The notes below the pieces were generated by a model. That model was not told where the DNA came from. It worked only from the letters and a program-made list of their open reading frames with translations, and made no database searches. A program made the position numbers and the translations under genes. From a virus, in the IMG/VR virus record IMGVR_UViG_3300042691_047309, positions 1-64,000 of that record: a stretch of 64,000 nucleotides of DNA; one strand, written 5' to 3'. This document shows positions 1 to 64,000 of this stretch, one piece after another; position 1 is the first letter of the stretch, and each line of letters begins with the position of its first letter.

Positions 1-8
1 ATTTTATA

Positions 9-16
9 TATATTTG
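9..16 (+). promoter_or_regulatory. Bacteroidetes-type -7 element
   Basis: TATATTTG fits the Bacteroidetes -7 consensus TAnnTTTG and ends 4 nt before the ATG at 21. The transcript would start at or next to the start codon, giving a leaderless mRNA. The -33 element would lie outside the window. Confidence 0.55.
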
Positions 17-20
17 CATT

Positions 21-497
21 ATGAATTTAAAAGAACCATTTGTTATACTTCTTGTTGGTCCAACTTTATCGGGTAAATCTACCTGGATAAGAAATAACTA
101 TCCAAATGTAAATGTTATTTCTAGAGACGAAATAGTTATGGAAGTTGCTGGAACCAGAGATTATAATAAAGCATTTAATACTGTTGATCATAAGTTAGTT
201 GATAAAGTTTTAGCAGAAAGACTCACCGAATCAAACTCCAATAAAACATCGACTATTGTTGATATGACAAATATGACAGTAAAAAGAAGAGAACAAACTT
301 TGAGATATTTTGACGATAGTTTTTACAAAGTTGCTGTTATATTTCCTATACTTTCTGATGATGAATATCAAAAGAGAAACATCGATAGAAATGCAAAAGA
401 GAATAAGTGGATACCACCAACTGTTATTAAATCAATGATTGATTCTTATCAAGAGCCTACTACTGTAGAGGGATTTGATAATATTATTTCTCTATAA
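21..497 (+). CDS. Polynucleotide 5'-kinase-type P-loop protein
   Basis: A 158-residue P-loop kinase resembling the kinase half of T4 polynucleotide kinase. It has a Walker A motif GPTLSGKST at residues 13-21, SRDEI near 34-38 (T4 has NRDD), a D-x-TN-x-T-x-x-RR stretch near 80-90 and an arginine lid RNIDRNAKENK near 118. In T4 this domain phosphorylates 5'-OH ends so that RNA ligase can reseal cleaved tRNA. The 3'-phosphatase half is absent. An Rnl1-type ligase lies at 53941, so a split repair pair is plausible. Other AAA_33 small-molecule kinases cannot be excluded. Confidence 0.75.
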   Translation: MNLKEPFVILLVGPTLSGKSTWIRNNYPNVNVISRDEIVMEVAGTRDYNKAFNTVDHKLVDKVLAERLTESNSNKTSTIVDMTNMTVKRREQTLRYFDDSFYKVAVIFPILSDDEYQKRNIDRNAKENKWIPPTVIKSMIDSYQEPTTVEGFDNIISL

Positions 498-511
498 AAA
501 ATCCTTAAAAT

Positions 512-543
512 TTTGGTAAAATCGAATATTTATACTATATTTG
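512..543 (+). promoter_or_regulatory. Host-type promoter TTTG-N20-TATATTTG
   Basis: TTTG at 512-515 and TATATTTG at 536-543 are separated by exactly 20 nt, matching the Bacteroidetes -33/-7 arrangement. The box ends 20 nt before the ATG at 564, so the transcript would have a short leader. Confidence 0.7.
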
Positions 544-563
544 TATAAATAATAACGATATAT

Positions 564-920
564 ATGATTTCTACTGAGCACGTAATTGACTTTGACAACT
601 TAGTTCTAACAGATAAAGATGTTTTTGACGATTGGGAATATCTTATTTGCGAGCACGATGGTAGTTATAGTCAAGACTCACAATACCTTTATTTTGATTA
701 TAAAGGATTGGAAGTTGTGATTGGTTTTGAATTGACTATCAGAGGATGGTCTTGGTATAAACCATCATCATATATGGAACCAGAAGATGGTGAAACTAAA
801 ATTACTGATGTTGAGATAGATGTTGATTTCTTCTCAATTGAAGATGAAGAGGTAACCATTGATAAAGACTTGAAAAAGAATTTATTAGAGGTAGTAAAGA
901 AATATGTTAGTTATGAATAA
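564..920 (+). CDS. Hypothetical acidic protein
   Basis: A 118-residue strongly acidic protein that I do not recognise. It has no membrane segment or signal peptide. The middle is aromatic-rich (ELTIRGWSWYKP) and the C-terminal half is acidic and beta-like (DVEIDVDFFSI). It is the first gene behind a clear host-type promoter and overlaps the next gene by 17 nt, so the two are probably co-transcribed early. Confidence 0.7.
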   Translation: MISTEHVIDFDNLVLTDKDVFDDWEYLICEHDGSYSQDSQYLYFDYKGLEVVIGFELTIRGWSWYKPSSYMEPEDGETKITDVEIDVDFFSIEDEEVTIDKDLKKNLLEVVKKYVSYE

Positions 921-1230
921 AGTTTATTTTAACAAAGAAGAAAATTATTGGTTTGTAAATGAACCAGAAGATTTCTATTCCTTTAAATTTGTTAATATTG
1001 AAACTAACAAAGAGTCAAGTCAGATTTTATCATGGACTAGAGGACTTGGATTAGAAGAATATCCACATCATATTAGAATGTATGATGTTGATATTGAGGA
1101 TGTAAAATATTTCTTTCTTATGAGAAAAGAAGAAACATATTATATAATTGAATCTGAAAATCCAATGGAATTGGAAAAACTTATAAATAATCACAACATA
1201 TTTTTTGTAGGTGAAACTATGAATTCTTAG
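904..1230 (+). CDS. Hypothetical protein
   Basis: A 108-residue protein without recognisable motifs. The ATG at 904 gives MLVMNKVYF. An internal ATG at 913 is an equally good start and would shorten the overlap with the upstream gene to 8 nt. The sequence is rich in E, Y and F. It sits between the preceding small gene and a flavoprotein gene that has its own late-type box. Confidence 0.65.
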   Translation: MLVMNKVYFNKEENYWFVNEPEDFYSFKFVNIETNKESSQILSWTRGLGLEEYPHHIRMYDVDIEDVKYFFLMRKEETYYIIESENPMELEKLINNHNIFFVGETMNS

Positions 1231-1232
1231 TT

Positions 1233-1244
1233 TTAATATATACT
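1233..1244 (+). promoter_or_regulatory. Late-promoter-like box TTAATATATACT
   Basis: TTAATATATACT ends 4 nt before the ATG at 1249. It belongs to the recurrent TATATATACT family in this window, similar to the T4 late box TATAAATACTAT. Transcription from it would be leaderless or nearly so. Confidence 0.5.
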
Positions 1245-1248
1245 CCTA

Positions 1249-2103
1249 ATGAAAGTAAGAAAATTAGGAGATTGGAAACCAAAAGTTTTGGTTTTTCAGG
1301 GATCACCCAGAGATCCAGACACTTGTGCAAACATGGAGTCAAAAACTCATAAGATTGTTGAGTATATGATTTCTAAGTGGTCTCCATTTGTTAATTTTCA
1401 AGTAATTGATCTTTCAGTAAATCATTCAAAAAAACCAATAATTCAACCTTGTAAAGGTTGTGTTTCTACTGCTGGTGGATTTCACTGTCATTTTCAGTGC
1501 TCTTGTTTTTTTAAAGGAGACTCTGAAAAGCCAGACCTTCTAAAAGAACAAGACGTTTATACTAAACTTCAGGATTGTGATGCTTTTATCATAGTATCAC
1601 CAATACATTGGCATTCACTCACTGCTCAAATTAAGACTCTTTTTGATCGTTTAGTTTGTATCAATCAAACGCTTACGGTTGATGATGCAAAGAAATTAAT
1701 GGGAGACGACAATATAAAGAATTCAGAAATCACTGGTAAGTTTTCACGTTCTGGAAAATATGATCATTTATTAAGAAATCATCTTGAAGGAAAAGTTGCT
1801 GCCTTTTATGCTCATGGAGACAACGGAGCTGACGACTATGAAGGAAAAGAATTACCAGATTCATATTCAGATGTTTTTGATGATGGATTTGGTAATAATC
1901 CAAAAGCGACGGTAATGCCTTATGTGATGCAATTGAAATACTCTGGTGTTTATGTTCCTAATGAGTTAATAGAAGCATTCTATGTAAATCAAGGAATTGA
2001 TTATAACTTGGCAAATAAAACATTTAACAATACTAAAGATTTTTTTGATAGAGCTGATAATCTTTTAGAAAACCTACTAACTTATTTAGAAGAAAATAAA
2101 TAA
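1249..2103 (+). CDS. NAD(P)H-dependent FMN reductase / flavodoxin-fold protein
   Basis: A 284-residue flavodoxin-fold oxidoreductase. The N-terminal strand leads to an FMN-phosphate loop, FQGSPRDPDTCANM near 16-29. The stretch SPIHWHSLTAQIKTLFDR near 117-134 matches the family's P-I-x-W-x-x-x-x-x-x-K-x-x-D-R signature. An unusual cysteine cluster, C-x2-C-x8-C-x3-C-x-C near residues 68-85, precedes it and could bind metal or an Fe-S cluster as in iron-sulfur flavoproteins. It would be cytosolic; the electron acceptor is unknown. It has its own late-type box. Confidence 0.8.
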   Translation: MKVRKLGDWKPKVLVFQGSPRDPDTCANMESKTHKIVEYMISKWSPFVNFQVIDLSVNHSKKPIIQPCKGCVSTAGGFHCHFQCSCFFKGDSEKPDLLKEQDVYTKLQDCDAFIIVSPIHWHSLTAQIKTLFDRLVCINQTLTVDDAKKLMGDDNIKNSEITGKFSRSGKYDHLLRNHLEGKVAAFYAHGDNGADDYEGKELPDSYSDVFDDGFGNNPKATVMPYVMQLKYSGVYVPNELIEAFYVNQGIDYNLANKTFNNTKDFFDRADNLLENLLTYLEENK

Positions 2104-2162
2104 AGTATGAGATTATTAGAAATTTTTTTCTAAAATGAATATTAAAAATTGAATTGACAAAG

Positions 2163-2173
2163 TTAATATATAG
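2163..2173 (+). promoter_or_regulatory. Late-promoter-like box TTAATATATAG
   Basis: TTAATATATAG ends 3 nt before the ATG at 2177, with the same geometry as the box at 1233-1244. Confidence 0.45.
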
Positions 2174-2176
2174 AAT

Positions 2177-2686
2177 ATGAATTATCTAAAAAAGTTTAAT
2201 GAAGAAGTTGGTTTTGATGATGAGGAAACAAGAGATAGACTTGAAATACCCAATCTTAGAGGAGAATTTGAACCATATAGTCCAACTATGAAACCTTACT
2301 ATGTTCCAAGTGGTAAAATAAATACTTCTACTGAACTTAAAAAAATTCTTTTTAGATATCCTATATTAGAAGATTTTCATAAAGATTCAAAAAGAATAGA
2401 AGGTTCTATTTTAGAATCTTTTTATGCAACAAGTAAAACTCCTGTTAATGGAGAAGATTTTTACGCACAATTATCATTTGCTTTTCATGAAGGTCAGTAC
2501 TATATTGGTACTATTCTCAGAGATAGGTTGGATTGGAATAATGAAGAAAAATGGGTAAAGCATACTTTCTTTTTTGATAAAATAGAAGAGACTTTTTCGG
2601 TTGCAGAATCTTTTTTAAAATGTTGCGATAAACTTGGAATACTAGATTCTGATGATTTATCAAAATTTGACTCACTTTTTAATTAA
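2177..2686 (+). CDS. Leader-bearing hypothetical protein
   Basis: A 169-residue protein starting MNYLKKFNEE, a variant of the leader peptide shared by 24 proteins in this window and the only one so far upstream of the others. The rest (acidic start, PYYVPSGK near 41-48, aromatic centre) is not recognised. A capsid-packaged role is inferred from the leader only. It is followed by the RNA island and has its own late-type box. Confidence 0.7.
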   Translation: MNYLKKFNEEVGFDDEETRDRLEIPNLRGEFEPYSPTMKPYYVPSGKINTSTELKKILFRYPILEDFHKDSKRIEGSILESFYATSKTPVNGEDFYAQLSFAFHEGQYYIGTILRDRLDWNNEEKWVKHTFFFDKIEETFSVAESFLKCCDKLGILDSDDLSKFDSLFN

Positions 2687-2709
2687 TTTTTCATTTTTTT
2701 CTTAAAATA

Positions 2710-2741
2710 TTTGGTGAAATTAAATTCTTGCCTTATCTTTG
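2710..2741 (+). promoter_or_regulatory. Host-type promoter for tRNA-Tyr
   Basis: TTTG (2710-2713), 20 nt, then TATCTTTG (2734-2741), ending 13 nt before the mature tRNA 5' end. It has the same design as the promoters at 2863 and 3065. Confidence 0.75.
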
Positions 2742-2754
2742 TATTCACAACGAT

Positions 2755-2842
2755 GGGGAAGTTCCAGAGCGGCAAATGGAGTTACATAGTAATGTGACTG
2801 GTCTCAAAAGATCTTCGGTGGTTCGAGTCCAACCCTTTCCCA
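2755..2842 (+). tRNA. tRNA-Tyr (GTA), class II, with unusual loops
   Basis: An 88-nt class II tRNA. The acceptor GGGGAAG (2755-2761) pairs with CTTTCCC (2835-2841), followed by discriminator A. The D arm CCA-GAGCGGCAAA-TGG matches bacterial tRNA-Tyr. The anticodon stem GTTAC/GTGAC closes an 8-nt loop ATAGTAAT containing GTA. The long variable arm is GGTCT-caaa-AGATC. Two oddities are that A instead of T precedes GTA in an enlarged loop, and that GGTGG/CCAACC in the T stem needs a bulged A. CCA is not encoded. Isotype comes from overall similarity to tRNA-Tyr. Confidence 0.75.
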
Positions 2843-2862
2843 CAAAATAAAATAAAAAAAGA

Positions 2863-2894
2863 TTTGGTAGATTGAAAAAGTTTACTTATCTTTG
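2863..2894 (+). promoter_or_regulatory. Host-type promoter for a small structured RNA
   Basis: TTTG (2863-2866), 20 nt, TATCTTTG (2887-2894). The box is followed within a few bases by a structured segment with no start codon, so the product is an RNA. Confidence 0.7.
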
Positions 2895-2897
2895 TAA

Positions 2898-2982
2898 AAC
2901 AAATCACGGGTGGCTCCCTTAATAGTTAAGGCTGACCTTAAGCATCCACCGAGAGGTATACAGGGGCGAAAGTGATTTTTTT
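2898..2982 (+). ncRNA. Small structured RNA of unknown class
   Basis: An ~85-nt transcription unit with its own promoter. AAATCAC (2901-2907) pairs with GTGATTT (2972-2978), which runs into a T tract. Inside, GGTGG pairs with CCACC and encloses the hairpin CCTTAA-TAG-TTAAGG. CTCCCT near 2914 could also pair with the AGGGG near 2962, giving a pseudoknot. No ORF is present. It does not match a riboswitch that I recognise. It could be a trans-acting sRNA or a leader whose terminator is regulated. Confidence 0.5.
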
Positions 2983-3006
2983 AAAATTAGACATTTAAGA
3001 TAGCCT

Positions 3007-3027
3007 AATCGGAAACAAATCGGAAAC
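3007..3027 (+). repeat. 10-bp direct repeat AATCGGAAAC
   Basis: AATCGGAAAC occurs at 3007-3016 and 3018-3027, separated by one base, in the spacer between the small RNA and the initiator tRNA promoter. Function unknown; it may be part of a flanking AGAC/GTCT stem. Confidence 0.6.
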
Positions 3028-3064
3028 GTCTGATATAAGTTAAACAAAAATTTTTACAAAAAGA

Positions 3065-3096
3065 TTTGGTCAAAATAAAAAAAGTTCATATCTTTG
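3065..3096 (+). promoter_or_regulatory. Host-type promoter for the tRNA-Met/large RNA unit
   Basis: TTTG (3065-3068), 20 nt, TATCTTTG (3089-3096). It is the only promoter of this form between 3065 and the terminator at 4493, so it probably drives initiator tRNA, the 1-kb RNA and the two downstream tRNAs as one precursor. Confidence 0.7.
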
Positions 3097-3134
3097 TAAA
3101 ACAAATAAGAAATAAGAAATATAAAAATACACAT

Positions 3135-3207
<73 letters not shown>

Positions 3208-3210
3208 CAA

Positions 3211-4215
3211 AGAGTTCTCAACGGAGAACAACGTTCTTTGACATATTGATCTTTAACAGTCGGTTTCGACTGACTGTGAAAAGAAGGGCGGCTTATAGTC
3301 CTTAAAATAAACCGTGAAAGCGGGATAAAGTAAATAGAATAGCTAAATCTGTTTGCGTCTTGAATCTTCGGATTTGAGGTCGAGTAAGCAAGTGGGACAC
3401 CACAAAACCTTATTAGTCGAGGGTAACACTGTAGATGAAATGGATTTGTGACCAGGCAATTGTAGTTGTTTGGTTGACCTCGGAAGAGGAATAGGATTAA
3501 CCCATAGGATTGTTGCAAGAAGTAGTGACTCACCGGTTGTTATCATTGCGGAATCCAACTTAATAGGTATCTTAAAGTTGAAAGACAATCATTCGTACAG
3601 GTGGTGCTGTTGTTTGACACTTTTCTCTCTACCAGGGGAGTTATGGTGAAGATATCTTGAAGAGTTGTGGTGGAGGCATCACACGGAGTAGTTCAGTATT
3701 CTTGAGGTCAAAAGCTTTGAGAGCTGAGAGGTAACCACTACTTCGACACAATCTACAAAGCACTAAATTTCACTATTAATGAAACATTTAAAAAGGAAAT
3801 CAAAAGTGTTACCTAGTTACTGATGAAAAGTACCTACTTAGTCGTGAGTGTTCACGGCCACTGAAGCTCGAAAGGCTGATGTGATTTCATCGAAAAGCTT
3901 ATAGAGGGTCGAACCTCGAGTCAGCTCGCAAGGTTGAGTAAGTGGATTAAATGGAGAGTAATTAGTAACTTAAGGAGTGGTTAGTCTAACTAACCGGTAC
4001 TGACAGAGTACTTCTCAAAAGGAAGTGGATAAGAAGGGAAACCATAATCTAACAAAAGTTCTGTCGTAATAAGGTGTAATCTCAACCTTTTCTGGTCGGT
4101 TCATAGGAACCTCTGAGAGCGAGACTCAGACCGACCTCAAAGTTTTCGTAGTGGTTAACTTCCCTTTAATTAGGGAGTCTGTCATAGACAGGATGGGTAC
4201 TTAACCCCATACTAA
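3211..4215 (+). ncRNA. Large structured noncoding RNA, GOLLD/ROOL-type candidate
   Basis: About 1 kb between two tRNA genes, with no sense-strand ORF and visibly higher G+C than its surroundings. Hairpins that can be read directly: GTTCTC/GAGAAC (3214-3229), ACAGTC/GACTGT (3256-3277), an 8-bp stem capped by a TTCG tetraloop (3359-3378), CCTC-GGAA-GAGG with a GNRA loop (3478-3489), GGTTAG/CTAACC (3979-3995), GTACT/AGTAC (3997-4011), a three-way junction (4094-4136) in which GGTCGG/CCGACC encloses GTTC/GAAC and TCTGAG/CTCAGA, TCCCT/AGGGA (4162-4177) and CTGTC/GACAG (4180-4187). Size, phage context and tRNA neighbours fit the GOLLD and ROOL families. Membership is inferred; a new class is equally possible. 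Confidence 0.7.
3233..3258 (+). promoter_or_regulatory. boxA-like antitermination signals
   Basis: GTTCTTTGACATA (3233-3245) resembles the sequence ahead of Bacteroidetes 16S rRNA genes. TGATCTTTAACA (3247-3258) differs from E. coli rrn boxA TGCTCTTTAACA at two positions. Both lie at the 5' end of the long untranslated RNA, where Nus-factor antitermination would be needed to prevent Rho-dependent termination. Confidence 0.45.
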
Positions 4216-4220
4216 ATCTT

Positions 4221-4326
4221 GGCCCGTTCGTCTAGAGGACTCTTAAAAGAGATACAGAAACTTTGTGAACGTAGAGGACGCCTAACTTTTCATTAGGAGA
4301 CATGGGTTCGAATCCCATACGGGCTA
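4221..4326 (+). tRNA. tRNA with ~33-36-nt D-loop insertion (Glu-like body)
   Basis: A 106-nt gene. Acceptor GGCCCGT pairs with ACGGGCT; D stem GTC/GAC; anticodon stem CCTAA/TTAGG; T arm ATGGG-TTCGAAT-CCCAT; discriminator A. The D loop (4233-4276) is 44 nt instead of 8-12. The extra sequence is flanked by a direct repeat TAGAGGAC and contains the hairpin CTCT-TAAA-AGAG. The body (TTCGTCTAGAGG) resembles tRNA-Glu. The loop CTTTTCA reads TTT by stem geometry and TTC if shifted by one, so the isotype (Lys or Glu) is open. CCA is not encoded. Confidence 0.7.
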
Positions 4327-4383
4327 CTTATTTCTTTTATTTATAATATCAGATATATTCAAAATTTATGTATAATAAAATAT

Positions 4384-4487
4384 GGTCCTTTAGCTCAGTA
4401 GGTTAGAGCAACTGACTCTAAGTGTTATAAGTAAATTAACACAACGTTATAATCAGTAGGTCCACGGTTCGAACCCGTGAAGGACCA
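4384..4487 (+). tRNA. tRNA with a 30-nt insertion in the anticodon loop
   Basis: A 104-nt gene. Every arm is canonical: GGTCCTT/AAGGACC, D arm GCTC-AGTAGGTTA-GAGC, anticodon stem ACTGA/TCAGT, T arm CACGG-TTCGAAC-CCGTG, discriminator A. The anticodon loop is 37 nt (4422-4458) instead of 7. Removing 30 nt restores a 74-nt tRNA. The insertion contains the perfect hairpin GTGTTA/TAACAC. If an intron sat at the usual 37/38 position, the spliced loop would be CTCTAAA (anticodon CTA). Using the last seven bases gives TAT. Amino acid identity therefore cannot be assigned. Confidence 0.75.
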
Positions 4488-4492
4488 CAAAT

Positions 4493-4519
4493 CCATCAAA
4501 AAATTTGGTGGGTTTTTTT
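4493..4519 (+). terminator. Terminator of the RNA island, overlapping the next promoter
   Basis: CCATC (4493-4497) pairs with GGTGG (4507-4511), followed by a T run (4513-4519). The 3' arm shares the TTTG at 4504-4507 with the -33 element of the downstream promoter. Confidence 0.65.
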
Positions 4520-4535
4520 ATTTTTATTATATTTG
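4504..4535 (+). promoter_or_regulatory. Host-type promoter TTTG-N20-TATATTTG
   Basis: TTTG (4504-4507), 20 nt, TATATTTG (4528-4535), ending 5 nt before the ATG at 4541, so leaderless transcription is expected. Confidence 0.7.
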
Positions 4536-4540
4536 TTATT

Positions 4541-4804
4541 ATGAATATTTTCACAAAAGCTGAACTAACTAGAGTATTATCAATAAAAGTAAAGGAAGAT
4601 GAGATAAAAAACTTTTGCCTGACCGATACTTATTTACATATTCAAAAATCAAAGAGGACTAGTTTTACTTTTAAATTATCTGATATATCTGATAAGATTT
4701 TGATAAAAGTTATTCGTAAAAAAACACCAAATCCTTCTGTTCAAAATATAAAAGATTTTTACAAGTCGGAAATTAGAAATTCAAAAATTTTAGAAATACT
4801 ATAA
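4541..4804 (+). CDS. Hypothetical protein
   Basis: An 87-residue lysine-rich protein that I do not recognise (starts MNIFTKAELTRV). I chose the ATG at 4541 rather than the in-frame TTG at 4505, because the latter lies inside the terminator and promoter. First of four small overlapping genes to 5713; its stop overlaps the next ATG (TAATG). Confidence 0.65.
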   Translation: MNIFTKAELTRVLSIKVKEDEIKNFCLTDTYLHIQKSKRTSFTFKLSDISDKILIKVIRKKTPNPSVQNIKDFYKSEIRNSKILEIL

Positions 4805-5145
4805 TGAGTCCAGAAAGAGTACTATATCACATAGATAACCAAGTTTTGGATAAAATTAATTTAGGCCAAAGATGGGATGATATAATTGAATATTTAACTT
4901 CAAATGTAAAAAGATATAAAAAGAGAGACGCTTATATTCAGGTAAGTGAAAAATATCTTATAAATAACTGGGAAAGGATAGAGTGGAAAAAAAGAATGAC
5001 AACAATGCTTGTTATACAATCTATGAGAAGAATTTCAGATATAAAATGGATAAGCGAAAATCATAACAAATTTCCAAGATATAGTTCCCATAAAATGTAT
5101 AAATTAGTATCATTAAAGGATAAATTAAAGGCTAATATATGTTAG
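4804..5145 (+). CDS. Hypothetical basic protein
   Basis: A 113-residue protein, basic and probably helical, with no recognised motif (contains QRWDDIIEYLTSNVKRYKKR). It overlaps the next gene by 7 nt. The arrangement suggests translational coupling inside the four-gene unit 4541-5713. Small size and position behind a host-type promoter fit an early host-takeover gene, but that is only inference. Confidence 0.65.
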   Translation: MSPERVLYHIDNQVLDKINLGQRWDDIIEYLTSNVKRYKKRDAYIQVSEKYLINNWERIEWKKRMTTMLVIQSMRRISDIKWISENHNKFPRYSSHKMYKLVSLKDKLKANIC

Positions 5146-5474
5146 AAAAACTTTGGAAAGACATTGAACTCATTTATGAATCTCAATTTAGATTACTAAA
5201 AAAACCAGGATATGTAGATGATATTATAATTATGTCACAAGATAATTATTACTACATACACCAAATTTCTAAAAGAATTGAAATCAAGATAGAAAAGAAT
5301 TACAACTTAGTTAGAATGTGGGGTGGTGATATACCATATGATATAACAAATTATAAAATTTATGTTAAAAGGGGTGACCAAATATACACCTCTGAAAACT
5401 CTATGATTGAATTGACTTATAAAATAATAACACCTCTTCTAAGAGATTCTAAATTAAAACAAATTGGAGTATGA
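5139..5474 (+). CDS. Hypothetical protein
   Basis: A 111-residue protein without recognised motifs. The aromatic N-terminal half and the PYDITNYKIYVKRGD segment suggest a small alpha/beta fold. Its stop overlaps the ATG at 5471 (ATGA junction). Confidence 0.65.
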   Translation: MLEKLWKDIELIYESQFRLLKKPGYVDDIIIMSQDNYYYIHQISKRIEIKIEKNYNLVRMWGGDIPYDITNYKIYVKRGDQIYTSENSMIELTYKIITPLLRDSKLKQIGV

Positions 5475-5713
5475 AAACATGGTATATGAAATTCAAATTA
5501 GGAGACGTTGTAAAATCAAAATGGAATACCTATGATAAAGATTCTTCTTGTATAGTTGATAGAATATATCAAAGACAAGACAAAATAGATATGGTGAGAT
5601 TGAAGTTTTATTATAACGGTGAAGAGAAGAGAATTAATGTTCCTGCACATTCTTGTGAAATAGACATATCATACGTCAGAAATGATAAGTTGAATAAACT
5701 TTTTGATAGTTAA
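5471..5713 (+). CDS. Hypothetical small protein with shared C-terminal tail
   Basis: An 80-residue protein. The segment KFKLGDVVKSKW near 8-19 resembles the first strand of SH3-like barrels. The C-terminus RNDKLNKLFDS belongs to a tail (R-x-x-K-[LI]-x-x-[LI]-[LF]) that also ends several unrelated small proteins in this window. Function unknown. Last gene of the unit starting at 4541. Confidence 0.65.
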   Translation: MKTWYMKFKLGDVVKSKWNTYDKDSSCIVDRIYQRQDKIDMVRLKFYYNGEEKRINVPAHSCEIDISYVRNDKLNKLFDS

Positions 5714-5714
5714 A

Positions 5715-5726
5715 TTTAATATATAC
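5715..5726 (+). promoter_or_regulatory. Late-promoter-like box TTTAATATATAC
   Basis: The box begins inside the stop region of the preceding gene and ends 24 nt before the ATG at 5751, so it belongs to the class that would give a short untranslated leader. Confidence 0.45.
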
Positions 5727-5750
5727 AATCTAAGTAAATAGTAGATAGAA

Positions 5751-6245
5751 ATGAATATTGAAATTGAAAGAAAGTTCCTCCTAAAGGCAATACCAAAAGG
5801 GGAACCAGTTGAAACCATTGAGATCTTTCAGTGGTATCTGAAAAATTCAGAGGGAATTTGGGAAAGAGCCAGATCCTGCTATTCTGATGTTAAAGGTTTT
5901 TATTTTGTTCACACAATCAAAAAGAATATTGCTCCTGGTATAAATGAAGAAGATGAAAAAATAATCACATCTGAAGAATTTAACCAGTTTGTAGAAAGAT
6001 GTAAAGTCTCACAATCAAAATATATTTCTAAAGAAAGACTAATCTACCCTGATGGTGATTTAAAATGGGAGGTAGATGTTTTTAATAATGGTCACCATCT
6101 TATTGTTGCTGAAATTGAAGTTCCATCTATGGAATATGAAGTTCAAATTCCTAAGTTTATTTCAGATAGACTTCTGATGGAAGTTACTGGAATGAAACAG
6201 TTTGGTAACAGAAACCTATCCAATAAATATGTTAGAAAAAGTTAG
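5751..6245 (+). CDS. CYTH-domain triphosphate tunnel protein
   Basis: 164 residues beginning with the CYTH signature E-I-E-R-K-F-L (residues 4-10), followed by alternating charged strands: RARS near 40, HTIKKN near 53-58, KERLIYP near 98-104 and a C-terminal EVDVFNNG...AEIEV segment. These supply the acidic and basic residues of a triphosphate tunnel. Family members hydrolyse inorganic triphosphate or thiamine triphosphate, or make cAMP (class IV cyclases); the substrate here is unknown. In a phage, hydrolysis of a nucleotide or a defence signal is conceivable but unsupported. Confidence 0.8.
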   Translation: MNIEIERKFLLKAIPKGEPVETIEIFQWYLKNSEGIWERARSCYSDVKGFYFVHTIKKNIAPGINEEDEKIITSEEFNQFVERCKVSQSKYISKERLIYPDGDLKWEVDVFNNGHHLIVAEIEVPSMEYEVQIPKFISDRLLMEVTGMKQFGNRNLSNKYVRKS

Positions 6246-6468
6246 AAAAGTCAAAGTAATTTTGACTTTGGATGATGTATTTCAAAAAGGTGAAACACTT
6301 TTTGAATTTTTGGACTATCCAGACCATTTTTATAAAGAAGATAATATTAAAGATTTTATTAATATTAAAACTATTTGTGAATATGGTCCATTTGAAATGT
6401 GGTTTGAAGAGTTAAAACCTGTTGAAAAAGAAAAAACACCTCAGTATAAACTTCTAATTTCTAAGTGA
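6229..6468 (+). CDS. Hypothetical protein
   Basis: A 79-residue protein starting MLEKVRKVKVIL. The ATG at 6229 overlaps the CYTH gene by 17 nt and is preferred to an upstream in-frame start at 6202. No motif is recognised. Acidic centre with two aromatic clusters (FEFLDYPDHFY, FEMWFEEL). Confidence 0.6.
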   Translation: MLEKVRKVKVILTLDDVFQKGETLFEFLDYPDHFYKEDNIKDFINIKTICEYGPFEMWFEELKPVEKEKTPQYKLLISK

Positions 6469-6478
6469 TATAATTTTT

Positions 6479-7069
6479 ATGAACGAAAAATTAGAACTTA
6501 GAATGTATGGCTTAGTCCCCTACAATATTTCCGCCATCCAACAAGCAATTCAATTTGGACATGCTGTTGTCGAATATGGTCAGATGGTTAAACAACCACA
6601 ATCTCTTAGTAAGATGGCTATTAATGCTTCTTTTATTTATGATGATTGGGCTGATAATTGGAAGACCTTTATAGTACTTAATGGAGGTACAACTAATCAT
6701 AGAAACAATGATGATGGTCTTCCATTTGGAACTCTTAATAACCATGTTTTGGCATTGGATGAAAATAGAATTGATTTTGCAACTTTTAATGAACCTGATT
6801 TAGGTGATCAATTGACATCGGTTGTTTTTATTGTTGATGAAAGAGTTTTCAATCGTAAAAGATATCCTGATTTTGAAGATTGGGTTATGAATAATTATGG
6901 AGAATTGGTGAGAACAGATTACTACACGTCATCTTATATGTTAGCTCAAAAAATTAAAAATTCGGATAGTAAAGCTGATAAAAAAGTTTATGAAGAATGG
7001 ATAAAATTTGTTGGTGGAAATAAGAATGTCTTTTTAAGAGATTTTTTGAAAAATTTTAAATTAGCATGA
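6479..7069 (+). CDS. Pth2-like (peptidyl-tRNA hydrolase 2 fold) protein
   Basis: 196 residues. The N-terminal Y-x-x-x-A-I-Q-Q-A-I-Q-F-G-H-A-V-V-E segment matches the Pth2 A-Q-x-x-H-A helix. Later, WKTFIVLNGG, a valine-rich strand and FNEPDLGDQLTSVVF near 102-117 match the family's E-P-D-x-G-x-x-x-T-A-x-x-F stretch. The residues that bind tRNA are less clear, so enzyme activity is uncertain. It overlaps the next gene by 4 nt. Peptidyl-tRNA recycling would fit a phage with its own tRNAs. Confidence 0.6.
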   Translation: MNEKLELRMYGLVPYNISAIQQAIQFGHAVVEYGQMVKQPQSLSKMAINASFIYDDWADNWKTFIVLNGGTTNHRNNDDGLPFGTLNNHVLALDENRIDFATFNEPDLGDQLTSVVFIVDERVFNRKRYPDFEDWVMNNYGELVRTDYYTSSYMLAQKIKNSDSKADKKVYEEWIKFVGGNKNVFLRDFLKNFKLA

Positions 7070-7476
7070 TAAATAAGTGGTTTAAAATAAATGATGATAA
7101 CTTTACTGCTAAAGATATATCTATTCAATTTTCTATTGATACTGCTAATAATACTTTTGGATATGCAAAAATAGTTAATAGTGGACACCAAACAATAGAT
7201 ATAACTATATCAGTAGATTATAATCAAAATAATAAAGATTACTTTTTTAATCTTTTTGATAAAAGAAATCAGATGTTATCTGCTTCTGATTATAAGTTTA
7301 ATATATCATCTGCTGAATTTGTTGCAAATGGCTGTATAATAAGATCGATAACTTCTGATCCAACTACAAACTTAATTTTGATGGATATAAGAAGTGATTA
7401 TTCAAGTGTCAAACCAATAGATGAGAGAAGAGACGAAATAATAGATGAAATATTAAATGAAACTTCTAAAAAATAA
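7066..7476 (+). CDS. Hypothetical beta-rich protein
   Basis: A 136-residue protein with alternating strand-like stretches (TIDITISVDY, IIRSITSD, NLILMDIRSDYS) and an acidic basic-mixed C-terminus (DERRDEIIDEIL). No family is recognised. It overlaps the Pth2-like gene by 4 nt (ATGA). Confidence 0.6.
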   Translation: MINKWFKINDDNFTAKDISIQFSIDTANNTFGYAKIVNSGHQTIDITISVDYNQNNKDYFFNLFDKRNQMLSASDYKFNISSAEFVANGCIIRSITSDPTTNLILMDIRSDYSSVKPIDERRDEIIDEILNETSKK

Positions 7477-7501
7477 AAACATATAATAAAAAAATATAAC
7501 T

Positions 7502-9619
7502 ATGATGAATAACAAACAAAATTTAGAGGGTAAAGATTATACATCACCTGATATTAAAATGGCATTAGAAGATGATGAGGATGATGATAGAGGATTTGGT
7601 TCAAAAAAATCAGAATCTAAATCCAAAACCCCAGTTTTAGATACATATAGCCGAGATTTAACTAAAATGGCAGAAGAAGGAAGACTTGATCCAATCGTTG
7701 GTAGAGAAAAAGAGATTGAAAGAGTTTCACAAATCTTATCACGTAGAAAGAAAAATAATCCTATTCTTATTGGTGATCCTGGTGTTGGTAAATCTTCAAT
7801 TGCTGAAGGCTTGGCACTTAGAATAGTACAAAGAAAAGTTTCAAGACTACTCTTTAATAAAAGAGTTGTTATGCTTGACTTAGCTTCTATGGTTGCTGGT
7901 ACTAAATATCGTGGTCAATTCGAAGAGCGTATAAAAGCACTTATGGCTGAATTAGAAAAAGAACCAGATGTTATTCTTTTTATTGATGAGATTCACACAA
8001 TTATCGGAGCAGGTGGTGCTTCTGGATCACTTGATGCCTCTAATATGTTGAAACCCGCACTTGCTCGTGGTGAAATTCAAATCATTGGTGCTACTACACT
8101 CGATGAGTATAGAAAACATATTGAAAAAGACGGAGCTCTTGAAAGACGTTTTCAAAAAGTTCAAGTTGAGCCGGCTACAGTTGAAGAAAGTATGCAAATT
8201 CTTAATAATATCAAAGATAGATATGAACAACACCATAATGTTAATTATACAGAAGATGCTATCAAAGCTTGTGTTGATTTGACAAATAGATATCTTACTG
8301 ATAGACATTTACCAGATAAGGCAATTGATGCACTTGATGAGGTAGGGGCTAGAGTTCATATTTCAAATATTAATGTTCCGAAGGAAATTACAGATATTGA
8401 AAAAAAGATTGTGGAAATCAAAGAAAAAAAGAATGATGTAATTCGTTCTCAAAAGTATGAAGAAGCTGCAAAATTAAGAGATGTTGAAAGACAACTTACT
8501 ACTGATTTAGAAATTGCTAGAAAAAATTGGGAAGACGACCAAAAAAATCACAGACAAACAGTAAGTGAAGAAGATGTGGCTGAGGTAGTATCTATGATGT
8601 GTGGAATTCCTCTTCAGAAAGTTTCTCAAAATGAAAACGAGAAACTATCTAAAATGGGTAACGAAATTACTGGTAAAGTAATTGGACAAGACGACGCTGT
8701 TAAGAAAGTTGTTAAAGCTATTCAAAGAGGTCGAGTTGGATTGAAAGATCCTAACAAGCCAATCTTCAGTGGAATTTTAATTGGAAACTCCGGTGTTGGT
8801 AAAACTGAGTTAGCTAAACAAATTGCTAAATACTTGTTTGACTCAGAAGATTCTCTTATTAGATTAGATATGTCTGAGTATATGGAAAAAATATCTTTGA
8901 CTAGAATTCAAGGTTCGGCTCCTGGATATGTTGGATATGACGATGCTAACGTTCTTGATAAAATAAGAAGAAAGCCTTATTCAGTAGTTCTTTTTGATGA
9001 AATTGAAAAAGCTCATTCTGATATATTCAACCTATTCTTACAAATGTTAGACGATGGTCATATGACTGACTCACATGGTAGAAAAGTAAGTTTCAAAAAC
9101 TGTGTCATTCTTATGACATCTAATGTTGGAACTAAGATTGTTAAGGATTTTGGATCAGGTGTTGGATTCTCAACTAAAGCTAAAAAGGAAAACTCTGATG
9201 AACAAATCAAAGGTATTCTTGAAAAAGAGTTGAAAAAGAAATTTGCACCAGAGTTTATTAATCGTTTAGATGAAATAATTTATTTTAAAGATTTAGGTAA
9301 AGATGAGATTCTTAAAATTGTGGATTTAGAATTAAATAAAACAATTTCAAGAGCTACAGAAATCGGTTATACATTACAAGTAACTGATAAAACCAAAGAA
9401 CATCTGGTTGAAGTAGGATATGATCCTCAATTTGGAGCTAGACCTTTGAAAAGAGCTATTCAAAAATGGATTGATGATTATGTAACTGAATATATCATCG
9501 ATAATAATCCAAAACAGGGAACTGAAATTACAGTTGATTATGATTCTGATAAAGATGAATCTGTAGTAATTGTACCAAAGAAATCTTCAACTCGAAAAAA
9601 GAAAAAATCTGAAGAGTAA
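7502..9619 (+). CDS. clpC: ClpC-type AAA+ unfoldase without the N-domain
   Basis: 705 residues with two AAA+ modules: Walker A GDPGVGKS (91-98) and Walker B VILFIDE (157-163), then GNSGVGKT (428-435) and VVLFDE (495-500). A UVR-type segment (EEAAKLRDVERQL near 320-332) and pore loop GTKYRGQ near 133-139 identify ClpC rather than ClpB. The repeat N-domain is missing, replaced by an acidic and lysine-rich stretch of about 45 residues. V-G-F (554-556) stands where ClpC carries its ClpP-docking tripeptide, so use of host ClpP is plausible. No clpP is seen here. ATG at 7502 or 7505. Confidence 0.93.
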   Translation: MMNNKQNLEGKDYTSPDIKMALEDDEDDDRGFGSKKSESKSKTPVLDTYSRDLTKMAEEGRLDPIVGREKEIERVSQILSRRKKNNPILIGDPGVGKSSIAEGLALRIVQRKVSRLLFNKRVVMLDLASMVAGTKYRGQFEERIKALMAELEKEPDVILFIDEIHTIIGAGGASGSLDASNMLKPALARGEIQIIGATTLDEYRKHIEKDGALERRFQKVQVEPATVEESMQILNNIKDRYEQHHNVNYTEDAIKACVDLTNRYLTDRHLPDKAIDALDEVGARVHISNINVPKEITDIEKKIVEIKEKKNDVIRSQKYEEAAKLRDVERQLTTDLEIARKNWEDDQKNHRQTVSEEDVAEVVSMMCGIPLQKVSQNENEKLSKMGNEITGKVIGQDDAVKKVVKAIQRGRVGLKDPNKPIFSGILIGNSGVGKTELAKQIAKYLFDSEDSLIRLDMSEYMEKISLTRIQGSAPGYVGYDDANVLDKIRRKPYSVVLFDEIEKAHSDIFNLFLQMLDDGHMTDSHGRKVSFKNCVILMTSNVGTKIVKDFGSGVGFSTKAKKENSDEQIKGILEKELKKKFAPEFINRLDEIIYFKDLGKDEILKIVDLELNKTISRATEIGYTLQVTDKTKEHLVEVGYDPQFGARPLKRAIQKWIDDYVTEYIIDNNPKQGTEITVDYDSDKDESVVIVPKKSSTRKKKKSEE

Positions 9620-9623
9620 AATT

Positions 9624-9657
9624 GAAAGAGAGAGAGTAACTTCTCTCTTTTTTTTTA
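9624..9657 (+). terminator. Terminator after clpC
   Basis: AAAGAGAGA and CTCTCTTT form a stem around AGTAACTT, followed by a T run that continues to about 9656. Confidence 0.85.
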
Positions 9658-9668
9658 TATAATATTTT

Positions 9669-10061
9669 GTGGGAAACTGGAAAAGCGAACAAAATATAAA
9701 TTATTTTTTAGAGAATAGCTTCAGAGAATTGGCTCAGGATTTCTTAGATAAAGGATATGATTTTTATGTTGATGGATTCACATCTCAACCAATTTTCGGC
9801 ATCAATGTTATTAAAAAAGATGAAGATATAAATTGGGTTTTAGAAACTGTGAGTTTGCAGTGTCAAATAATTGGATTTGAAAACTATAAAGAAATGATTT
9901 CTATTTTAGAAGAAAAAGGTAAAGACAATTATGTTTTTATGTATGCTATAATGCCATTCCAAATGAGAATTGCTACTGTATCTTCAGAATACGATATACC
10001 AAACACAAGTAGAAAAGTGAGAATAAGAGAACAAAAAATAAACCAATTATTAAATGATTAA
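9669..10061 (+). CDS. Hypothetical protein with shared C-terminal tail
   Basis: A 130-residue protein starting at a GTG (9669); no upstream ATG fits. Beta-alpha pattern around YDFYVDGFTSQPIFGINVI. It ends with REQKINQLLND, another example of the R-x-x-K-[LI]-x-x-[LI]-[LF] tail seen at 5471, 46841, 48615 and 52613. Function unknown. Overlaps the next gene by 8 nt. Confidence 0.6.
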   Translation: MGNWKSEQNINYFLENSFRELAQDFLDKGYDFYVDGFTSQPIFGINVIKKDEDINWVLETVSLQCQIIGFENYKEMISILEEKGKDNYVFMYAIMPFQMRIATVSSEYDIPNTSRKVRIREQKINQLLND

Positions 10062-10338
10062 TAAAATTTTTCAATTTATAGAAGGCCACTTAAAAATGTT
10101 TGGTGATAAATTCGATTTATTACCTGAACATCAAAAAGAACAATTTCTTTTTCGTGTTAGTATATGTAAAGATGATTGTCTTAAAGATAAAGTTTGTAAG
10201 TATTGTGGGTGTATGGTTCCTGAAAAACTTTACGTTTGGCAATCTTGTAATAATGGTCAAAGATTTCCTGATATGATGGAAGAAGACGAATGGGAAACTT
10301 ATAAAGAAGAAAATAATATAAAAATAGAAATTAATTAA
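10054..10338 (+). CDS. Small cysteine-rich (zinc-ribbon-like) protein
   Basis: 94 residues with C-x3-C-x5-C-x2-C-x-C near 38-53 followed by a further C near 65 (QSCNNGQRFPDM), a layout seen in small phage metal-binding proteins of unknown function. Zinc binding is inferred. It is directly followed by the fucose pathway (stop then ATG at 10339) and may be co-transcribed with it. Confidence 0.65.
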   Translation: MINKIFQFIEGHLKMFGDKFDLLPEHQKEQFLFRVSICKDDCLKDKVCKYCGCMVPEKLYVWQSCNNGQRFPDMMEEDEWETYKEENNIKIEIN

Positions 10339-11259
10339 ATGAATAAAGATTCTAAAATTTTTATTGCAGGTCACAATGGAATGGTTGGCTCTGCTTTAGT
10401 AAGAAAACTAAAAGACTTAGGTTATACAAACCTTCTACTTAAAACAAGAAAAGAGTTGGATTTGACTAATCAATTTCAAGTCAATCAATTTTTTCATTTC
10501 GAAAAACCAGAATATGTTTTTTTAGCAGCTGCTAGAGTTGGCGGAATAAAAGCAAATGACCAATTTAGAGCTGAGTTTATTTATCAAAATTTGATGATTC
10601 AGTCTAATATAATTAAGGCTTCTTATGATAATAAAGTCAAAAAACTATTATTTTTAGGCTCTTCTTGTATTTATCCTAAAATGTGTCCTCAACCAATCAA
10701 AGAAGAATACTTATTGACTGGTCCTTTAGAAACATCTAATGATGCCTATGCGGTTGCTAAAATTGCAGGAATCAAAATGTGCCAAGATTTTAATAAACAA
10801 TTTGGAACTAATTATATTTCTGTTATGCCAACTAATCTTTTTGGCCCGAATGATAATTACGACTTAAATAATTCTCACGTACTTCCTGCTTTAATTAGAA
10901 AGTTTCACGAGGCTAAGATAAATTGTAGTGATTTAGTTGAAATCTGGGGAACAGGTTCTCCGATGAGAGAATTTCTTTATGTAGATGATTTGGCAGATGC
11001 ATGTCACTATTTGATGTTAAATCATAACGGTTCTGACATTGTAAATGTTGGTACTGGAAAAGATATAACTATCAAAGATTTAGCATACACCATAAAAGAA
11101 GTAGTTGGATTTGAAGGTGATATCTACTTTAATACTGAAATGCCAGACGGTACCCCAAGAAAGCTTTTAGATGTAACAAAACTAAAAGAAATAGGTTGGG
11201 AATATAAAACTTCTTTAAGAGAGGGAATCAAAAAAACTTATTTAGATTATGTCAAATAA
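10339..11259 (+). CDS. fcl: GDP-L-fucose synthase
   Basis: 306 residues, the usual length. Rossmann motif G-H-N-G-M-V-G (11-17), the family stretch AAARVGGI near 63-70, SSCIYP near 108-113 and the Y-x-x-x-K catalytic pair in NDAYAVAKIAG. It epimerises and reduces GDP-4-keto-6-deoxymannose to GDP-L-fucose with NADPH. It overlaps gmd by 11 nt, and the two genes together make GDP-fucose for the fucosyltransferases downstream. Confidence 0.95.
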   Translation: MNKDSKIFIAGHNGMVGSALVRKLKDLGYTNLLLKTRKELDLTNQFQVNQFFHFEKPEYVFLAAARVGGIKANDQFRAEFIYQNLMIQSNIIKASYDNKVKKLLFLGSSCIYPKMCPQPIKEEYLLTGPLETSNDAYAVAKIAGIKMCQDFNKQFGTNYISVMPTNLFGPNDNYDLNNSHVLPALIRKFHEAKINCSDLVEIWGTGSPMREFLYVDDLADACHYLMLNHNGSDIVNVGTGKDITIKDLAYTIKEVVGFEGDIYFNTEMPDGTPRKLLDVTKLKEIGWEYKTSLREGIKKTYLDYVK

Positions 11260-12292
11260 AATTGCACTTATATCCGGTATAACCGGGATGGATGGCTCAC
11301 ATTTAGCTGAGTTACTTTTAGAGAAAGAATATGAAGTCCATGGTATTATTAGAAGAACATCTACTTTCAATACTGATAGAATAGACCATATTTTTGATAA
11401 ATTAAAACTACATTATGGTGATGTTACAGATCCATTAGTTATTTCAAATTTAGTTTCAAAAATTCAACCAGATGAAGTTTACAATTTAGCTGCTCAATCT
11501 CATGTTAAAGTGAGCTTTGAGATTCCTTACTATACGGCACAAGTTGATGGACTTGGAACTTTAGCAATACTTGAGGCTGTAAAAAATCATTGTCCTAAAG
11601 CTAAAGTTTATCAAGCTTCTACATCTGAACTATATGGTGGAATGGATTATAATATGCCTTCCACTGGATATACCGAAACATCTCAAATGCATCCAAGAAG
11701 TCCTTACGGGGTTGCTAAACTATATGGTTTATGGATTACAAAAAATTATAGAGAGTCTTATGGCATGCACATAAGTAATGGAATACTTTTCAATCATGAA
11801 GGTGAGCGTAGAGGTGAAACTTTTGTTACTAGAAAAATAACAATGGCTCTTGCTAAAATTAAAAAATCAATCGATAATGGTGATGATTTTCAAACACTAA
11901 AATTAGGTAATTTGTATTCTAAAAGAGATTGGGGTTATGCTAAAGATTATGTTGAAGGAATGTGGTTAATGTTACAACAAGAAAATCCTGATGATTATGT
12001 ATTAGCCACTGGTGAAACACATACTGTTAAAGAATTTGTTGAACTCTCTTGTAAAGAATGTGGATGGAACATAAACTGGGTTGGAGATGGAATTGATGAA
12101 AGGGGAATATTAGATAACGGAATTACTATTGTTGAAATAGATGACAGATATTATAGACCAGCAGAAGTTGATACTCTGTTAGGTGATCCTACCAAAGCTA
12201 AAGAAGTTTTAGGATGGGAACCAAAAATTAAATTCGAACAATTAGTAAAATTGATGATAACAAGTGATTTAAAAAATATTAATTCAATATGA
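11249..12292 (+). CDS. gmd: GDP-mannose 4,6-dehydratase
   Basis: 347 residues. Rossmann GITGMDGSHL near 10-19 (usually GITGQDGSYL), STSELYG near 126-132, the Y-x-x-x-K pair in SPYGVAKLYG, and FNHEGERRGETFVTRKIT near 180-197, which is diagnostic of GMD. Converts GDP-mannose to GDP-4-keto-6-deoxymannose, the substrate of the preceding gene. The host would supply GDP-mannose. Overlaps the next glycosyltransferase by 4 nt. Confidence 0.97.
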   Translation: MSNKIALISGITGMDGSHLAELLLEKEYEVHGIIRRTSTFNTDRIDHIFDKLKLHYGDVTDPLVISNLVSKIQPDEVYNLAAQSHVKVSFEIPYYTAQVDGLGTLAILEAVKNHCPKAKVYQASTSELYGGMDYNMPSTGYTETSQMHPRSPYGVAKLYGLWITKNYRESYGMHISNGILFNHEGERRGETFVTRKITMALAKIKKSIDNGDDFQTLKLGNLYSKRDWGYAKDYVEGMWLMLQQENPDDYVLATGETHTVKEFVELSCKECGWNINWVGDGIDERGILDNGITIVEIDDRYYRPAEVDTLLGDPTKAKEVLGWEPKIKFEQLVKLMITSDLKNINSI

Positions 12293-12993
12293 TACATATA
12301 CTATGGTGTACTTTACGCCCACAACAGTTTAAACAAATGCACTCTGAATGGATATCTAGATCGGATAAACCCGAAGATATACAAACTTATGTTGCTGTAA
12401 ATTGGCAAGAACATGCAACTGAATTAAAAGAATATCTTTCTAAAAACTATTTGATTACTCTTAACACTAACAAAATTGGAGTTTGTTATCCATCTTATCA
12501 ACTATCATCAAGCTTAGGTGTCAAAATGGGCAAGTGTGAAGATAGTGACATTGTAATTTTCGCCTCTGATGATTTTATGGCACCTAAAGGATGGGACACA
12601 TACCTAAAAAATAAACTTGGAGGTAAAGGAGATGTAGGTCTTATGGTAAGAGATGGATATCAACTACCAGACTCTTCTAATATGTTACATGCTGCTATTA
12701 CAATTCCGATTATGACTTACGGTTGTCTTAAAAAATTGAATATGACAATTTATCACCCAGCTTATAATCATATGTTTTCTGATTGTGAATTATATAACAA
12801 TTTAAAAGAATTAGACTTACTATATGATGATAGACTAAATGACGAAACAGTCTTTGAACATTTACATTACGCAGCTGGTAAAAGACAAGCAGACGGAGCT
12901 GATCAGGCTTATAATTCAAAGTGGCAAGAAGATGATATAACCTGGAATAAAAGAAAAATCATGCCAGTGGAAAAAAGATTAGAAGTAGCTTAA
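12289..12993 (+). CDS. GT-A-type glycosyltransferase-like protein
   Basis: 234 residues. An N-terminal strand (MIHILWCTLRP) precedes a GT-A-like centre with the acidic stretch FASDDFMAPKGWD near 91-103, which would place nucleotide-sugar metal ligands at DD. A C-terminal acidic and aromatic region (NDETVFEHLHYAAG) resembles acceptor-side segments of GT2-like enzymes. Donor and acceptor unknown. Confidence 0.65.
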   Translation: MIHILWCTLRPQQFKQMHSEWISRSDKPEDIQTYVAVNWQEHATELKEYLSKNYLITLNTNKIGVCYPSYQLSSSLGVKMGKCEDSDIVIFASDDFMAPKGWDTYLKNKLGGKGDVGLMVRDGYQLPDSSNMLHAAITIPIMTYGCLKKLNMTIYHPAYNHMFSDCELYNNLKELDLLYDDRLNDETVFEHLHYAAGKRQADGADQAYNSKWQEDDITWNKRKIMPVEKRLEVA

Positions 12994-12996
12994 TGT

Positions 12997-13704
12997 ATGA
13001 AAGTATTCACAACACTAAATCCAAATAGTAATCATGAAGCTCAAACTGAAGCTATGAACTCTTGGATTTCTAAATATCAAGTTTATTCAGTGAATACTAC
13101 TGATGAGATAGAAAAGTTATCTCAAATTTATCCTGATATAAATTTTATTGAAACTGATATTGTATATGAGTATAATGATAAAAAACTCATCAAGCTAAAC
13201 TCAATTTTATCCGCAATAGAATCAACTTGTAATAATTGTGATGTTGCTATTATAAATTCCGATATCATCTTAAATAGTAAATTCAAAAAATCAATTTTTG
13301 ATAAAAAATATAAAGACGGATTGACTATCGTTACGAGATATGAAATAGACAATGAAGAAGTTTATCCATTTACAGCTGGTTATGATCTTTTTATTTTTAA
13401 TACAAAATTTTTACCAATTTTTAAAAATGATAACTATGTTATAGGAATGCCTTGGTGGGATTTTTGGATTCCACTTATTGCTATAAAATCTGGTATAAAA
13501 GTTTATCATATAAAAAATCAATTAATTTTTCACAGAACTCACCAAACAAATTATGATTCAGATATTTGGACTAAGTTTGGTGAATATTTATATAGAGATA
13601 TTATGGTTGGTCTATTAAAAAATCCTTTAAATATTTCAGTATATGATTTTTGTATTGGTGTAAAAAATTTTATTGAAAAAAAACAAATTAATATAAAATT
13701 ATGA
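12997..13704 (+). CDS. Putative GT-A glycosyltransferase
   Basis: 235 residues. AIINSDIILNSKF near 85-97 provides a DxD-like NSDI site after a hydrophobic strand. GMPWWDFWIPLIAIKSG and FHRTHQTNYDS near 150-190 resemble the acceptor part of small phage glycosyltransferases. It overlaps the next gene by 4 nt (ATGA). Function assigned from fold-like pattern and neighbours. Confidence 0.55.
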   Translation: MKVFTTLNPNSNHEAQTEAMNSWISKYQVYSVNTTDEIEKLSQIYPDINFIETDIVYEYNDKKLIKLNSILSAIESTCNNCDVAIINSDIILNSKFKKSIFDKKYKDGLTIVTRYEIDNEEVYPFTAGYDLFIFNTKFLPIFKNDNYVIGMPWWDFWIPLIAIKSGIKVYHIKNQLIFHRTHQTNYDSDIWTKFGEYLYRDIMVGLLKNPLNISVYDFCIGVKNFIEKKQINIKL

Positions 13705-14438
13705 AAATAGTATTTTTTACAACATCAACATTTTCAGACATACAAGAAGTACAAACCGCTTGTATCAGAAAGTTTTTTCCAGAGTCTCATCACGTTAAGT
13801 TTGATGGTAGAAGAGGTTGGTTTATGGTTTGGTATCAATGGTTAGATTTTGCAAAAACCTATGAAGCAGATTGGTATGTACATATCGATGAAGATTGCTT
13901 TATCACTTCAAAAGAAGAAATTGAAAATTTAATTCAATATATGACTGATAACGAATATGATATCGCAGGCCCACCAGATGGTCATTTTGAATACAGAAGT
14001 GGAAATCATATGGCTTTTAACTCATTTTTTATGATTATGAATAGAAAATGCATTGATAGTTGGAATAATAGAACAATTATTCCACAATTTAAAAGTGAAT
14101 GGATAGAAGAGTATCCATATGAAAAAAAGAATCACTCTCACTATGAATATAATATGGAATTTGGATCTTCAGGAAAACCACTTGGATCTATTTGGAAACC
14201 TGAGACAGAACCCTATTATGATTTTATGTGGGTTTTAAAAGAAGCTGGTCTAAAGTTTCATTATTTAGAACCAGTTTTTGGTGAAGAATTTCAAACAACA
14301 AATCTTTTGAATGAAACTATAATACACATGTGGCATCAAAGAGAGAGATGGATAGATAATATTGTTTCTCCTTTACACAAAATGTCGAATAAACAAAGAT
14401 TTGATGGTGTCATAGAAAAATTAAAACAAATACTGTGA
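13701..14438 (+). CDS. GT-A-type glycosyltransferase
   Basis: 245 residues. After an N-terminal MKIVFFTTSTFSD strand, the motif WYVHIDEDCFI near 59-69 gives a clear D-x-D site. PPDGHFEYRSGNHMAFNSFFMIMNR near the middle and the C-terminal MWHQRERW complete a GT-A layout. The substrate cannot be read. Ends in a GTGA overlap with the next gene. Confidence 0.7.
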   Translation: MKIVFFTTSTFSDIQEVQTACIRKFFPESHHVKFDGRRGWFMVWYQWLDFAKTYEADWYVHIDEDCFITSKEEIENLIQYMTDNEYDIAGPPDGHFEYRSGNHMAFNSFFMIMNRKCIDSWNNRTIIPQFKSEWIEEYPYEKKNHSHYEYNMEFGSSGKPLGSIWKPETEPYYDFMWVLKEAGLKFHYLEPVFGEEFQTTNLLNETIIHMWHQRERWIDNIVSPLHKMSNKQRFDGVIEKLKQIL

Positions 14439-15091
14439 CTGATATTTTTGTTTGCTTTCATGACACTATTCCTAATTATTCAGATAAAGTAACTTATTTG
14501 AAATTGAATACGCAGTATATCAATAGATATCAATATTCCAACATAATTAATCAACCGAATAATTTACAATGTACTCAACCTTATCTCTCAGAATTTACAG
14601 GATTTAAAATGATACAGGATTTAAATTTGACTGACTCTAATTGGATTGCTACTCTTCAATATGATCATATAATATCTGAATCTGACATTGAATTCATTGA
14701 TAATAATGATTGTATTTTATTGTTTAATCCTTTTGGAACTGGATTAAGTCCTTTAAGAGAACAAGGTTATACAATTGGTAATAAAAACTTTATTGACTTT
14801 GTATTAGAAAGATATAATCAATATTTTTCTACTGACTATAAAGATATAGATTTGCAAAATATCCCATTCCCAAGTTGTTCATCTTTAAAAATCTCAAAAC
14901 AACAATTTGATAAAATAATGAATTTTATTTTTTCTAATGAATTAAATGAAATTTTAAGTTTGGGTTCAAGTTTATATTTTATACACAGATGGCCAGCTCA
15001 CTTATTTGAAAGAATGTTTGCAATATCCGTTATGATAGAAATATTAGAAGGTTCGGAATATAAAATTTATCAAATAGAACATCATGCTTAA
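14435..15091 (+). CDS. Glycosylation-island protein of unknown function
   Basis: 218 residues with a GTG start that overlaps the preceding stop (GTGA). The core (YDHIISESDIEFID, then SPLREQGY) and a C-terminal HRWPAHLFERMFAISVMIEIL segment recall the DUF4422-type glycosyltransferase pattern in which an R-x-x-E-R-x-F motif ends the domain. I do not see a clear DxD. Overlaps the next gene by 8 nt. Confidence 0.5.
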   Translation: MTDIFVCFHDTIPNYSDKVTYLKLNTQYINRYQYSNIINQPNNLQCTQPYLSEFTGFKMIQDLNLTDSNWIATLQYDHIISESDIEFIDNNDCILLFNPFGTGLSPLREQGYTIGNKNFIDFVLERYNQYFSTDYKDIDLQNIPFPSCSSLKISKQQFDKIMNFIFSNELNEILSLGSSLYFIHRWPAHLFERMFAISVMIEILEGSEYKIYQIEHHA

Positions 15092-15800
15092 TAAACTAAT
15101 TACTTTTACTTTATGGGGAGATGCCAAAATTTATTGGTATGGAGCAAGTCGAAATATTGAATTAGCAACTAAATATTATCCAGATTGGACACTGAGGTTT
15201 TATATAGATTCTAAATCGAATAAGGAATTAATTGAATCTATACAGGGTAATAATGTTGAAGTTATTCTTATGGAGCCAAACAACGATTATGTTTTCAGTA
15301 ATCAAAATCATCGATTTAATCATTCTGGTCTTTTCTGGAGATTTTTAGCACTAAAAGATCCAAACGTTGATATTGTTCTTTCAAGAGATTGTGATTCTAG
15401 ATTCTCACAAAGAGAAGTCGATGCTGTTAATGAATGGTTAGATTCGGACAAAGACTTTCATATTATGAGGGACCATCCACATCATCAAGTTCCGATATTA
15501 ACTGGAATGTGGGGAGCGAGAAATAAAGTTCTAAAAAATATTGGAGATTATTTATCAGATTGGACTCAGTGGCCTCATAAAGGAAGATATCAAGCAGAAG
15601 ACCAAGATTTTTTAGGTCAAATAATTTATCCTTTAATAAAAGACAAATCTTTAGAGCATTCTGAATTTGGTATAAATTATGGTGGTGAAATAAAATGTTT
15701 TCCATCGAGTCGTAATGATTATGAATTTATAGGAGATGTCTTTGATGAAAATGAGAATAGACATCCAGAATACTGGCATTATATAAAAAATAGAAGTTAA
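15084..15800 (+). CDS. GT-A-type glycosyltransferase
   Basis: 238 residues. FTLWGDAKIYWYGASRNIELA at the start and VLSRDCDSRFSQRE near 95-108 (D-x-D) are typical of GT-A enzymes of the GT32/capsule type. HPHHQVPILTGMWGAR near 130-145 and the acidic AEDQDFLG near 174-181 would form the acceptor side. Neighbours suggest a role in building a virion- or host-surface glycan. Confidence 0.7.
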   Translation: MLNKLITFTLWGDAKIYWYGASRNIELATKYYPDWTLRFYIDSKSNKELIESIQGNNVEVILMEPNNDYVFSNQNHRFNHSGLFWRFLALKDPNVDIVLSRDCDSRFSQREVDAVNEWLDSDKDFHIMRDHPHHQVPILTGMWGARNKVLKNIGDYLSDWTQWPHKGRYQAEDQDFLGQIIYPLIKDKSLEHSEFGINYGGEIKCFPSSRNDYEFIGDVFDENENRHPEYWHYIKNRS

Positions 15801-15803
15801 AAT

Positions 15804-16652
15804 ATGAAAATTGATAAAATTTTATTTGTAAGTGATTCAAATATAAACTATTTAAGTTTTTGGAACTCGGTTTCAAAATACTATAAAACACGTTTTGGTT
15901 TAGACTGTAAGTTATTTTTCTTAGGTGAAAAAAATGAAGAAAACGAACAATTTCTTTCGGAAGAGTGGGGAGAAGTTGAGGTAGTTAAGCCTATTGAAAA
16001 TGTTCCTATTATAATACAGTCACTGTGGGCTAAATTTTGGTTTACTCAAACTGAATTAGAAACGAATTGGTTAATTGGAGATATTGATCTTTATTTACTT
16101 AATAAGGATTATTTAGATTTTTGTATGTCTCAAATTCCAGATGGAAACTACGGACATATTAATGCAAATGGTTATAAAGATGGCAATTGGTGGGAAAGAC
16201 CACTTACTGGAATTCCTGGTTATTTTCACTGTGGTCCTGGTAAGAAGTTTAAAGAGTATCTTGAGTTATCAGATTCTTTTGAAGAGGACTGTCTTTATAT
16301 TTATAATTCTAAAAAATATGGTATTCTATATAACGGACTTATAAGAAGTGAAGAACAAGCTCCACAAAGAGTCAAAGATAAAAAAGATTATGGATTTATT
16401 TGTTGTGAGGAAAATCTTACAACCGAAAGATTGGCTAAGTATAAAGATGAAATTACATCAATAACATATCCAACTAATTTGGTTAGAGTTGAAACTCCAT
16501 ATGCTTTGCATGGATTAGCAACACCAGATGACTTTGATTTTAGTCAAATGTTTAATCCTGATTATAAATCACACTATATTGATTTTCATGCACCAAGACC
16601 TTATACAGTTTTTGGAGAAAGGATTGAAAAATTATTAAGTCATTATGAATAG
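15804..16652 (+). CDS. Putative glycosyltransferase
   Basis: 282 residues. Starts with a Rossmann-like strand (KILFVSDSNINYL). NWLIGDIDLYLLN near 92-104 supplies a D-x-D. RPLTGIPGYFHCGPG near 133-147 and ETPYALHGLATPDDF near 229-243 resemble substrate-binding loops. No exact family is recognised. Overlaps the next gene by 8 nt. Confidence 0.6.
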   Translation: MKIDKILFVSDSNINYLSFWNSVSKYYKTRFGLDCKLFFLGEKNEENEQFLSEEWGEVEVVKPIENVPIIIQSLWAKFWFTQTELETNWLIGDIDLYLLNKDYLDFCMSQIPDGNYGHINANGYKDGNWWERPLTGIPGYFHCGPGKKFKEYLELSDSFEEDCLYIYNSKKYGILYNGLIRSEEQAPQRVKDKKDYGFICCEENLTTERLAKYKDEITSITYPTNLVRVETPYALHGLATPDDFDFSQMFNPDYKSHYIDFHAPRPYTVFGERIEKLLSHYE

Positions 16653-17454
16653 TATTTCTCAGTGGTGTGGAAGATTTGGAAATAATATTCAACAAATTTC
16701 AAACGCTATTTATTATTGCAAAGAAAAAGGTTTGAATTTTAACTCTCCTGATAATGAGTTGGTTAATTCATTTGGTCAAATATTTGGTGATAATAATTGT
16801 CACTCAGCACTTTATTTCTTTCATATACCAAGTAAATTAGGACACGGAAGACCAGATTTTGAAATCAACAATTTAGAAAGTTTGTTTAGTGAAAGAAGAG
16901 AAATTTGTCAAAAATATATTTATCCAAATCTGAAAATAAATTTTGAAAACATAATAGAATTACCAGAAGATACTGTAGTAATGCATATAAGAAGTGGTGA
17001 TATTTTTAGTAGAAGAAATTATTACTGTCCTGTAGTTTCAAACTATTTACAAAATCCTCTTTCCTACTATACTAAAATTGCTGAAAAATATAACCGTATA
17101 ATTGTATTAACTGAAGATTATAATAATCCAGTAATATCGGAATTAGAAAAAAATGAAAAGATAGAAATTAAAATATTAGATATAACTCAAACTATAGAGA
17201 TTATGCTAAGTGCAAAAAATATTGTCACATCAGGTGTCTCAAGTTTTGCAATAGCTTGTGTTTTATTATCTAAAAATATAAAAAAAATGTATTGTTCTAA
17301 TTTAGTTGTTGAAGAAATTTTAAATCAAAGAGATTTACAAGACACTAAAGTTGAAATCGAAGTTATTGGTATTGATACAGAGAGATATATTAGATGGAAC
17401 GAATGGTTAAATACAGATGAACAAAGAAAATTAATGTTAGAATATGTTTTATAG
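16645..17454 (+). CDS. Fucosyltransferase-like GT-B protein
   Basis: 269 residues. CGRFGNNIQQISNA (8-21) parallels the G-R-x-G-N-x-x-x-Q start of GT11, and HIRSGD (114-119) matches the H-x-R-x-G-D GDP-fucose motif shared by GT11, GT23 and GT37. SGVSSFAIACVLLS near 196-209 would be the last conserved block. A fucosyltransferase using the local GDP-fucose is likely. Linkage unknown. Overlaps the next gene by 11 nt. Confidence 0.7.
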   Translation: MNSISQWCGRFGNNIQQISNAIYYCKEKGLNFNSPDNELVNSFGQIFGDNNCHSALYFFHIPSKLGHGRPDFEINNLESLFSERREICQKYIYPNLKINFENIIELPEDTVVMHIRSGDIFSRRNYYCPVVSNYLQNPLSYYTKIAEKYNRIIVLTEDYNNPVISELEKNEKIEIKILDITQTIEIMLSAKNIVTSGVSSFAIACVLLSKNIKKMYCSNLVVEEILNQRDLQDTKVEIEVIGIDTERYIRWNEWLNTDEQRKLMLEYVL

Positions 17455-18064
17455 TCAGTCAGGAGAAGATAAAGTACTTTATGATAAGTACTTAAATTAT
17501 GAGAATGGATTTTTTATAGAATTAGGAGCTATGGATGGTTTGATGTACTCAAATAGCTTGTTCTTTGAAAAGAATCTAAATTGGAAAGGCGTGTTAATCG
17601 AGCCAACAAATCAATATGATAGACTTATAATTAATAGACCAAATTGTTACAATTTCAATTTTGCTATAACAAAAGAAGAAGGCGTTGTCAATTTTTTAGG
17701 AAATGGAGCTGTAGGCGGAGTTGTTGAAACAATGCCAGAAGGACATAGAGTGGGGAATCGAATTGGTAATAATGTTTATCAAGTTAAGTCTTCTCCTATT
17801 TCAAATTTATTGAAAGAGTTGAATATTGAAAGAGTTGATTTATTCTCAATAGATGTTGAGGGTGGTGAATTACAAGTTCTTGAAACATTTGATTGGAATA
17901 TTCCAGTATATATTGTTTTGATTGAAATGTCAAGATATGTTCCTGAAAAAGATGAGATGTGTAGAGATTTTTTAAGAGAAAAAGGATTTGAGTTAGATAC
18001 ATCATCAGTCATAAACTATGGATGTGAAGAAATATGGATAAATAAAAATAATGTAAGAAAATGA
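17444..18064 (+). CDS. FkbM-family methyltransferase
   Basis: 206 residues with the typical opening SQSGEDKVL, the SAM-binding FIELGAMDG near 24-32, VLIEPTNQYDRL near 50-61, and FSIDVEGGELQVL near 133-145. These SAM enzymes mostly O-methylate sugars or lipids. First of several FkbM-type genes in the island. Likely caps or modifies the glycan. Overlaps the next gene by 4 nt. Confidence 0.88.
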   Translation: MFYSQSGEDKVLYDKYLNYENGFFIELGAMDGLMYSNSLFFEKNLNWKGVLIEPTNQYDRLIINRPNCYNFNFAITKEEGVVNFLGNGAVGGVVETMPEGHRVGNRIGNNVYQVKSSPISNLLKELNIERVDLFSIDVEGGELQVLETFDWNIPVYIVLIEMSRYVPEKDEMCRDFLREKGFELDTSSVINYGCEEIWINKNNVRK

Positions 18065-18906
18065 AAATACTCATATCAGACATATACTTAAAAGGAAAGG
18101 ATAACTGTGACTGGAAAGATGGATACGAATTATATTACGCATTTAAAAGTTTAGGCTATGAGTGTGATATTGCTGGTAAAAATGGAGATATACCAGAAGC
18201 CGAAATTCCAAACATAGCTAATAATTATGATTTAGTAATTATTACTGAAAACTATCATCAATATAGCCAATGGGAATGGTGGAACTGGAAAGAAGTAAAA
18301 ACTCCAAAGTTATTTTGGGCTATTGATACTCATTTAATAGATTTTACTGATTTCATTAACTATCACAATATAGACTATGTTGCATTCAACAACAAAAGAG
18401 ATATTGATAAAATGATAACATCTGCAAAGAAATTTTGGCTTCCTTATGGGATTTCAAAAAAACACTATGGTGTTGATTATGAAACTGAAAAAGTTCATGA
18501 TATTACATTTATTGGAGGATTAAATCCTGATAGACAAAGTTATATTTCAAAATATAATATGGAACACTTTCAACTTTATGGTCCTAACTATGTTAGGGAA
18601 ATGCAAAAGTCTAAAATTTGTTTTAATAAATCTATGTCTCATGATTTAAATGCTAAAAATATGGAAATAATTGGATCAGGAACTTTTATGTTATCAAATA
18701 TGAATCAAGATTTTTTAGATTTCATGGATAATAATGAAGATATAAAAGAAATGCTCTATCTAAATGATATTGACTTAGATATTAAAATAAAATATTACTT
18801 AGATAACGAAGAGAAAAGAGAAGAAATAGCAAAAAGAGCTCGTAAATATATTTTTGAAAACCACTCTTATGAGAAAAGAATGGAATACTTAATAACAAAT
18901 TTATAA
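18061..18906 (+). CDS. CgeB-like GT-B glycosyltransferase
   Basis: 281 residues. DLVIITENYHQY near 59-70, PKLFWAIDTHLID near 82-94 and DYVAFNNKRDID near 104-115 match the first half of CgeB/DUF3880 glycosyltransferases. HDITFIGGLNPDRQ near 147-160 and a C-terminal NMEIIGSGTFMLSN plus RARKYIFENHSYEKR complete the GT-B (Glyco_trans_1_2) pattern. Acceptor unknown. Confidence 0.8.
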   Translation: MKILISDIYLKGKDNCDWKDGYELYYAFKSLGYECDIAGKNGDIPEAEIPNIANNYDLVIITENYHQYSQWEWWNWKEVKTPKLFWAIDTHLIDFTDFINYHNIDYVAFNNKRDIDKMITSAKKFWLPYGISKKHYGVDYETEKVHDITFIGGLNPDRQSYISKYNMEHFQLYGPNYVREMQKSKICFNKSMSHDLNAKNMEIIGSGTFMLSNMNQDFLDFMDNNEDIKEMLYLNDIDLDIKIKYYLDNEEKREEIAKRARKYIFENHSYEKRMEYLITNL

Positions 18907-18913
18907 AATAACT

Positions 18914-19723
18914 ATGAATAGAATTATATACTTACTTAAAAACGACAAAAAAGAAATTGGTATGTTGTTTCAAAGTTTAAAACTTTTGAAACAGAATTTT
19001 TTACCAAATAATAATTATCCTATTGTAATTATCCACGATGAAGAGATTGAAGATGAGATTTTTACTCAATTAAAATCTTATTCAGATGTAGATTTTGAAA
19101 CTATCTTAATAAGTTTTGATAGTGATGATTATAAAAGTAAAACAATAGGAGTTCCTGAATATGTTATGGTTCCGGGTATAGATAGAGGATTTGGAATCGG
19201 ATATAGACATATGTGTAGATTTTACTCATATGGATTGTATCAGATACCTCAATTGCAAGATACTAACTATTATTTGAGATTAGATTGTGACTCTTATTTT
19301 GTAAGTCCGGTTACATATGATATTTTTAAACATATGGAAGAAGGACGGTTTGTATATGGATACAATCAAATTACTACAGATAATCCATTGGTTTCAAAGA
19401 ACCTTTGGGAAGTTAGTAAGGAATATTCCAAAACGACAACTGTTTTAAAAACTCCTATAGATGAAGTTACACAATATAATGTTTATTATACAAACTTTGA
19501 GATAGCAAAATTTGACTGGTTTTCTAATTCAGGATATAAAGATTACTTTGAGTTTTTAGATGAACAAAATGGAATATATGAATATAGATGGGGTGACCAT
19601 TGTATAAAGTATTTGGGAGTTGAAATGTTTTTAGAAGACTCTAAAAAGTCACATATTAATTTACCATATAGACACGGAAATATTTTTGAAATAAATGATT
19701 TTGAACAATTTATTAATAGGTAA
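18914..19723 (+). CDS. GT15-type (Kre2/Mnt1-like) mannosyltransferase
   Basis: 269 residues that follow the fungal GT15 signature order: YRHMCRFYS (97-105), YYLRLDCDSYF (119-129), then TYDIFKHMEE, a YGY strand, NLW, the YTNFEIAKFDWF block near 192-203, and YRWGDHCIKYL (224-234), which carries the family W-G-D. GT15 enzymes transfer alpha-1,2-mannose from GDP-mannose in yeast. GDP-mannose is also the precursor used by gmd here. GT15 is unusual in phage, so the specificity may differ. Confidence 0.8.
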   Translation: MNRIIYLLKNDKKEIGMLFQSLKLLKQNFLPNNNYPIVIIHDEEIEDEIFTQLKSYSDVDFETILISFDSDDYKSKTIGVPEYVMVPGIDRGFGIGYRHMCRFYSYGLYQIPQLQDTNYYLRLDCDSYFVSPVTYDIFKHMEEGRFVYGYNQITTDNPLVSKNLWEVSKEYSKTTTVLKTPIDEVTQYNVYYTNFEIAKFDWFSNSGYKDYFEFLDEQNGIYEYRWGDHCIKYLGVEMFLEDSKKSHINLPYRHGNIFEINDFEQFINR

Positions 19724-20492
19724 TACTTCACAACTATCCTACTTTTTTCCTGAAGAGAACTTTATTAAAGTTTCTTCAAGAAATTTAGATTTAGAAAATT
19801 TTTCTACTAAAAAGTGGAATAGAATTTTTATATGCTTTGGTGAATCAAGAAAGTTCATAAGTGATATTAATCTACATGATGATATCAATTTTTATTTAAC
19901 GATAAAAGTAATAGATGCATTAAAAGAATGTTGTCAGTCTATTGTAGTCTATTCAAGTTGTGAATTGTGGAATAAATATGAAGGTCAAATTTCCTTAGAT
20001 TTAGATTTTAATTTTTATTCAAGTCCTTATACACAATCTAAATATAAACTATCTAAATATATTTTATCAAATCAAAATAAATACTCAAATGTTTTTATAC
20101 TTTATCCATTTAACTTTAACTCAGTTTATAGAAGCCAAAACTTTCTTTTTGGAAAAATATTTGATTCTATAATAAATAAAAAAGTAGTTGAAATAGGTGA
20201 TACTTATTTTTACAGAGATATTGTTCATCCAAAGTATATAGTTGATGAATCAATCACCGTTAATTCACATAAATTAATCGGTTCTGGTCGTAAAGTTTAT
20301 GTAAATGATTTTATAAGAGATTTATATAAACACTTTGATTTGAAATATGAAGATTATGTAGTGGAGGATTGTGATAAATTTAATGAGTATTCAAAGAAAA
20401 ATGAATACTATTTAAAATCCAATATTTGCACTTATACTTATAAACAATTACTTGAAGATACAATACAAGATATTAAATCAAATATGAAATAA
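19695..20492 (+). CDS. Divergent SDR / NAD-dependent epimerase-like protein
   Basis: 265 residues. LLIGNTSQLSYF near 6-17 is a degraded Rossmann G-x-x-G-x-x-x, IVVYSSCELW near 83-92 carries the SDR serine, and YTQSKYKLSKYIL near 111-123 gives a Y-x-x-x-K pair. YPFNFNSVYRS and FYRDIVHPKYI complete an extended-SDR outline. Cofactor binding may be weakened. Starts 29 nt inside the GT15 gene, the longest same-strand overlap in the island. Confidence 0.6.
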   Translation: MILNNLLIGNTSQLSYFFPEENFIKVSSRNLDLENFSTKKWNRIFICFGESRKFISDINLHDDINFYLTIKVIDALKECCQSIVVYSSCELWNKYEGQISLDLDFNFYSSPYTQSKYKLSKYILSNQNKYSNVFILYPFNFNSVYRSQNFLFGKIFDSIINKKVVEIGDTYFYRDIVHPKYIVDESITVNSHKLIGSGRKVYVNDFIRDLYKHFDLKYEDYVVEDCDKFNEYSKKNEYYLKSNICTYTYKQLLEDTIQDIKSNMK

Positions 20493-21242
20493 ATGAATAT
20501 AAAATTATATGATGAGAATTTATTAAATTCTCAAAACTCTTATACTAAAGATAAATTAAATCTACTTAAATATAAATTTAAAGGTTTTGAAAATATAATA
20601 CAAAACTACTCAGCATCTCATCAAGATTTATTTGTACTTAGTATGTTAGATGGAAAACATAATGGACAATATGTTGATATTGGTGGAGGTGATCCGTATA
20701 TAAACTCCAATAGCTACTTATTGGAAAAATATTATGGTTGGAAAGGAGTTTCATTTGACCTAAAATCTGAATTAATAAATTCGTGGAAAGAAGATAGAGA
20801 AAATCCTTATTTAGTTGAAAATGCAATAACATTCAACTATTCAGATTATTTTAAAAATAATAACTTTCCTAAACAAATAGACTACTTATCTTTAGATATC
20901 GAGCCTGCTTATAATACACTGAACTGTCTCCGTAATTTACCACTTAATGATTATAGATTTAGTGTTATTACATACGAGACAGACTACTATGCAACTAGGC
21001 TTAATAACTCAGAGTCTTTAGCAAATGAAATAAGAGAAGAATCTAGAAGAATTTTACTTTCACATGGTTATATTTTAATCAGTGGTAATGTTTCAGCTAT
21101 ATCAACAGAGTGTCCTTATGAAGATTGGTACGTCGATCCTAATGTAATTGATAAATCAATCTATGAAATCTTTCTACAAACAAACGATGATAGTAAATTT
21201 TATGAAGATATCGTTTTAAAAAATAATAAAAAAAATGACTAA
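20493..21242 (+). CDS. FkbM-type methyltransferase
   Basis: 249 residues. SHQDLFVLSML, then GQYVDIGGGDPYINSNSYLLEK near 57-78 (SAM motif I) and GWKGVSFDLKSELI near 82-95, DYLSLDIEPAYNTL near 130-143. The layout is that of FkbM proteins with a long N-terminal helix. Second of the FkbM-like genes. Ends 8 nt inside the next gene. Confidence 0.78.
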   Translation: MNIKLYDENLLNSQNSYTKDKLNLLKYKFKGFENIIQNYSASHQDLFVLSMLDGKHNGQYVDIGGGDPYINSNSYLLEKYYGWKGVSFDLKSELINSWKEDRENPYLVENAITFNYSDYFKNNNFPKQIDYLSLDIEPAYNTLNCLRNLPLNDYRFSVITYETDYYATRLNNSESLANEIREESRRILLSHGYILISGNVSAISTECPYEDWYVDPNVIDKSIYEIFLQTNDDSKFYEDIVLKNNKKND

Positions 21243-22110
21243 AGTATTACTTATACATTCAGGTAACGAATTTCCACCACATATAAACGATTGTATATCA
21301 CAATTAATTAAATTTAATTTTGAAATTCATTTGGTTCTAAGTGAATCATTACATTCTTTTGTAGAGCAACCTGAAAACATTATACTTTCATCAATTGAAG
21401 AAAACACCGATTATAGATATGAAAGCTTTACTGTTAATCATGATATATCCTTTAGAGATTCTTTTTGGTTAAGAGTTTCAAATAGATTTTTTATTATTGA
21501 CAATTATGCAAAAAAAAATAATATAGAAAATTTTATCTATATCGAAAATGATGTATTATTATACAACAACTTTGAAAAAAATATAGAAATACTTAAAAAG
21601 ACTAATTGTGAAATTTGCGTATCAGTGGATTCTGAAAGAAGAGCTGTTCCTTGTTTGATATATTTTAGAGATTCTGAGGCTACATCAAACTTATCAAATC
21701 ATTATTACAATAATAGAAATTGGAATGATATGGAGAATCTTTTCATTTATTTCAATAATAACAGAGATAAAGTAATAAATTTTCCAATACTTCCGAATAA
21801 CTCGGGATTAGAACTCTGTAGTCAAACCGGAATCAGAGACACCGGAAACATTAATTACTCTTTTATGTTTGAAGAGTTTAGTTGTATATTTGATCCACAA
21901 GCAATTGGTCAGTATATTGGTGGATTAGACCAAAGAATACATCATCGCGATACGATAGGATTTGTAAATGAAACTACAATTTTTGATGTTTCAAAATTAG
22001 ATTTTATATGGATAGATTCTTTACCTTATATCAATTTTAATGATAGAAAAATTCCAATACATAATATACATGTTCATAGTAAGGATTTACAAAAATTAAT
22101 GAATATGTGA
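21235..22110 (+). CDS. Putative GT-A glycosyltransferase
   Basis: 291 residues. FIYIENDVLLYNNF near 102-115 supplies the acidic site (E-N-D) at the end of a strand, typical of small GT-A enzymes. An EFSCIFDPQAIGQYIGGLDQRIH segment near 222-244 resembles a glycan acceptor loop. No family name is assigned. Stop overlaps the next start. Confidence 0.55.
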   Translation: MTKVLLIHSGNEFPPHINDCISQLIKFNFEIHLVLSESLHSFVEQPENIILSSIEENTDYRYESFTVNHDISFRDSFWLRVSNRFFIIDNYAKKNNIENFIYIENDVLLYNNFEKNIEILKKTNCEICVSVDSERRAVPCLIYFRDSEATSNLSNHYYNNRNWNDMENLFIYFNNNRDKVINFPILPNNSGLELCSQTGIRDTGNINYSFMFEEFSCIFDPQAIGQYIGGLDQRIHHRDTIGFVNETTIFDVSKLDFIWIDSLPYINFNDRKIPIHNIHVHSKDLQKLMNM

Positions 22111-22973
22111 TGGTAATTGACTGGATACAAGGTGATAAATTTGCATCATTAGCAAATGATAATATAGTTTTTTGTAGAACACATGATGTGAATAATTTTT
22201 TTAGAAATTGTCAAAAAGAAAAACCTTTCATATTGGTAACTCACAACAGTGATGGTTATATTACTGATAATCCAAGATATGTAAATACATTAGAGCCTCA
22301 TCATCATGCTGATGTAAGATTTATGCCTGATAATTTACATAAGTGGTTTGGTTGTATGGTTGAGTATAGTAGTGATAAAGTTATTTCTATTCCAATAGGA
22401 GTTGAGAATAATCAACACTTTGGTAACAAAGGTGAAATAATAAAATTAATAAATCAGCAAAATATTCAAAAAAGAGAAGACAAATTAGTTTATGTAAATT
22501 TCAAAATTTCCAATAATTATACAGAAAGAATTGCCTGTTATAATTCTCTTAAAGACAAAGATTTTTGTACATTCGCTGATAAAATGTTCACTGATGAGCA
22601 ATTAAATCCACCAACAGAACCTTTTCCACACATCTATAAAGAATCTTATGAACTTTTTGCTAATGAAATCAAGACTCATAAATTTGTTGTTTGTCCAGTA
22701 GGAAATGGACTTGAATCTCATCGACTCTGGGAAACACTATATTTAGGTTCTATTCCAATAACCAGACGAAATGTAAATTATGCTTTTTATGAAGACAAGA
22801 TACCTATTTTAATGATAGATGAATGGTCTGAAATAACAAAGGAATTACTTGAGGAAAAGTATATTGAAATAAATAATAAATTGAAAGAAGGTAAATATAA
22901 TCTAGAAATGCTTGAATTTTCTTATTGGTCTAATCTAATTTCAAAAGAATACAATAAATTAAAAGAAAAATGA
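22110..22973 (+). CDS. Exostosin/GT47-like glycosyltransferase
   Basis: 287 residues from the ATG at 22110 (TGATG overlap; a GTG at 22107 is an alternative). FILVTHNSDGYIT near 40-52, VISIPIGVENNQHF near 88-101 and the C-terminal block KFVVCPVGNGLESHRLWETL plus LGSIPITRR near 190-220 match the exostosin-like family, in which the GxxxHRxxE motif binds the nucleotide sugar. The specificity is unknown. Confidence 0.68.
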   Translation: MVIDWIQGDKFASLANDNIVFCRTHDVNNFFRNCQKEKPFILVTHNSDGYITDNPRYVNTLEPHHHADVRFMPDNLHKWFGCMVEYSSDKVISIPIGVENNQHFGNKGEIIKLINQQNIQKREDKLVYVNFKISNNYTERIACYNSLKDKDFCTFADKMFTDEQLNPPTEPFPHIYKESYELFANEIKTHKFVVCPVGNGLESHRLWETLYLGSIPITRRNVNYAFYEDKIPILMIDEWSEITKELLEEKYIEINNKLKEGKYNLEMLEFSYWSNLISKEYNKLKEK

Positions 22974-23563
22974 AAAATTATATTCAAATAGGTACAAATA
23001 AAGGCAATGATGATTTTATGTCAATCATGAAAAATCTTGATGAAAAATCAAGAATAATTCTTATTGAGCCTCAACCTGAATTAATTGAATTAATAGAAAC
23101 TTCTTATTGTGAATTAAAAGAAATACATGACATAACTATTTTGAATGTTGGTATAGTAGTCGATAAAAAAATCAATACTTTGTATAAATACAAAAATGAT
23201 ACTGATTCTGCGCTTACTTCAATTATAGATAGAAAAAGTGTTGATTTAGAATCAGAGGAGATTAAATTTAAACCTCTCACCTTTCAAGAACTTTGTGATA
23301 ATTTTTGTATTTATGATATAGACTTACTATTCATAGATACAGAGGGATATGACTATGAAATAATAAACTCTATAGATTTTAGTAAAGTTAATATTGCGGA
23401 GATTATTTGCGAAAAATGGCCCTTTGATATTGATTCATCTGATGATATAAAAACAGGACCGTCATATTTCAACAATGTTCTGTTAAAAAAGTTATCAAAT
23501 TATGAATTGAAAGAATTTGATGAAAAAAATCACAAGTTTTTAAAGAAAAAAAATCAAATCTAA
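22970..23563 (+). CDS. FkbM-family methyltransferase
   Basis: 197 residues. YIQIGTNKGNDDF near 4-16 (SAM motif I), IILIEPQPELIEL near 30-42, ILNVGIVVDKK and DLLFIDTEGYDYEII near 119-133. Short, complete FkbM core. Overlaps the preceding gene by 4 nt and is followed closely by the GT11 gene, so fucose or neighbouring sugar O-methylation is a reasonable guess. Confidence 0.82.
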   Translation: MKNYIQIGTNKGNDDFMSIMKNLDEKSRIILIEPQPELIELIETSYCELKEIHDITILNVGIVVDKKINTLYKYKNDTDSALTSIIDRKSVDLESEEIKFKPLTFQELCDNFCIYDIDLLFIDTEGYDYEIINSIDFSKVNIAEIICEKWPFDIDSSDDIKTGPSYFNNVLLKKLSNYELKEFDEKNHKFLKKKNQI

Positions 23564-23566
23564 AAA

Positions 23567-24331
23567 ATGATAACTGTTGAATTATTGGGTCGGCTTGGAA
23601 ATCAGATGTTTCAGTATGCTGTTTGTAGAACAATAGCTGAAAAAAACGGGTATAGTTTTCATATACCATATGATTTATCAATTAACGATGGTCATAACAT
23701 ATCAAACTATTTTAGTGTCGATATGGGTAGCTCGGATGGAGAAATAATTTATAAATTTTCAGAAGATGCGAGGATACAAAAATTTAATCCAGAAATATTT
23801 AATATTCCTGATGGAACTTTAATTTGGGGATTCTATCAAACAGATAAGTATTTCAAAGAAAATGAAAGTAATGTAAAAAGTTGGTTTAAAGTCGATTTAG
23901 ATGAAAAAACAGAAAGTATTCTTAATTTGTATAATAAAGAGGATTATTGCTTTATACATTTTAGAGGAACAGATTATAAGCAGTTTGATTCAGGATCTAG
24001 ATTTTTACCTAAGAAGTATTTTGAAGACGCTAAAAATTTAGTTAAGAAAAAAAAATCAGATATAAAATTTATTGTTATTACTGATGACATAGAAGAGGCT
24101 AAAAATTATTTTCCAGAAGATAAGTCAATATCTAATGAAATGATGGTGGATTTCAAATTACTTTATTATTCTAAATATTGTATTATACCAAATTCTACAT
24201 TTTCTTGGTGGGCTGCTTGGTTAAGTGATAAAATCATAACAGTAGCTCCTAATAATTGGTTAAACTACCAAATGCCACATCTAGGATTTTATCCTGTGGA
24301 TATTAAAGTTGAAAAATTTAATTATGTCTAA
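23567..24331 (+). CDS. GT11 alpha-1,2-fucosyltransferase
   Basis: 254 residues. LLGRLGNQMFQYAVCR near 5-20 is the GT11 opening. FIHFRGTDY near 127-135 is the GDP-fucose site (usually H-x-R-R-x-D). NEMMVDFKLLYYSKYCI and NSTFSWWAAWLS near 186-215 are the last family motifs. Transfers fucose from GDP-fucose, which fcl and gmd make upstream in the same island. Acceptor probably a galactose. Confidence 0.92.
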   Translation: MITVELLGRLGNQMFQYAVCRTIAEKNGYSFHIPYDLSINDGHNISNYFSVDMGSSDGEIIYKFSEDARIQKFNPEIFNIPDGTLIWGFYQTDKYFKENESNVKSWFKVDLDEKTESILNLYNKEDYCFIHFRGTDYKQFDSGSRFLPKKYFEDAKNLVKKKKSDIKFIVITDDIEEAKNYFPEDKSISNEMMVDFKLLYYSKYCIIPNSTFSWWAAWLSDKIITVAPNNWLNYQMPHLGFYPVDIKVEKFNYV

Positions 24332-24969
24332 TGTATATAAGCTTTGATTATCTTTGTAAAAATTACGGAACTCCTAAGGGAGTAATTCACATAGGCGCTC
24401 ACTTATTAGAAGAAAGAGATGCTTACCTAAGAAATGGAATAAAAAAAATATTATGGGTCGAAGGTAATCCATCTATATTTAATCAAATTAGTAGTATAAA
24501 TGATAATAACAATATCGAATACGAAAAGGTAGTCAATCATATCATATCCGATGTCGATGATGTTGAGTATGATTTCAAAATTACAAACAATGGCCAATCT
24601 TCTTCTATATTAGATTTAGACAGACATAAAATTTTTCACCCGGAAGTTTCTGTTGTTAGTTCGATAAAATTAAAATCAAAAAGAATGGATACTCTTATTG
24701 AAGAAATCTCATTAAACATTGATAATTTTAATTTTATCAATCTTGATATTCAGGGTGTTGAGTTACTGGCTCTAAAAGGATTTGGTGATTTGCTAAATAA
24801 AATAGACTTTGTTTATACTGAAGTAAATGTAGGATATGTCTATAAAGACTGTGCTTTAATCACAGAAATAGATGAGTATCTAAGCAGTTTTGGATTCTCA
24901 AGAACAGAGACTCATCTCACAGAAATGGAATGGGGTGATGCTTTTTATGTAAAAAAATACAATAAATAA
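24331..24969 (+). CDS. FkbM-family methyltransferase
   Basis: 212 residues. PKGVIHIGAHLLEERDAYL near 15-33, ILWVEGNPSIFNQI near 40-53, SSILDLDRHKIFHPEV near 90-105 and FINLDIQGVELLALKGF near 134-150 are all FkbM family blocks. The start ATG overlaps the GT11 stop by one base. Fourth FkbM-like gene of the island. Confidence 0.88.
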   Translation: MYISFDYLCKNYGTPKGVIHIGAHLLEERDAYLRNGIKKILWVEGNPSIFNQISSINDNNNIEYEKVVNHIISDVDDVEYDFKITNNGQSSSILDLDRHKIFHPEVSVVSSIKLKSKRMDTLIEEISLNIDNFNFINLDIQGVELLALKGFGDLLNKIDFVYTEVNVGYVYKDCALITEIDEYLSSFGFSRTETHLTEMEWGDAFYVKKYNK

Positions 24970-25010
24970 AACTTTAATAAACTACTATATTATAAAAAAT
25001 AAAATAAATT

Positions 25011-25583
25011 ATGCCACCATTAGAAAAAAATTTGATTGATAATTGTTTATCAAAAATATCTAAATCATATACGGATTTTCCTGTTTTTATTGAAACTGGA
25101 ACTTTTATGGGAGAAACTACTCAATTAGCATTGGGTTTATTTGAAAAAACTTACACAATCGAACTTGAACCTAAATTATATGATAGAGCAGTATCGATAT
25201 TTTCAAATACTTCTAAAGTAGATGTAATGTTTGGTGATACTATTAAAGTACTCCCAGAAATTTTGAAAGAAGAAAAAAGGAATATCATTTTTTGGCTTGA
25301 TGGTCATAATTCAGGACCAGGAACCGCTGTTGGTGAAATCGACTTTCCTGCTTTACAAGAATGTGAAATTATAGATAATCAATTTAAAGGAGACTCAGGA
25401 TTAGTTTTAATTGACGATGTTAGATTGTTTGGAGTCGGTCACTCTCCTCAGATAGATGACTCACTATTGACAATAACAATTGATAAAATCATAAATTCAT
25501 TTAAAAATAAAAAAGTAGTTAATTATTGGATTTTACCAAGTTGTTTAGATCCTAATGATAGATTAGTTATTTATATCAATTAA
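25011..25583 (+). CDS. Class I SAM methyltransferase-like protein
   Basis: 190 residues. FIETGTFMGETTQLAL near 26-41 is a SAM motif I variant, TYTIELEPKLYDRA near 48-61 and FWLDGHNSGPGTAVG near 91-105 follow. It resembles sugar or rhamnosyl O-methyltransferase-like proteins near surface-glycan clusters. A 41-nt spacer separates it from the previous gene and 1 nt from glf. Confidence 0.65.
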   Translation: MPPLEKNLIDNCLSKISKSYTDFPVFIETGTFMGETTQLALGLFEKTYTIELEPKLYDRAVSIFSNTSKVDVMFGDTIKVLPEILKEEKRNIIFWLDGHNSGPGTAVGEIDFPALQECEIIDNQFKGDSGLVLIDDVRLFGVGHSPQIDDSLLTITIDKIINSFKNKKVVNYWILPSCLDPNDRLVIYIN

Positions 25584-25584
25584 T

Positions 25585-26682
25585 ATGAAATATGATTTTT
25601 TAATAGTTGGATCTGGATTCTTTGGCTCTATTTGTGCTCATGAATTGACAAAGAGAAATTTTAATTGCTTAGTAATTGAAAAGAGAAACCATATTGGTGG
25701 AAATTGTTATACTGAAAATAGAGATGGAATCAATATACACACGTATGGTCCTCATATCTTTCATACTTCAAATGGAACTGTTTGGAGCTGGATAAATCAA
25801 TTTGTAAAGTTCAATAATTTTACACTAAGACCAGTTGCTAATTATAAAGATGAAATTTACTCTTTACCTTTTAATATGTGGACGTTTTCTAAGTTGTGGA
25901 ATATAACTCACCCAGAACAAGCAAAAAAAATTATTGAAGAGCAATCTGCTGAAATTAATGAACCACAAAATTTAGAAGAACAAGCAATTAAACTAGTTGG
26001 TAAAGATGTCTATTATAAATTAATAAAAGGATACACAGAAAAACAATGGAGAAAGTCCGCAACTGAACTTCCTAAGGAGATTATAAAAAGACTACCTGTA
26101 AGATTTACTTATGATAATAACTATTTTAATGATAAGTATCAGGGAATTCCAATTGGTGGATATACTCAGATATTTGAAAAACTACTAGAAGGAGTAGAAG
26201 TAAAATTAGAAGTTGATTATTTAAAAGACAAAGATTATTGGAATTCAATTGCTAATAAAGTTATTTATACAGGACCAATAGATGCTTACTTTGATTATCA
26301 ATTTGGTGAATTAGAGTATAAAACAACTGAGTTTGAACACAAAAAGATTGATACTTCAAATTATCAAGGTATAGCTATGATGAACTATACAGATATCGAT
26401 GTTCCTTTTACTCGATGTATAGAACATAAACATTTTGAGGATATTATAACTGATTGTACTTGGATATCTTATGAATATCCGGTTGAATATAATAAATCAA
26501 AAGAACCTTATTATCCAGTGAATGATAATGTAAATAACTCTAAATATAATCAATATAAAAAACTTTCCGAATCTTCAGAAAATGTTTATTTTGGTGGAAG
26601 ACTCGCAGAGTATAAGTATTATGATATGCACCAGGTAATTGAGAGTGCTTTAAATTTTGTATCTGTTATATCCTCTGAATAA
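25585..26682 (+). CDS. glf: UDP-galactopyranose mutase
   Basis: 365 residues, the normal length. FAD motif GSGFFGSICAHEL near 8-20, IEKRNHIGGNCYTE near 31-44, GPHIFHTS near 54-61, then SLPFNMWTFSKLW, GYTEKQWRKS and GGRLAEYKYYDMHQ near the C-terminus. Converts UDP-galactopyranose to UDP-galactofuranose with reduced FAD. Shows that galactofuranose is part of the glycan. Last gene of the island, overlapping the convergent minus-strand gene by 17 nt. Confidence 0.96.
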   Translation: MKYDFLIVGSGFFGSICAHELTKRNFNCLVIEKRNHIGGNCYTENRDGINIHTYGPHIFHTSNGTVWSWINQFVKFNNFTLRPVANYKDEIYSLPFNMWTFSKLWNITHPEQAKKIIEEQSAEINEPQNLEEQAIKLVGKDVYYKLIKGYTEKQWRKSATELPKEIIKRLPVRFTYDNNYFNDKYQGIPIGGYTQIFEKLLEGVEVKLEVDYLKDKDYWNSIANKVIYTGPIDAYFDYQFGELEYKTTEFEHKKIDTSNYQGIAMMNYTDIDVPFTRCIEHKHFEDIITDCTWISYEYPVEYNKSKEPYYPVNDNVNNSKYNQYKKLSESSENVYFGGRLAEYKYYDMHQVIESALNFVSVISSE

Positions 26683-27265
26683 TAGTAGGAACTTCACTTA
26701 ATTCAAGTACCTTACTTTGATTTAATAAGAACTCTATATCATAGAAATTGAAATGAAAGTTTAAAGTAAAATCTTTTGAAGAAACTTTTTGTTGTGAGTA
26801 ATTAAAGGTGTTTTCACTAAGACCTTTAAGAATAATTTCGTAAAATCTTATAACATATATTGCATCACGGTGAATATCAACACAAGTAATAGTAAAAGGA
26901 CTAATAAATGCATTTTCTGTATCTAAATAATGTTTTGTTATAATATCAAACATTAACCAATAATTCAAATCAGAATCTACACTTCGAAGAGTTACCGTTA
27001 AGTCGTGTGTTGTTGTGATATCTTGAACGTTTTTAGCGGGCTTGAATTGTCTTTCTTTACCTCTCATTGTAATTTGTTTTGGCATTTCAAATCCAATTCC
27101 AGGAAAATTAACACTTTTAATAGTAGAGTTAATATAGTCAATTACATTCTCATATTGAATCCAATTTTTTTCTAAAATAGGAGAATATGTATCAATAATT
27201 TCTGTAGGTAAGAAATCTGATGGTAGATTAAATATAAACTGGCTATTCTGACTACTTAACCTCAT
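26666..27265 (-). CDS. Putative virion (tail) protein
   Basis: 199 residues. The central part DLTVTLRSVDSDLNYWLMFDIITKHY near 90-115 recalls T4-like tail tube and tail-completion proteins, in which a long strand with LNYW precedes a helix. The C-terminus is aromatic and beta-rich (FTLNFHFNFYDIEFLL). Overlaps the upstream structural-type gene by 4 nt. Assignment is weak and rests on pattern and neighbours. Confidence 0.5.
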   Translation of the reverse strand: MRLSSQNSQFIFNLPSDFLPTEIIDTYSPILEKNWIQYENVIDYINSTIKSVNFPGIGFEMPKQITMRGKERQFKPAKNVQDITTTHDLTVTLRSVDSDLNYWLMFDIITKHYLDTENAFISPFTITCVDIHRDAIYVIRFYEIILKGLSENTFNYSQQKVSSKDFTLNFHFNFYDIEFLLNQSKVLELSEVPTIIQRI

Positions 27266-29415
27266 TTCTTAAATTTATTTTTTGACTTATCAAGCACTTC
27301 TTTAGCTTTAAGTTCTTGAGATTTTAATAAGTCTTTTGGTTTAGGATTAATTCCTTGTTTAATCAAGTCCTGTTTGTTAGTTGGTTTTGGAGTTGGTGCA
27401 ACTTCTTGAGATATATTTGAATTATTTTGTGGTAGATTTGTTTGAGCAGCCTGAGCTAAAGCTTGTGAAACAGCAGCTGATGTTAAGTTACTCAAAAGAG
27501 ATGGATCTAATTTTATCTCTTTAGCTAAATCTTCTTTAGAAGATTCTTTGATTGAGTCTTTAATACTTTGAGCATTAAGTTCTGCTAAATTCTTAGGACT
27601 ATCATGTAATTTAAATAGACCTGAGTAAATTAGCGAGGAGTTTGCCCCAGTAGAACCAACTATATAAAATATGTTTGAATTTGAATTAAATATCTTTTTG
27701 ATATCACCCATTCTATTTTCTGGTATTCTAAATACAACTTGTCCATTTTTTAAATTGACCTCATTAGATTGTGTGTATAGTGGAAAAGATGCTTCTAAGA
27801 CATCATTTTTTATAACAAATTTTAACTCGGTAAATCCAGTCAAATCGTAAAATTCTGGACTTTCATTTGTTCCTTTTGCTATACTAAACTTTAATACATT
27901 ATCAAATGGGTATAGGGTAATTGTCATTTTTGAATTGCCAAAATATTTGTTATTTCCAAAGTTTGCATTTTCACTTTTAGTAATAATATTAAACCTATCA
28001 TATAATACAGGATAGGGAACATTGACCGTTTGAATTGAAACTTGTGGATTTGCTGGTTGAGTAGATGCAGAGCTCATTGATGATATATTTGATGGTGCAT
28101 TTGAAACTAAACCATTATTAAGTGGATTGATATTATTATTTGAAATATTCACATCGTTTGTTAAAATCGAATTAGCCGAAGCCGGAGCAATTTGTCTTGG
28201 GGGAAGAGAAAGTCTATTTTTTCTAACTTTTATCATTCCCATTGAATTAGCCAAACCAACAAGTGATGGATCGATTGAATTCTTAATATTATAAATTTTT
28301 GGTTTAGATGCCTTTTGTAAATTTATTTTTATCAACTTTAATGAATATCTAGCAACCTCATCTTGTAACATACCGTAAGAACCTCTTCTTACTACATAAG
28401 TCTCATCAACAGCATCTATTAATCTCATTTCAACATCTATAATTGCGGTTGTCGTTGAGAATTTAATTATTGGTCTATATTCTATTGTTTCGTTGAAGTT
28501 ATCTGTCACTATAGTTGTCAATGTTTTACCTCTTACGTTCTGTTCAAAAGTAGTAATTTGATATTCAACATAGTATCTATGACCTGCATAAACAGAGTCA
28601 TCAATAAACTGTTTAAATCCACCAATTGTTCCGTTATATGTAGCGTAAATCTCAAAAAAATCACCATTGTTAGAGTGCTTAATCATAAGTCCTAAATCTT
28701 CTAGTTCTGGTGTTTGTGGAACTGTTGTTGAGATTTTAGGAGCTAAAATATAAGTTGAAATACCATTTACTGTTTGTATATTATTAATAAAATTAAAATC
28801 AATAAATACTGGAGAAGTTAAGCTAAAACCGGCATTGTTAGTTAGATTAGCATTTATACTATTTTCTTTTGGTCTATTATTTTGCCTTTGAAGAGCAATT
28901 GCCCCGAGTGCCGGAATATCAATTGTAATATTTTTACCCCAAAGTTTTTCTTGAAACAATAAAGGAGGAGATGAATAATTTAGTAAATAAGACTGACTCA
29001 CATCACTCATATCAAAATAAAAATTACTCAAATCAAAAGATTGTTGTAATACTGTGTCAAATCCATAAACTCTTATATAAAACCCAAGATATTCTCCAAA
29101 AGTCCAATTGACTGGTAAGTGTATTCTAATTGTATCGTGTTTTATTGGAGCGGGTGCTGAATAATTTCTTAATTGTAAAAATGTATAGTATGATGGATCA
29201 ATTTTACCATATCTATTAGAAATATTATCTAATCTAAAAAGAGAATTTCCTCTAGTGTTGTTAGTACCTGATGTAGAAGTAGCTAAATATGAGAATCTTT
29301 TTTCTTTAGAATTGACTAGTACTTCGTAAGCTTCTGATAAGTTATTCTCTGAATCATAAACATATTCTAGTAATATGTTTTTATCTAGTTTTACAAATTT
29401 AGAGATTTTCGACAT
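27262..29415 (-). CDS. Large putative virion structural protein
   Basis: 717 residues, mostly beta-like in the first 380 (TIRIHLPVNWTFGEYLGFY, NITIDIPALGAIALQ), then a proline/asparagine/serine-rich linker near 410-465, a further beta domain, and a lysine- and glutamine-rich C-terminus (LAKEIKLDPSLLSNL, PKPTNKQDLIKQG). This layout fits a baseplate or neck component, but no family is named. A late-type box lies 23 nt upstream of its start. Confidence 0.55.
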   Translation of the reverse strand: MSKISKFVKLDKNILLEYVYDSENNLSEAYEVLVNSKEKRFSYLATSTSGTNNTRGNSLFRLDNISNRYGKIDPSYYTFLQLRNYSAPAPIKHDTIRIHLPVNWTFGEYLGFYIRVYGFDTVLQQSFDLSNFYFDMSDVSQSYLLNYSSPPLLFQEKLWGKNITIDIPALGAIALQRQNNRPKENSINANLTNNAGFSLTSPVFIDFNFINNIQTVNGISTYILAPKISTTVPQTPELEDLGLMIKHSNNGDFFEIYATYNGTIGGFKQFIDDSVYAGHRYYVEYQITTFEQNVRGKTLTTIVTDNFNETIEYRPIIKFSTTTAIIDVEMRLIDAVDETYVVRRGSYGMLQDEVARYSLKLIKINLQKASKPKIYNIKNSIDPSLVGLANSMGMIKVRKNRLSLPPRQIAPASANSILTNDVNISNNNINPLNNGLVSNAPSNISSMSSASTQPANPQVSIQTVNVPYPVLYDRFNIITKSENANFGNNKYFGNSKMTITLYPFDNVLKFSIAKGTNESPEFYDLTGFTELKFVIKNDVLEASFPLYTQSNEVNLKNGQVVFRIPENRMGDIKKIFNSNSNIFYIVGSTGANSSLIYSGLFKLHDSPKNLAELNAQSIKDSIKESSKEDLAKEIKLDPSLLSNLTSAAVSQALAQAAQTNLPQNNSNISQEVAPTPKPTNKQDLIKQGINPKPKDLLKSQELKAKEVLDKSKNKFKK

Positions 29416-29438
29416 TGATATATTTCAACTATTTTAAA

Positions 29439-29450
29439 GTATATATAAAA
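29439..29450 (-). promoter_or_regulatory. Late-promoter-like box (TTTTATATATAC on minus)
   Basis: On the minus strand TATATATACTTTA lies 23 nt before the start at 29415, directly after the terminator of the upstream gene. It therefore probably starts the structural-gene transcript. Confidence 0.5.
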
Positions 29451-29477
29451 AAAATAACCTTTCATTACGAAAGGTTT
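29446..29477 (-). terminator. Terminator overlapping a gene end and next promoter
   Basis: On the minus strand AACCTTTCG-taat-GAAAGGTT is followed by a T run. It begins inside the last codons of the 29465-29863 gene and runs into the late-type box of the next gene. Confidence 0.75.
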
Positions 29478-29863
29478 TCTTTAATCAATCTTTGTCTGAC
29501 ATATTCTATTATATCATTTTCCGGAGTATCTGAATGTTTCAATTTGATGTTTCTCCAGAGCTCGGCTTCTTCTTGTCCTAGTTTTTCAATTTTTTCATTT
29601 AGAGGTTTTAAAGACTCTTCAAGTTTTTTTCCTTCTAATTCAGTACCATCTAAGACTTTAGTTATTTGTTTTAAAACTTCTTCAGAAGTTATGTCGGTTC
29701 GATTTTTCAAATTATTTTGAATTGTTGTGAGTTCATTTTGTAACTCTTCTAGTTTTGTCACCACATCACTAGCTTTTTTTCTATAAAAATTCATGCTATT
29801 GTTTAAACCAAGATATTCTCTTCTTATTTTTATAGCGGACTGAACTAAATTCTCATCTATCAT
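29465..29863 (-). CDS. Coiled-coil hypothetical protein
   Basis: 132 residues, mostly helical. Heptad-like stretches run from about residue 25 to 100 (VVTKLEELQNELTTIQNNL, KKLEESLKPLNEKIEKL). No catalytic motif. A 4-nt overlap links it to the upstream 338-residue gene. Could be a scaffold or neck-associated coiled coil. Confidence 0.6.
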   Translation of the reverse strand: MIDENLVQSAIKIRREYLGLNNSMNFYRKKASDVVTKLEELQNELTTIQNNLKNRTDITSEEVLKQITKVLDGTELEGKKLEESLKPLNEKIEKLGQEEAELWRNIKLKHSDTPENDIIEYVRQRLIKENLS

Positions 29864-30876
29864 TTTTCGTCTGATTCTTTTTTAGCTCTGGGTTTTCTAG
29901 TAGTTGTTTTTTTAGGAAGGTCTTTTGATAAAACCGGTTCTTTCTCAAAAGAAAGTGGTTCATTTTTTTCAACTTGAGTAACCGAATCGGTAATTTGATC
30001 ATTTACTGTTTGAATATTTTTAGAATCTTTCTTTGTCTCTTTCTTCTCCTTATTTGTTGTATTGAAATTTGAGGATAGTGTGGTAGGGGCGCCATAAACA
30101 AGTTGTTTAATTTTACTTTTGATAGTTTCTCTTATAGTTGATGGATCTTGTAGAATTTTATTTGTAAATTCATCTGCTAAGAAATCAATCATTGAAATCT
30201 CATAAGAGTCTTCCATCATTTCAATAAAGTCTAATCTTGGAATTTTATCTGAAATTTCAACATTTATTTTAAATTCTACATTTCTTTTAGTTCGTTTAAA
30301 CATTGTTAAAATAGGATCTTCTACAGAAGTTACCTGTTGAACTGGATTATAATTTTGTTCAGGAATATCTCTATTTATTTCAATTCTTTGAACTGGTTCA
30401 TTAACTACTGGTCTGGCTATTGTCGGTAACTCATTTTCAGCATCCTCTCCTAACAATTTAGCAAATGCTTCGTTTTGTCTTGAGGTAGCCTCTATTGGAT
30501 TTGGATTTACTCCATATTTTCTAGCAAGTTCTGCTTTTTCATCTTCTTCTGTAGTCATAATAATTGCGCTTTCATTTGAAACCGGACCAAAGCTATCATA
30601 AGTGGTTGATGGATTTACTTTTATATTTCCATCATCATCGTCATTTATATGATTCGTTGGTATAGTTTTTATTTTTTCAAAAAGAGAATTGTAAGCTCCT
30701 TGATTATTGAAAAATTGATTTGGATCTATTTGTTCAGTATATTGATTCGAATCCATAAGTGTTCTAACATCTATTTTTTGTTTATTTTCAAGTATTGCAA
30801 TGTTTTCAAAAGAATCAATAACTTTGATTGTTTCACCAGTCTTATTATTTTTAAATGTTTTATTGGCTATACTCAT
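29860..30876 (-). CDS. Putative virion-associated protein
   Basis: 338 residues. N-terminal domain of about 60 residues, then a low-complexity acidic and asparagine-rich middle (ending about 185), a conserved-looking helix block KRNVEFKINVEISDKIPRL near 195-215 with MMEDSYEISMIDFLADEF, and a lysine-rich C-terminus with TTTRKPRAKK. Position between gp32 and structural genes suggests a virion role. No family recognised. Confidence 0.5.
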   Translation of the reverse strand: MSIANKTFKNNKTGETIKVIDSFENIAILENKQKIDVRTLMDSNQYTEQIDPNQFFNNQGAYNSLFEKIKTIPTNHINDDDDGNIKVNPSTTYDSFGPVSNESAIIMTTEEDEKAELARKYGVNPNPIEATSRQNEAFAKLLGEDAENELPTIARPVVNEPVQRIEINRDIPEQNYNPVQQVTSVEDPILTMFKRTKRNVEFKINVEISDKIPRLDFIEMMEDSYEISMIDFLADEFTNKILQDPSTIRETIKSKIKQLVYGAPTTLSSNFNTTNKEKKETKKDSKNIQTVNDQITDSVTQVEKNEPLSFEKEPVLSKDLPKKTTTRKPRAKKESDEK

Positions 30877-30942
30877 AATAATATATTACATTTTTATCTT
30901 TATTTATATAAAAAAATTATTTTTAGTTTATATAAAACAAAA

Positions 30943-30968
30943 AAATCCCACAAAAAAATTGTGGGATT
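30943..30968 (-). terminator. Terminator after the gp32-type gene
   Basis: On the minus strand AATCCCACAA and TTGTGGGATT pair around a short T-rich loop and are followed by a T run, 20 nt behind the stop of the ssDNA-binding protein gene. Confidence 0.85.
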
Positions 30969-30986
30969 ATAAAATTTTATTTGTTA

Positions 30987-31952
30987 TTAGAGGTCACTAA
31001 AAAAGTCATCCTCGTCTTCTTCAACAGATGCTGATGAAGTAGATGCTGAGAAGTTATCTTCAAAGTCGAAATCATCAGAAGATGGTTTTGACTCAGTCTT
31101 AGCGTTTGAGTAAGAAGAAGAAGCTTTACCTGTTAAGAAATTAGTAATTTCTGTAATTTTAGATTGTTGTTCTTCGGTCAATTTCTTAGGAGAGTACTCT
31201 TCTAAGTCATGATCTCTTTCTAATAAAAATTCTCTGATTTTACCTTGAACAGATGCTTCAATTTTACCCTCATTAAGTGGTGCGTTTTTGAAAGCTCCTT
31301 TATCTTTAAAGTAAATAGGAAGAGAAGTTGTTTCTGGTTTAAACATACTCATTTTGTAATCAGGGTAAGTTTCATCACCAGTTTGGATTTCTTTAACTAC
31401 TAATACAAAATCTTTACCAGCAGCCAAGTCAAAAACATTACAAGGAACTCCGGAGATTTCTCCGTTTTTCTCAGCCATGATTTTATCTTTGATTGTTTTA
31501 CCATATTGGAAAATCATAATTTTACCAACGTTTTCTGGTTGTTGCTCATCTTCAAGAACTAAAACATAAGAGTAGTACTTCTTAGAATACTTCAATTGTT
31601 TTGATTTCTCAATAAGAATTGCATTTTTAGAATTTTGCATTGTGTAGTAAAGATCAGTCAAAGCGCATTTCTCATCGAAATTCTTTGGACTATCAAACCA
31701 TCCACTCAACTCTCTAGGTTGTTTAATATCAACATAGTGAGTGATTTTCTCAATTGCTGATTGACCAACTTTACCATCTTTGGTCAAATTAGGAAGAAAT
31801 CTCACTACAGATCTCCATCCTCTTTTTTTGTCCTTACATTTTGCAAGGTCAACACGGTAAATACCGTCGTTGTTTGTTGTTGTTTTTTGCTCATTTAAGA
31901 AGTCCATTTTGCTGTCTAAGCCTCCATTAAATAAATCATCAAAATCTGCCAT
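30987..31952 (-). CDS. T4 gp32-type single-stranded DNA-binding protein
   Basis: 321 residues. The core GWRSVVRFLPN near 45-55 and YYSYVLVLEDEQQPENVGKIMIFQYGK near 126-152 align with T4 gp32. The C-terminus is a serine linker followed by an acidic tail (EEDEDDFFSDL) like gp32's protein-interaction tail. T4's zinc ligands (H and three C) are not conserved: only H near 72 and one C near 95 lie in the region. Coats ssDNA during replication and recombination. It has its own promoter and terminator. Confidence 0.88.
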   Translation of the reverse strand: MADFDDLFNGGLDSKMDFLNEQKTTTNNDGIYRVDLAKCKDKKRGWRSVVRFLPNLTKDGKVGQSAIEKITHYVDIKQPRELSGWFDSPKNFDEKCALTDLYYTMQNSKNAILIEKSKQLKYSKKYYSYVLVLEDEQQPENVGKIMIFQYGKTIKDKIMAEKNGEISGVPCNVFDLAAGKDFVLVVKEIQTGDETYPDYKMSMFKPETTSLPIYFKDKGAFKNAPLNEGKIEASVQGKIREFLLERDHDLEEYSPKKLTEEQQSKITEITNFLTGKASSSYSNAKTESKPSSDDFDFEDNFSASTSSASVEEDEDDFFSDL

Positions 31953-31994
31953 AATTGCCTTTTATTTTTTTTTATTTCAGTCTATAAAACTGAT

Positions 31995-32004
31995 AGTATT
32001 TATA
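31995..32004 (-). promoter_or_regulatory. T4-late-like promoter TATAAATACTATC before gp32
   Basis: On the minus strand TATAAATACTATC matches the T4 late promoter TATAAATACTATT except the last base, 42 nt before the start at 31952. Downstream, CAGT and ACTG flank CTATAA, a small possible hairpin in the leader. Confidence 0.5.
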
Positions 32005-32067
32005 TTAAAATTTATTTGGAAAGTTTATAAATTTTTACTATAGTTCCAAACTTATTTTAACATAATA

Positions 32068-32805
32068 TTATATGAAATGATTTGTTACTTGTTTATCCAG
32101 ATTATGTTCATTGAATATATTAATAAGACTTTTATATTCTTCATCTGAACAATTTACTAAATATAAGTTTGAGTGTATAAAAGTTATCACATCACCGTTA
32201 TTTTCATCTACATAATCTTCTTTCCAGAAGCCATAAAGTGGTCTAAAATCAGTTGATTCATAAACCATTTTCAGTCTTTCTATTACCTCATCTAAATGTT
32301 CGGGTAGAAATATATCAAATGTCATATAAATAAAAGGATAAGCTTTTACTACTCCTCTTTCAATATTTTCTACAAGTAATTCCTCAAAAGTTTTACCAGT
32401 AACTCCAGACTTTTCAAGGTTAGTCCTTTTTTCTTCTACATCATCTAAATGTAACCACTCAACATTTCTTCTAAGAATTCCTTTATTTAGGTTTTTGACT
32501 GGATCCATAAAAAAATCAGACCATTTATCTCCAAATAAATCATAAGGTTTTTCTTCATACCAATTTCTTTCTTTCCACGACATCTCGTGATAAAGGTCAG
32601 ATTGAATAGTTCTATCCCATTTTTGTGGAAAGAAAAGATATCCACCGTCAATAAATTTACTCAAAGCTTCAGCACTATTATTATAGTTAAATTTAGTTAT
32701 CCCATCATCTTCTAACTCTATGAAGAAATCATGTAACTCTGTATATGTTGGAAAGTGTATTTTACCAACAGACTCAAATAATTTATATGATTTTATATAC
32801 TTCAT
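32068..32805 (-). CDS. Leader-bearing protein of unknown function
   Basis: 245 residues beginning MKYIKSYKLFESV, a full form of the shared leader. The mature part is rich in W, Y and acidic residues (DLYHEMSWKERNWYEEKPYD) with a C-terminal FIHSNLYLVNCSDEEYKS. I recognise no family. Its start overlaps the stop region of the upstream leader gene by one base. Capsid packaging is inferred. Confidence 0.7.
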   Translation of the reverse strand: MKYIKSYKLFESVGKIHFPTYTELHDFFIELEDDGITKFNYNNSAEALSKFIDGGYLFFPQKWDRTIQSDLYHEMSWKERNWYEEKPYDLFGDKWSDFFMDPVKNLNKGILRRNVEWLHLDDVEEKRTNLEKSGVTGKTFEELLVENIERGVVKAYPFIYMTFDIFLPEHLDEVIERLKMVYESTDFRPLYGFWKEDYVDENNGDVITFIHSNLYLVNCSDEEYKSLINIFNEHNLDKQVTNHFI

Positions 32806-33641
32806 TACATTTTCAATAATATTTTTAAAGTATAATCATATATCGGTCTTGAAGTGTCAAAATATCTTTCATCCCTTGAAAAGGGCCAAAGAACTTCTTC
32901 ATAGTCTAATTCTGCTGTAATCAAGTCAATTCTATCATCTAATTCTTTTTCTAAGTCTAATAAACTCATTTGACCTGTTCTGTGAGAATCTACCGATGAC
33001 CAACCACCAATGTCAATTACCACACCTGGTTGATACATACTAAGAACATTTTCAGGAGAATATAATTTTAATTTTCTCATCTCATATTCTTTAAGTTCAG
33101 TAAATTCTGAGAAGTCAAAATTCTGACATTGCCACTTTTTATCTGTAACAAATTCAGATTCTGGTGCTGTTCTAAAATTGACTTCAGTATCTATCAATCT
33201 TGAACAAGATACCGTTGGTCTTACAATTTCAAAAATTATATTATGTAAAATATAACTTTTTCTTTTCATATCATCTGATTCAAAAATAGGCATAGTTCCA
33301 TTATACTTAAGCTCGTTAATATCATTTACTCTATCATAATCTCCATAAAGAACGGCACAATAAATATTCTTTTCTTTTTCATCAGGTAGAGTGTCATAGA
33401 TTTCAAGCATCGCATCTTTTATATGATTCAAATCAACTTCTGAAAGTATTTGAAACATTCTATCAACATGAGACTTTATTTTCTGCCACCAACCATCTCC
33501 TACAAAATGGTCAGTCCATCTTTCTAATTGTGATATATCATTATTTGACCAGTGATTATTTCTAAGATAATCATAGAAATCAAAAATAGAATATTCTTTT
33601 TGAGACTCTAAAAAAGATTTATATGTTTCTAATTTTTTCAT
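32805..33641 (-). CDS. Leader-bearing protein of unknown function
   Basis: 278 residues, leader MKKLETYKSFLESQ. The following region (YDYLRNNHWSNNDISQLERW) is helical. RPTVSCSRLIDTEVNFRTAPESEF near 145-170 and VVIDIGGWSSVDSH near 217-230 are the best conserved-looking parts, but no family is recognised. Overlaps the upstream fusion gene by 4 nt. Confidence 0.7.
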   Translation of the reverse strand: MKKLETYKSFLESQKEYSIFDFYDYLRNNHWSNNDISQLERWTDHFVGDGWWQKIKSHVDRMFQILSEVDLNHIKDAMLEIYDTLPDEKEKNIYCAVLYGDYDRVNDINELKYNGTMPIFESDDMKRKSYILHNIIFEIVRPTVSCSRLIDTEVNFRTAPESEFVTDKKWQCQNFDFSEFTELKEYEMRKLKLYSPENVLSMYQPGVVIDIGGWSSVDSHRTGQMSLLDLEKELDDRIDLITAELDYEEVLWPFSRDERYFDTSRPIYDYTLKILLKM

Positions 33642-35344
33642 CTTAAAGTTTTTATTCTTTCTACTTGATATTTCATTATATCAACATCTTGATTTTGTTT
33701 AAGTAAATCAATTATCTTTTGATACATTTGTATTGTTATCCTACAGTCTGTAATGGCGTCGTGATAACCCATCATATTAACTCCTAAGACCGGTCCTATT
33801 TTAGCCATTGATGATGATATAAGTCCGTTATCTCTTGTAGATGTTCCTATAAAATCAATCATTTCTTTATATTTAGTATCTGTTTCAGCTAATGTTTGTA
33901 ATAGAGGTAAGAAATATAACTGAATCAACATTTTAGTATCAAATACTTCGCTTTCAATTTTGTGACCGTATCTTCCACTTAGCATTGCCATATCAAAACT
34001 CGCATTTTGAGCAACTAATATATTTGGTGAGTAATTACTAACCCATCTGAAAAAGTCATCTACTATATCTTTTTCATTTTTATATTTATAATCACCTGAT
34101 CCATAGTGATTAAACCCCAATACCCACTTAGTTTTATCCTCAGGTTGTAGAAACTTTGATTTAGTTTCATCTGTTAATTTTATCTTTTCATCAAATGTTC
34201 CTATTTCACTAAAATTGTTTGATTTGAAATCATACTGAGTTGCTATTGCAGATACTTGAGTTAATTGTTGTTGTTTTGGACCACCTAACCCAGTCGTTTC
34301 GGTGTCGCACCAGATAAACGGCAGTGTGGATTTAGATTCTAACCACTCTAATATTTCTGGTATAGTTTTATACCACATTTTATTTTCATTCAATCCTTCC
34401 TCTACCTTATCAAAATGTATATAAACTTGCTCAGATATCGTTCCTTCATTAAGTGTTTTAATTTTTGTTGAAAATCCTTCAGATTCTAAATAACTTATAG
34501 TTGCCTCAACAACAGGACTTATTTCATTCCAAAACTCATCGTGAGTTAGTCTTCTTTGATTTTTAATCCAAACATAAGGACCATGTAACCAATAGTGTTT
34601 TTTATCTTTCGGTCTTATTAAGTCAATAAATGAATTAAGTTTGGAAGGTGACTCTGTGAATCCACTGATATGTGGTCTGTATCCTAAATCTTCTAATTCT
34701 AAAAGAATATTTCTTAAATAAGATTCCAATTCCAATCTAATTGGACTAGTTGGTAGTTTCCACTCAGAGTCATATTCTATACCTTCATGTTTAATTGATT
34801 CATTTGTTTTATAGTCAAATTTAACTTTTTCACCCGATGGCATTGAGTAAGTAATCTTATCAACATTTTTTACTTCATATTTATAACCAGGATTGACATA
34901 CTTTTTACCTGTTCCCTTTTTAACATAAGCAATTGTTATGTGTGGTTTGTAATCAGGATACTGATCTGAATTAGGAAACTTAGAAAGCTCATCGTGTAAG
35001 TATTGTAAAGCACCATCCGGTTTTACATTAAACTTAACAACATCAAACTTCTCATTCTCAAAGATATCTATACCATCTACTACTATGTTTATATTGTCTG
35101 TAAAGTTATCAAATACAGATTTTACCATATCTGGAGTTACCGTATCATGAAGACCATAGAGTAAAGTAAGGTGTGGGTTATTTTGAATTCCGTATGTTGA
35201 ATCTCCTTCTTCTTCATAAATATCTTCCTCATCAATAGATGATGTTATCTCATTCCAGTTACTAACTGGGATTTCGACCATAACACATCCATATTGATAG
35301 CCTGATGACTCCTTAATAAATTGTATGTAGTTTTTGATTTTCAT
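33638..35344 (-). CDS. 2H phosphoesterase - DEDDh exonuclease fusion with leader
   Basis: 568 residues. The leader MKIKNYIQFIKESS is followed by a 2H phosphoesterase domain with H-L-T (58-60) and H-I-T (135-137). Then K-T-N-E-S (179-183), a middle domain of about 110 residues resembling the small leader proteins, and a DnaQ-like exonuclease: DTETTGL (347-353), NASFD (447-451) and HDAITD (528-533). All DEDDh catalytic residues are present. 2H enzymes cut 2'-5' or cyclic nucleotides; Acb1 of T4 is one. An anti-defence function delivered with the DNA is inference. Confidence 0.85.
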   Translation of the reverse strand: MKIKNYIQFIKESSGYQYGCVMVEIPVSNWNEITSSIDEEDIYEEEGDSTYGIQNNPHLTLLYGLHDTVTPDMVKSVFDNFTDNINIVVDGIDIFENEKFDVVKFNVKPDGALQYLHDELSKFPNSDQYPDYKPHITIAYVKKGTGKKYVNPGYKYEVKNVDKITYSMPSGEKVKFDYKTNESIKHEGIEYDSEWKLPTSPIRLELESYLRNILLELEDLGYRPHISGFTESPSKLNSFIDLIRPKDKKHYWLHGPYVWIKNQRRLTHDEFWNEISPVVEATISYLESEGFSTKIKTLNEGTISEQVYIHFDKVEEGLNENKMWYKTIPEILEWLESKSTLPFIWCDTETTGLGGPKQQQLTQVSAIATQYDFKSNNFSEIGTFDEKIKLTDETKSKFLQPEDKTKWVLGFNHYGSGDYKYKNEKDIVDDFFRWVSNYSPNILVAQNASFDMAMLSGRYGHKIESEVFDTKMLIQLYFLPLLQTLAETDTKYKEMIDFIGTSTRDNGLISSSMAKIGPVLGVNMMGYHDAITDCRITIQMYQKIIDLLKQNQDVDIMKYQVERIKTLR

Positions 35345-35766
35345 TAAAATGCTCTTCGTCGTTCTTTTTTATTTTTAAATATTTCGATAAATATATAATC
35401 TCTATATTCTGAAAATTGCAATTTATAATCAGGATATTTATCTGATAATCTTTTTAGACTAACTTTGACTTCTTGTAATAACTCGTTGTTAGTGTTATGA
35501 TTTTCAATATGGTTATAAATAGAAGAATTTTGGTCACCAATAAGATTTGCTGTCTTAGCAGTTTTGTGGTCTATATCAACTATCGTTTTTAATGTAATAG
35601 TTATATATGGTTCTGTTTGATCACCCATCAACATGGAGACTGAATCTCTTTCTATTAATTTTATTTCAGCTCTCTCATCATCTAATAATTCGGCAAAACA
35701 TTGATAAACATAATCATAATCTATGTAATCATTTTCACTTTCATTAAATCTTCTTAGCCTTTTCAT
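35344..35766 (-). CDS. Leader-bearing protein, tandem paralogue
   Basis: 140 residues beginning MKRLRRFNESEN. The next part (DYDYVYQCFAELLDD) is nearly identical to that of the neighbour at 35803, showing tandem duplication; the C-terminal half (LLQEVKVSLKRLSDKYPDYK) is also shared. No enzymatic motif. The paralogues differ most in the middle, near 50-85. Confidence 0.7.
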   Translation of the reverse strand: MKRLRRFNESENDYIDYDYVYQCFAELLDDERAEIKLIERDSVSMLMGDQTEPYITITLKTIVDIDHKTAKTANLIGDQNSSIYNHIENHNTNNELLQEVKVSLKRLSDKYPDYKLQFSEYRDYIFIEIFKNKKERRRAF

Positions 35767-35802
35767 TATATTTCTCCTATTTTATATAGTTTTTTATTTT
35801 CA

Positions 35803-36195
35803 TTAAAATGGATATTGTTCTTTTTTCTCTTCACCACCAAATATGTTAATATGAATTGAATAACCAAATATGTCAAAATTAATTTTATAAGTTGGATATT
35901 CTTCTGATAATCTATTTAAAGCAACTTCAACTTCTTGTAACAATTCGCTATTTGATTTTACGCCGTTTATGTAGTCAAATAATTTAGACCTTTCAATAGT
36001 GACAGTTCCTCCGTTATCTCTTCTTTCTGGATTAGATTGATTAATTTTCAAATCTATGGTAATATACTTTTGATAATCATTTTCAAATTCTCTAATTTGT
36101 GCTTTATTATCATCTAACAATTCAGCGAAGCACTGATAAACATAATCATAATCTATATCAATTTTACTTTCATTAAATCTTCTTAGTCTTTTCAT
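35803..36195 (-). CDS. Leader-bearing protein, tandem paralogue
   Basis: 130 residues, leader MKRLRRFNESKI followed by DYDYVYQCFAELLDDNKAQ. Paralogue of the preceding gene, ten residues shorter. Its start overlaps the upstream stop by one base. Its small fold (helix, strands, helix, strands) resembles the recurrent domain of the 56-60 kb cluster. Confidence 0.7.
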   Translation of the reverse strand: MKRLRRFNESKIDIDYDYVYQCFAELLDDNKAQIREFENDYQKYITIDLKINQSNPERRDNGGTVTIERSKLFDYINGVKSNSELLQEVEVALNRLSEEYPTYKINFDIFGYSIHINIFGGEEKKEQYPF

Positions 36196-36662
36196 TATAT
36201 TTCTTCTATTTTATATTTCATAAATCTCATAAACTTGTTATGTAATTCATTTCTATCCTCTACATTAAATACAAGGTTATTAACTTTCATGTAACTAACC
36301 ATTCTTGGAAAATCATCTATTTTAGATATCTTATAACCTAAGTAGTCTAAACTATCTTCTAAGTGTTGATATTCTTCTGGATAAATCCTACTCAAATCTC
36401 CAGTTGTTTGTTTATAAACAAACATGTCAAATCCACTTTCATCTGGAACTAATTTTATTAAAAATAAAAAAGAACGTTCTTTTTCAGGTACACTATTTAA
36501 AAATTCATCTATGTCTAAATTAATAAAGAATATATCTTTACTATCATCATTTTTTATAACAGCTATCTTATAGTCGTCTATTTGATTCTCAAAACAAGAA
36601 AGAATGACTTCTTCTAATTCCTGTTTAGACTCAAATAATTTATATGATTTAAGAAACCTCAT
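36195..36662 (-). CDS. Leader-bearing hypothetical protein
   Basis: 155 residues, leader MRFLKSYKLFESK. The rest alternates strands and helices (IFFINLDIDEFLN, SFLFLIKLVPDESGFDMFVY). No family recognised. First gene of the minus-strand leader run 36662-32068, with a late-type box 4 nt upstream. Confidence 0.7.
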   Translation of the reverse strand: MRFLKSYKLFESKQELEEVILSCFENQIDDYKIAVIKNDDSKDIFFINLDIDEFLNSVPEKERSFLFLIKLVPDESGFDMFVYKQTTGDLSRIYPEEYQHLEDSLDYLGYKISKIDDFPRMVSYMKVNNLVFNVEDRNELHNKFMRFMKYKIEEI

Positions 36663-36666
36663 AATT

Positions 36667-36678
36667 GTATATATTAAT
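36667..36678 (-). promoter_or_regulatory. Late-promoter-like box (TTAATATATAC on minus)
   Basis: On the minus strand ATTAATATATAC ends 4 nt before the start at 36662. It would drive the leader-gene run downstream. Confidence 0.5.
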
Positions 36679-36710
36679 TTGTCATCTTAAAAAGGATTAT
36701 TATCTTTGTA

Positions 36711-36718
36711 GAAATAAT
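36711..36718 (+). promoter_or_regulatory. Bacteroidetes-type -7 element
   Basis: TATCTTTG ends 6 nt before the ATG at 36725. No good TTTG lies at the 20-nt spacing, so it may be weak or extended. Confidence 0.45.
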
Positions 36719-36724
36719 TAAAAG

Positions 36725-36916
36725 ATGGCAAGAGAAAAAGATATTATTAGATTAGAGAAAGAGATTAAAAGTAAAATGGCTCAGATTAAAAACAAAAAAT
36801 TAGCACCATCTGAGTCTGGTATTGGAAAACTTATCAATCTAATGAAAACTTTTGATGAGCCTCTTTTTGATAAATTGATGTCTGATTATAAACAGATACT
36901 CAAAGATATAAAGTAA
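36725..36916 (+). CDS. Small helical basic protein
   Basis: 63 residues, an isolated plus-strand gene between two minus-strand genes. Helical and basic (EKDIIRLEKEIKSKMAQIKNKK), with a possible short coiled coil. Ends at the base before the stop of the convergent histidine kinase gene. A -7 element 6 nt upstream supports expression. Function unknown. Confidence 0.55.
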   Translation: MAREKDIIRLEKEIKSKMAQIKNKKLAPSESGIGKLINLMKTFDEPLFDKLMSDYKQILKDIK

Positions 36917-38449
36917 TTATTTAACTTTAATCTTCATCTTAGTTCCGGTTGATATCTTTTCACAACTAAGTTCAAATCCGTGCTCTTTGATAATTGCTAA
37001 ACAGATATTCAGACCAAGTCCGGCCTCTTCAATATCTTTGTGTTTAGCTTTAATAATCTTTTCAAATTGTCTTTCTGAAAGACCTCTACCATTGTCTTCT
37101 ACAACTATGTTATCTTCTTCTAAATAAATCTTGACTAATTTATTCTCACTATCATTATATTTGAGACCATTTTTAATTAAGTTGTCAACAGCATTCCAGA
37201 AAAGTGTTTCATTTGCCTCTAAAGTTGTAAGTTCTCCTAATTCAACTTGCTGATGATAAGAAGTTTTAGAAATTGAATCTTCTAATAATTGTCTGATATC
37301 AACTTCTTTCTTTTCCAAAACAACATTTTGTTTTACTAAGTTTGTAAATTCATAAACACTCTTATAAACTTTTTGAGTGTGATTTAAACCTTCTCTAATC
37401 ATTTTAACTGATCCGTCAATCTTTAGATTTTTTAACTCATCTGGAGTAATTCTTTTTTCCAAAGATGAAATTCCTCTTGGTATATAAGTATTGATTCCTG
37501 AATGCATATCGTGTCTGATTATTCTAGCAGCATGTTCTAAATAAGTATTCTTTTTATTTATGTCTTCTAATTGTCTTTCAATTTCTTTATCTTGAACTTT
37601 AATAGTTCTTCTTTGTAAAAGTGCTAATACAGAAAGTATAAGAACGGTGATTGCTAAAATAGCACCCCATAGCCAATTTTTGATAACTTGTTTCTCTTCC
37701 TTTAATGTTTCTTTGTCAATATTCAAATCAATTACTTGTTTCTCTTTCTTTAAGGATTTGATATTAACATCTTTAGCATCAATTAGGTCTTGACTGCCAT
37801 TGTTATCTATTAATTGCTTTTTTTCTTTTTGGATTTTTTCAATTTGATTATCAATTTGTTTAGAAAGATTTTCTAAATCTTCTTTTGATAAACTATTAAA
37901 TGTTTGTGGAAGATTTTTAAGAAAATCTGCATCTTTTTTAAGACTTTGTAATTCAGAAATACTCAATTCTGTTTTAGATTCTTCAGTTTTTTTCTCCAAT
38001 TTATATTCTTTTTCTAACTCATTTCTAATTTCCTTTCTAATTTGAGAAATATTATTATAGTATGAGCTATCTCTAAAAACGTCTTTTAGTCTAACTCCTT
38101 TTTTTTCAGAAAATCTTTTAATTTTAGAAAGGTAAAAGTCAGCTTCTTGATAAAGGCCTTTATTATAAAACTCTACTCCTAACTCTCTATAAAGTCTTGC
38201 TTGTTCAGTAGTTATTTTATTTACATCTTCTAATGAAGCTGGATTTAATTTATAAATTAATTCCATTATAGTCTCATCTTCCGGCAAGATAGGAACACCT
38301 TGGTCATAAACTGCCTCATATTCATTTATCTTATTGTAAATAACATTTTCAGACTTATTTTTTAATGTGTCAATATATTGATTAAAATTTATTTGAGAAA
38401 ATAAATTGCATGAGAATAAAGTTATTAAAGTTAAAAGTAGTGGTTTCAT
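36917..38449 (-). CDS. Membrane sensor histidine kinase
   Basis: 510 residues. Signal peptide at 1-18 with a lipobox-like LFSC. A periplasmic region of about 235 residues with helical repeat-like and coiled-coil parts follows, then one membrane segment (259-278). Then come a DHp-like block with H313 in IIRHDMHS, the N box DNLIKNGLKYN (422-432), the G1 box DNGRG (452-456) and the G2 box GLGL (477-480). All ATP-lid motifs are present, so activity is likely. No response regulator is seen here. Such kinases are unusual in phages; it probably senses an envelope state or interferes with host signalling. Confidence 0.85.
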   Translation of the reverse strand: MKPLLLTLITLFSCNLFSQINFNQYIDTLKNKSENVIYNKINEYEAVYDQGVPILPEDETIMELIYKLNPASLEDVNKITTEQARLYRELGVEFYNKGLYQEADFYLSKIKRFSEKKGVRLKDVFRDSSYYNNISQIRKEIRNELEKEYKLEKKTEESKTELSISELQSLKKDADFLKNLPQTFNSLSKEDLENLSKQIDNQIEKIQKEKKQLIDNNGSQDLIDAKDVNIKSLKKEKQVIDLNIDKETLKEEKQVIKNWLWGAILAITVLILSVLALLQRRTIKVQDKEIERQLEDINKKNTYLEHAARIIRHDMHSGINTYIPRGISSLEKRITPDELKNLKIDGSVKMIREGLNHTQKVYKSVYEFTNLVKQNVVLEKKEVDIRQLLEDSISKTSYHQQVELGELTTLEANETLFWNAVDNLIKNGLKYNDSENKLVKIYLEEDNIVVEDNGRGLSERQFEKIIKAKHKDIEEAGLGLNICLAIIKEHGFELSCEKISTGTKMKIKVK

Positions 38450-38453
38450 AAAT

Positions 38454-38465
38454 CTATATATTAAT
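38454..38465 (-). promoter_or_regulatory. Late-promoter-like box (ATTAATATATAG on minus)
   Basis: ATTAATATATAG on the minus strand ends 4 nt before the histidine kinase start at 38449. Confidence 0.45.
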
Positions 38466-38473
38466 AAAAAATA

Positions 38474-38749
38474 TTAATAGAAAGTATTTTTCAACTCAAA
38501 TTCAATGTCATCATCATCACTTTTTTCAAAATCAAAATCGAATCCCATATTTACAATATATGATGCGACACAATCAACCATCATTGGATCCGCTCCTCTT
38601 TCTTCCATGTATTTCATATAGTCTTGAATAGTGAAACTACCTTTCTCATTTTTTAGTTTTTGTAATTTAGGTAAAATGTCTTTAGCGATATCTTCATGAA
38701 TATCAGAGTCTAATTTTCCGTAAGATTCAAAAGTTTTTAAATGTCTCAT
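38474..38749 (-). CDS. Leader-bearing hypothetical protein
   Basis: 91 residues, leader MRHLKTFESYG. Helical middle (HEDIAKDILPKLQKLK), a short conserved-looking EERGADPMMVDCVAS segment near 49-63 and an acidic C-terminus. Function unknown. Lies between the ankyrin protein and the histidine kinase. Confidence 0.65.
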   Translation of the reverse strand: MRHLKTFESYGKLDSDIHEDIAKDILPKLQKLKNEKGSFTIQDYMKYMEERGADPMMVDCVASYIVNMGFDFDFEKSDDDDIEFELKNTFY

Positions 38750-38762
38750 ATCTATATTTTTT

Positions 38763-40829
38763 TTACATTTCTTCTACCCAAGGTTTCTTACCTCTTCTTT
38801 CAAGTTTCTCACACATATCTTTCCACTCATTAGGCTCAAATTTAAGTGCATTTTCTTTTAAGAATTGTCCTACTTGTTTTTTTAAGTCACCATTTGGAAG
38901 TTTTCTTGTATGACCCATCCAAGCAAAAGCATCAACAAATCCAGATTTACAACCTTTTGACATTTGGTCATTTATAATATCCATTCTACCATATTCAGCA
39001 GCCCATTTAACTACAAAGTTTTTACCAGCTTCTTCTGATTTAACTCCATATTTTAATAACATTTGGTATCCAGCAAAATAAGATTCTCCAATCTCTGTAA
39101 GACTTTTCCAAGATCCTTTACAAACTTTTCTGATTGGAAGATTTGAATTAAAGTTAGCATCAGCTCCTGCTTTTAAACAGAATTCTAAAGCATCTTCATC
39201 ACAAACAATGTTATTAAATACATCACCTGTAAGAACCGCGTGATTAGAAACTAACAACTTAATCATTTCCATATCTTTAGCTTTAGCAATTGCTGAATCA
39301 GCTCCTTTTTGTAAGTTAGGTGTTCCACCCAACGCAAAAATCATTTTAACTCTTTCTATATCATTATCTTCAACAGCATTGATAAGAGCTTTTCCATTAT
39401 CTCTATTTATGTCAGCTCCAAATTCTTTAACATATCCTTGTAAATCAGCCGCTGTAATAGTCCTTTCTCTACCAGTTTCTGGGTCCGGAATAGTTTTCTT
39501 AATAATAAATCTTTCAGCGTCTTTTGCTCTCTTTCTTCTGTCAATTTCTTCTTGACTAAGAGGTTGTAAGATATCAAAAAGACTATCACCAATCTCGTAT
39601 TCATTCTCCCATTGTTTTAAGAGTGATTTAAACTCACCACCTATATAATTATTATTCACTGTTTGACAAGCACCATTATCCCAACTTCTATTCGGTTTCA
39701 TTGTAATTCCAATAGTCCATCTAGTATTTGTAGATGAAAGATTAAAATTATAAATGTAGTATTGAATATTATACTCACCTAAATAACTATTCCAGTGAGA
39801 CTCGGTATTCACAATACAGTGTGAGCAGTGAGAGTTTAGCATTTTGTTAGCCGCGTAAGAATTGACCTCTACTATCATAATACCAGATACATTGTAAATA
39901 ACTTTACATCCTTTAACACCAAGTAAGTCATTTACTTTATTAATCTTTTCAATTCTATCAGAGTATCCTTCTGTTCCAGAGGCGTCTAAGTGTTGTTTTG
40001 CAGCTCTGATAAACTCAACAAGTGGATTTTCCTCATTATTAAATCTAGCTAATCTACTTCTCCAAACTAATTTTCCAAAATTTGGATTTGGTTTTCCATC
40101 TCTTGTTGTCTCCCAATTATCAACAAGCATTTCGCCAAAGAAAGTTTTCCAAATAATTTCTTTTTTATCATCTGGAGTGATACTTTCAAAACCAACAGCT
40201 ATTTCTATTAGTTGTTCCATTTGAAGTTCAGTTGCTGAGTTAGCAGCTTTTTTCAATTTTGGAGGAAGAGTATCAATAATTTTTTTAACCTTTCTATAGT
40301 CTCCTAATTTATCTAATTCATCCGAAAGAATCTCAGCATTTGTATGATTGTTAGATGGATTTGGAATTGACTCATCTATAAAGTTAATATCAAATTTCTT
40401 TGGAAGTTTATCTAACAAGTCTTTATATTCTATAAGAAGACCATAAAGTCTTTCAACTTCTTCATAAGATATTCCTTCAATGAAATACATATAAACAAAA
40501 TTATAAAGATATCCGATGTTTGGTTGAAAAAGGTCTCTTAGCTTAACAAACTCTTCATTGCGTTCAAGATTTCTAACTTGTTCATCTGTTAATCTAACAT
40601 CTCTCATTTTCATTCTGATTTCGTTAAATTGTTCCGGTGTAAAGTCATTTTTAGAAAGACCTTTCTTTTCACCATTTCTTAATTGGTAATCTAACTCAGA
40701 ATCAACAAATTTTAAATCAGTAGCCAACTTTTTTATAACAAATTGGTCTTTCAAAAACTTTTTTGATTTATCAAGATTCTCATTAAGAGGATGTAAATTA
40801 GTAAATTGGTTATATCTAAATAACTTCAT
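38763..40829 (-). CDS. Ankyrin-repeat protein with leader-like N-terminus
   Basis: 688 residues from the ATG at 40829. An in-frame start at 40862 would add an 11-residue non-leader extension and would overlap the upstream gene. Starts MKLFRYNQFTNLHPLNEN, close to the RNA ligase leader. A helical half (about 30-300) is followed by a block with CSHCIVNTESHWNSYLGEY near 335-355, and from about 475 ankyrin-like repeats (ALINAVEDNDIERVKMIF, AGADANFN). Ankyrin repeats bind proteins; as a packaged protein it could target a host factor. Confidence 0.75.
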   Translation of the reverse strand: MKLFRYNQFTNLHPLNENLDKSKKFLKDQFVIKKLATDLKFVDSELDYQLRNGEKKGLSKNDFTPEQFNEIRMKMRDVRLTDEQVRNLERNEEFVKLRDLFQPNIGYLYNFVYMYFIEGISYEEVERLYGLLIEYKDLLDKLPKKFDINFIDESIPNPSNNHTNAEILSDELDKLGDYRKVKKIIDTLPPKLKKAANSATELQMEQLIEIAVGFESITPDDKKEIIWKTFFGEMLVDNWETTRDGKPNPNFGKLVWRSRLARFNNEENPLVEFIRAAKQHLDASGTEGYSDRIEKINKVNDLLGVKGCKVIYNVSGIMIVEVNSYAANKMLNSHCSHCIVNTESHWNSYLGEYNIQYYIYNFNLSSTNTRWTIGITMKPNRSWDNGACQTVNNNYIGGEFKSLLKQWENEYEIGDSLFDILQPLSQEEIDRRKRAKDAERFIIKKTIPDPETGRERTITAADLQGYVKEFGADINRDNGKALINAVEDNDIERVKMIFALGGTPNLQKGADSAIAKAKDMEMIKLLVSNHAVLTGDVFNNIVCDEDALEFCLKAGADANFNSNLPIRKVCKGSWKSLTEIGESYFAGYQMLLKYGVKSEEAGKNFVVKWAAEYGRMDIINDQMSKGCKSGFVDAFAWMGHTRKLPNGDLKKQVGQFLKENALKFEPNEWKDMCEKLERRGKKPWVEEM

Positions 40830-40833
40830 AAAT

Positions 40834-41811
40834 TTATTTTTTCTTTTTTGATTCTCCAGCAAACGGACTTAATAAATGTTTTAGATTCCAAGATGGAATA
40901 AATTTCTTATTATGTTTTTCATAGTCTTCGTATGATTCAATTCCTGAATCTACAACATTTTGATAGTATTGGATATTAGCACCTTGTTTATTTAAGTCGG
41001 ATATTCTATCTCCAATGTCAATTCCTTTGGTCATTTTTCTTAACTTATTCCATTGATCGACCGTTTGTTGTCTTGGAAGAGATTCGTTTACATAATCTAC
41101 AAAGTTTAAAATCTTAGACTCAGATAACTGACCTTTAGACATTTCAATCACCTCTTTTGATGTTGTTGTGAAATAAAGACCGTCTTTTATAAACTCATTT
41201 CTGTTTGCAATTGAAACTCCATTTTTACCAGGAAAAGCCGTTATAACAGAAAGAACTACTTTATCTCCTAATTTACCTAATTTAGCTCCAATAAAACTTA
41301 AAAAGGTAGTTTTTTCACCTTCACCCTGTTTTACTTTAATATTAAATTCATTACCTCTAGAATCTTTGTATGTATAAACATTCATAGATTTAAATTCATC
41401 TGAATTAGCATCTAACTGATGGACATTTTCAACACCAACATCTGTTTTAGAATCTAAACCTAACCATTTAAACTTTTCAGCTTCATCTGGATTTGTAACT
41501 TTTGTTTCACTTGGACCAAACCCTTTGGTCATTTCAGTTGGTTTATTATTTTTAACTAACTCAACGATTGCTTTCTTTAAATCAACTCCTTTATCAAATT
41601 TAGAACCTGGTATAGTTTCTTCAACATGTGAATCTGTTATATGAGATAAATCTCCTAATAATAGAATAAAGTCACCGGATTCATAAACTGTATCTTTATT
41701 TGCCTCAACTTTTCCTTTCAGAAATTGATTATTATCAATCATCGATTGAATTTGAGAGTATATTAATTCTTCCCCATCTTCTACATTTTCAAATAATCTT
41801 ATGTGTTTCAT
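40834..41811 (-). CDS. Leader-bearing protein with an internal leader-like segment
   Basis: 325 residues beginning MKHIRLFENVE. Near residue 235-250 stands KILNFVDYVNES, which looks like a second leader copy at a domain boundary. The first 230 residues form an acidic alpha/beta part (SGDFILLLGDLSHITD); the C-terminal 75 are helical and basic. No family recognised. Overlaps the next gene by 4 nt. Confidence 0.7.
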   Translation of the reverse strand: MKHIRLFENVEDGEELIYSQIQSMIDNNQFLKGKVEANKDTVYESGDFILLLGDLSHITDSHVEETIPGSKFDKGVDLKKAIVELVKNNKPTEMTKGFGPSETKVTNPDEAEKFKWLGLDSKTDVGVENVHQLDANSDEFKSMNVYTYKDSRGNEFNIKVKQGEGEKTTFLSFIGAKLGKLGDKVVLSVITAFPGKNGVSIANRNEFIKDGLYFTTTSKEVIEMSKGQLSESKILNFVDYVNESLPRQQTVDQWNKLRKMTKGIDIGDRISDLNKQGANIQYYQNVVDSGIESYEDYEKHNKKFIPSWNLKHLLSPFAGESKKKK

Positions 41812-42242
41812 TGTTGTAATAATTCTTTTATATCATTCAAAAGTTCAGATACATCATCAAATGAACCAGAGAAAGCATATCCGTCTCCACCACAACTAAA
41901 TTCAAAAATAACTTTTGAGTTGTATTTATTTTTACCTTCAGTTCTTCTTTCATACATATCAAATTCATCTGGAATGCTTTCGTAAGTATTATCCATGTTC
42001 ATTCTTACAAAATCATCAGCAATACTTTCAGATTCTTGTTCTGATTTACCTGCTGATATAAGGCTATTGTAAACTAATGTGTTTATAATATTTTCTAATG
42101 TACTTTCAGAACCATAACTGTAACGGGCTTCAACCTTTTCGTTTAGATGGTCCTCAAATTGTTCAAGTGTTGTTTCATCAGTCACTACGAATTCTTCATC
42201 TTCGTTAGATTCAAATAACTTAAATGATTTAATATATTTCAT
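41808..42242 (-). CDS. Leader-bearing hypothetical protein
   Basis: 144 residues, leader MKYIKSFKLFESNE. Acidic throughout; the end (VIFEFSCGGDGYAFSGSFDDVSELL) suggests a small beta sandwich. Function unknown. Late-type box 17-18 nt upstream. Confidence 0.7.
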   Translation of the reverse strand: MKYIKSFKLFESNEDEEFVVTDETTLEQFEDHLNEKVEARYSYGSESTLENIINTLVYNSLISAGKSEQESESIADDFVRMNMDNTYESIPDEFDMYERRTEGKNKYNSKVIFEFSCGGDGYAFSGSFDDVSELLNDIKELLQQ

Positions 42243-42260
42243 ATTAAAAATTAATTTTTA

Positions 42261-42272
42261 GTATATATTAAA
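42261..42272 (-). promoter_or_regulatory. Late-promoter-like box (TTTTAATATATACT on minus)
   Basis: On the minus strand TTTAATATATACT precedes the start at 42242 by about 18 nt. It follows the nrdB terminator, so it starts a new transcript. Confidence 0.5.
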
Positions 42273-42276
42273 AGTA

Positions 42277-42302
42277 AAAAACCCACTTTTTAAAAGTGGG
42301 TT
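42277..42302 (-). terminator. Terminator after nrdB
   Basis: On the minus strand AACCCACTTTT and AAAAGTGGGTT pair directly, followed by a T run; 29 nt behind the nrdB stop. Confidence 0.85.
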
Positions 42303-42330
42303 AAAAACAAAAAAAGAAAAAAACAAACGA

Positions 42331-43290
42331 TTAGAAATCATCATCTAAGTTATCAAAGTCGATAGCTTTGTCAGATGCCTTTTGATATTCAGAAACCCTC
42401 TTCTCAAAAAAGTTAGACTTGTTTTGAAGTGATAACATTTCCATAAAATCAAATGGATTTTCCACACCGTAAACTTTTGAACAACCAAGTTCAGTTAGCC
42501 AAAAGTCAGCAACATACTCAATATATTGTTGCATAAGTTTAGAATTCATACCAATCAGTGCCACTGGCAGTGAATCTGTAATAAATTCTTTCTCAATCTC
42601 AACTGCTTCACATATAATTTGTTTAATTCTATCTTCAGTGACTTTATTTTGGACATATTTACTGTGTAGCATACAAGCAAACATACAGTGAAGTCCTTCA
42701 TCTCTTGAGATTAACTCATTTGAAAAAGTAAGACCCGGCATAAGACCTCTCTTTTTTAACCAGAAAATTGAACAAAAAGATCCAGAAAAGAAAATACCTT
42801 CAACAGCTGCAAATGCAATAAGTCTTTCAGCAAATGATTCTGATGAAATCCATTTAAGAGCCCAATCAGCCTTCTTTTTAACCGCAGGTACTGTTTGAAT
42901 AGCATTAAAAAGATAATCTCTTTCCTGTGAGTTTTTGATGTAAGTGTCAATTAAAAGAGAATAAGTTTCAGAGTGAATATTTTCAATTGCTATTTGAAAT
43001 CCATAAAAACATTTTGCTTCTGGATATTGTACTTCTTTTAAAAAGTTTTCAGCTAAATTCTCATTTACAATTCCGTCAGATGCTGCAAAGAAAGCCAAAA
43101 CATGTTTAATGTAATGTCTTTCATCATCATTTAATTTTTCATTCCAATCCGTAAGATCTTGCGCCAAGTCAATTTCTTCAGCAGTCCAGAATGAATGTTC
43201 AGCAGTTTTGTACAATTCCCAAATATCATTGTATTTCAATGGGAAAAGAACAAATCGATTAGGGTTTTCTGTTAATATGTGTTCGTTCAT
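42331..43290 (-). CDS. nrdB: Class Ia ribonucleotide reductase beta subunit
   Basis: 319 residues. Carries the dimetal and radical residues: the E-x-x-H-x-x-x-Y set in ENIHSETY (about residues 102-109), with the radical tyrosine, the [11 protein letters not shown] helix near 162-172 and the [10 protein letters not shown] helix near 190-199. Reduces NDPs with an alpha subunit; nrdA is not in this window, so it must lie elsewhere or be host-encoded. The C-terminus DNLDDDF is acidic and may dock to NrdA. Own promoter and terminator. Confidence 0.96.
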
Positions 43291-43382
43291 AAATTTTATT
43301 TTGATTTAGATTATATATTGAAAAAAGACACTGTTGTTTATATTAATTTTGTAAATTATGAAAAGAAAAAATATTTAAAAAC

Positions 43383-43412
43383 GAAAAGGGGAAGTAGCGA
43401 ATTTCCCCTTTT
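43383..43412 (-). terminator. Terminator after the secreted-protein gene
   Basis: Stem AAAAGGGGAA/TTTCCCCTTTT with the better T run on the minus strand. It stops transcription from the 44299-43478 gene before nrdB. Confidence 0.75.
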
Positions 43413-43413
43413 C

Positions 43414-43463
43414 TATTAGCATAACTAATACCGGTCCTAAAGATGGGACTTTCGTCCTCCGGT
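43414..43463 (-). ncRNA. Structured 3'-UTR or regulatory RNA before a terminator
   Basis: On the minus strand, ACCGG/CCGGT (43459-43463 with 43430-43434) encloses GGAC-GAAA-GTCC with a GNRA loop (43446-43457). Then comes TATTAG/CTAATA (43414-43430) and the terminator at 43383. It looks like a small RNA or a leader with an intrinsic terminator in front of nrdB. No known riboswitch is recognised. Confidence 0.4.
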
Positions 43464-43477
43464 TCATACCTTATATA

Positions 43478-44299
43478 TTATTTTCTCATTTCGGTTGGTA
43501 GTGGTAAATCAGCTCTTAGTCCTAAAGTTATTACTGCTTGATTTCCACTAAATCCTAATATGTTATATTTTTTACCGAAATTTGTTAAATCAATTTGACC
43601 ATAGAATTTACTAACTTCTAATCTTGAAGAAAGTTTTAAACCATTAAATCCAAGAGCATCGGTTCCCAAAAATTCTTTTCTTAATTCGGAATTTTGATTT
43701 AAACCATAATCTCCACCTAATCTTCTAGTAACAAAACCACCAGATATTAATAGTCTAATTTTTTCATTTGATCTATTCAACATATTTACATCTAGTAATC
43801 TTAAAACTATATCTCCCGAAAAAGATGATATAGTTACTGGTAATTCAATAGATGATTTTTGCCAAGTCGTATTATTCACTCTATAATCAATTTGTATTCC
43901 AACTGATCTAATTAATTTTTGCCTAATTGTTCTTTTAATATAAATAGAATCTTTTTTATAAAAACTTTCTAGCCCAGCTATGAATTGAAAGTTAGATATA
44001 TTTGAAGAAGAGTTTTGAGGAAGCAATAAGTTAGTTCCAAATAATTTAGTCTCTGATAAATTATCAGTTGTTATTTGTTCATTTTGAGAATGCACAGTGA
44101 ATGTAGAAGAGCAATAAACTCTATCTACTTCAAATAAAACTCCAAGTGTTCCAACCGCTGATTGAGATTCTTTTCTTGTATCAGAAGCTGATGAAGCATA
44201 CTTTATATCAGTGTTTAAATAAACTCTTAAATCGTTTGTATCCTTTTGAGAAAGAGATATAAATGGTAGTAAAAATATAATAACTTTTAAGATTTTCAT
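43478..44299 (-). CDS. Secreted, probably outer-membrane protein
   Basis: 273 residues. A signal peptide (MKILKVIIFLLPFISLSQ) with probable cleavage after SLS is followed by strand-rich sequence with aromatic ends of strands and short turns (RVYLNTDIKYAS, KLSSRLEVSKFYGQIDLTNF), like an outer-membrane beta-barrel or adhesin of Bacteroidetes. No enzyme motif. An exported phage protein could alter the host surface or exclude superinfection, but this is inference. Confidence 0.65.
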   Translation of the reverse strand: MKILKVIIFLLPFISLSQKDTNDLRVYLNTDIKYASSASDTRKESQSAVGTLGVLFEVDRVYCSSTFTVHSQNEQITTDNLSETKLFGTNLLLPQNSSSNISNFQFIAGLESFYKKDSIYIKRTIRQKLIRSVGIQIDYRVNNTTWQKSSIELPVTISSFSGDIVLRLLDVNMLNRSNEKIRLLISGGFVTRRLGGDYGLNQNSELRKEFLGTDALGFNGLKLSSRLEVSKFYGQIDLTNFGKKYNILGFSGNQAVITLGLRADLPLPTEMRK

Positions 44300-44397
44300 C
44301 TTTAATTTTTATTTTTATATATCAAAAATATCATTGTCGTATTTAAACTTTCTGTTTTATTATCATAGAAACTTAGTAATTTGTAATTAAAAATAAA

Positions 44398-44709
44398 ATG
44401 GTTAAACACGAAATTAGAGTGGAATTAGAAAAGTCAAATGAGATTTTATCATTAATTGAAAAGGCTTATTTTGAAGAAGGACTCGGTGGTAAAATTTTAG
44501 GTAAAGAACACTACCTTACAATTGATAAAGAAGATGAAATCAATTGGACAATATTCAGTGGTCTTCATAATACAACTGTTAAAATATCCAACACAGATGT
44601 TATTGATGGAACTATGAGATTTGTAATAGATGAAAGTGAGGAAGAAATTAAACTTTATCCAATTTCAATTTATTGCATCAAAGAAGACGATAGATATATC
44701 TTTTATTAA
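44398..44709 (+). CDS. Hypothetical protein
   Basis: 103 residues, acidic (MVKHEIRVELEKSNEIL at the start, EDDRYIFY at the end), probably a small beta fold. Not recognised. It precedes the GuaC-type gene by 15 nt and is divergent from the secreted-protein gene. Confidence 0.6.
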   Translation: MVKHEIRVELEKSNEILSLIEKAYFEEGLGGKILGKEHYLTIDKEDEINWTIFSGLHNTTVKISNTDVIDGTMRFVIDESEEEIKLYPISIYCIKEDDRYIFY

Positions 44710-44724
44710 AAAATAAAAATTATT

Positions 44725-45741
44725 ATGAAACTAGATTGGAATGACATTTCTATAATACCAGAATGTTTGAGCTCAATTTCTTCAAGAAAAGAAATTAATT
44801 CAAGTTACGTCGGAAAACTACCATTATTTACCGCACCGATGGACAAAGTAGTTGATGAGACTAATGTTGATGATTTTGTAAATAATAATATTAATGTTTG
44901 CTTACCCCGTCATGTCAAATATGAAGTGGTAAAAAATGATGATTATTTCTACTCTTATGGATTGGATGAAATAATTGATCTTTTAAATAAAAAATCACAA
45001 CTCCCTAAACGAGTATTGATTGATGTAGCTAACGGTCATATGAAAAAGCTTTATGATACTGCTAAACTAATTAAAGAAACTTTTGGTAATAATATTGAAT
45101 TAATGGTCGGGAATATCGCCAATCCTGACACTTACCGAAAGTATTGTGAAATTGGCGTCGATTATATAAGAGTTGGAATTGGCGGAGGCAGCGCATGTAC
45201 TACCTCTGCCAATGTTTCCATCCATTATCCGATGGCATCATTAATAGAAGAATGTGCTTACTATAAAGGAGTATATGATAACCCAACTAAAATAGTTGCT
45301 GATGGTGGCTTTAGAAATTTCTCTGACATTATTAAAGCTCTTGCTTTAGGAGCTGACTATGTAATGTTAGGTGGTGTATTTAATAAATGTTTAGAAAGTT
45401 GTGGTGATAATTTCCTAAAAGATGCAAATGGTATTTATCATACAATTGAACCAGAAATAGCAACTTTGAATTTTAATACTGGGATTGATGTCTATAAATA
45501 TTATAGAGGTATGTCTACTAAAGAAGTTCAAAAGTCTTGGAATAAATCTGAGTTAAAAACTGGAGAAGGTATAACTAAATACAATAAGGTTGATTATACT
45601 TTAGAAGGTTGGTGTGAGAACTTTACAGATTACTTAAAATCCGCTATGTCATATACAGATAGTAGAGAACTTAAAGATTTCATAGGTCAAGTCAGATGGG
45701 AAGTTATTAGTCAAAACTCATTTAATCGATTCAACAAGTAA
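44725..45741 (+). CDS. IMPDH/GMP reductase-family enzyme
   Basis: 338 residues, the GMP reductase length, with no CBS domains. The phosphate/active-site loop GIGGGSACTT (151-160) has catalytic C158; VLIDVANGHM near 97-106 and VADGGFRNFSDIIKALALGADYVMLGG near 194-220 are family blocks, and YRGMSTKEVQKSW near 256-268 is the mobile flap. Converts GMP to IMP or IMP to XMP with a nicotinamide cofactor; the length favours GMP reductase. In a phage it would shift purine pools for dNTP synthesis. Confidence 0.85.
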   Translation: MKLDWNDISIIPECLSSISSRKEINSSYVGKLPLFTAPMDKVVDETNVDDFVNNNINVCLPRHVKYEVVKNDDYFYSYGLDEIIDLLNKKSQLPKRVLIDVANGHMKKLYDTAKLIKETFGNNIELMVGNIANPDTYRKYCEIGVDYIRVGIGGGSACTTSANVSIHYPMASLIEECAYYKGVYDNPTKIVADGGFRNFSDIIKALALGADYVMLGGVFNKCLESCGDNFLKDANGIYHTIEPEIATLNFNTGIDVYKYYRGMSTKEVQKSWNKSELKTGEGITKYNKVDYTLEGWCENFTDYLKSAMSYTDSRELKDFIGQVRWEVISQNSFNRFNK

Positions 45742-45783
45742 GAGATCTTGACTCTTAAAAATCAAGTGGTGTTCCGTGTGAGC

Positions 45784-45815
45784 AAAAAACCCAGTCGATG
45801 ACTGGGTTTTTTTAT
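45784..45815. terminator. Bidirectional terminator
   Basis: AACCCAGTC (45788-45796) and GACTGGGTT (45800-45808) pair around GAT with A and T tracts on both sides, between two convergent genes. Confidence 0.9.
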
Positions 45816-46609
45816 TTTTTTACCATAAAAAAGAAACTTGACGTTGATTGACCTTTGATTTCCTCTTCGACTTCTTTAACTTCTTCTTTACCTTGAGTAA
45901 CCAAGTCTGCTGCTTGAATTTTAACACCGCCTGGTAGAGTAAAGTCATATCGACCAACTAAATTTCCAAGTTGTTGTTTTGAATATCCCACTACATATTT
46001 AAAAAATAAATCATCTCTAAAAAGATTTTCCTGTGGAATATTCGCATAAGCTTCCATAATTACATCATACTTAACATTTGTCAAAATATGTATTCTGTGA
46101 TTTAGTTGATTAAATTGATATTTTAAAGTATATTTGTTAAAAACATTTAACATATCAGACATTGAATCTAATATTGTTTTATAAACTCCTAATTCTCCAA
46201 TAGTTGTTACATATGAAGAAAGATATGGTTGATTTGTAACCCCTAGATTAACTGATAAGTTTGGCGTATTTATACCTAATTGATATAAACTATCTCCTCT
46301 AACTTCATAAAGATATGTTACCGATTGAATCTCACAAGGAACATTAACAAAATTATATTTGGTAAATTCTTCTGCAAAAAATGCTTCTTTTCTAATTAAA
46401 AAATACATTTTTTGTACAGCAAATTGGTAACTACGATAAAACCAAGGAAGAGCTCTGGTCTCAATAATTTGTCTAATGTTTGCGTCAGGTAAAGTTTTAG
46501 GTAATGAACATGATATTGTTAATTCGTTCTGAACAAAATCAATTAATTCATCTATAGTATAACCACCTTGATATGGTATATATGTATCCCCTAATCCGTT
46601 AGTAGCCAT
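45812..46609 (-). CDS. Putative virion (neck/baseplate) protein
   Basis: 265 residues. PSLIDE-like start (GGYTIDELIDFVQNEL), ETRALPWFYRSYQFAVQKMYF near 50-70, and the C-terminal block DDLFFKYVVGYSKQQLGNLVG plus LPGGVKIQAADLVTQGKEE near 195-245. This C-terminal pattern (helix, then PGGV..., then acidic helix) recurs in head-completion or neck proteins of T4-like phages of aquatic bacteria. Exact homologue not named. Confidence 0.6.
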   Translation of the reverse strand: MATNGLGDTYIPYQGGYTIDELIDFVQNELTISCSLPKTLPDANIRQIIETRALPWFYRSYQFAVQKMYFLIRKEAFFAEEFTKYNFVNVPCEIQSVTYLYEVRGDSLYQLGINTPNLSVNLGVTNQPYLSSYVTTIGELGVYKTILDSMSDMLNVFNKYTLKYQFNQLNHRIHILTNVKYDVIMEAYANIPQENLFRDDLFFKYVVGYSKQQLGNLVGRYDFTLPGGVKIQAADLVTQGKEEVKEVEEEIKGQSTSSFFFMVKK

Positions 46610-46628
46610 ATAGTATTATTATTTTTTT

Positions 46629-46640
46629 TATATATTAAAT
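46629..46640 (-). promoter_or_regulatory. Late-promoter-like box (ATTTAATATATA on minus)
   Basis: Lies 19-20 nt before the minus-strand start at 46609. Late expression would suit the putative structural gene. Confidence 0.45.
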
Positions 46641-46670
46641 TGAGAATTTCATTAATTATGCTTATATTTG
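46640..46670 (+). promoter_or_regulatory. Host-type promoter TTG-N20-TATATTTG
   Basis: TTG (46640-46642) and TATATTTG (46663-46670), ending 4 nt before the ATG at 46675. Leaderless expression is expected. Confidence 0.6.
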
Positions 46671-46674
46671 TATT

Positions 46675-46854
46675 ATGAAAAAGGGTAAAATACACTTAGG
46701 AACTTTTACTAAATTAGACTCATTGAAAGCATCTAAGAAGGCTTCTCGTGAGATGGAATTACAAAATTCTACTGGATGGATTGCAAAACATAAAGTGCAT
46801 AAATCTGTTAAAGATTATACTCGAAAGTTAAAACACAAAAATGAAACTTTTTAA
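46675..46854 (+). CDS. Small basic protein
   Basis: A 59-residue protein below the usual ORF length cut-off. Starts MKKGKIHLGTFTKLDSLK and ends KLKHKNETF; lysine-rich, containing STGWIAKHKVHKS near 32-44. A host-type promoter ends 4 nt upstream and the gene overlaps the next one by 14 nt, so it is probably real. Nucleic-acid binding is possible from charge only. Confidence 0.65.
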   Translation: MKKGKIHLGTFTKLDSLKASKKASREMELQNSTGWIAKHKVHKSVKDYTRKLKHKNETF

Positions 46855-47362
46855 AGAATTTATATCTTATTTTAATAATCCTTTTGTTAGGCCAAAAATA
46901 AAATTTTATATTGGTAAGGTTGCTGTTGGAACTCCTTATTTTTTTCCAAGAAAAACTATCAAAGATCCTGATAAACCAAAATATCTAAAATTTATTCCAA
47001 AAAAAATTGGATTTGACATTGTTTCTTTAGGTTGGAAAACAAAATGGTCTCAATTTAGATTTGAGTGGGCTCCTGTAGTTTCTTTTGTTTTCTTTAAATG
47101 GCAAATTGCTATAACCATTGTAGCTCCTGAACAAGACCATTACTGGGAAAGTTGGCTTTACTATCAGTATGAAACTGATAAAAAAAAGTCTAAATTAGAA
47201 AGAGCTATACAGTGTCAAAAAGAATATCCTCAAAATTGGAAATCAACAAGAAATGGTGTTGAAACAAAAATAAACTTCTATGACATTATTTTAAAAAAGA
47301 AATATCGTATAAAAAATATTGATGAAATAAGAGAAGATAAATTAAACTCTTTATTTAAATAA
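46841..47362 (+). CDS. Hypothetical protein with shared C-terminal tail
   Basis: 173 residues. TPYFFPRKT near 31-39, SLGWKTKWSQFRFEWAP near 62-78, FVFFKWQIAITIVAP near 83-97 and HYWESWLYYQYETD near 102-115 form a strikingly aromatic pattern that I have seen in phage proteins of unknown function. Ends IREDKLNSLFK, one example of the R-x-x-K-[LI]-x-x-[LI]-[LF] tail. The opening MKLFKEFISYF is only superficially like the leader. Confidence 0.65.
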   Translation: MKLFKEFISYFNNPFVRPKIKFYIGKVAVGTPYFFPRKTIKDPDKPKYLKFIPKKIGFDIVSLGWKTKWSQFRFEWAPVVSFVFFKWQIAITIVAPEQDHYWESWLYYQYETDKKKSKLERAIQCQKEYPQNWKSTRNGVETKINFYDIILKKKYRIKNIDEIREDKLNSLFK

Positions 47363-47364
47363 AA

Positions 47365-47394
47365 AAACCTGTTCTTAATTGAACAGGTTTTTTA
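47365..47394. terminator. Bidirectional terminator
   Basis: AAACCTGTTC (47365-47374) and GAACAGGTTT (47381-47390) pair around TTAATT, flanked by A and T tracts, between convergent genes. It includes the last codons of the minus-strand small gene. Confidence 0.85.
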
Positions 47395-47542
47395 TCTTTA
47401 TCTTTCTTTTAAAATTCTTATGATATGATCCTGATAAGTATTCGGTATATGAAATATTTCTATCTATTTGTTCTGCTACATATTCACTATAAGCAATAGA
47501 TTCAAATAACTTCTCTTTAAGATACTCTTGATATTCTATCAT
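47375..47542 (-). CDS. Small coiled-coil-type protein downstream of dnaJ
   Basis: A 55-residue protein below the usual ORF cut-off. Starts [20 protein letters not shown] and contains two copies of a Y-x-E-Y-[LV]-x-E unit (YQEYLKE, YSEYVAE, then YTEYLSG). The start overlaps the dnaJ stop (ATGA), which argues for translation after dnaJ. The repeat recalls helical segments of phage structural proteins. Its stop codon lies in the terminator hairpin. Confidence 0.6.
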
Positions 47543-48618
47543 ACTGTGAAATTATTTGAGTTTTTTAGTTTTTCTAAAACGAATTTCTCTTCAAGTGAAA
47601 TGTTTTTAGGAATTTTAATTTCAATTTTCACTAATAAATCACCAAGACCTAAATTTAGATCAGGAATTCCTTTACCAGATATTCTGATTATCTTACCCGG
47701 TTCTGTTCCTGGTTCAATAGTAAGTGGTAAATCACCGTGTGGTGTTTTTACTTTTAAGTGAGATCCAATAATTGCATCTAAAACAGAAATTTGTTTTTCA
47801 ACAATCAAGTTATTATTATCTCTTTTGAAATAAAACTCCACAATTTCATCAATAACAATCTGTAAGTCACCAGGAGTTCCATCTTTAACATGATTACCAT
47901 AACCGTTAAGAGTGAAAATCATATTTTTACTAACACCTGCTGGAATATCCACATCAACAACTTGTTCTTTAATTATTGTACCTTCTCCTTTGCAATCTTT
48001 ACAAAGGTTATTAATTACTTTACCACTACCTTGGCAATCTGGACAACCAGTCTCTTGTCTAATCTGACCAAATGGAGTATTTTGAACAACTGTTCTTCGA
48101 CCTGAACCATTACACGGTAGGCAATTTCTTGAATCAGATCCACCTTTACCGCTACAACTTTGACAAGTTTCCTGTCTTTTGTATTTTAATTTTTTAGAGC
48201 ATCCCTTTAAAACTTCTTCAATAGTCAAACTAACTTTCAGTCTTAAATCACCTCCCCTTCTTTTTTGGTTTCTCCAACGTCCTCCATTTTGATTTCCAAA
48301 GTTTCCAAAGATATCTCCAAATTGAGAAAAAATATCATCCATTGAAAAGCCATGACCAAATCCGCTATTTCCAAATGGATTTCCTCCACCAAATGGATTA
48401 GAATCAGATGTACCGAATCTATCATAATTATTTCTCTTTTGAGAATCACTCAGTACATCATAAGCTTCTGCTGCCTCTTTAAACTTTGACTCAGCTTCGG
48501 GATTATCAGGATTTTTGTCAGGATGATACTGCATGGCCATCTTACGGTAAGCTTTTTTAATCTCATCTTCCGATGATTCTTTATTAACTCCTAAAATGTT
48601 GTAATAATCTTTGCTCAT
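47539..48618 (-). CDS. dnaJ: DnaJ co-chaperone
   Basis: 359 residues. J domain with H-P-D at 32-34 (YHPDKN), a G/F-rich linker, the four zinc repeats [24 protein letters not shown] and CKDCKGEG, and the C-terminal substrate domain. A full type I DnaJ. Stimulates the ATPase of DnaK, whose gene begins at the window end, and works with GrpE encoded just upstream. Overlaps the preceding gene by 4 nt. Confidence 0.97.
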
Positions 48619-48935
48619 AATTTATTAAATATTTTTTCTAATTTAATATCTCTATATATCTGTTTAGTTGTATCTGTTAGCTTTATATCAACCCATCTGT
48701 TGTATTTAATTACAAACTCTTCTCCGTAAATATTTGCTCTCATTATTGGTAACTCTTCAATTATTTCTGAAAAAATAACCTCAATGTCTTCTAATTTATA
48801 ATCATTAATTTCTGATAATCTTTTGCAAAAATAATTCATACATGGTGATGCAGTTTTTATAACATTATTTAAATAATTATCTCCTTTAAAATTTTCCGGA
48901 GCTGCCTCGGATATTTCAACGTACCAATCAATCAT
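48615..48935 (-). CDS. Hypothetical protein between grpE and dnaJ
   Basis: 106 residues, helical ([18 protein letters not shown]), ending with [13 protein letters not shown], the C-terminal tail also seen at 5471, 9669, 46841 and 52613. Overlaps both neighbours by 4 nt, so it is translated with dnaJ. No family recognised. Confidence 0.6.
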
Positions 48936-49480
48936 TTTACCAAATTTTTAATTTTTAAATCTCTAATATCTTCTTTTATATCATTAGACTCTAAAACTAA
49001 TTTAACAAGTTTTCCGATATAGTTATCAACAATTATTTCTAAAGTTGTAGATGTTTTATCAATGTATTGAAACTTTTCTAAACAATTCCTAGATGAAATA
49101 AGGTAATCAATTAGATATTCTATAAACTCATCAATATTATAGTGTAATTGAAAAAGTTCTAATCTACCATCCGGAACATATCCTTTAATTGCTTTTATTT
49201 CGGGTAACGTTTGAAATATTTTAGGTGGATCAATAAAAACTTTAGCAAAAACTCTTCTAACCGATGGTAGTATTAAGTCTAATATTTCATCTTCGCTTTC
49301 ATACATAGAACCCTCAAATTCTGGCGTATCAAATAAATGATATTTTTCTTCAATAATATAATTTAAAGTCATTTCATAATACTCTAAATATTCATCTGGT
49401 ATTCCTCCAGTTAGAGCATCAATGAGAGCATTTTTATAATTTTCATCTTTATGAATGGTAAAGAAGTTAGGTTTATCCAT
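48932..49480 (-). CDS. Hypothetical protein between grpE and dnaJ
   Basis: 182 residues, helical and acidic (EYLEYYEMTLNYIIEEKYH; DEFIEYLIDYLISSRN). Contains SVRRVFAKVFIDPPKIF near 72-88. No recognised family. Overlaps grpE by 8 nt and the next gene by 4 nt. Confidence 0.6.
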   Translation of the reverse strand: MDKPNFFTIHKDENYKNALIDALTGGIPDEYLEYYEMTLNYIIEEKYHLFDTPEFEGSMYESEDEILDLILPSVRRVFAKVFIDPPKIFQTLPEIKAIKGYVPDGRLELFQLHYNIDEFIEYLIDYLISSRNCLEKFQYIDKTSTTLEIIVDNYIGKLVKLVLESNDIKEDIRDLKIKNLVK

Positions 49481-49940
49481 TTTTACCTAAAATAATTTTT
49501 GGATATCTAAACGGTCTTCCATTTAAAGTATATCCTTTACTGACAACATCAACCACTTTTGTTTCATCCATTGGAATAACACTTATTACTTCATGTAGTT
49601 CATCATCGTAAGTTTCGGTTTGAATTGTTTCGATACCTTGTGACTTTAAAAAAGTATCAAGTTTAGAAAGAATTAAAGAGGTGCCTTCTGATACTTCACC
49701 AGATGATTTAATTGCAAAACTTAAATCATTGTCCATATCTAAAATAGATTGTAAAAGTTTTACCTTAGTATTAGTAAGTAGTTCTTCTTTATCTTTAATT
49801 ACTCTTTTTTTATAGTTTTCAAAGTCCGCATAAAGAAGAAGATACTTTTTTTCTGATTCTTCAAGTTGTTGTTTTAGTGAATCTTCTAAACTAATTTCAA
49901 CATTTTCTTGTTCTAATTGTTCATTTTTATTCTCTTCCAT
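49473..49940 (-). CDS. grpE: GrpE nucleotide exchange factor
   Basis: 155 residues, slightly short. A long N-terminal helix (KKYLLLYADFENYKKR near 32-47) and the family signature near 110-150: ETYDDELHEVISVIP, then VSKGYTLNGRPFRYPKIIL. Releases ADP from DnaK. With dnaJ downstream and dnaK at the window end it completes an Hsp70 set on the phage. Confidence 0.93.
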   Translation of the reverse strand: MEENKNEQLEQENVEISLEDSLKQQLEESEKKYLLLYADFENYKKRVIKDKEELLTNTKVKLLQSILDMDNDLSFAIKSSGEVSEGTSLILSKLDTFLKSQGIETIQTETYDDELHEVISVIPMDETKVVDVVSKGYTLNGRPFRYPKIILGKNG

Positions 49941-49944
49941 ATTC

Positions 49945-50436
49945 TTAATAGTTAAATTTTAAAAGCTTCTTTATATTATTTGAGTTATAAAACTCATAAG
50001 TTACATTTTTATCAACGATTTTATGAATTTCTAATTTTTCCAATTCATCTTTCATTTCATTTATACAAACAACTAAATCTTTTAACGAGTTTGTCCAATT
50101 CACGGTTGGTTCCCAGTAATCAGGAAACTTATCTAAGAACTTATCAACTGCTGTATCAAAAGTTTTCTTTCTAATTAGAAGTCCATCTTTTTGAGGAGAA
50201 TGAATAGATTTATTTGTTAATATTTCAACTACATAAGTGTTGAATTTGTGAATTAGATTATCTGTCTCAATGACTTTCAAGAGACCTATGATAAGAGCAT
50301 CTCTTTCAGTCAATCTTATTGGACTATTCTCTTTTAGTATTTTCTCAGCTTCTTTTTCAGAACCTAATACATAATACACATAGTTGTCCCACACGCACAT
50401 TTTTATAACTTCTTCTGGGTAAATTTCAATTAGCAT
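49945..50436 (-). CDS. Hypothetical protein
   Basis: 163 residues upstream of grpE, with a helical C-terminal half (LKDLVVCINEMKDELEKLEI). SPIRLTERDALIIGLLK near 38-54 is the clearest ordered stretch. No recognised family. 4-nt spacer before grpE. Confidence 0.6.
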   Translation of the reverse strand: MLIEIYPEEVIKMCVWDNYVYYVLGSEKEAEKILKENSPIRLTERDALIIGLLKVIETDNLIHKFNTYVVEILTNKSIHSPQKDGLLIRKKTFDTAVDKFLDKFPDYWEPTVNWTNSLKDLVVCINEMKDELEKLEIHKIVDKNVTYEFYNSNNIKKLLKFNY

Positions 50437-50497
50437 AAATTAAATTATATTTTTGATTTATAGTCAGATTGTGACATAAAGTTTTTTATTTTAGATA

Positions 50498-50527
50498 TTG
50501 ACAATTTTATAAATATAATTATATTTG
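50498..50527 (+). promoter_or_regulatory. Host-type promoter TTG-N19-TATATTTG
   Basis: TTG (50498-50500) and TATATTTG (50520-50527), ending 19 nt before the ATG at 50547. Confidence 0.6.
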
Positions 50528-50546
50528 TAAAAAATAATAACTGAAC

Positions 50547-50735
50547 ATGGAAATTTCAGAAAAAATCGAACTTAATAAACAACTAAAATCTTACAAAGGA
50601 GATAACTCTTTTGCTCTTTCATTACAAAAACAATTAAAGACTTCTAAATACTTAGATAAAGTTGAAGTCAATGGTAAGATGGTTAAAGTATTGAGTGAAA
50701 AACAATATGAAGCCGCTAAAACAGTTTTAGATTAA
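50547..50735 (+). CDS. Small hypothetical protein
   Basis: 62 residues, mixed charge (EISEKIELNKQLKSYKGDN), a helix, a strand and a helix. It converges on the membrane protein gene with a 9-nt overlap of stops. Function unknown; supported by a host-type promoter. Confidence 0.6.
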   Translation: MEISEKIELNKQLKSYKGDNSFALSLQKQLKTSKYLDKVEVNGKMVKVLSEKQYEAAKTVLD

Positions 50736-51104
50736 TTTAAAAATTAAACTAAAAGATAATCCAAAAAGAATTCGAGCAATTAAAAAATAAATAGCTGTTA
50801 AGAAAATTGTTCCACAACCAACTGCTATAAAAAATAAACCTAAAAATATAGTAAAGTTGTGAATCAATTTAAAAAGATGCCAAGCATCAGTAAAACCAAC
50901 AAAGATGGTTGATGATCCTAAAAATTTCTCACCATTCTTAGGATTACCATCTTTCCATTTATTCATCCATGAAAATCCTGGATACCAAAATCTTTGATTT
51001 TTAAACTTTTTAAAAATAGAAGTATCATAATGAAACTGCAAAGTATCCATTATGGCTTCTGTCATTCCAGATAGGATAATTAAAAACAATCCAATTAAAA
51101 TCAC
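50727..51104 (-). CDS. Multi-pass membrane protein
   Basis: 125 residues. A hydrophobic N-terminus (MILIGLFLIILSGMTEAIMD), a loop rich in F, W and K (QRFWYPGFSWMNKWKDGNP), and two further hydrophobic helices near 80-125. Overlaps the next small membrane gene by 4 nt. Function unknown; a lysis or envelope role is possible but not indicated. Confidence 0.65.
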   Translation of the reverse strand: MILIGLFLIILSGMTEAIMDTLQFHYDTSIFKKFKNQRFWYPGFSWMNKWKDGNPKNGEKFLGSSTIFVGFTDAWHLFKLIHNFTIFLGLFFIAVGCGTIFLTAIYFLIARILFGLSFSLIFKLI

Positions 51105-51298
51105 TTCTTTGAATCCTTCTTATTTTTAATTAACCAGATAATGTTTGCTACCAATCCACCATAAATAGCAACAAAAGATCCAATAAGAGGATACCATTCG
51201 TCTAAATAACCATCTCTTAACCAAAATGGCCATAATACTGCAGCTGTTCCCAACAAAGCTATTGAAATCCAACTTGTAAATCCGTCAAAAAATCTCAT
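51101..51298 (-). CDS. Small two-helix membrane protein
   Basis: 65 residues with membrane segments at about 10-25 and 38-57 and a charged end KNKKDSKK. Size and layout fit a class II holin, but no endolysin is nearby, so this stays speculative. Overlaps the downstream membrane gene by 4 nt. Confidence 0.55.
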   Translation of the reverse strand: MRFFDGFTSWISIALLGTAAVLWPFWLRDGYLDEWYPLIGSFVAIYGGLVANIIWLIKNKKDSKK

Positions 51299-51313
51299 AA
51301 TATAATTATTTTT

Positions 51314-51904
51314 TTACATTTCACCGAATCTTTTGATTCTAAAAATAGATCCGATGTTATTTAATTTAGCCTTTATCTCATTTAAGAGCAAAAGGTGTGT
51401 TCTGTTAAATTGTCTATGTTTCTCAATATCATCAACTATTCTCCAAGTTTCTTCAAAGTATTTGTTTCTGAATCTTTCATTGGCTGTAAAAGCATCTGAT
51501 ATGTTTTGTAGTCTATCTGCTAATTTGATAATAAGAGCATCATCAGACATTTCTATCATTTTATCTGACAAGTAAGCCGCTTTATCATTTTGATAAACCT
51601 TTTCTATTTCTTCTTTTGAAGAAGTTAATTCAGCAACTAATCCACCAACTCTACTTCCAAAAATCTCAGAGATTTCATGTAAGCCTACTTCTAAGTCGTC
51701 GTAACAATCTTCTGCAACATCATGTAAGATGGATGCACAAAGAATATCTTCATCTGTTGTATGTTGTTTAACAATAGCATTTACTTTTTTAACATGTGCA
51801 TCAAAATAAGGAAGTCCGATAAATCTCCTTACTTGTCCTTTATGTGCTGATTTGGCAAACTTCCAAGCCTCGGTTTCTTTTCTTGTTATTGGTCTATTTG
51901 GCAT
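51314..51904 (-). CDS. HD-domain alarmone-hydrolase-type protein
   Basis: 196 residues, a stand-alone HD hydrolase of the SpoT/MESH1 kind. H21 in SAHKGQ, the HD pair H61-D62 in LHDVAED, and KLADRLQNISD near 126-136 supply the metal and phosphate residues. No synthetase or TGS domain follows. Such enzymes remove pyrophosphate from (p)ppGpp; a phage copy would keep host transcription and dNTP supply active during starvation or abortive signalling. Activity is inferred. Confidence 0.82.
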   Translation of the reverse strand: MPNRPITRKETEAWKFAKSAHKGQVRRFIGLPYFDAHVKKVNAIVKQHTTDEDILCASILHDVAEDCYDDLEVGLHEISEIFGSRVGGLVAELTSSKEEIEKVYQNDKAAYLSDKMIEMSDDALIIKLADRLQNISDAFTANERFRNKYFEETWRIVDDIEKHRQFNRTHLLLLNEIKAKLNNIGSIFRIKRFGEM

Positions 51905-51909
51905 ATAAA

Positions 51910-51921
51910 CTATATATAAAC
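51910..51921 (-). promoter_or_regulatory. Late-promoter-like box (GTTTATATATAG on minus)
   Basis: Ends 5 nt before the HD-hydrolase start at 51904 on the minus strand. Confidence 0.45.
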
Positions 51922-51962
51922 TTTACAAAATTAAAGATGTATAATATAAAAAATAAATTATT

Positions 51963-52142
51963 ATGATGGATGAAGTAATGTCAGAAAGACCAAGCTACCG
52001 TTGGGATAACAAAGAGTATCTTGTAGAGGTTATGATGAAGCAATTAGGTATCACAGAAGAAGATTTAGAAAATGATCCTTCTTGGATGAAAGCTAAAGTT
52101 CGTGAAATGAATATCGAAAGAGTTTTAGAAAACGAAAATTAA
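51963..52142 (+). CDS. Small acidic protein
   Basis: A 59-residue protein below the usual ORF cut-off: MMDEVMSERPSYRWDNKEYL at the start, an acidic helical middle (GITEEDLENDPSWMKAK) and EMNIERVLENEN at the end. A terminator follows 6 nt after the stop, which supports its expression. Function unknown. Confidence 0.65.
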   Translation: MMDEVMSERPSYRWDNKEYLVEVMMKQLGITEEDLENDPSWMKAKVREMNIERVLENEN

Positions 52143-52147
52143 AAATT

Positions 52148-52172
52148 AACCTCACTTAGTTGAGGTTTTTTT
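52148..52172 (+). terminator. Terminator
   Basis: ACCTCA (52149-52154) pairs with TGAGGT (52161-52166), followed by a T run to 52172. Confidence 0.8.
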
Positions 52173-52184
52173 ATGCTTTTTCCT

Positions 52185-52192
52185 TATCTTTG
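52185..52192 (+). promoter_or_regulatory. Bacteroidetes-type -7 element
   Basis: TATCTTTG ends 4 nt before the ATG at 52197, so the transcript would be leaderless. The -33 side overlaps the terminator; TTG at 52160 is 22 nt away. Confidence 0.55.
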
Positions 52193-52196
52193 TATT

Positions 52197-52613
52197 ATGA
52201 TAACAAGAGAGAAAGTCCTACAGGTTCAAAATAAAATCAAAGAAGCAATTGCTCAAATTGAAAAAGATGAAAATGTTAAAATTGATTTTGGTTCATTAAG
52301 CTTTAATCCACAAAAGTATTCAACTTCTATGACGGTATCAACTTTAGAGAAATCTGAAAGAGTTGAGTCTGTTCTTGAAAGAACTTGTCGAGCAATTGGT
52401 TTTACTCAAAATGTTATTGGAATGACTTTTGATTTTCGTGGTGATAAATATGAAATCACTGATATCAAAACTAAAAACAGAAAGTATCCTGTTATTGCTA
52501 CTGAAATTAGAACTAAAAAAGGTTATAAATTTGCAGTAGAGACTATCAGAAAAGCATTGGGTGGTGATGCTCAAATTAATAGAAATAAGAATTTAGATAA
52601 ATTGGTTGATTAA
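52197..52613 (+). CDS. Hypothetical DNA-associated-type protein
   Basis: 138 residues from ATG 52197; an upstream ATG at 52173 lies inside the promoter and is rejected. Starts MITREKVLQVQNKIKEAI. RTCRAIGFTQNVIGMTF near 63-79 and FRGDKYEITDIKTKNRKYP near 80-98 give a small alpha/beta outline; not recognised. Its stop overlaps the next ATG (TAATG). Confidence 0.6.
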   Translation: MITREKVLQVQNKIKEAIAQIEKDENVKIDFGSLSFNPQKYSTSMTVSTLEKSERVESVLERTCRAIGFTQNVIGMTFDFRGDKYEITDIKTKNRKYPVIATEIRTKKGYKFAVETIRKALGGDAQINRNKNLDKLVD

Positions 52614-53038
52614 TGTATCTTTACATAGGTGATAAAAATTACTGGTTAGACTTTGGATGTTTTCCTGAGAAAATATCTCGCCTAAAAAAATTGAATCAAA
52701 TTAAATTTAAAATAAATTTATATGATTATGACAACGTGAAATCAACGTCTGCTGGATCTCAAATTGAATTTGCTAATAAATTTACTTTTTTAAAATCATT
52801 AAAAACACTTCCCCAAACAATTTATGCTTCAAAAAGCGACCACTACTGGTGGTCATTTGATGGATGTCAACTTTTAGATAAAAAGATATATCAAGATAAA
52901 GACTACTATGATTATGATGGTAGAGATATAAAAAAATGGAATATTGAATTAACAATATCTTATAAAGATGTGTATGGTTCTAATAAAAAACAAGTCTTAG
53001 AAAGAGATATAAAATTAAAGAAACTATTTAATGAGTAA
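52613..53038 (+). CDS. Hypothetical protein with shared C-terminal tail
   Basis: 141 residues, aromatic (ASKSDHYWWSFDGCQLLD near 73-90), ending LERDIKLKKLFNE, another copy of the R-x-x-K-[LI]-x-x-[LI]-[LF] tail. Function unknown. Overlaps the next gene by 8 nt. Confidence 0.6.
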   Translation: MYLYIGDKNYWLDFGCFPEKISRLKKLNQIKFKINLYDYDNVKSTSAGSQIEFANKFTFLKSLKTLPQTIYASKSDHYWWSFDGCQLLDKKIYQDKDYYDYDGRDIKKWNIELTISYKDVYGSNKKQVLERDIKLKKLFNE

Positions 53039-53279
53039 TATATCAAATAGAGTTTCAGAAACTAGACTTTTCAAAGAAAGAAGGAGTTTAGGAATTGAAT
53101 TTTGCTGGGAAACAGCAACTGAAGCTGTATTTTCCAGACCAGAAGATGATTTAGATATATTAGGTGAATATTACTTAATTGAATCTTTTTCAACCGGTGT
53201 TATTTCAGTCACTGACATAAAAGGAAATGTCTTAGATAAAACTGATAGAATCTTAAATTTATTTAGACTTGGTGTTTGA
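53031..53279 (+). CDS. Hypothetical protein
   Basis: 82 residues. FKERRSLGIEFCWETATEAVF near 14-34 may form a strand pair. TDRILNLFRLGV at the end is a distant form of the shared tail. Converges with the cytidylyltransferase-type gene, overlapping it by 21 nt. Confidence 0.55.
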   Translation: MSNISNRVSETRLFKERRSLGIEFCWETATEAVFSRPEDDLDILGEYYLIESFSTGVISVTDIKGNVLDKTDRILNLFRLGV

Positions 53280-53693
53280 TTTTTCCGATTTATAGCTCTC
53301 AATAACTCTCATTCTTAATTCAGTTGTAGAAAATGAATGTTTTCTTGAGTTATAATACATTTCAATATGTTCTAACTCTTTTCCTGTAAAATCTTTATCC
53401 TTATACTCTTCTCCTACAACTCTTATATTTATTGGATATGAATGTAGAATATCTAATAAATCTTTTTCAGTTGCATAGACTACAACCTCATCTACATATT
53501 TACAAGCTTCTAATTGAATAAACCTTTCAACAACAGATTGAATTGGTTTGTTTTTTTCAGGTCTATCAATAGTAGGGTCAGTTTGTAATCCTACAATTAG
53601 ATAATCACAAACCGACTTTGATTCCTTTAACATCATAATATGACCTGCATGAAATAGGTCAAAACATGAGCAAGTAAATCCTACTTTTTTCAT
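53259..53693 (-). CDS. Cytidylyltransferase-type (TagD/HldE-like) nucleotidyltransferase
   Basis: 144 residues of the HxGH nucleotidyltransferase family: GFTCSCFDLFHAGH (5-18) with H15-A-G-H18, a central VGLQTDPTIDRPEKNKP near 34-50, and FSTTELRMRV near 120-129 (family S-T-T-x-x-R). Makes CDP-glycerol or activates heptose/phosphocholine; the substrate is unknown. Might supply an activated group to the glycan pathway, but it lies far from the island. Confidence 0.82.
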   Translation of the reverse strand: MKKVGFTCSCFDLFHAGHIMMLKESKSVCDYLIVGLQTDPTIDRPEKNKPIQSVVERFIQLEACKYVDEVVVYATEKDLLDILHSYPINIRVVGEEYKDKDFTGKELEHIEMYYNSRKHSFSTTELRMRVIESYKSEKSNTKSK

Positions 53694-53881
53694 AGTGACT
53701 TTTTAATTTGTTTTGGTAGTTGTTCATTTGATAACTCAAATTCTCTAATACCACTTCTAGTATTACTCACCATTAAAAATTTAAAATTGAAACTATCATT
53801 AGTTTTTGTTCTAACATGATAGTATTCGTCAATTGATCCACTTGTGTGAATTGTTCCTAAATGTTTTTTATCTGTATTCAT
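53690..53881 (-). CDS. Small hypothetical protein
   Basis: 63 residues (KKHLGTIHTSGSIDEYYHVRT near 5-25, then a hydrophilic end). No family recognised. Overlaps the nucleotidyltransferase gene by 4 nt. Confidence 0.5.
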   Translation of the reverse strand: MNTDKKHLGTIHTSGSIDEYYHVRTKTNDSFNFKFLMVSNTRSGIREFELSNEQLPKQIKKSL

Positions 53882-53916
53882 ATCTTTTTTATGATAATTT
53901 TTACAAAAGTTTTCAC

Positions 53917-53924
53917 TATATTTG
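53917..53924 (+). promoter_or_regulatory. Bacteroidetes-type -7 element
   Basis: TATATTTG ends 16 nt before the RNA ligase ATG at 53941. A clear TTTG is not seen at the usual distance. Confidence 0.45.
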
Positions 53925-53940
53925 CAGAATATATAACTCT

Positions 53941-55260
53941 ATGAAGTTATTCAGATATATGGAATTTATAAAAGAAAGCGTTACTCAATACTCTATACCT
54001 TCTTATGAAGAGGCGGTTGAGATGTGCTCTAAACCAGATGCTGCTTTTTATGAATCAAAAACTGAAGTTGATGGTTTTCCAATAAGCATCTTCAATTATA
54101 GACTTGCTCAATTTAGTGATTTTAATCTACCATTGGAGAATAAACCAGAAGTTAAAGCTTTTGAAATGAGAGGTCTTACTTTTGTTTTTAATAAAGATGG
54201 TTCTCTTTATAAAAGATTTGTGCTACTTGAAAAGTTCTTTAACTTGAATCAAGTTCCTAATTCTATGTATTCTGTTGTTAAAGATTACAAAATTCGTTAT
54301 GTTAATAACAAAGAAGATGGTTCTATTGCTTCATTTATTCAATTACCAAATGGAAAGATTATAGGTCGTTCTAAAATGGGGTTTGATAATGACCAAGCAA
54401 ATGGTATAAACAAAATCTATAAAACAAATGCGGATATAAATCAATTTGTTAATTGGTGTTTATCACAAGACATAACTCCGATATTCGAGTATGTCGCGCC
54501 CCACAACCGTGTAGTTTTAAGATACTCACAAGAAGAGCTGATACTTTTAAGACTAAGAGATAACAAGACCGGAAAACATATCGATATCAAAGACCATTTA
54601 GATAAAATTGGTTCAATTAAGATTGCACCTTTTGAGGATGACCACACTTTGGATGACCTAATTGAAAAGTCAAAAACTGAAGCAGAGAGAGAAGGATGGA
54701 TTGTTCAGTTTGATAATGATCACATGCTTAAAATCAAAACTGATTGGTATTGCCAAAGACACGGACTTTTAACAAATGACATTTATAGAGAACATATTAT
54801 TATAGGATATATCTTAGATGATAAGATTGATGATATTTTAGGTCAAATTCCTGAGGATGAAAAAGAAGCACACGAAAGAATACAAAAGATAATTTCAATT
54901 GTTAAAAGAGAAATTAACAATTTAGTTTCACAGATGAATTCTGCTTACTCGGAATTTGTTAAGTCAGGTGCTGATAAAAGAGATTATGCTATTAATCATA
55001 GAGTTGGAAATCCTAACTTTCATTTTGTTATGAGTATGGATAAATATGATAAATTAAAATCTATGTCTAAAGAAGATATATTAGAGTATTATGATTCAGT
55101 TGAAGCTTGGGAAAAGGCAATTGAAAAATATCAACCTTATAACTTAGCTGTTGAGACAATAAGAGATAAAACTAAGAGATTGGAAATAGCCAGAGAATGG
55201 TTAGAATCAAAAGATCCTGGATTATTTTTTAGAGATCCAGAAGAGTCAGAGGAGAATTAA
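53941..55260 (+). CDS. T4 Rnl1-type RNA ligase with leader
   Basis: 439 residues from the ATG at 53941; an upstream in-frame start at 53833 would add 36 hydrophobic residues and place the promoter inside the gene. Leader MKLFRYMEFIKESV. The nucleotidyl-lysine motif is K124 in NKEDGS, motif III-like FEYVAP near 182-187, motif IV EGWIVQF (251-257), motif V LKIKTDWY (263-270). Seals 5'-P to 3'-OH RNA ends, in T4 to repair cleaved tRNA anticodon loops. The helical C-terminus may be the tRNA-specific domain. Confidence 0.9.
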   Translation: MKLFRYMEFIKESVTQYSIPSYEEAVEMCSKPDAAFYESKTEVDGFPISIFNYRLAQFSDFNLPLENKPEVKAFEMRGLTFVFNKDGSLYKRFVLLEKFFNLNQVPNSMYSVVKDYKIRYVNNKEDGSIASFIQLPNGKIIGRSKMGFDNDQANGINKIYKTNADINQFVNWCLSQDITPIFEYVAPHNRVVLRYSQEELILLRLRDNKTGKHIDIKDHLDKIGSIKIAPFEDDHTLDDLIEKSKTEAEREGWIVQFDNDHMLKIKTDWYCQRHGLLTNDIYREHIIIGYILDDKIDDILGQIPEDEKEAHERIQKIISIVKREINNLVSQMNSAYSEFVKSGADKRDYAINHRVGNPNFHFVMSMDKYDKLKSMSKEDILEYYDSVEAWEKAIEKYQPYNLAVETIRDKTKRLEIAREWLESKDPGLFFRDPEESEEN

Positions 55261-55287
55261 GAGAGGTTTTTAACCTCTCTTTTTTTA
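55261..55287 (+). terminator. Terminator after RNA ligase
   Basis: GAGAGGTT (55261-55268) pairs with AACCTCTC (55272-55279) and is followed by a T run. It begins right after the stop codon. Confidence 0.85.
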
Positions 55288-55295
55288 TATATACT
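55284..55295 (+). promoter_or_regulatory. Late-promoter-like box TTTATATATACT
   Basis: Ends 3 nt before the ATG at 55299, directly behind the terminator; the start of the leader-gene run 55299-63012. Confidence 0.55.
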
Positions 55296-55298
55296 TTT

Positions 55299-56111
55299 AT
55301 GAAAATAAAGAAATACATAGAATTCATATCTGAAGAGATTTTTAACCTGACATCATGGCCTTCTTTATTTGATGATGAGAAAAACGGATATGTTCTTCCT
55401 ATGTTATTGTGGTCTGTTGATATTTCTGATGGTTCTTTTAGAGAAGGTGATTATGAAACACCTGTAGCATCTTCGGGTGTCAAATTAGTTAAGAGTTGGA
55501 ATTTAGAAAATAATTTAGTTGGTTCTTACTTTGAATTTATCGGACAAAAAAGAGGAGTAATATTTACACATATTAAAGAAGTTAATTTGGAATTTTGCGA
55601 CTCTAAAGAAAAAGGTTATACGCTTCCGAAAAATTTAAGTGAAAGAGTAAATAATTTATATAACCAGTATGGTTTAGGAACACCTATTTTTGCAACAGTT
55701 GTTAAAGGGTTTGAAGATGGTGTAAAGGTTGTGACCACTGGTTCTAACTGGCACTTAGTTTCTAAATTAGGTATTAAAAAACTAGGAACAACTACATATA
55801 GAGGATTTGTTAGAGAAACAAAAATTCCACTTTATAGTGATGATACTCAAACGCCGGAATCAAAAGAAGCTATTTGGAAAAAACTTTTACAGGATGAAAG
55901 TTGTGAAATAACTATTTGGTCTCAAAATATGAAGAAAGAATTTCCAATTCAAATGGTTGATGGAAATCCTTACTACAATGGAAATATACCTGTTTATTTT
56001 GGAGATAAAGAAATAAACCAACAAGTTTTAGATTTAGCTGGTGAAGACGAAGAGAAGTATAAAAAGATGAAATCTCTAACAAAAAACTTAAAATTGAAAT
56101 CAGTCAAATGA
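55299..56111 (+). CDS. Leader-bearing protein of unknown function
   Basis: 270 residues beginning MKIKKYIEFISEEI, whose ISE-E resembles a prohead-protease site. The N-terminal part (SLFDDEKNGYVLPMLLWSVD) and a C-terminal QMVDGNPYYNGNIPVYFGDKE hold the most ordered stretches. No family recognised. Overlaps the next gene by 4 nt. Confidence 0.7.
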   Translation: MKIKKYIEFISEEIFNLTSWPSLFDDEKNGYVLPMLLWSVDISDGSFREGDYETPVASSGVKLVKSWNLENNLVGSYFEFIGQKRGVIFTHIKEVNLEFCDSKEKGYTLPKNLSERVNNLYNQYGLGTPIFATVVKGFEDGVKVVTTGSNWHLVSKLGIKKLGTTTYRGFVRETKIPLYSDDTQTPESKEAIWKKLLQDESCEITIWSQNMKKEFPIQMVDGNPYYNGNIPVYFGDKEINQQVLDLAGEDEEKYKKMKSLTKNLKLKSVK

Positions 56112-56935
56112 AATATCTAAAAACATATACTCTCTTCGAGAGAGTCTCTAATGAGACTAAATTATTTGAAGCATTAGTAGAAGATATTACTTTTATTAGA
56201 ATGTCTCATACCGATATGTTAAATGGTAGAGAAGCAGGTTGGTATCAACCAAAACAAAGAAGAATGATAGGTCCTGATACTTTTAATGACTCTTTGGTAA
56301 AAGCTGGATTCCCTGATAAACAAAGTTGTGTTCATTTTATGTCGGAGTCATCTTACGATGTTGGGTACTCTTATATTTATGGTAAAAATTTATTTCAAGT
56401 GGTAATAGATGATAAATCTAAATTAGGATGGTCATTTGTTGCTCCAATAAATGATTGGTTTTATAAAGGAAATTCTATTCAAAACTCACTTAGAAGTGGA
56501 AATGAATTGGTGTCTGATATTATGAAAAGTACATTTAATAAGATATATGCTGATTCTCAAACTGGTGAGGGTGTTGATGAGTCATTAAATTATTTGTTAG
56601 ATTTTAAAGCTATAGGAACAGGAACAATTGAAGATTTAAAAAGGTCACCACACTTTGGGAAATATAATTTATATGTTTGGACAACTGATAAAGTATATCT
56701 TAAAAGATATGTTAAAGAAAGTGAGATAAAGGAAAAAGAACCAAAACCTTATAAAAATCAACCAGTTTTAGATACTGAAGATTTTACTGAAAGAGGAATT
56801 AAACCAGAGGAAATTGGTAATTTTTATCAATCTGAGTGGGGAAGAAGATTTAAAAGACTTCAACCTACTGCAGATTACAATTTAAGAAGAGAAGAAGCTC
56901 TAAAACTTTTAGATGAATGGATAAAAACAAGATGA
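56108..56935 (+). CDS. Leader-bearing protein of unknown function
   Basis: 275 residues, leader MKYLKTYTLFERVSNETKLF, 22 residues of which (through KLFE) are nearly identical to those of the pterin dehydratase gene at 61176 before the sequences diverge completely. HMSDLNG-like RMSHTDMLNGREAGWYQPKQR near 32-52 and YKNQPVLDTEDFTERGIKPEE near the end are ordered. No family recognised. Confidence 0.7.
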   Translation: MKYLKTYTLFERVSNETKLFEALVEDITFIRMSHTDMLNGREAGWYQPKQRRMIGPDTFNDSLVKAGFPDKQSCVHFMSESSYDVGYSYIYGKNLFQVVIDDKSKLGWSFVAPINDWFYKGNSIQNSLRSGNELVSDIMKSTFNKIYADSQTGEGVDESLNYLLDFKAIGTGTIEDLKRSPHFGKYNLYVWTTDKVYLKRYVKESEIKEKEPKPYKNQPVLDTEDFTERGIKPEEIGNFYQSEWGRRFKRLQPTADYNLRREEALKLLDEWIKTR

Positions 56936-57702
56936 GATACTTAAAAACATACAAATTATTTGAATCCAACTGGTATGATATGAAAGACCATATCAAAGTC
57001 CTTTCAGATATGTCACTTTCACTATGGGATAGAGATTTTAATGTTCAGGTCGCTGATGAGATTATAAGTAGAGAACACCAATGTGTAGTTGTCAATATAG
57101 TTAAAAAAGGTTCTACTAAATTTACTTTTCCAGTAATTAAAGAAGAGTTATTAGAAATGGTGGATTATATGGATAGTGAAGGTTGGGAAGTTTTAAATAT
57201 TGAATTGAGTGATTTATCTTCTGGTTACTTTTATTGTTATTTAGAAGGAGATAAATTACTTGCTCTTCATACAGATAGAGAAATCACGGAAGAATTTGAC
57301 CAACTCATAGTTAAGTTTGTTGAAAAACGAGAAGTTAAAACAAACGAATCTACTGAAGAAGATGTTCATAGAGAGATGATGATTAAAAAGTATGGTTTAG
57401 AAGAAATAGAGGAGTGTGATGAGGTTATTAGAAATATTAGTGATATGGGTTTAGAAGTCGAAGACTTAGGTATAACTGTATTAGTTGGTTATAGTCCTAT
57501 GACTTATATGTCTGCTGAATCAACTCCTAAAATTTCAGTTAGTGTTATTGCTGATGCAATACTTTTTGCGGGAAATATTGCTGATATAGATATTTTCACA
57601 GATACATTATTGAGTTATGTAAAATCATTAGGTTTTTCAACAGGTAAAAACACTTTTACAACAGACCGAAAAATGACAAGGCAAATTCTAATACAAAAAT
57701 GA
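56932..57702 (+). CDS. Leader-bearing two-domain protein
   Basis: 256 residues from the ATG at 56932 (ATGA overlap; a start at 56917 would add MDKNK). Leader MRYLKTYKLFESN. The first domain carries LSDMSLSLWDRDFNV, then K-T-N-E-S (136-140) starts a second domain that is almost a copy of the start of the next gene (STEEDVHREMMIKKYG). So two former leader genes appear to be fused here. Confidence 0.7.
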   Translation: MRYLKTYKLFESNWYDMKDHIKVLSDMSLSLWDRDFNVQVADEIISREHQCVVVNIVKKGSTKFTFPVIKEELLEMVDYMDSEGWEVLNIELSDLSSGYFYCYLEGDKLLALHTDREITEEFDQLIVKFVEKREVKTNESTEEDVHREMMIKKYGLEEIEECDEVIRNISDMGLEVEDLGITVLVGYSPMTYMSAESTPKISVSVIADAILFAGNIADIDIFTDTLLSYVKSLGFSTGKNTFTTDRKMTRQILIQK

Positions 57703-58124
57703 GAAAGTTAAAAACATATCAAAATTTTAATGAATCTACTGAAGAAGATGTTCATAGAGAAATGATGATTAAAAAGTATGGATCAGAAGAAATAGAAGAG
57801 TGCGACTCAGTTATAAGTGATGTAAAAGATATGTTATTAGAATTAAATGATTTAGAAATTTTTACAATTATAGATTATACATCAATGACATATATGTGTT
57901 TTGAAAAGACATCACCTAAGTTATTTCTAAATATTAAGTGTGGTAGTAAATTATGGGATTCTAATGAGAGTTTAATTGATGGTGTGATTTCCACAATAAA
58001 AGAATTTGTTAGAAGTTATGGATATAGTATCGGAACCAATGTTAAAAAAGAAGAAAAACGGCAAGTTACTATTCCAATTACTGACATATTTGAGGTTGAA
58101 TATCAAATGTTAATACAAAAATGA
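57699..58124 (+). CDS. Leader-bearing protein, paralogue of the preceding C-terminal domain
   Basis: 141 residues, leader MRKLKTYQNFNEST then EEDVHREMMIKKYGSEEIEE, nearly identical to residues 140-160 of the preceding protein. Tandem duplication is clear. Recurrent L-E-L-x-D core (MLLELNDLEIF). Function unknown. Confidence 0.7.
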   Translation: MRKLKTYQNFNESTEEDVHREMMIKKYGSEEIEECDSVISDVKDMLLELNDLEIFTIIDYTSMTYMCFEKTSPKLFLNIKCGSKLWDSNESLIDGVISTIKEFVRSYGYSIGTNVKKEEKRQVTIPITDIFEVEYQMLIQK

Positions 58125-59407
58125 AAAAGTTAAAAACATATAAGAGATTTTTAGAATCTAATTCTGAAGACATTAGTGAAGTTATGAGTGTCTTAAATGA
58201 CATGTCATTGGAATTAAGAGACAAAGGCTTTTTTGTTGAACAACAATCTTTATCATATGGAAAAATGGGAGTAATAAAGGGGTTTAGAATTGTCGTTGTA
58301 AAATCAAATGATGGTGGTGGTTTTATGTGGCATAATACAAAAAAATTTTACTTTCAGGACATTAAAGAAAATATATTAGAAATGACAGAATATTTAGAAT
58401 CTGAAGGATTTTCTATAGATACAATTGATTTTATTGATGATTCTGGTGTTGTTGATGGTATTTTAAAAGATGGTAATTTATATAACAATTTTTCAAAAGA
58501 AGAGGTAAATCACCTGACAGATGGCTTTATAATTAGGTTCATTAAATCAGATAAAACTAATGAATCTTCTGACAAACCAAGACAGACGGAATCTGATAAT
58601 CTTAATTTAACGAATAAATTTAATTTTGTTATTGGTAAAGAATATTCATTTGATGAATTACCACAAAATATAAAAGATGATATTTATATACAATTTGACG
58701 AATACTCTGATTTACAACCCGAAGACTATTACTATGTTGCTAAATTATTAAAACCAGAAGAAACAGAAGAATATTTACATAATCAATTTGGTGAATATAA
58801 CATTCAAGACGCACTTGAAGAACCGTATATGAAAAAAATTATTAGAGATATCCAAATAAATGGTTTAGATTATCCAGCTGTTGGAATAGAAGGAAATCAT
58901 AGAGCATTGGCTTTTTTGTATTTGAAAAAAGACTTACCATATTTAGAAATGATTGAGATTGCTAAATTGGATAAAACTAACGAATCATCTTCGGAAAGAT
59001 GGTCAAACACACAACAACAACTTAGAGAAGATAGTAATTTTATTTCTGACACTTGTTTAGAATTAGATGATAAAGGATTTAAAACTTGTGGAGCTCGAAC
59101 TCAAACAAATAAAATTAATGTCGTTCAATTTGGTCAGAGTCCAGTGTTGAAAATTAATGAAACTACACCTTATTTTATTATTGGACATCCTGTAGGTAGA
59201 TACTTCAAATTCTCGGAGATAAAAGATGAGCTTCTACAAATCAAATCTTATTTGGGTGATAGATGGATAAAATGTGGCGTTCTGTATGAGTTTTCACATG
59301 AGAGAATAGAGGTCTTTATAGATGAAAAAGATTATGACCATTTAGATGATTGGTTTCAAACTTCAGCTGCAGGAATTATAAATCTGGTTGTGTTCTTTAA
59401 TATATAG
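58121..59407 (+). CDS. Three-domain leader protein with a ParB-like middle
   Basis: 428 residues, leader MKKLKTYKRFLESNS. Domain 1 (about 20-140) has the L-E-L-x-D-x-G-F core (LELRDKGFFV). K-T-N-E-S (145-149) is followed by a middle domain whose GIEGNHRALAFL (255-266) matches the E-G-N-H-R-A-x-A motif of ParB/Srx-like phage proteins. K-T-N-E-S (285-289) then starts a third domain resembling the next gene (SDTCLELDDKGF). TNES thus marks both joins. Confidence 0.72.
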   Translation: MKKLKTYKRFLESNSEDISEVMSVLNDMSLELRDKGFFVEQQSLSYGKMGVIKGFRIVVVKSNDGGGFMWHNTKKFYFQDIKENILEMTEYLESEGFSIDTIDFIDDSGVVDGILKDGNLYNNFSKEEVNHLTDGFIIRFIKSDKTNESSDKPRQTESDNLNLTNKFNFVIGKEYSFDELPQNIKDDIYIQFDEYSDLQPEDYYYVAKLLKPEETEEYLHNQFGEYNIQDALEEPYMKKIIRDIQINGLDYPAVGIEGNHRALAFLYLKKDLPYLEMIEIAKLDKTNESSSERWSNTQQQLREDSNFISDTCLELDDKGFKTCGARTQTNKINVVQFGQSPVLKINETTPYFIIGHPVGRYFKFSEIKDELLQIKSYLGDRWIKCGVLYEFSHERIEVFIDEKDYDHLDDWFQTSAAGIINLVVFFNI

Positions 59408-59410
59408 TTT

Positions 59411-59839
59411 ATGAAATTTTTAAAACCATATACTAAGTTCAACGAAGGTTTATCTGATTATCAAATCGAACAACTTGAAGAGGATAAAAATTTCATTTCA
59501 GATACACTTTTAGAATTGAAAGATAAAGAATTCCGTATAAATGTAGAGCATAATGTGAATTCTATAATAGGTAAGGTATTTATTGATTCTTTATCAATAA
59601 CTGAACCTATGCCTATATTAATAATAGGTGCTCCTGAAAATTCTCAATTTCAATTTTCAGATGTAAAAGACGAACTTCTACAAATTAAATCTTATTTGGA
59701 TGATAGATGGTATAAGTGTGGTGTTATGTTTAACTCGGAAATAATTGATGTTTTAATAGATGAAAAAGATTATGACAATCTAGATGATAAAACTTCAGCG
59801 GGTGGAATATTTTATTTGGCTGTATTTTTTAATATATAG
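59411..59839 (+). CDS. Leader-bearing protein, paralogue of domain 3 of the preceding protein
   Basis: 142 residues, leader MKFLKPYTKFNEGL. It repeats the domain FISDTLLELKDKEF, DVKDELLQIKSYL and DVLIDEKDYDNLDD found at the C-terminus of the preceding protein, both ending FFNI. Function unknown. Confidence 0.7.
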   Translation: MKFLKPYTKFNEGLSDYQIEQLEEDKNFISDTLLELKDKEFRINVEHNVNSIIGKVFIDSLSITEPMPILIIGAPENSQFQFSDVKDELLQIKSYLDDRWYKCGVMFNSEIIDVLIDEKDYDNLDDKTSAGGIFYLAVFFNI

Positions 59840-59842
59840 TTA

Positions 59843-60316
59843 ATGAGACATTTAAAATCATACAAATTATTTGAATCAGTATCTGAGCAAACAGTAAGAG
59901 ACATATTATTAGAGATAACTGATGATAGTAATTTCAATGTTGAAATCAAAGAAGTAGATAATCATTTAGAAGTTTATATAACGAGAGGATCTTTTTTAGA
60001 TGGAAGAAAAACGAGAGAAATACCAGGAGCTCCTACTCCTCCAGGTAGTGGATATCCAGCTAATTTATTTTTATGGTTTGAAATAAAAGACACTATTATA
60101 AGATTATGTGAGTATGTTTATTCAGAAACTGATTTAGAACCGATTGAGAATAAACCATTTCAACAATGGTATTTACAACAGGGACATTTTGCAAAATCAC
60201 CATTTAGAATGAAAAATGGTGGAACCGAGTTTGGTATAGGATGGCACAAAGCAGAAGATTTTACTTTAGGTGATTTTATTTCTTTTACTGGTCTAAAATT
60301 AATAATTAAGTTGTGA
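59843..60316 (+). CDS. Leader-bearing hypothetical protein
   Basis: 157 residues, leader MRHLKSYKLFESVS. VRDILLEITDDSNFNVEI near 18-35 is a version of the recurrent domain start, followed by GAPTPPGSGYPANLFLWFEI near 58-77. Ends at GTGA overlap with the next gene. Confidence 0.7.
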   Translation: MRHLKSYKLFESVSEQTVRDILLEITDDSNFNVEIKEVDNHLEVYITRGSFLDGRKTREIPGAPTPPGSGYPANLFLWFEIKDTIIRLCEYVYSETDLEPIENKPFQQWYLQQGHFAKSPFRMKNGGTEFGIGWHKAEDFTLGDFISFTGLKLIIKL

Positions 60317-61179
60317 AATACTTAAGAAGAATAAATGAAAGTTTGAATTCTAAAACTCTAACTAAACAAGAAGTTATTGAGTTATTGGAAAGAAACTGCC
60401 AAAAGTTTTTAAGTTATCCTAATAAAAATCAATCCAATCTCATATTCAGAAAAGATGAGGACCGTGGAGATTTTGCCTTAGTTAATCCTAAGTTATCAAC
60501 TTCTAAAAGAATTGCTCCTTATGCTCCAACAAATGTTCATAATTTACTTATTTCCAATTTAGATTCTTGGAAAGGTTGGCCTCGTAGAAATAAATCTTTG
60601 ATTTTTGCTTCTGATAAAGCGGCACTCTATCATAGCTCTGAGAATGAAGATTTGATTGTTGATTATGTTGTAATTCCATTTGATAGTACAAAAATAGCAA
60701 CCGGAGATAGAAGTGATTTTTGGGATTGTTTTGGAAAAATTCCAAACAGAAAGCAATTTCACAAAGATTTTTCACCAGACAACTATCCGAGACCTAGTAT
60801 TGCTTGGTATATCCGGAATTTAATGTTCGATTTAGAAATTAAAGAAGAATACCCAGAGACTGATTGGCAAAAAATAAAAACATTATTAGAAGAGGCCGAA
60901 CTTGTTGACCAAACACTTATTAAAAAATACTTTGAGATCGAAGGAGAAATTGTTTGGAATCCTAATATGAATCTTTTGGAAAACCTGAATCATATTTTAG
61001 ATCCAATTTATAACGATTTTAAATTAGGTGATGTTACTTCAACTATGGACTTATACTCACAATTAAATCCTAATGATTCTGACTATCTTAAAACTGCTTT
61101 AGAATCTTGGTCTGAAGATGAGGTCATACTTATAAAGTATAATATGTTAAATGAAATTTTAAATGAATTAGAATCATGA
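60313..61179 (+). CDS. Leader-bearing protein; paralogue of 62242
   Basis: 288 residues with a GTG start overlapping the upstream stop. Leader MKYLRRINESLN. NLISNLDSWKGWPRRNKSLIF near 72-92 and IPFDSTKIATGDRSDFWDCFG near 114-134 align with matching blocks of the gene at 62242. The order of a basic N-terminal block, an S-[LI]-I strand, and a D-x-W-x-x-F-G loop is a known but uncharacterised phage family, possibly ADP-ribosyltransferase-like. Overlaps the pterin dehydratase by 4 nt. Confidence 0.65.
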   Translation: MKYLRRINESLNSKTLTKQEVIELLERNCQKFLSYPNKNQSNLIFRKDEDRGDFALVNPKLSTSKRIAPYAPTNVHNLLISNLDSWKGWPRRNKSLIFASDKAALYHSSENEDLIVDYVVIPFDSTKIATGDRSDFWDCFGKIPNRKQFHKDFSPDNYPRPSIAWYIRNLMFDLEIKEEYPETDWQKIKTLLEEAELVDQTLIKKYFEIEGEIVWNPNMNLLENLNHILDPIYNDFKLGDVTSTMDLYSQLNPNDSDYLKTALESWSEDEVILIKYNMLNEILNELES

Positions 61180-61478
61180 AAAGAATAAAGACATATACTC
61201 TATTTGAGAGAGTCTCTAATGAGACTAAATTATTTGAGTCTGCTCAAAACTGGATAGAGATTGATGGAAAACTTTGTAGAGATTTCGAGTTTTCTGACTT
61301 CAATCAGGCTTTACAATTCATAAATAAAATCTCACAAATTTGTGAATCAGAAAATCACCACCCAGAAATAAATTGGGTTTATAATGAGATAACTCTAAAA
61401 TTATCAACTCATGATGCTGGTGATATTATTACTGAGAAAGATATAAAATTAGCTGAATTGATAGATGAAGTGGCTTAA
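61176..61478 (+). CDS. phhB: Pterin-4a-carbinolamine dehydratase with leader
   Basis: 100 residues. Leader MKRIKTYTLFERVSNETKLF is followed by a full PCD: W26 (NWIEIDGKLCRDFEF), DFNQALQFINKIS near 41-53, catalytic H61-H62-P63-E64 and T78-H79-D80-A81-G82 with a final EKDIKLAELID. The family recycles 4a-hydroxytetrahydropterin; in eukaryotes a homologue also acts as a transcription cofactor. No phenylalanine hydroxylase is seen. A leader on this enzyme suggests delivery to the host or capsid rather than phage metabolism. Confidence 0.92.
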   Translation: MKRIKTYTLFERVSNETKLFESAQNWIEIDGKLCRDFEFSDFNQALQFINKISQICESENHHPEINWVYNEITLKLSTHDAGDIITEKDIKLAELIDEVA

Positions 61479-62238
61479 GACATATGAGACATTTAGACCA
61501 TTAAATTATCCAATTGGTGTTTTTGATTCTGGATATGGAGGACTTACAATACTAAATCGCTTAAAAAATGACTACCCGGATTGGAATATAATTTATTTAG
61601 GAGATAATCTAACTGCACCATATGGAAATATGAGTGATTCAGAGGTTGTTTTAAACACAAAAAAGTGTTTAGATTTTCTTAACAGTAAAGGTTGTAAAAA
61701 AATAATTTTAGCCTGTAACACAGCTTCTTCAAAATCAGAATTAATTAATAATGATACTATAGATATAATTTCACCTACCAAAGAATTTATTAAAAATTCA
61801 TCATCCAATATTGGTTTAGTTGCTACTAAAAGTACTGTTAATTCTGAAGTTTATAATAGTTCTAATGTCACTCAACTTGCTTGTCCTGACTGGGTTAGAA
61901 TAGTTGAAGAAGCAAACTTTTCAAATGAGTCTGTAAATATAATTAAATCTGATTTAGAAAAATTATTTGAATTGAATTCAGAAATTGAAACTATAATTTT
62001 AGCTTGCACTCATTTTAATGTTTTAAAAAATATAATTAATAGAATAATACCAAGTATTGAAATTATTAGCCAAGATTCTCTTCTGAGTAACTATTTAAAA
62101 ACTATAAAGATGAGTCCAAGTTATGGTGGTCAAGTGGAATATTATACAACTGGTGATAGTCATGAATTCTCAACCGAAACTATGAATATATTCGGAGAAT
62201 CAATTTTAGCAAAATCAATTAGTTTAACAAATATATAA
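61465..62238 (+). CDS. murI: Glutamate racemase with leader
   Basis: 257 residues, the normal length. Leader-like MKWLKTYETFRPLN, then GVFDSGYGGLTIL near 18-30 and the two catalytic cysteines C84 (ACNTAS) and C181 (ACTHF), with IYLGDNLTAPYG near 43-54. Interconverts L- and D-glutamate for peptidoglycan. As a phage protein it could feed or disturb cell-wall synthesis. Overlaps the pterin dehydratase by 14 nt. Confidence 0.9.
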   Translation: MKWLKTYETFRPLNYPIGVFDSGYGGLTILNRLKNDYPDWNIIYLGDNLTAPYGNMSDSEVVLNTKKCLDFLNSKGCKKIILACNTASSKSELINNDTIDIISPTKEFIKNSSSNIGLVATKSTVNSEVYNSSNVTQLACPDWVRIVEEANFSNESVNIIKSDLEKLFELNSEIETIILACTHFNVLKNIINRIIPSIEIISQDSLLSNYLKTIKMSPSYGGQVEYYTTGDSHEFSTETMNIFGESILAKSISLTNI

Positions 62239-62241
62239 GTT

Positions 62242-63012
62242 ATGAGATATTTGAAGAAATATAAAGTATTTGAAAATTATAATAAATTTGGAACTAAAAC
62301 TCTAACTGAAGTAGAGTTTGACCAAATCAGAAAAGAAAATTGTAAAAACTGGACTAAAGTTGAAACTGAACTTTATAGAGGTATGCCTGATTTAGGAGAC
62401 TATTTGATTGTGGATCCCCTAAAAGGTGACTTCAGAAGTTCAATTGAAAATACTAACATTCACTTAGACTTACTTTCAAATTTACCAAGTTGGAAAGATT
62501 ATCCTAAATATGAAAGATGTGTAATAGGAGGAACTCGTGGATCAGCGACTGGTACTTATGGAGAAACTGTCTATGAAATGATACCATTTGACGGTGTTAA
62601 AATAGCAGTTTGTCCAGAATCAACCATCTGGGAATCATTCGGGAATGATGATGATGAATTTGGTGGTGATATTAATTTAGTTGATGGATTCTTATATATA
62701 TATCCTATAGTTTCAGCTCCAGGTGAAACACTAGAAGAGAGATTAAAATCTTTAGGAAAAATTGTCGAAATACCTCATATAGATGGATATCCAGGTGTTA
62801 ATGAATTTCTAATGAGACATGCCGAATTTAGTTGGAAAAAACCAAATGAAATTACTGGTGAAGATTGTTTTAATTTTATTAACAACAGTCTTTTTAATCC
62901 AAAAGTTAGAGGTTTTCAATTATTAAACTATGACCAAAATTTCAAAACTCAAACTGGAAAACAAATTTGGACTGAAGGACCAGTTTTACTTATCAAATCA
63001 CATTTAGTTTAG
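62242..63012 (+). CDS. Leader-bearing protein; possible ADP-ribosyltransferase-like
   Basis: 256 residues, leader MRYLKKYKVFENYN. ETELYRGMPDLGDYLIVDP near 41-59 gives a Y-R-G at the end of the first strand, as in ADP-ribosyltransferases; SSIENTNIHLDLLSNLPSWK and the SATGTYGETVYEMIPFDGVK block follow, aligned with the protein at 60313. The catalytic glutamate of such enzymes is not obvious. T4 Alt, a packaged enzyme, is an ADP-ribosyltransferase, hence the interest; assignment is weak. Confidence 0.6.
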   Translation: MRYLKKYKVFENYNKFGTKTLTEVEFDQIRKENCKNWTKVETELYRGMPDLGDYLIVDPLKGDFRSSIENTNIHLDLLSNLPSWKDYPKYERCVIGGTRGSATGTYGETVYEMIPFDGVKIAVCPESTIWESFGNDDDEFGGDINLVDGFLYIYPIVSAPGETLEERLKSLGKIVEIPHIDGYPGVNEFLMRHAEFSWKKPNEITGEDCFNFINNSLFNPKVRGFQLLNYDQNFKTQTGKQIWTEGPVLLIKSHLV

Positions 63013-63293
63013 AAACTTCTAAAGTCTTTTACACCTCCAATATTCATTAACTTAGGTGCCATATTTTTAATTCCAGATTGTGGTGAAATAGAAGTTATAT
63101 TTTTAAAATCAATTTTATCATACATTAAATCAGGATTTTCTGTAAAATAGTTTGTTAAAAAATCCATATTTTCTTCTTCAGATTTATCTTTATCCCATAA
63201 ATGAAGTAATCTAGTTTTATTCTTTTCAATAAAATCTACAACATCTTTATTTAAAATAGGATTCCAATTTTCAAATTTTTTTAAAAATTTCAT
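63009..63293 (-). CDS. Leader-bearing hypothetical protein, minus strand
   Basis: 94 residues, leader MKFLKKFENWNP. Helical, acidic (DKSEEENMDFLTNYFTENPD). It runs towards the preceding plus-strand gene (4-nt overlap of stops). A late-type box lies 3 nt upstream of its start. Function unknown. Confidence 0.65.
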   Translation of the reverse strand: MKFLKKFENWNPILNKDVVDFIEKNKTRLLHLWDKDKSEEENMDFLTNYFTENPDLMYDKIDFKNITSISPQSGIKNMAPKLMNIGGVKDFRSF

Positions 63294-63296
63294 AAT

Positions 63297-63308
63297 GTAT
63301 ATATAAAC
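63297..63308 (-). promoter_or_regulatory. Late-promoter-like box (GTTTATATATAC on minus)
   Basis: Ends 3 nt before the minus-strand start at 63293. Confidence 0.5.
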
Positions 63309-63340
63309 TTTTTTGAATAGAATTGTATAAAATAAGTGTT

Positions 63341-63393
63341 TGTCATTAAGACTGTCATTCTGTCAGTAAAAAACTAATGGCACACCATTTGAC
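63341..63393 (+). promoter_or_regulatory. Candidate dnaK promoter with TGTCA repeats and TGGCAC-N5-TTGA
   Basis: Three TGTCA units start at 63341, 63353 and 63361. TGGCAC (63378-63383), 5 nt, then TTGAC (63389-63393) resembles a sigma-54 -24/-12 pair, although the -12 GC is GA. It differs from every other promoter in the window and may be a captured host heat-shock promoter. Confidence 0.4.
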
Positions 63394-63420
63394 AAAGTAT
63401 AACTAAAAAATAAATAAAAT

Positions 63421-64000
63421 ATGGCAAAAGATGTAATTATAGGAATTGACTTAGGCACAACTAACTCTTGTGTTGCTGTGGTAGAAGGTGGAGAACCAAT
63501 CGTTATCACAAACGCTGAGGGTAAAAGAACAACACCATCAGTGGTTGGTTTTACCGACAAAGACAGAAAGATTGGTGATCCTGCTAAAAGACAAGCAGTA
63601 ACTAATCCAAACAAAACCGTTTATTCTATCAAAAGATTTATCGGTAAAGATTTTTCAGTTTGTAAGGATGAGGTAACTCGTGTTCCTTATGAAGTTACTA
63701 ACACTGGAACTAATGTTCCTGGTGTGAAAATCGATGATAGAGTTTATACTCCACAAGAAATTTCAGCAATGATCCTTCAGAAGATGAAAAAAACTGCTGA
63801 AGACTATTTAGGTTATGAAGTAAAAAGAGCAGTTATCACTGTCCCGGCTTACTTTGGAGATGCTGAAAGAACCGCTACTATTGAAGCTGGTGAAATCGCT
63901 GGTCTAAAAGTAGAGAGAATTATCAACGAACCAACAGCTGCGGCACTGGCTTATGGTTTAGATAAGAAAAACACAGACTCTAAAATCTTAGTATTTGACT
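63421..64000 (+). CDS. dnaK: DnaK (Hsp70) chaperone, truncated by window end
   Basis: The first 193 codons of DnaK starting [20 protein letters not shown]. The ATPase phosphate-1 motif [10 protein letters not shown] (8-17), [11 protein letters not shown] near 34-44, the [13 protein letters not shown] stretch near 141-153 and [15 protein letters not shown] near 167-181 are intact. Nothing suggests a pseudogene. It would act with DnaJ and GrpE encoded at 47539-49940. Its 5' region carries a promoter type unlike the rest. Confidence 0.96.

Follow-up and report, generated by a model that had tools for sequence, protein, structure and literature searches.

A conserved 30-nt hairpin element in the anticodon loop of phage tRNA genes as a candidate mini-intron

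Does a giant-phage tRNA gene that carries 30 extra nucleotides within its anticodon loop give rise to a spliced tRNA and, if so, what would take the extra segment out? Archaea and eukaryotes splice tRNAs enzymatically, whereas the known bacterial tRNA introns are, to our knowledge, self-splicing, and we know of no bacterial machinery for mini-introns of this kind. The gene in question lies in a 64,000-nt stretch of viral DNA (positions 1 to 64,000 of IMG/VR record IMGVR_UViG_3300042691_047309, hereafter the window). The record measures 175.9 kb, and among named phages its closest relatives are LR745206 and LR756502 (635 and 642 kb). A study of huge phages placed all those above 634 kb in the Mahaphage clade, with predicted Bacteroidetes hosts (PMC7162821).

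Positions 4384-4487 of the plus strand match the Rfam tRNA family (RF00005) with a score of 61.8 bits against a cut-off of 29, the anticodon loop being enlarged by a long insertion. All stems are intact, with 7/7 acceptor, 4/4 D, 5/5 anticodon and 5/5 T pairs. The 5' exon (4384-4418, delimited by Rfam, ARAGORN and a BLAST break at 4418) comprises the 5' strand of the acceptor stem, the D arm, the 5' strand of the anticodon stem and the loop bases C32, T33 and C34. The 3' exon (4449-4487, from Rfam and BLAST) supplies A35, T36, A37 and A38, followed by the 3' strand of the anticodon stem, the variable loop, the T arm, the 3' strand of the acceptor stem and A73; CCA is not encoded. A sequence-only reading of this DNA had described canonical arms and a normal 7-nt loop once 30 nt are removed, and the Rfam match, stem counts and BLAST alignment bear it out. 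Run without introns, ARAGORN missed the gene; with introns allowed, its default rule named it 'Pyl(cta)', because the canonical intron position is assumed.

The true position of the insertion follows from comparison with three close relatives of the window, found through a neighbouring protein. One of these (L058/L066) is syntenic with the window, at ~80-85% nucleotide identity across the greater part of the region, and in L066 the same tRNA (6434-6508) is uninterrupted, reading ACTGA CTCATAA TCAGT with the anticodon CAT. The second (L068) has an intact tRNA-Met(CAT) at the corresponding place, and in the third (L059) no tRNA was detected there. In the BLAST alignment of the window to L066 the break lies exactly at 4418|4449, and the L066 sequence is contiguous across it; the insertion is therefore a clean 30-nt segment, TAAGTGTTATAAGTAAATTAACACAACGTT, at 4419-4448 (plus strand), between C34 and A35. 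With this segment removed, the tRNA is 97% identical over 74 nt to an intact phage tRNA-Met (L077) with the loop CTCATAA, and the spliced product would carry the anticodon CAU, specific for Met or, if modified, for Ile2 (AUA). Two expectations of the sequence-only reading thus fall away: the insertion is at 34/35 and not at the archaeal and eukaryotic position 37/38, and the anticodon left after removal is CAT and not the amber-reading CTA, as both the ortholog and the 97% identical tRNA bodies have it. An amber suppressor tRNA was rejected on the same ground, that the uninterrupted ortholog reads CAT. A tRNA-Lys(CTT) formed through a 35/36 junction is a minor alternative, in which the element would be framed 2+21+7 instead of 3+21+6 and A35 would additionally have to have changed to T relative to the ortholog.

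Within the insertion, a hairpin is formed by GTGTTA (4422-4427) and TAACAC (4437-4442) around the 9-nt loop TAAGTAAAT (4428-4436), all on the plus strand. About 9% of shuffled window inserts reach a stem as good, and for this reason the window hairpin taken alone was kept out of the evidence. The minimum free energy fold of the region gives a 3x3 internal loop, 3 bp, a 4-nt bulge on the 3' side and 6 bp; neither a bulge-helix-bulge nor its relaxed form is present in this fold at the putative splice sites of the window, which counts against reading the insertion as a mini-intron. No match to a group I or II intron was found in Rfam, and a catalytic core of well over 100 nt compares with an insertion of 30 nt, just as had been argued from length. 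A dispersed-repeat check found no second copy of the element within the window.

The same element does, however, recur in the tRNAs of other phages, where the sequence of the hairpin already noted in the sequence-only reading is conserved. A generic scan in which the insert was unconstrained (GAGCA-5N-CT-gap-AA-6N-GGT-4N-GGTTCGA) yielded 20 structurally sound cases of anticodon-loop insertion, two of which are exactly 30 nt long and carry the window's hairpin: a tRNA-Lys on a 38-kb contig (L471) and a tRNA-Asn on contigs of 86 and 127 kb (L434, identical to L461). We defined the family by a 30-nt length, the loop TAAGTAART, a 6-bp stem and a location in a tRNA anticodon loop, features shared by the window, L471 and L434. 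Aligned in that order (TAAGTGTTATAAGTAAATTAACACAACGTT / TAGGTGTGATAAGTAAATTCACACGAAGAT / TAGGTATGATAAGTAAGTTCATACAAGGAG), the three elements are invariant in 20 of 30 columns and give the consensus TAR-GTRTKA-TAAGTAART-TMAYAC-RANGNK, in which the loop differs by a single A/G change. This near-invariance suggests that something may read the loop, UAAGUAARU in the RNA. All 18 cells of the family stem pair and two of its six pairs change on both sides, whereas slid controls are 6-56% paired; the loop, with one mismatch allowed, occurred together with a 6-bp stem in 13 of 300,000 shuffled inserts. Pair shuffling gave 62/500, a control that is weak because the family consists of three distinct sequences and that we count against the mini-intron reading.

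Removing the element restores 7-nt loops in all three tRNAs (CTCATAA in the window, CTTTTAA in L471 and CTGTTAA in L434), and intact homologous tRNAs with the restored loops exist (97% identical over 74 nt, 85% over 66 and 93% over 56). The L434 tRNA has G73, as expected of tRNA-Asn, and adjoins an intact tRNA-Asn within a tRNA array. The phase of the junction differs between members, which also counts against the mini-intron reading: it is 34/35 in the window and 32/33 or 33/34 in L471 and L434, these last two being indistinguishable because of a shared T. When all viral contigs were searched for the loop beside a T arm, the L471 and L434 elements came up again and no additional inserted tRNA did, although searches of this type may leave out the record to which the window belongs. 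Weak matches with three mismatches in the carrier genomes were about as frequent as those of reversed-pattern controls. No 30-nt element was found among 50,697 records of cultured phages, where partial matches were at chance level, nor was any family member found in a scan of bacterial and archaeal genomes, whose matches were for the most part introns from archaea, tRNAs lying side by side and what look like internal duplications.

Might the window gene simply be a pseudogene, a dispensable tRNA gene recently disrupted by a short element or a slippage product? The closest relatives lack the insertion, which counts against the mini-intron reading of this tRNA, and the genome has another tRNA-Met(CAT) at 3135-3208. 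Degeneration of a related gene can be seen in LR756502 (388572-388674), where a tRNA-Met bearing a 31-nt insert has a bulged, and thus flawed, acceptor stem. Its ortholog in G003 (254407-254502, 23-nt insert) has lost one D-stem pair. These two genes are 75% identical over the region and their inserts can be aligned. None of the seven exon bases in the loop (CTC...ATAA) differs between them, while inspection of the alignment shows changes on both sides, with pairing kept, in three pairs of the anticodon stem, three of the T stem and one of the D stem. Since the loop bases were kept while stem pairs changed on both sides, the comparison suggests that selection continued to act on this tRNA-Met while it carried the insert. 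The window tRNA itself has perfect stems, and its body is 97% identical to that of intact tRNAs. The sequence-only reading had considered that the insertion might be a one-off degradation missing in all relatives; close relatives do indeed lack it, but the recurrence of the same 30-nt element in two other tRNAs, from other phages, argues against one-off decay. On balance, we consider recent disruption decidedly improbable.

Short anticodon-loop insertions of other kinds are present in many phage tRNAs. Matches of a broad viral scan included class II tRNAs and tRNA-like genes whose insert lies near position 26, and we counted those with intact stems and U33 only. A first scan found insertions of 20 nt in a tRNA-Lys (L192), 21 nt in a tRNA-Lys of a 532-kb phage (L198) and 42 nt in a tRNA-Thr in two assemblies (L190, L191). 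Further genes, for tRNA-Arg(TCT) (L315, L417, L453, L457, L480) and tRNA-Ile(TAT) (L454), carry insertions of 26-38 nt in which the anticodon region, TTCT or TTAT, pairs with the 3' end of the insert to form a long hairpin, consistent with insertion at position 36/37. Anticodon-loop insertions of 44 nt with a T-arm-like hairpin (GGTTCAACTCC) occur in L255 and L264, and in L254 (4971-5120) a complete tRNA is nested inside the anticodon loop of another. Longer anticodon-loop introns, of 79-141 nt, are found in three tRNAs of L280, in L303 and in the Lak phages L367, L368 and L372; they have in common a 5' hairpin and, nested in the intron, a tRNA-like domain made up of an 8-bp acceptor-like stem and a T arm. 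A near-identical Lak intron is present in two different tRNA genes, which suggests mobility. Elsewhere in the tRNA fold, tRNA-like genes in L258, L291, L297, L307 and L237 have ~42 extra bases between the D and anticodon arms, with a common hairpin and the motif ACAGCAA, and relatives of Mahaphage (G001, G002 and G004, corresponding to L355, L352 and L353) have a conserved tRNA of 122-128 nt with a long insertion between the same arms.

If the 30-nt element is removed, the exons would have to be rejoined, and the window phage encodes a candidate sealing enzyme, a T4-type RNA ligase 1 (Rnl1) recognised by profile match (PF09511 / phrog_562) at 53833-55260 on the plus strand, with the domain at 54163-54750. 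The ligase mentioned in the sequence-only reading is thereby confirmed. Of the kinase mentioned with it, a P-loop kinase domain (PF13671, AAA_33) is present at 21-497 on the plus strand; its identity as a polynucleotide kinase, and hence as a candidate for healing RNA ends, is putative. A 2H phosphoesterase domain (PF13563) fused to a DEDD exonuclease domain (PF00929), encoded at 33638-35344 on the minus strand, is a possible RNA end-processing protein. RtcB is absent from the window record.

Phages with short insertions encode Rnl1 much more often than controls do, which makes the proposed link to phage RNA repair enzymes plausible. PF09511 scored above the cut-off in 13/25 distinct carriers and in 3/36 control contigs (p=2e-4), the controls being viral contigs carrying a tRNA-Met. 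Because these were smaller on average than the carriers, the comparison was repeated below 200 kb, where 7/17 carriers and 2/33 controls have Rnl1 (p=0.004); both p-values are only indicative since the carrier set was assembled by hand. In the L434 contigs the ligase lies ~3.8 kb from the interrupted tRNA, and the L471 contig has only a partial, below-cut-off match. Rnl1 above the cut-off was not found in the other 12 of the 25 carriers, many of which are fragments. The EndA splicing endonuclease (PF01974) was found in 0/18 phage records, the fragmentary window record among them, and in 4/4 archaeal controls. We count the 12 carriers lacking Rnl1 above the cut-off and the failure to find EndA in phage records against the mini-intron reading.

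The ligase association might just as well stem from a common exposure to anticodon nucleases. In the main rival to splicing, the insertion is never removed but hides the anticodon loop from host anticodon nucleases, or baits them, while Rnl1 repairs other tRNAs of the phage. Phage tRNAs and RNA ligases have been tied to anticodon-nuclease defences (reviewed in PMC7824862), the Rnl1 association is just as much expected of such a decoy or shield, and the insertion falls exactly in the anticodon. An exact 7-nt loop with a cognate anticodon would, however, be needless in a decoy, yet it is kept in the three family members and in LR756502 and G003; an unspliced tRNA could not decode, and the conserved 9-nt loop of the insert suggests a specific reader. 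We therefore regard this rival as unlikely.

The surroundings of the window gene raise another alternative. Upstream of it lies a GOLLD RNA (3684-4088, plus strand; Rfam, 291 bits), and between the two is a tRNA-Glu-like element (4221-4326, plus strand; identified by ARAGORN and from relatives) whose D loop has a structured insertion, conserved 3' of GOLLD in the window, L057, L059, L066 and L068. Directly 3' of the interrupted tRNA is a terminator-like hairpin with a T run (4489-4515, plus strand) that is conserved in L066. At the 3' end of GOLLD, L060 and L061 carry a second tRNA-Glu-like element, which in the window appears to be reduced to a hairpin (about 4095-4137). With GOLLD and a tRNA-Glu-like element adjoining the interrupted tRNA, the locus seems to reuse tRNA folds, and the gene might accordingly specify a non-decoding RNA whose extended anticodon arm binds a protein or another RNA, the tRNA fold serving for processing and stability. 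Against this, the Asn member of the family (L434) sits in an ordinary tRNA array and all members keep the exon bases of the loop, so that we consider a non-decoding role very improbable.

The reading we favour, with a rough probability of 0.55, takes the insertion for a true mini-intron belonging to a conserved family, which would be excised after transcription through cleavage by an RNase and resealing by the phage ligase. In its favour are the uninterrupted ortholog, the presence of the element in three isoacceptors, the covarying pairs, the intact arms, the restoration of the loop and the association with Rnl1. Both the excision and its mechanism we infer from sequence. The precursor would be transcribed and trimmed as a tRNA, with the hairpin looping out of the anticodon loop; some host or phage RNase would cut at the borders of the element; the phage kinase would heal the ends; and the exons would be joined by Rnl1, the T4 homolog of which mends breaks in anticodon loops. 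The more general proposition, that phages have an enzymatic tRNA splicing of their own in which short hairpin introns are cut by a nuclease other than EndA and sealed by a T4-type Rnl1, is possible and put forward tentatively.

How does such an element relate to known systems? Like the protein-spliced tRNA introns of archaea and eukaryotes, it is short and structured, lies in the anticodon loop and leaves a 7-nt loop on removal; unlike them, it has no bulge-helix-bulge, is not at 37/38 and is found in phage records with no gene of the EndA family. Group I introns also occur in bacterial tRNA anticodon loops, and those of tRNA-Leu(UAA) are at 34/35, the same position within the anticodon as in the window, but the window element is 30 nt long and matches no group I or II family in Rfam. 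In phage T4, Pnkp and Rnl1 repair tRNA anticodon-loop breaks after cleavage by PrrC; the window phage encodes the same type of ligase, although T4 repair rejoins a cut tRNA whereas here a segment would need to be taken out.

The closest likeness is to the tRNA introns of Lak megaphages, phages of the same Mahaphage clade, which introns Devoto et al. 2019 (PMC6784885) describe as enigmatic and not previously reported in phages, and which are mentioned again in follow-up studies (PMC8346664, PMC13037316). Their publication overturns the statement in the sequence-only reading that group I and II introns are the only tRNA introns known in phages. As in the Lak cases, a phage tRNA is interrupted in its anticodon loop in the window, and related copies lack the insertion. 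The Lak introns that we examined are, however, 87-141 nt long, combine a 5' hairpin with a nested acceptor/T-arm domain and are located at 35/36 or 36/37, whereas the window element is a single 30-nt hairpin at 34/35 with no sequence in common and no nested tRNA-like domain. Phage tRNA introns are thus a kind already known, and the conserved 30-nt element is a variant of them. In the literature searched we found no account of the 30-nt element, of its recurrence in three isoacceptors or of the ligase association, nor of how phage tRNA introns could be removed.

For work on phage genomes, a practical consequence is that default bacterial tRNA finders miss such genes or misname them, as with 'Pyl' in the window. 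What was an enigmatic phage tRNA intron is now a defined RNA element of 30 nt that has conserved bases, occurs in three different host tRNAs and comes with a candidate ligase; and because the element is defined and the candidate ligase is encoded by the same phages, the question of its removal is testable in a tube. If phages do splice these tRNAs enzymatically, tRNA splicing that depends on proteins would exist in a bacterial context, and a second, constructive role would be added to T4-type tRNA repair.

Follow-up and report, generated by a model that had tools for sequence, protein, structure and literature searches.

A short N-terminal leader opens dozens of proteins encoded by a fragment of a huge phage, and it probably acts as a capsid-targeting propeptide of the T4 type, deployed on a very large scale. 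This scale, together with the apparent use of the leader-coding DNA as an exchange joint, is what is new; packaging into the head had already been proposed in the original prediction, and the indirect tests described here support that reading without proving it. The DNA analysed, called the window hereafter, covers the opening 64 kb of an IMG/VR record of 175,894 bp. Regarding its origin, the gp32-like SSB of the record has 83–84% identity to its counterparts in LR745206 (635 kb) and LR756502 (642 kb, the nearest complete relative), and its baseplate protein 53–54%; both genomes belong to the Mahaphage clade, whose predicted hosts are Bacteroidetes (PMC7162821). By sequence relationship the record comes from a huge phage of Mahaphage type, of which it is a fragment; the closest relatives are Bacteroidetes huge phages of 634–735 kb, and the SSB and baseplate identities imply that it is probably about a quarter of a genome of ~640 kb.

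A reading of all ORFs in the window gave 23 clear leader genes between 32068 and 63293, with a possible 24th at 48935 on the minus strand, matching the 24 on both strands originally counted; the extra one placed at 2177 is also present (MNYLKKFNEE, 2177–2686, plus strand, TATATA 10 nt upstream). The minus-strand genes, whose leaders start at the higher coordinate, open with MKYIKSYKLFESV (32068–32805) and with MKKLETYKSFLES (32805–33641), the LR756502 orthologue of the latter beginning with MNMKIKTYSLFLES. Adjacent to these is MKIKNYIQFIKES (33638–35344), with a T4-like YxxFIxE|S, on a protein that joins a 2H phosphoesterase (weak match to the anti-CBASS protein Acb1) to an RNase T exonuclease; there follow two near-duplicates with MKRLRRFNES (35344–35766 and 35803–36195) and a gene with MRFLKSYKLFESK (36195–36662). 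The other genes on this strand carry MRHLKTFESYGK (38474–38749), which has no hydrophobic-x-E site, MKLFRYNQFTN (38763–40829, 688 aa), MKHIRLFENV (40834–41811, 325 aa), MKYIKSFKLFESN (41808–42242) and MKFLKKFENWN (63009–63293), again without such a site.

On the plus strand, MKLFRYMEFIKES (53941–55260) precedes a T4-type RNA ligase 1 whose domain starts at residue 75, and is followed by MKIKKYIEFISEE (55365–56111) and MKYLKTYTLFERVSNETKLFE (56108–56935). Genes with MRYLKTYKLFESN (56932–57702), MRKLKTYQNFNES (57699–58124), MKKLKTYKRFLES (58121–59407), MKFLKPYTKFNEG (59411–59839) and MRHLKSYKLFESV (59843–60316) have bodies of one family, named DILLEL and treated below. The strand is completed by MKYLRRINES (60313–61179), MKRIKTYTLFERVSNETKLFE (61176–61478; pterin-4a-carbinolamine dehydratase, domain from residue 18), MKWLKTYETF (61465–62238; an Asp/Glu racemase between two leader junctions) and MRYLKKYKVFENY (62242–63012), whose LR756502 orthologue is leader-bearing too.

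The leader is not limited to 32–63 kb; it recurs throughout the 176-kb record, for example at 66–75, 117–121 and 165–174 kb. A first PSSM, built from 19 seeds and run over the whole record with a cut-off of at least 8 bits, retained 22 ORFs; 500 shuffles gave 0.03 on average and never more than 1, and none of the 723 internal methionines passed. With a refined matrix and a score of at least 7, 33 of the 233 genes of the record were selected, as were 143 of 943 in LR756502 (15% of its genes) and 3 of 3432 internal methionines. Chance likeness is excluded, because the PSSM counts lie far above those of shuffles and internal methionines. A looser generic rule, derived from T4 and capsid-protein sites independently of these leaders, gave N-terminal enrichment in the record itself, LR756502, LR745206, LR756501, LR756504, LR756500 and Sphingomonas phage PAU, and no enrichment in Lak phages or MaF61. 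At the DNA level, a strict 32-base leader pattern was met at 35 places in nine related records (reversed-pattern control, 0), and a slightly stricter one in 94 IMG/VR stretches versus a single match in 257 Gb of bacterial and archaeal genomes. The contig with that match is of phage-derived appearance. A search of the open-access literature turned up no account of such a leader in these phages; the basic, aromatic N-terminal extensions of phage S21 proteins (PMC7162821) were considered as the same leader and rejected, the S21 ORFs of the relatives being 64–72 aa long with little room before the domain.

As for the level at which the leader is conserved, L or I occupies position 4 in 172 of 176 leaders and Y or F position 7 in 164, figures that are due in part to the construction of the matrix. 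The conserved residues use synonymous codons near the genome background, and L/I, Y/F and K/R interchange freely: conservation is at the amino-acid level. Orthologues in LR756502 keep the peptide at 36–66% body identity, while PAU and LR756501 retain the same plan with a different sequence. All this argues against an element that acts as DNA or mRNA, be it as enhancer of translation starts, extension of the promoter or site of recombination, and whose peptide has no function. Such an element would account for synteny breaks that fall in leaders and for leader-coding DNA that is more alike between genes of LR756502 than expected (41 pairs versus a mean of 4.2 by codon redrawing, with start-proximal codon bias unmodelled), but we judge it very improbable, and in its purely DNA-level form it is ruled out by codon use.

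The bodies behind the leader had been described as unrelated, which seems true of most of them; about a quarter to a third form one diverged paralogous family with the motif DILLELxDDGFxVxV, to which 8 of 35 leader proteins of the record and 43 of 145 in LR756502 belong (about 30%). A model of the member at 57699–58124 (pLDDT 65) matched nothing in the PDB at E ≤ 0.001, and thus gave no function by structure. The existence of this domain is what one would expect if the whole set were a single expanded paralogous family, with the shared start due to ordinary homology and to chance N-terminal likeness elsewhere. The remaining ~100 proteins have no common body, though: in 67 of them aligned together the mean column identity is 6% and the leader is the sole consensus. 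With chance excluded as above, and with bodies as different as ligase, lysozyme, SET, HNH and acetyltransferase, common descent of the entire set is extremely improbable. CCA/polyA polymerase and Toprim are also recognisable among the bodies, and Pfam confirmed the predicted RNA ligase, 2H plus RNase T protein, pterin dehydratase and glutamate (Asp/Glu) racemase; the ankyrin protein listed with them had to be dropped, as no ankyrin match occurred among the proteins scanned. Some cargo (an endolysin, a primase-like match) is not obvious as an injected effector.

Comparison of orthologues shows the leader as what appears to be an added module, present in some and absent from others. The racemase, pterin dehydratase and RNA-ligase domains all start downstream of it, and similarity of the racemase to most other racemases begins at residues 14–17. 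Among 25 relatives of the RNA ligase in IMG/VR, in a table read by eye, 18 have the leader, 6 are leaderless and one is ambiguous; all 6 leaderless proteins begin with the domain itself, at its conserved [IL]P[TS]Y, and TATATA precedes 12 of the 18 leader-bearing genes versus none of the 6. Leader genes turn over rapidly, since only about 14 of the 35 in the record have a reciprocal-best partner in LR756502; most of these orthologues keep the leader.

The resemblance to the T4 internal-protein start MKTYQEFIAEA, noted in the original prediction, holds on the actual T4 sequences: ipII and ipIII begin with it, and ipI begins with MKTFKEF. The first ten residues of the T4 capsid-targeting sequence (CTS) suffice, positions 4 and 7 governing targeting and 8 and 10 processing, and the internal proteins (IPs) co-purify with the scaffold (PMC9026906). 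In common with the CTS of IPI, IPII, IPIII and Alt (Mullaney and Black; PMC9026906), the leaders have an N-terminal MK..Y/F..F peptide of 10–19 residues, hydrophobic residues at 4 and 7, a predicted S77-protease cut after x-x-E, and unrelated cargo bodies. They differ in number, with a handful of T4 proteins against ~143 in LR756502; in their ending, often [YF]NE|S and outside the strict [LI]xE; and in their position at synteny breakpoints, packaging being a prediction here. By analogy the leader would work like the T4 CTS, of which it is a candidate member.

Other phages offer looser parallels. The N-terminal residues of P1 DarB suffice for entry of a reporter into the capsid, and the cargo is again of the counter-defence kind, but the Dar proteins are without a consensus, whereas here one consensus stands on dozens of proteins (PMC9024508). 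SPN3US, phiKZ and 201phi2-1, also giant phages, have numerous internal or ejected proteins that the prohead protease processes with a preference for S at P1' (PMC10052503, PMC5694885); they have 9–19 cleaved proteins and, in SPN3US, propeptides mostly of more than 100 residues, whereas the leader considered here has 9–14 residues and is found on many more proteins.

PAU, with a related head module, has 13 genes that begin MK[TS][LI]xxL[YF]E, including the scaffold gp152 and both "internal capsid proteins" gp142 and gp154 (depositor annotation, basis not given), the last three with MKTLxxLYE[SA]; many of the 13 cluster around the protease, portal and MCP genes. It differs from the present group in having only ~13 leader genes, another leader sequence, and scaffold and protease as separate genes.

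As for the protease, a gp21-type enzyme was expected; none was found in the 176-kb record, and every close complete relative has one. Its absence from the fragment is uninformative because the head genes lie outside it. Matches to S77, the gp21 family, were obtained in LR756502, LR745206, LR756501, LR756504, LR756500, Lak and PAU; in the four largest these are protease-scaffold fusions of ~700–800 residues that retain the catalytic motifs EFDHP and SSRAAG and contain about ten tandem 14-residue repeats.

The cleavage site of this group can be approached through the PAU MCP, whose cut was located experimentally: N-terminal sequencing indicated a change from 585 to 520 residues (PMC5646251, Table 1). 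Counted on the sequence, the cut is ALMEN|YQ, one residue beyond LME, and a T4-type LME|N would leave 521. In the alignment, the relatives have INE|N, INE|N, IHE|N, MNE|N, LYE|N, IYE|S and LNE|D at that column, so that the alignment shows a predicted MCP cut motif of hydrophobic-x-E|N/S across the group (MCPs from relatives only), the same as the leader endings. A hydrophobic-x-E ending is found in 88% of the leaders of the record and 81% of those of LR756502, versus 29% of other N-termini, and about 12–19% of leaders lack it altogether. The strict [LI]-x-E rule originally proposed fits only 39–47% of leaders (16–18% of other proteins), and the broader form 81–88%. Of the 101 IMG/VR leaders that match the strict DNA pattern, 67 have S and 18 have N directly after E.

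Upstream of the genes, two elements are enriched: TATATA, often 10–14 nt ahead of the start codon, and the host-like TAnnTTTG, corresponding to the published promoter element of Bacteroidota. When the count is restricted to genes with 40 nt or more upstream, 47 of 49 leader genes have TATATA, versus 205 of 359 others (p = 8e-9), and 1 of 49 versus 72 of 359 have the TAnnTTTG type (p = 6e-4); chance rates in 80 nt are about 20% and 4%, respectively. TATATA is also found before the MCP, portal, protease and terminase genes, so that leader genes may be expressed with head genes. It stands before two replication genes, a topoisomerase and a helicase, as well, and for this reason the TATATA class is not purely late and is no proof of late expression; genes with TAnnTTTG include peptidases, an ATPase and a PRPP synthetase.

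These data bear on the possibility that the leader, as an amphipathic lysine-rich helix, remains uncut and targets its proteins elsewhere in the cell, to the membrane, the replication compartment or a phage-encoded adaptor. Its K-rich amphipathic sequence would suit such a role, as would the 12–19% of leaders without hydrophobic-x-E. Unexpected under it are the fixed E followed by S or N, the match to the MCP cleavage site, the leader on the PAU scaffold and internal capsid proteins, and the promoter class in common with the head genes; we therefore regard targeting elsewhere as unlikely.

The putative capsid-targeting propeptide seems to have a second use at the DNA level, its coding sequence serving as a recombination joint at which bodies are swapped; the junctions are visible in the alignments, and the mechanism is our inference. 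Identity to the DNA of a close relative (L281/G010) is 94% over a stretch that includes the pterin dehydratase and the opening 30 bases of the racemase gene (61465–61494, plus strand); homology ends there, near the leader–body border, and restarts 12 bases into the leader of the next gene (62242–62254, plus strand). At this locus L281 has a single chimeric leader and no racemase, which may reflect an insertion or a deletion. The gene at 56108 and the L281 pterin-dehydratase gene share a 52-bp stretch at their starts with 96% identity, and the bodies differ.

A breakpoint test on five relatives, in which ends of homology blocks were scored within 45 bp of leader starts, placed 21 of 262 synteny breaks at leaders versus 2.7 expected (8-fold; maximum 10 in 500 shifts). 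Leader genes have 0.50 breaks per gene, compared with 0.19 at the starts of other genes and 0.17 when only neighbouring ones are counted. Breakpoints concentrate at gene starts generally, but just upstream of the start in ordinary genes and inside the leader in leader genes.

Taken together, the leader may be both a packaging tag and a recombination handle that plugs new cargo into a standing delivery system of promoter, tag and protease site, with more than 100 proteins (~15% of genes) pre-loaded in the head; on present evidence this full reading could equally well stand or fall. To judge from the promoters, leader proteins would be made together with head proteins. By analogy with T4, the amphipathic peptide, rich in lysine and hydrophobic at positions 4, 7 and often 10, would dock the cargo in the prohead scaffold core; the S77 prohead protease would then cut after hydrophobic-x-E, usually before S or N, and the freed cargo would stay inside the head and pass into the next host together with the DNA. 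Cargo bodies would be swapped at the leader-coding DNA, so that new genes could gain the tag and its promoter. The cargo would consist mostly of fast-changing accessory proteins, and some of the enzymes would suit immediate host take-over or counter-defence.

On this account, the leader allows a sizeable part of the unannotated genes of the largest phages known to be read from sequence as possibly head-carried and delivered at time zero, and the virion cargo of an uncultured phage to be predicted from the first 12 residues alone. The leader set yields candidates for counter-defence and take-over proteins, and the body swaps suggest that the cargo list is renewed behind a constant tag. What huge phages carry besides DNA is directly testable in PAU, the cultured relative.

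Finally, the tandem repeats of the protease-scaffold fusions deserve a comment. The idea that the leader copies the 14-mer YSEYIAENLDKNI of the fusion, a scaffold mimicry comparable to T4 YQEFIAEA, appealed on visual inspection but was weak in an unbiased scan and was kept as an idea only; of the top 50 internal 8-mers, scaffold repeats such as YSEYIAEN made up 5 in LR756501, 2 in LR756504 and 0 in LR756502. A repeat peptide of similar kind in LR756501 was discarded, as it sits in a different, collagen-like protein. In the window, a 55-aa ORF (47375–47542, minus strand), which might speculatively be tied to the leader system, contains the repeat of 14 residues seen in the protease-scaffold protein of the relatives.

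In the complete relative LR756502, the prohead protease is fused to a scaffold-like domain (225272-227371; 5272-7371 in the stretch L035), and the same arrangement occurs in LR745206, LR756501 and LR756504 (stretches L191-L270 of related records); it is a natural protease-scaffold fusion, widespread among these huge phages. The scaffold-like domain comprises about ten 14-residue repeats with an exact period (YSEYIAENLDKNI).

Within the window, the scaffold repeat of the relatives recurs in a 55-aa ORF (47375-47542, minus strand; E = 6e-7 to the LR745206 repeats) that overlaps the end of a dnaJ-like gene; the ORF is a possible stand-alone scaffold microprotein. Reading by eye placed DnaJ-like, GrpE-like and DnaK-like genes in one phage region (47539-48618, 49473-49940 and 63421-64000, respectively), the last running past the window to 65304 of the record.

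As for the leader-bearing fusion of 2H phosphoesterase and RNase T (33638-35344, minus strand), it is a candidate pre-loaded counter-defence enzyme; its match to the anti-CBASS protein Acb1 was sub-threshold. On the plus strand, genes resembling those for sugar-nucleotide enzymes, glycosyltransferases and methyltransferases, recognized by eye, form a long series (10339-26682) that may serve in surface or DNA modification.

Two promoter classes, TATATA and TAnnTTTG, extend across the whole LR756502 genome, the former often lying 10-14 nt upstream of the start; the distinction helps to sort genes of huge phages into expression classes.

Finally, two leader genes with phage-like neighbours lie on the "Rickettsiaceae MAG" contig JAIOYD010000005.1, which is probably a mis-binned phage contig.
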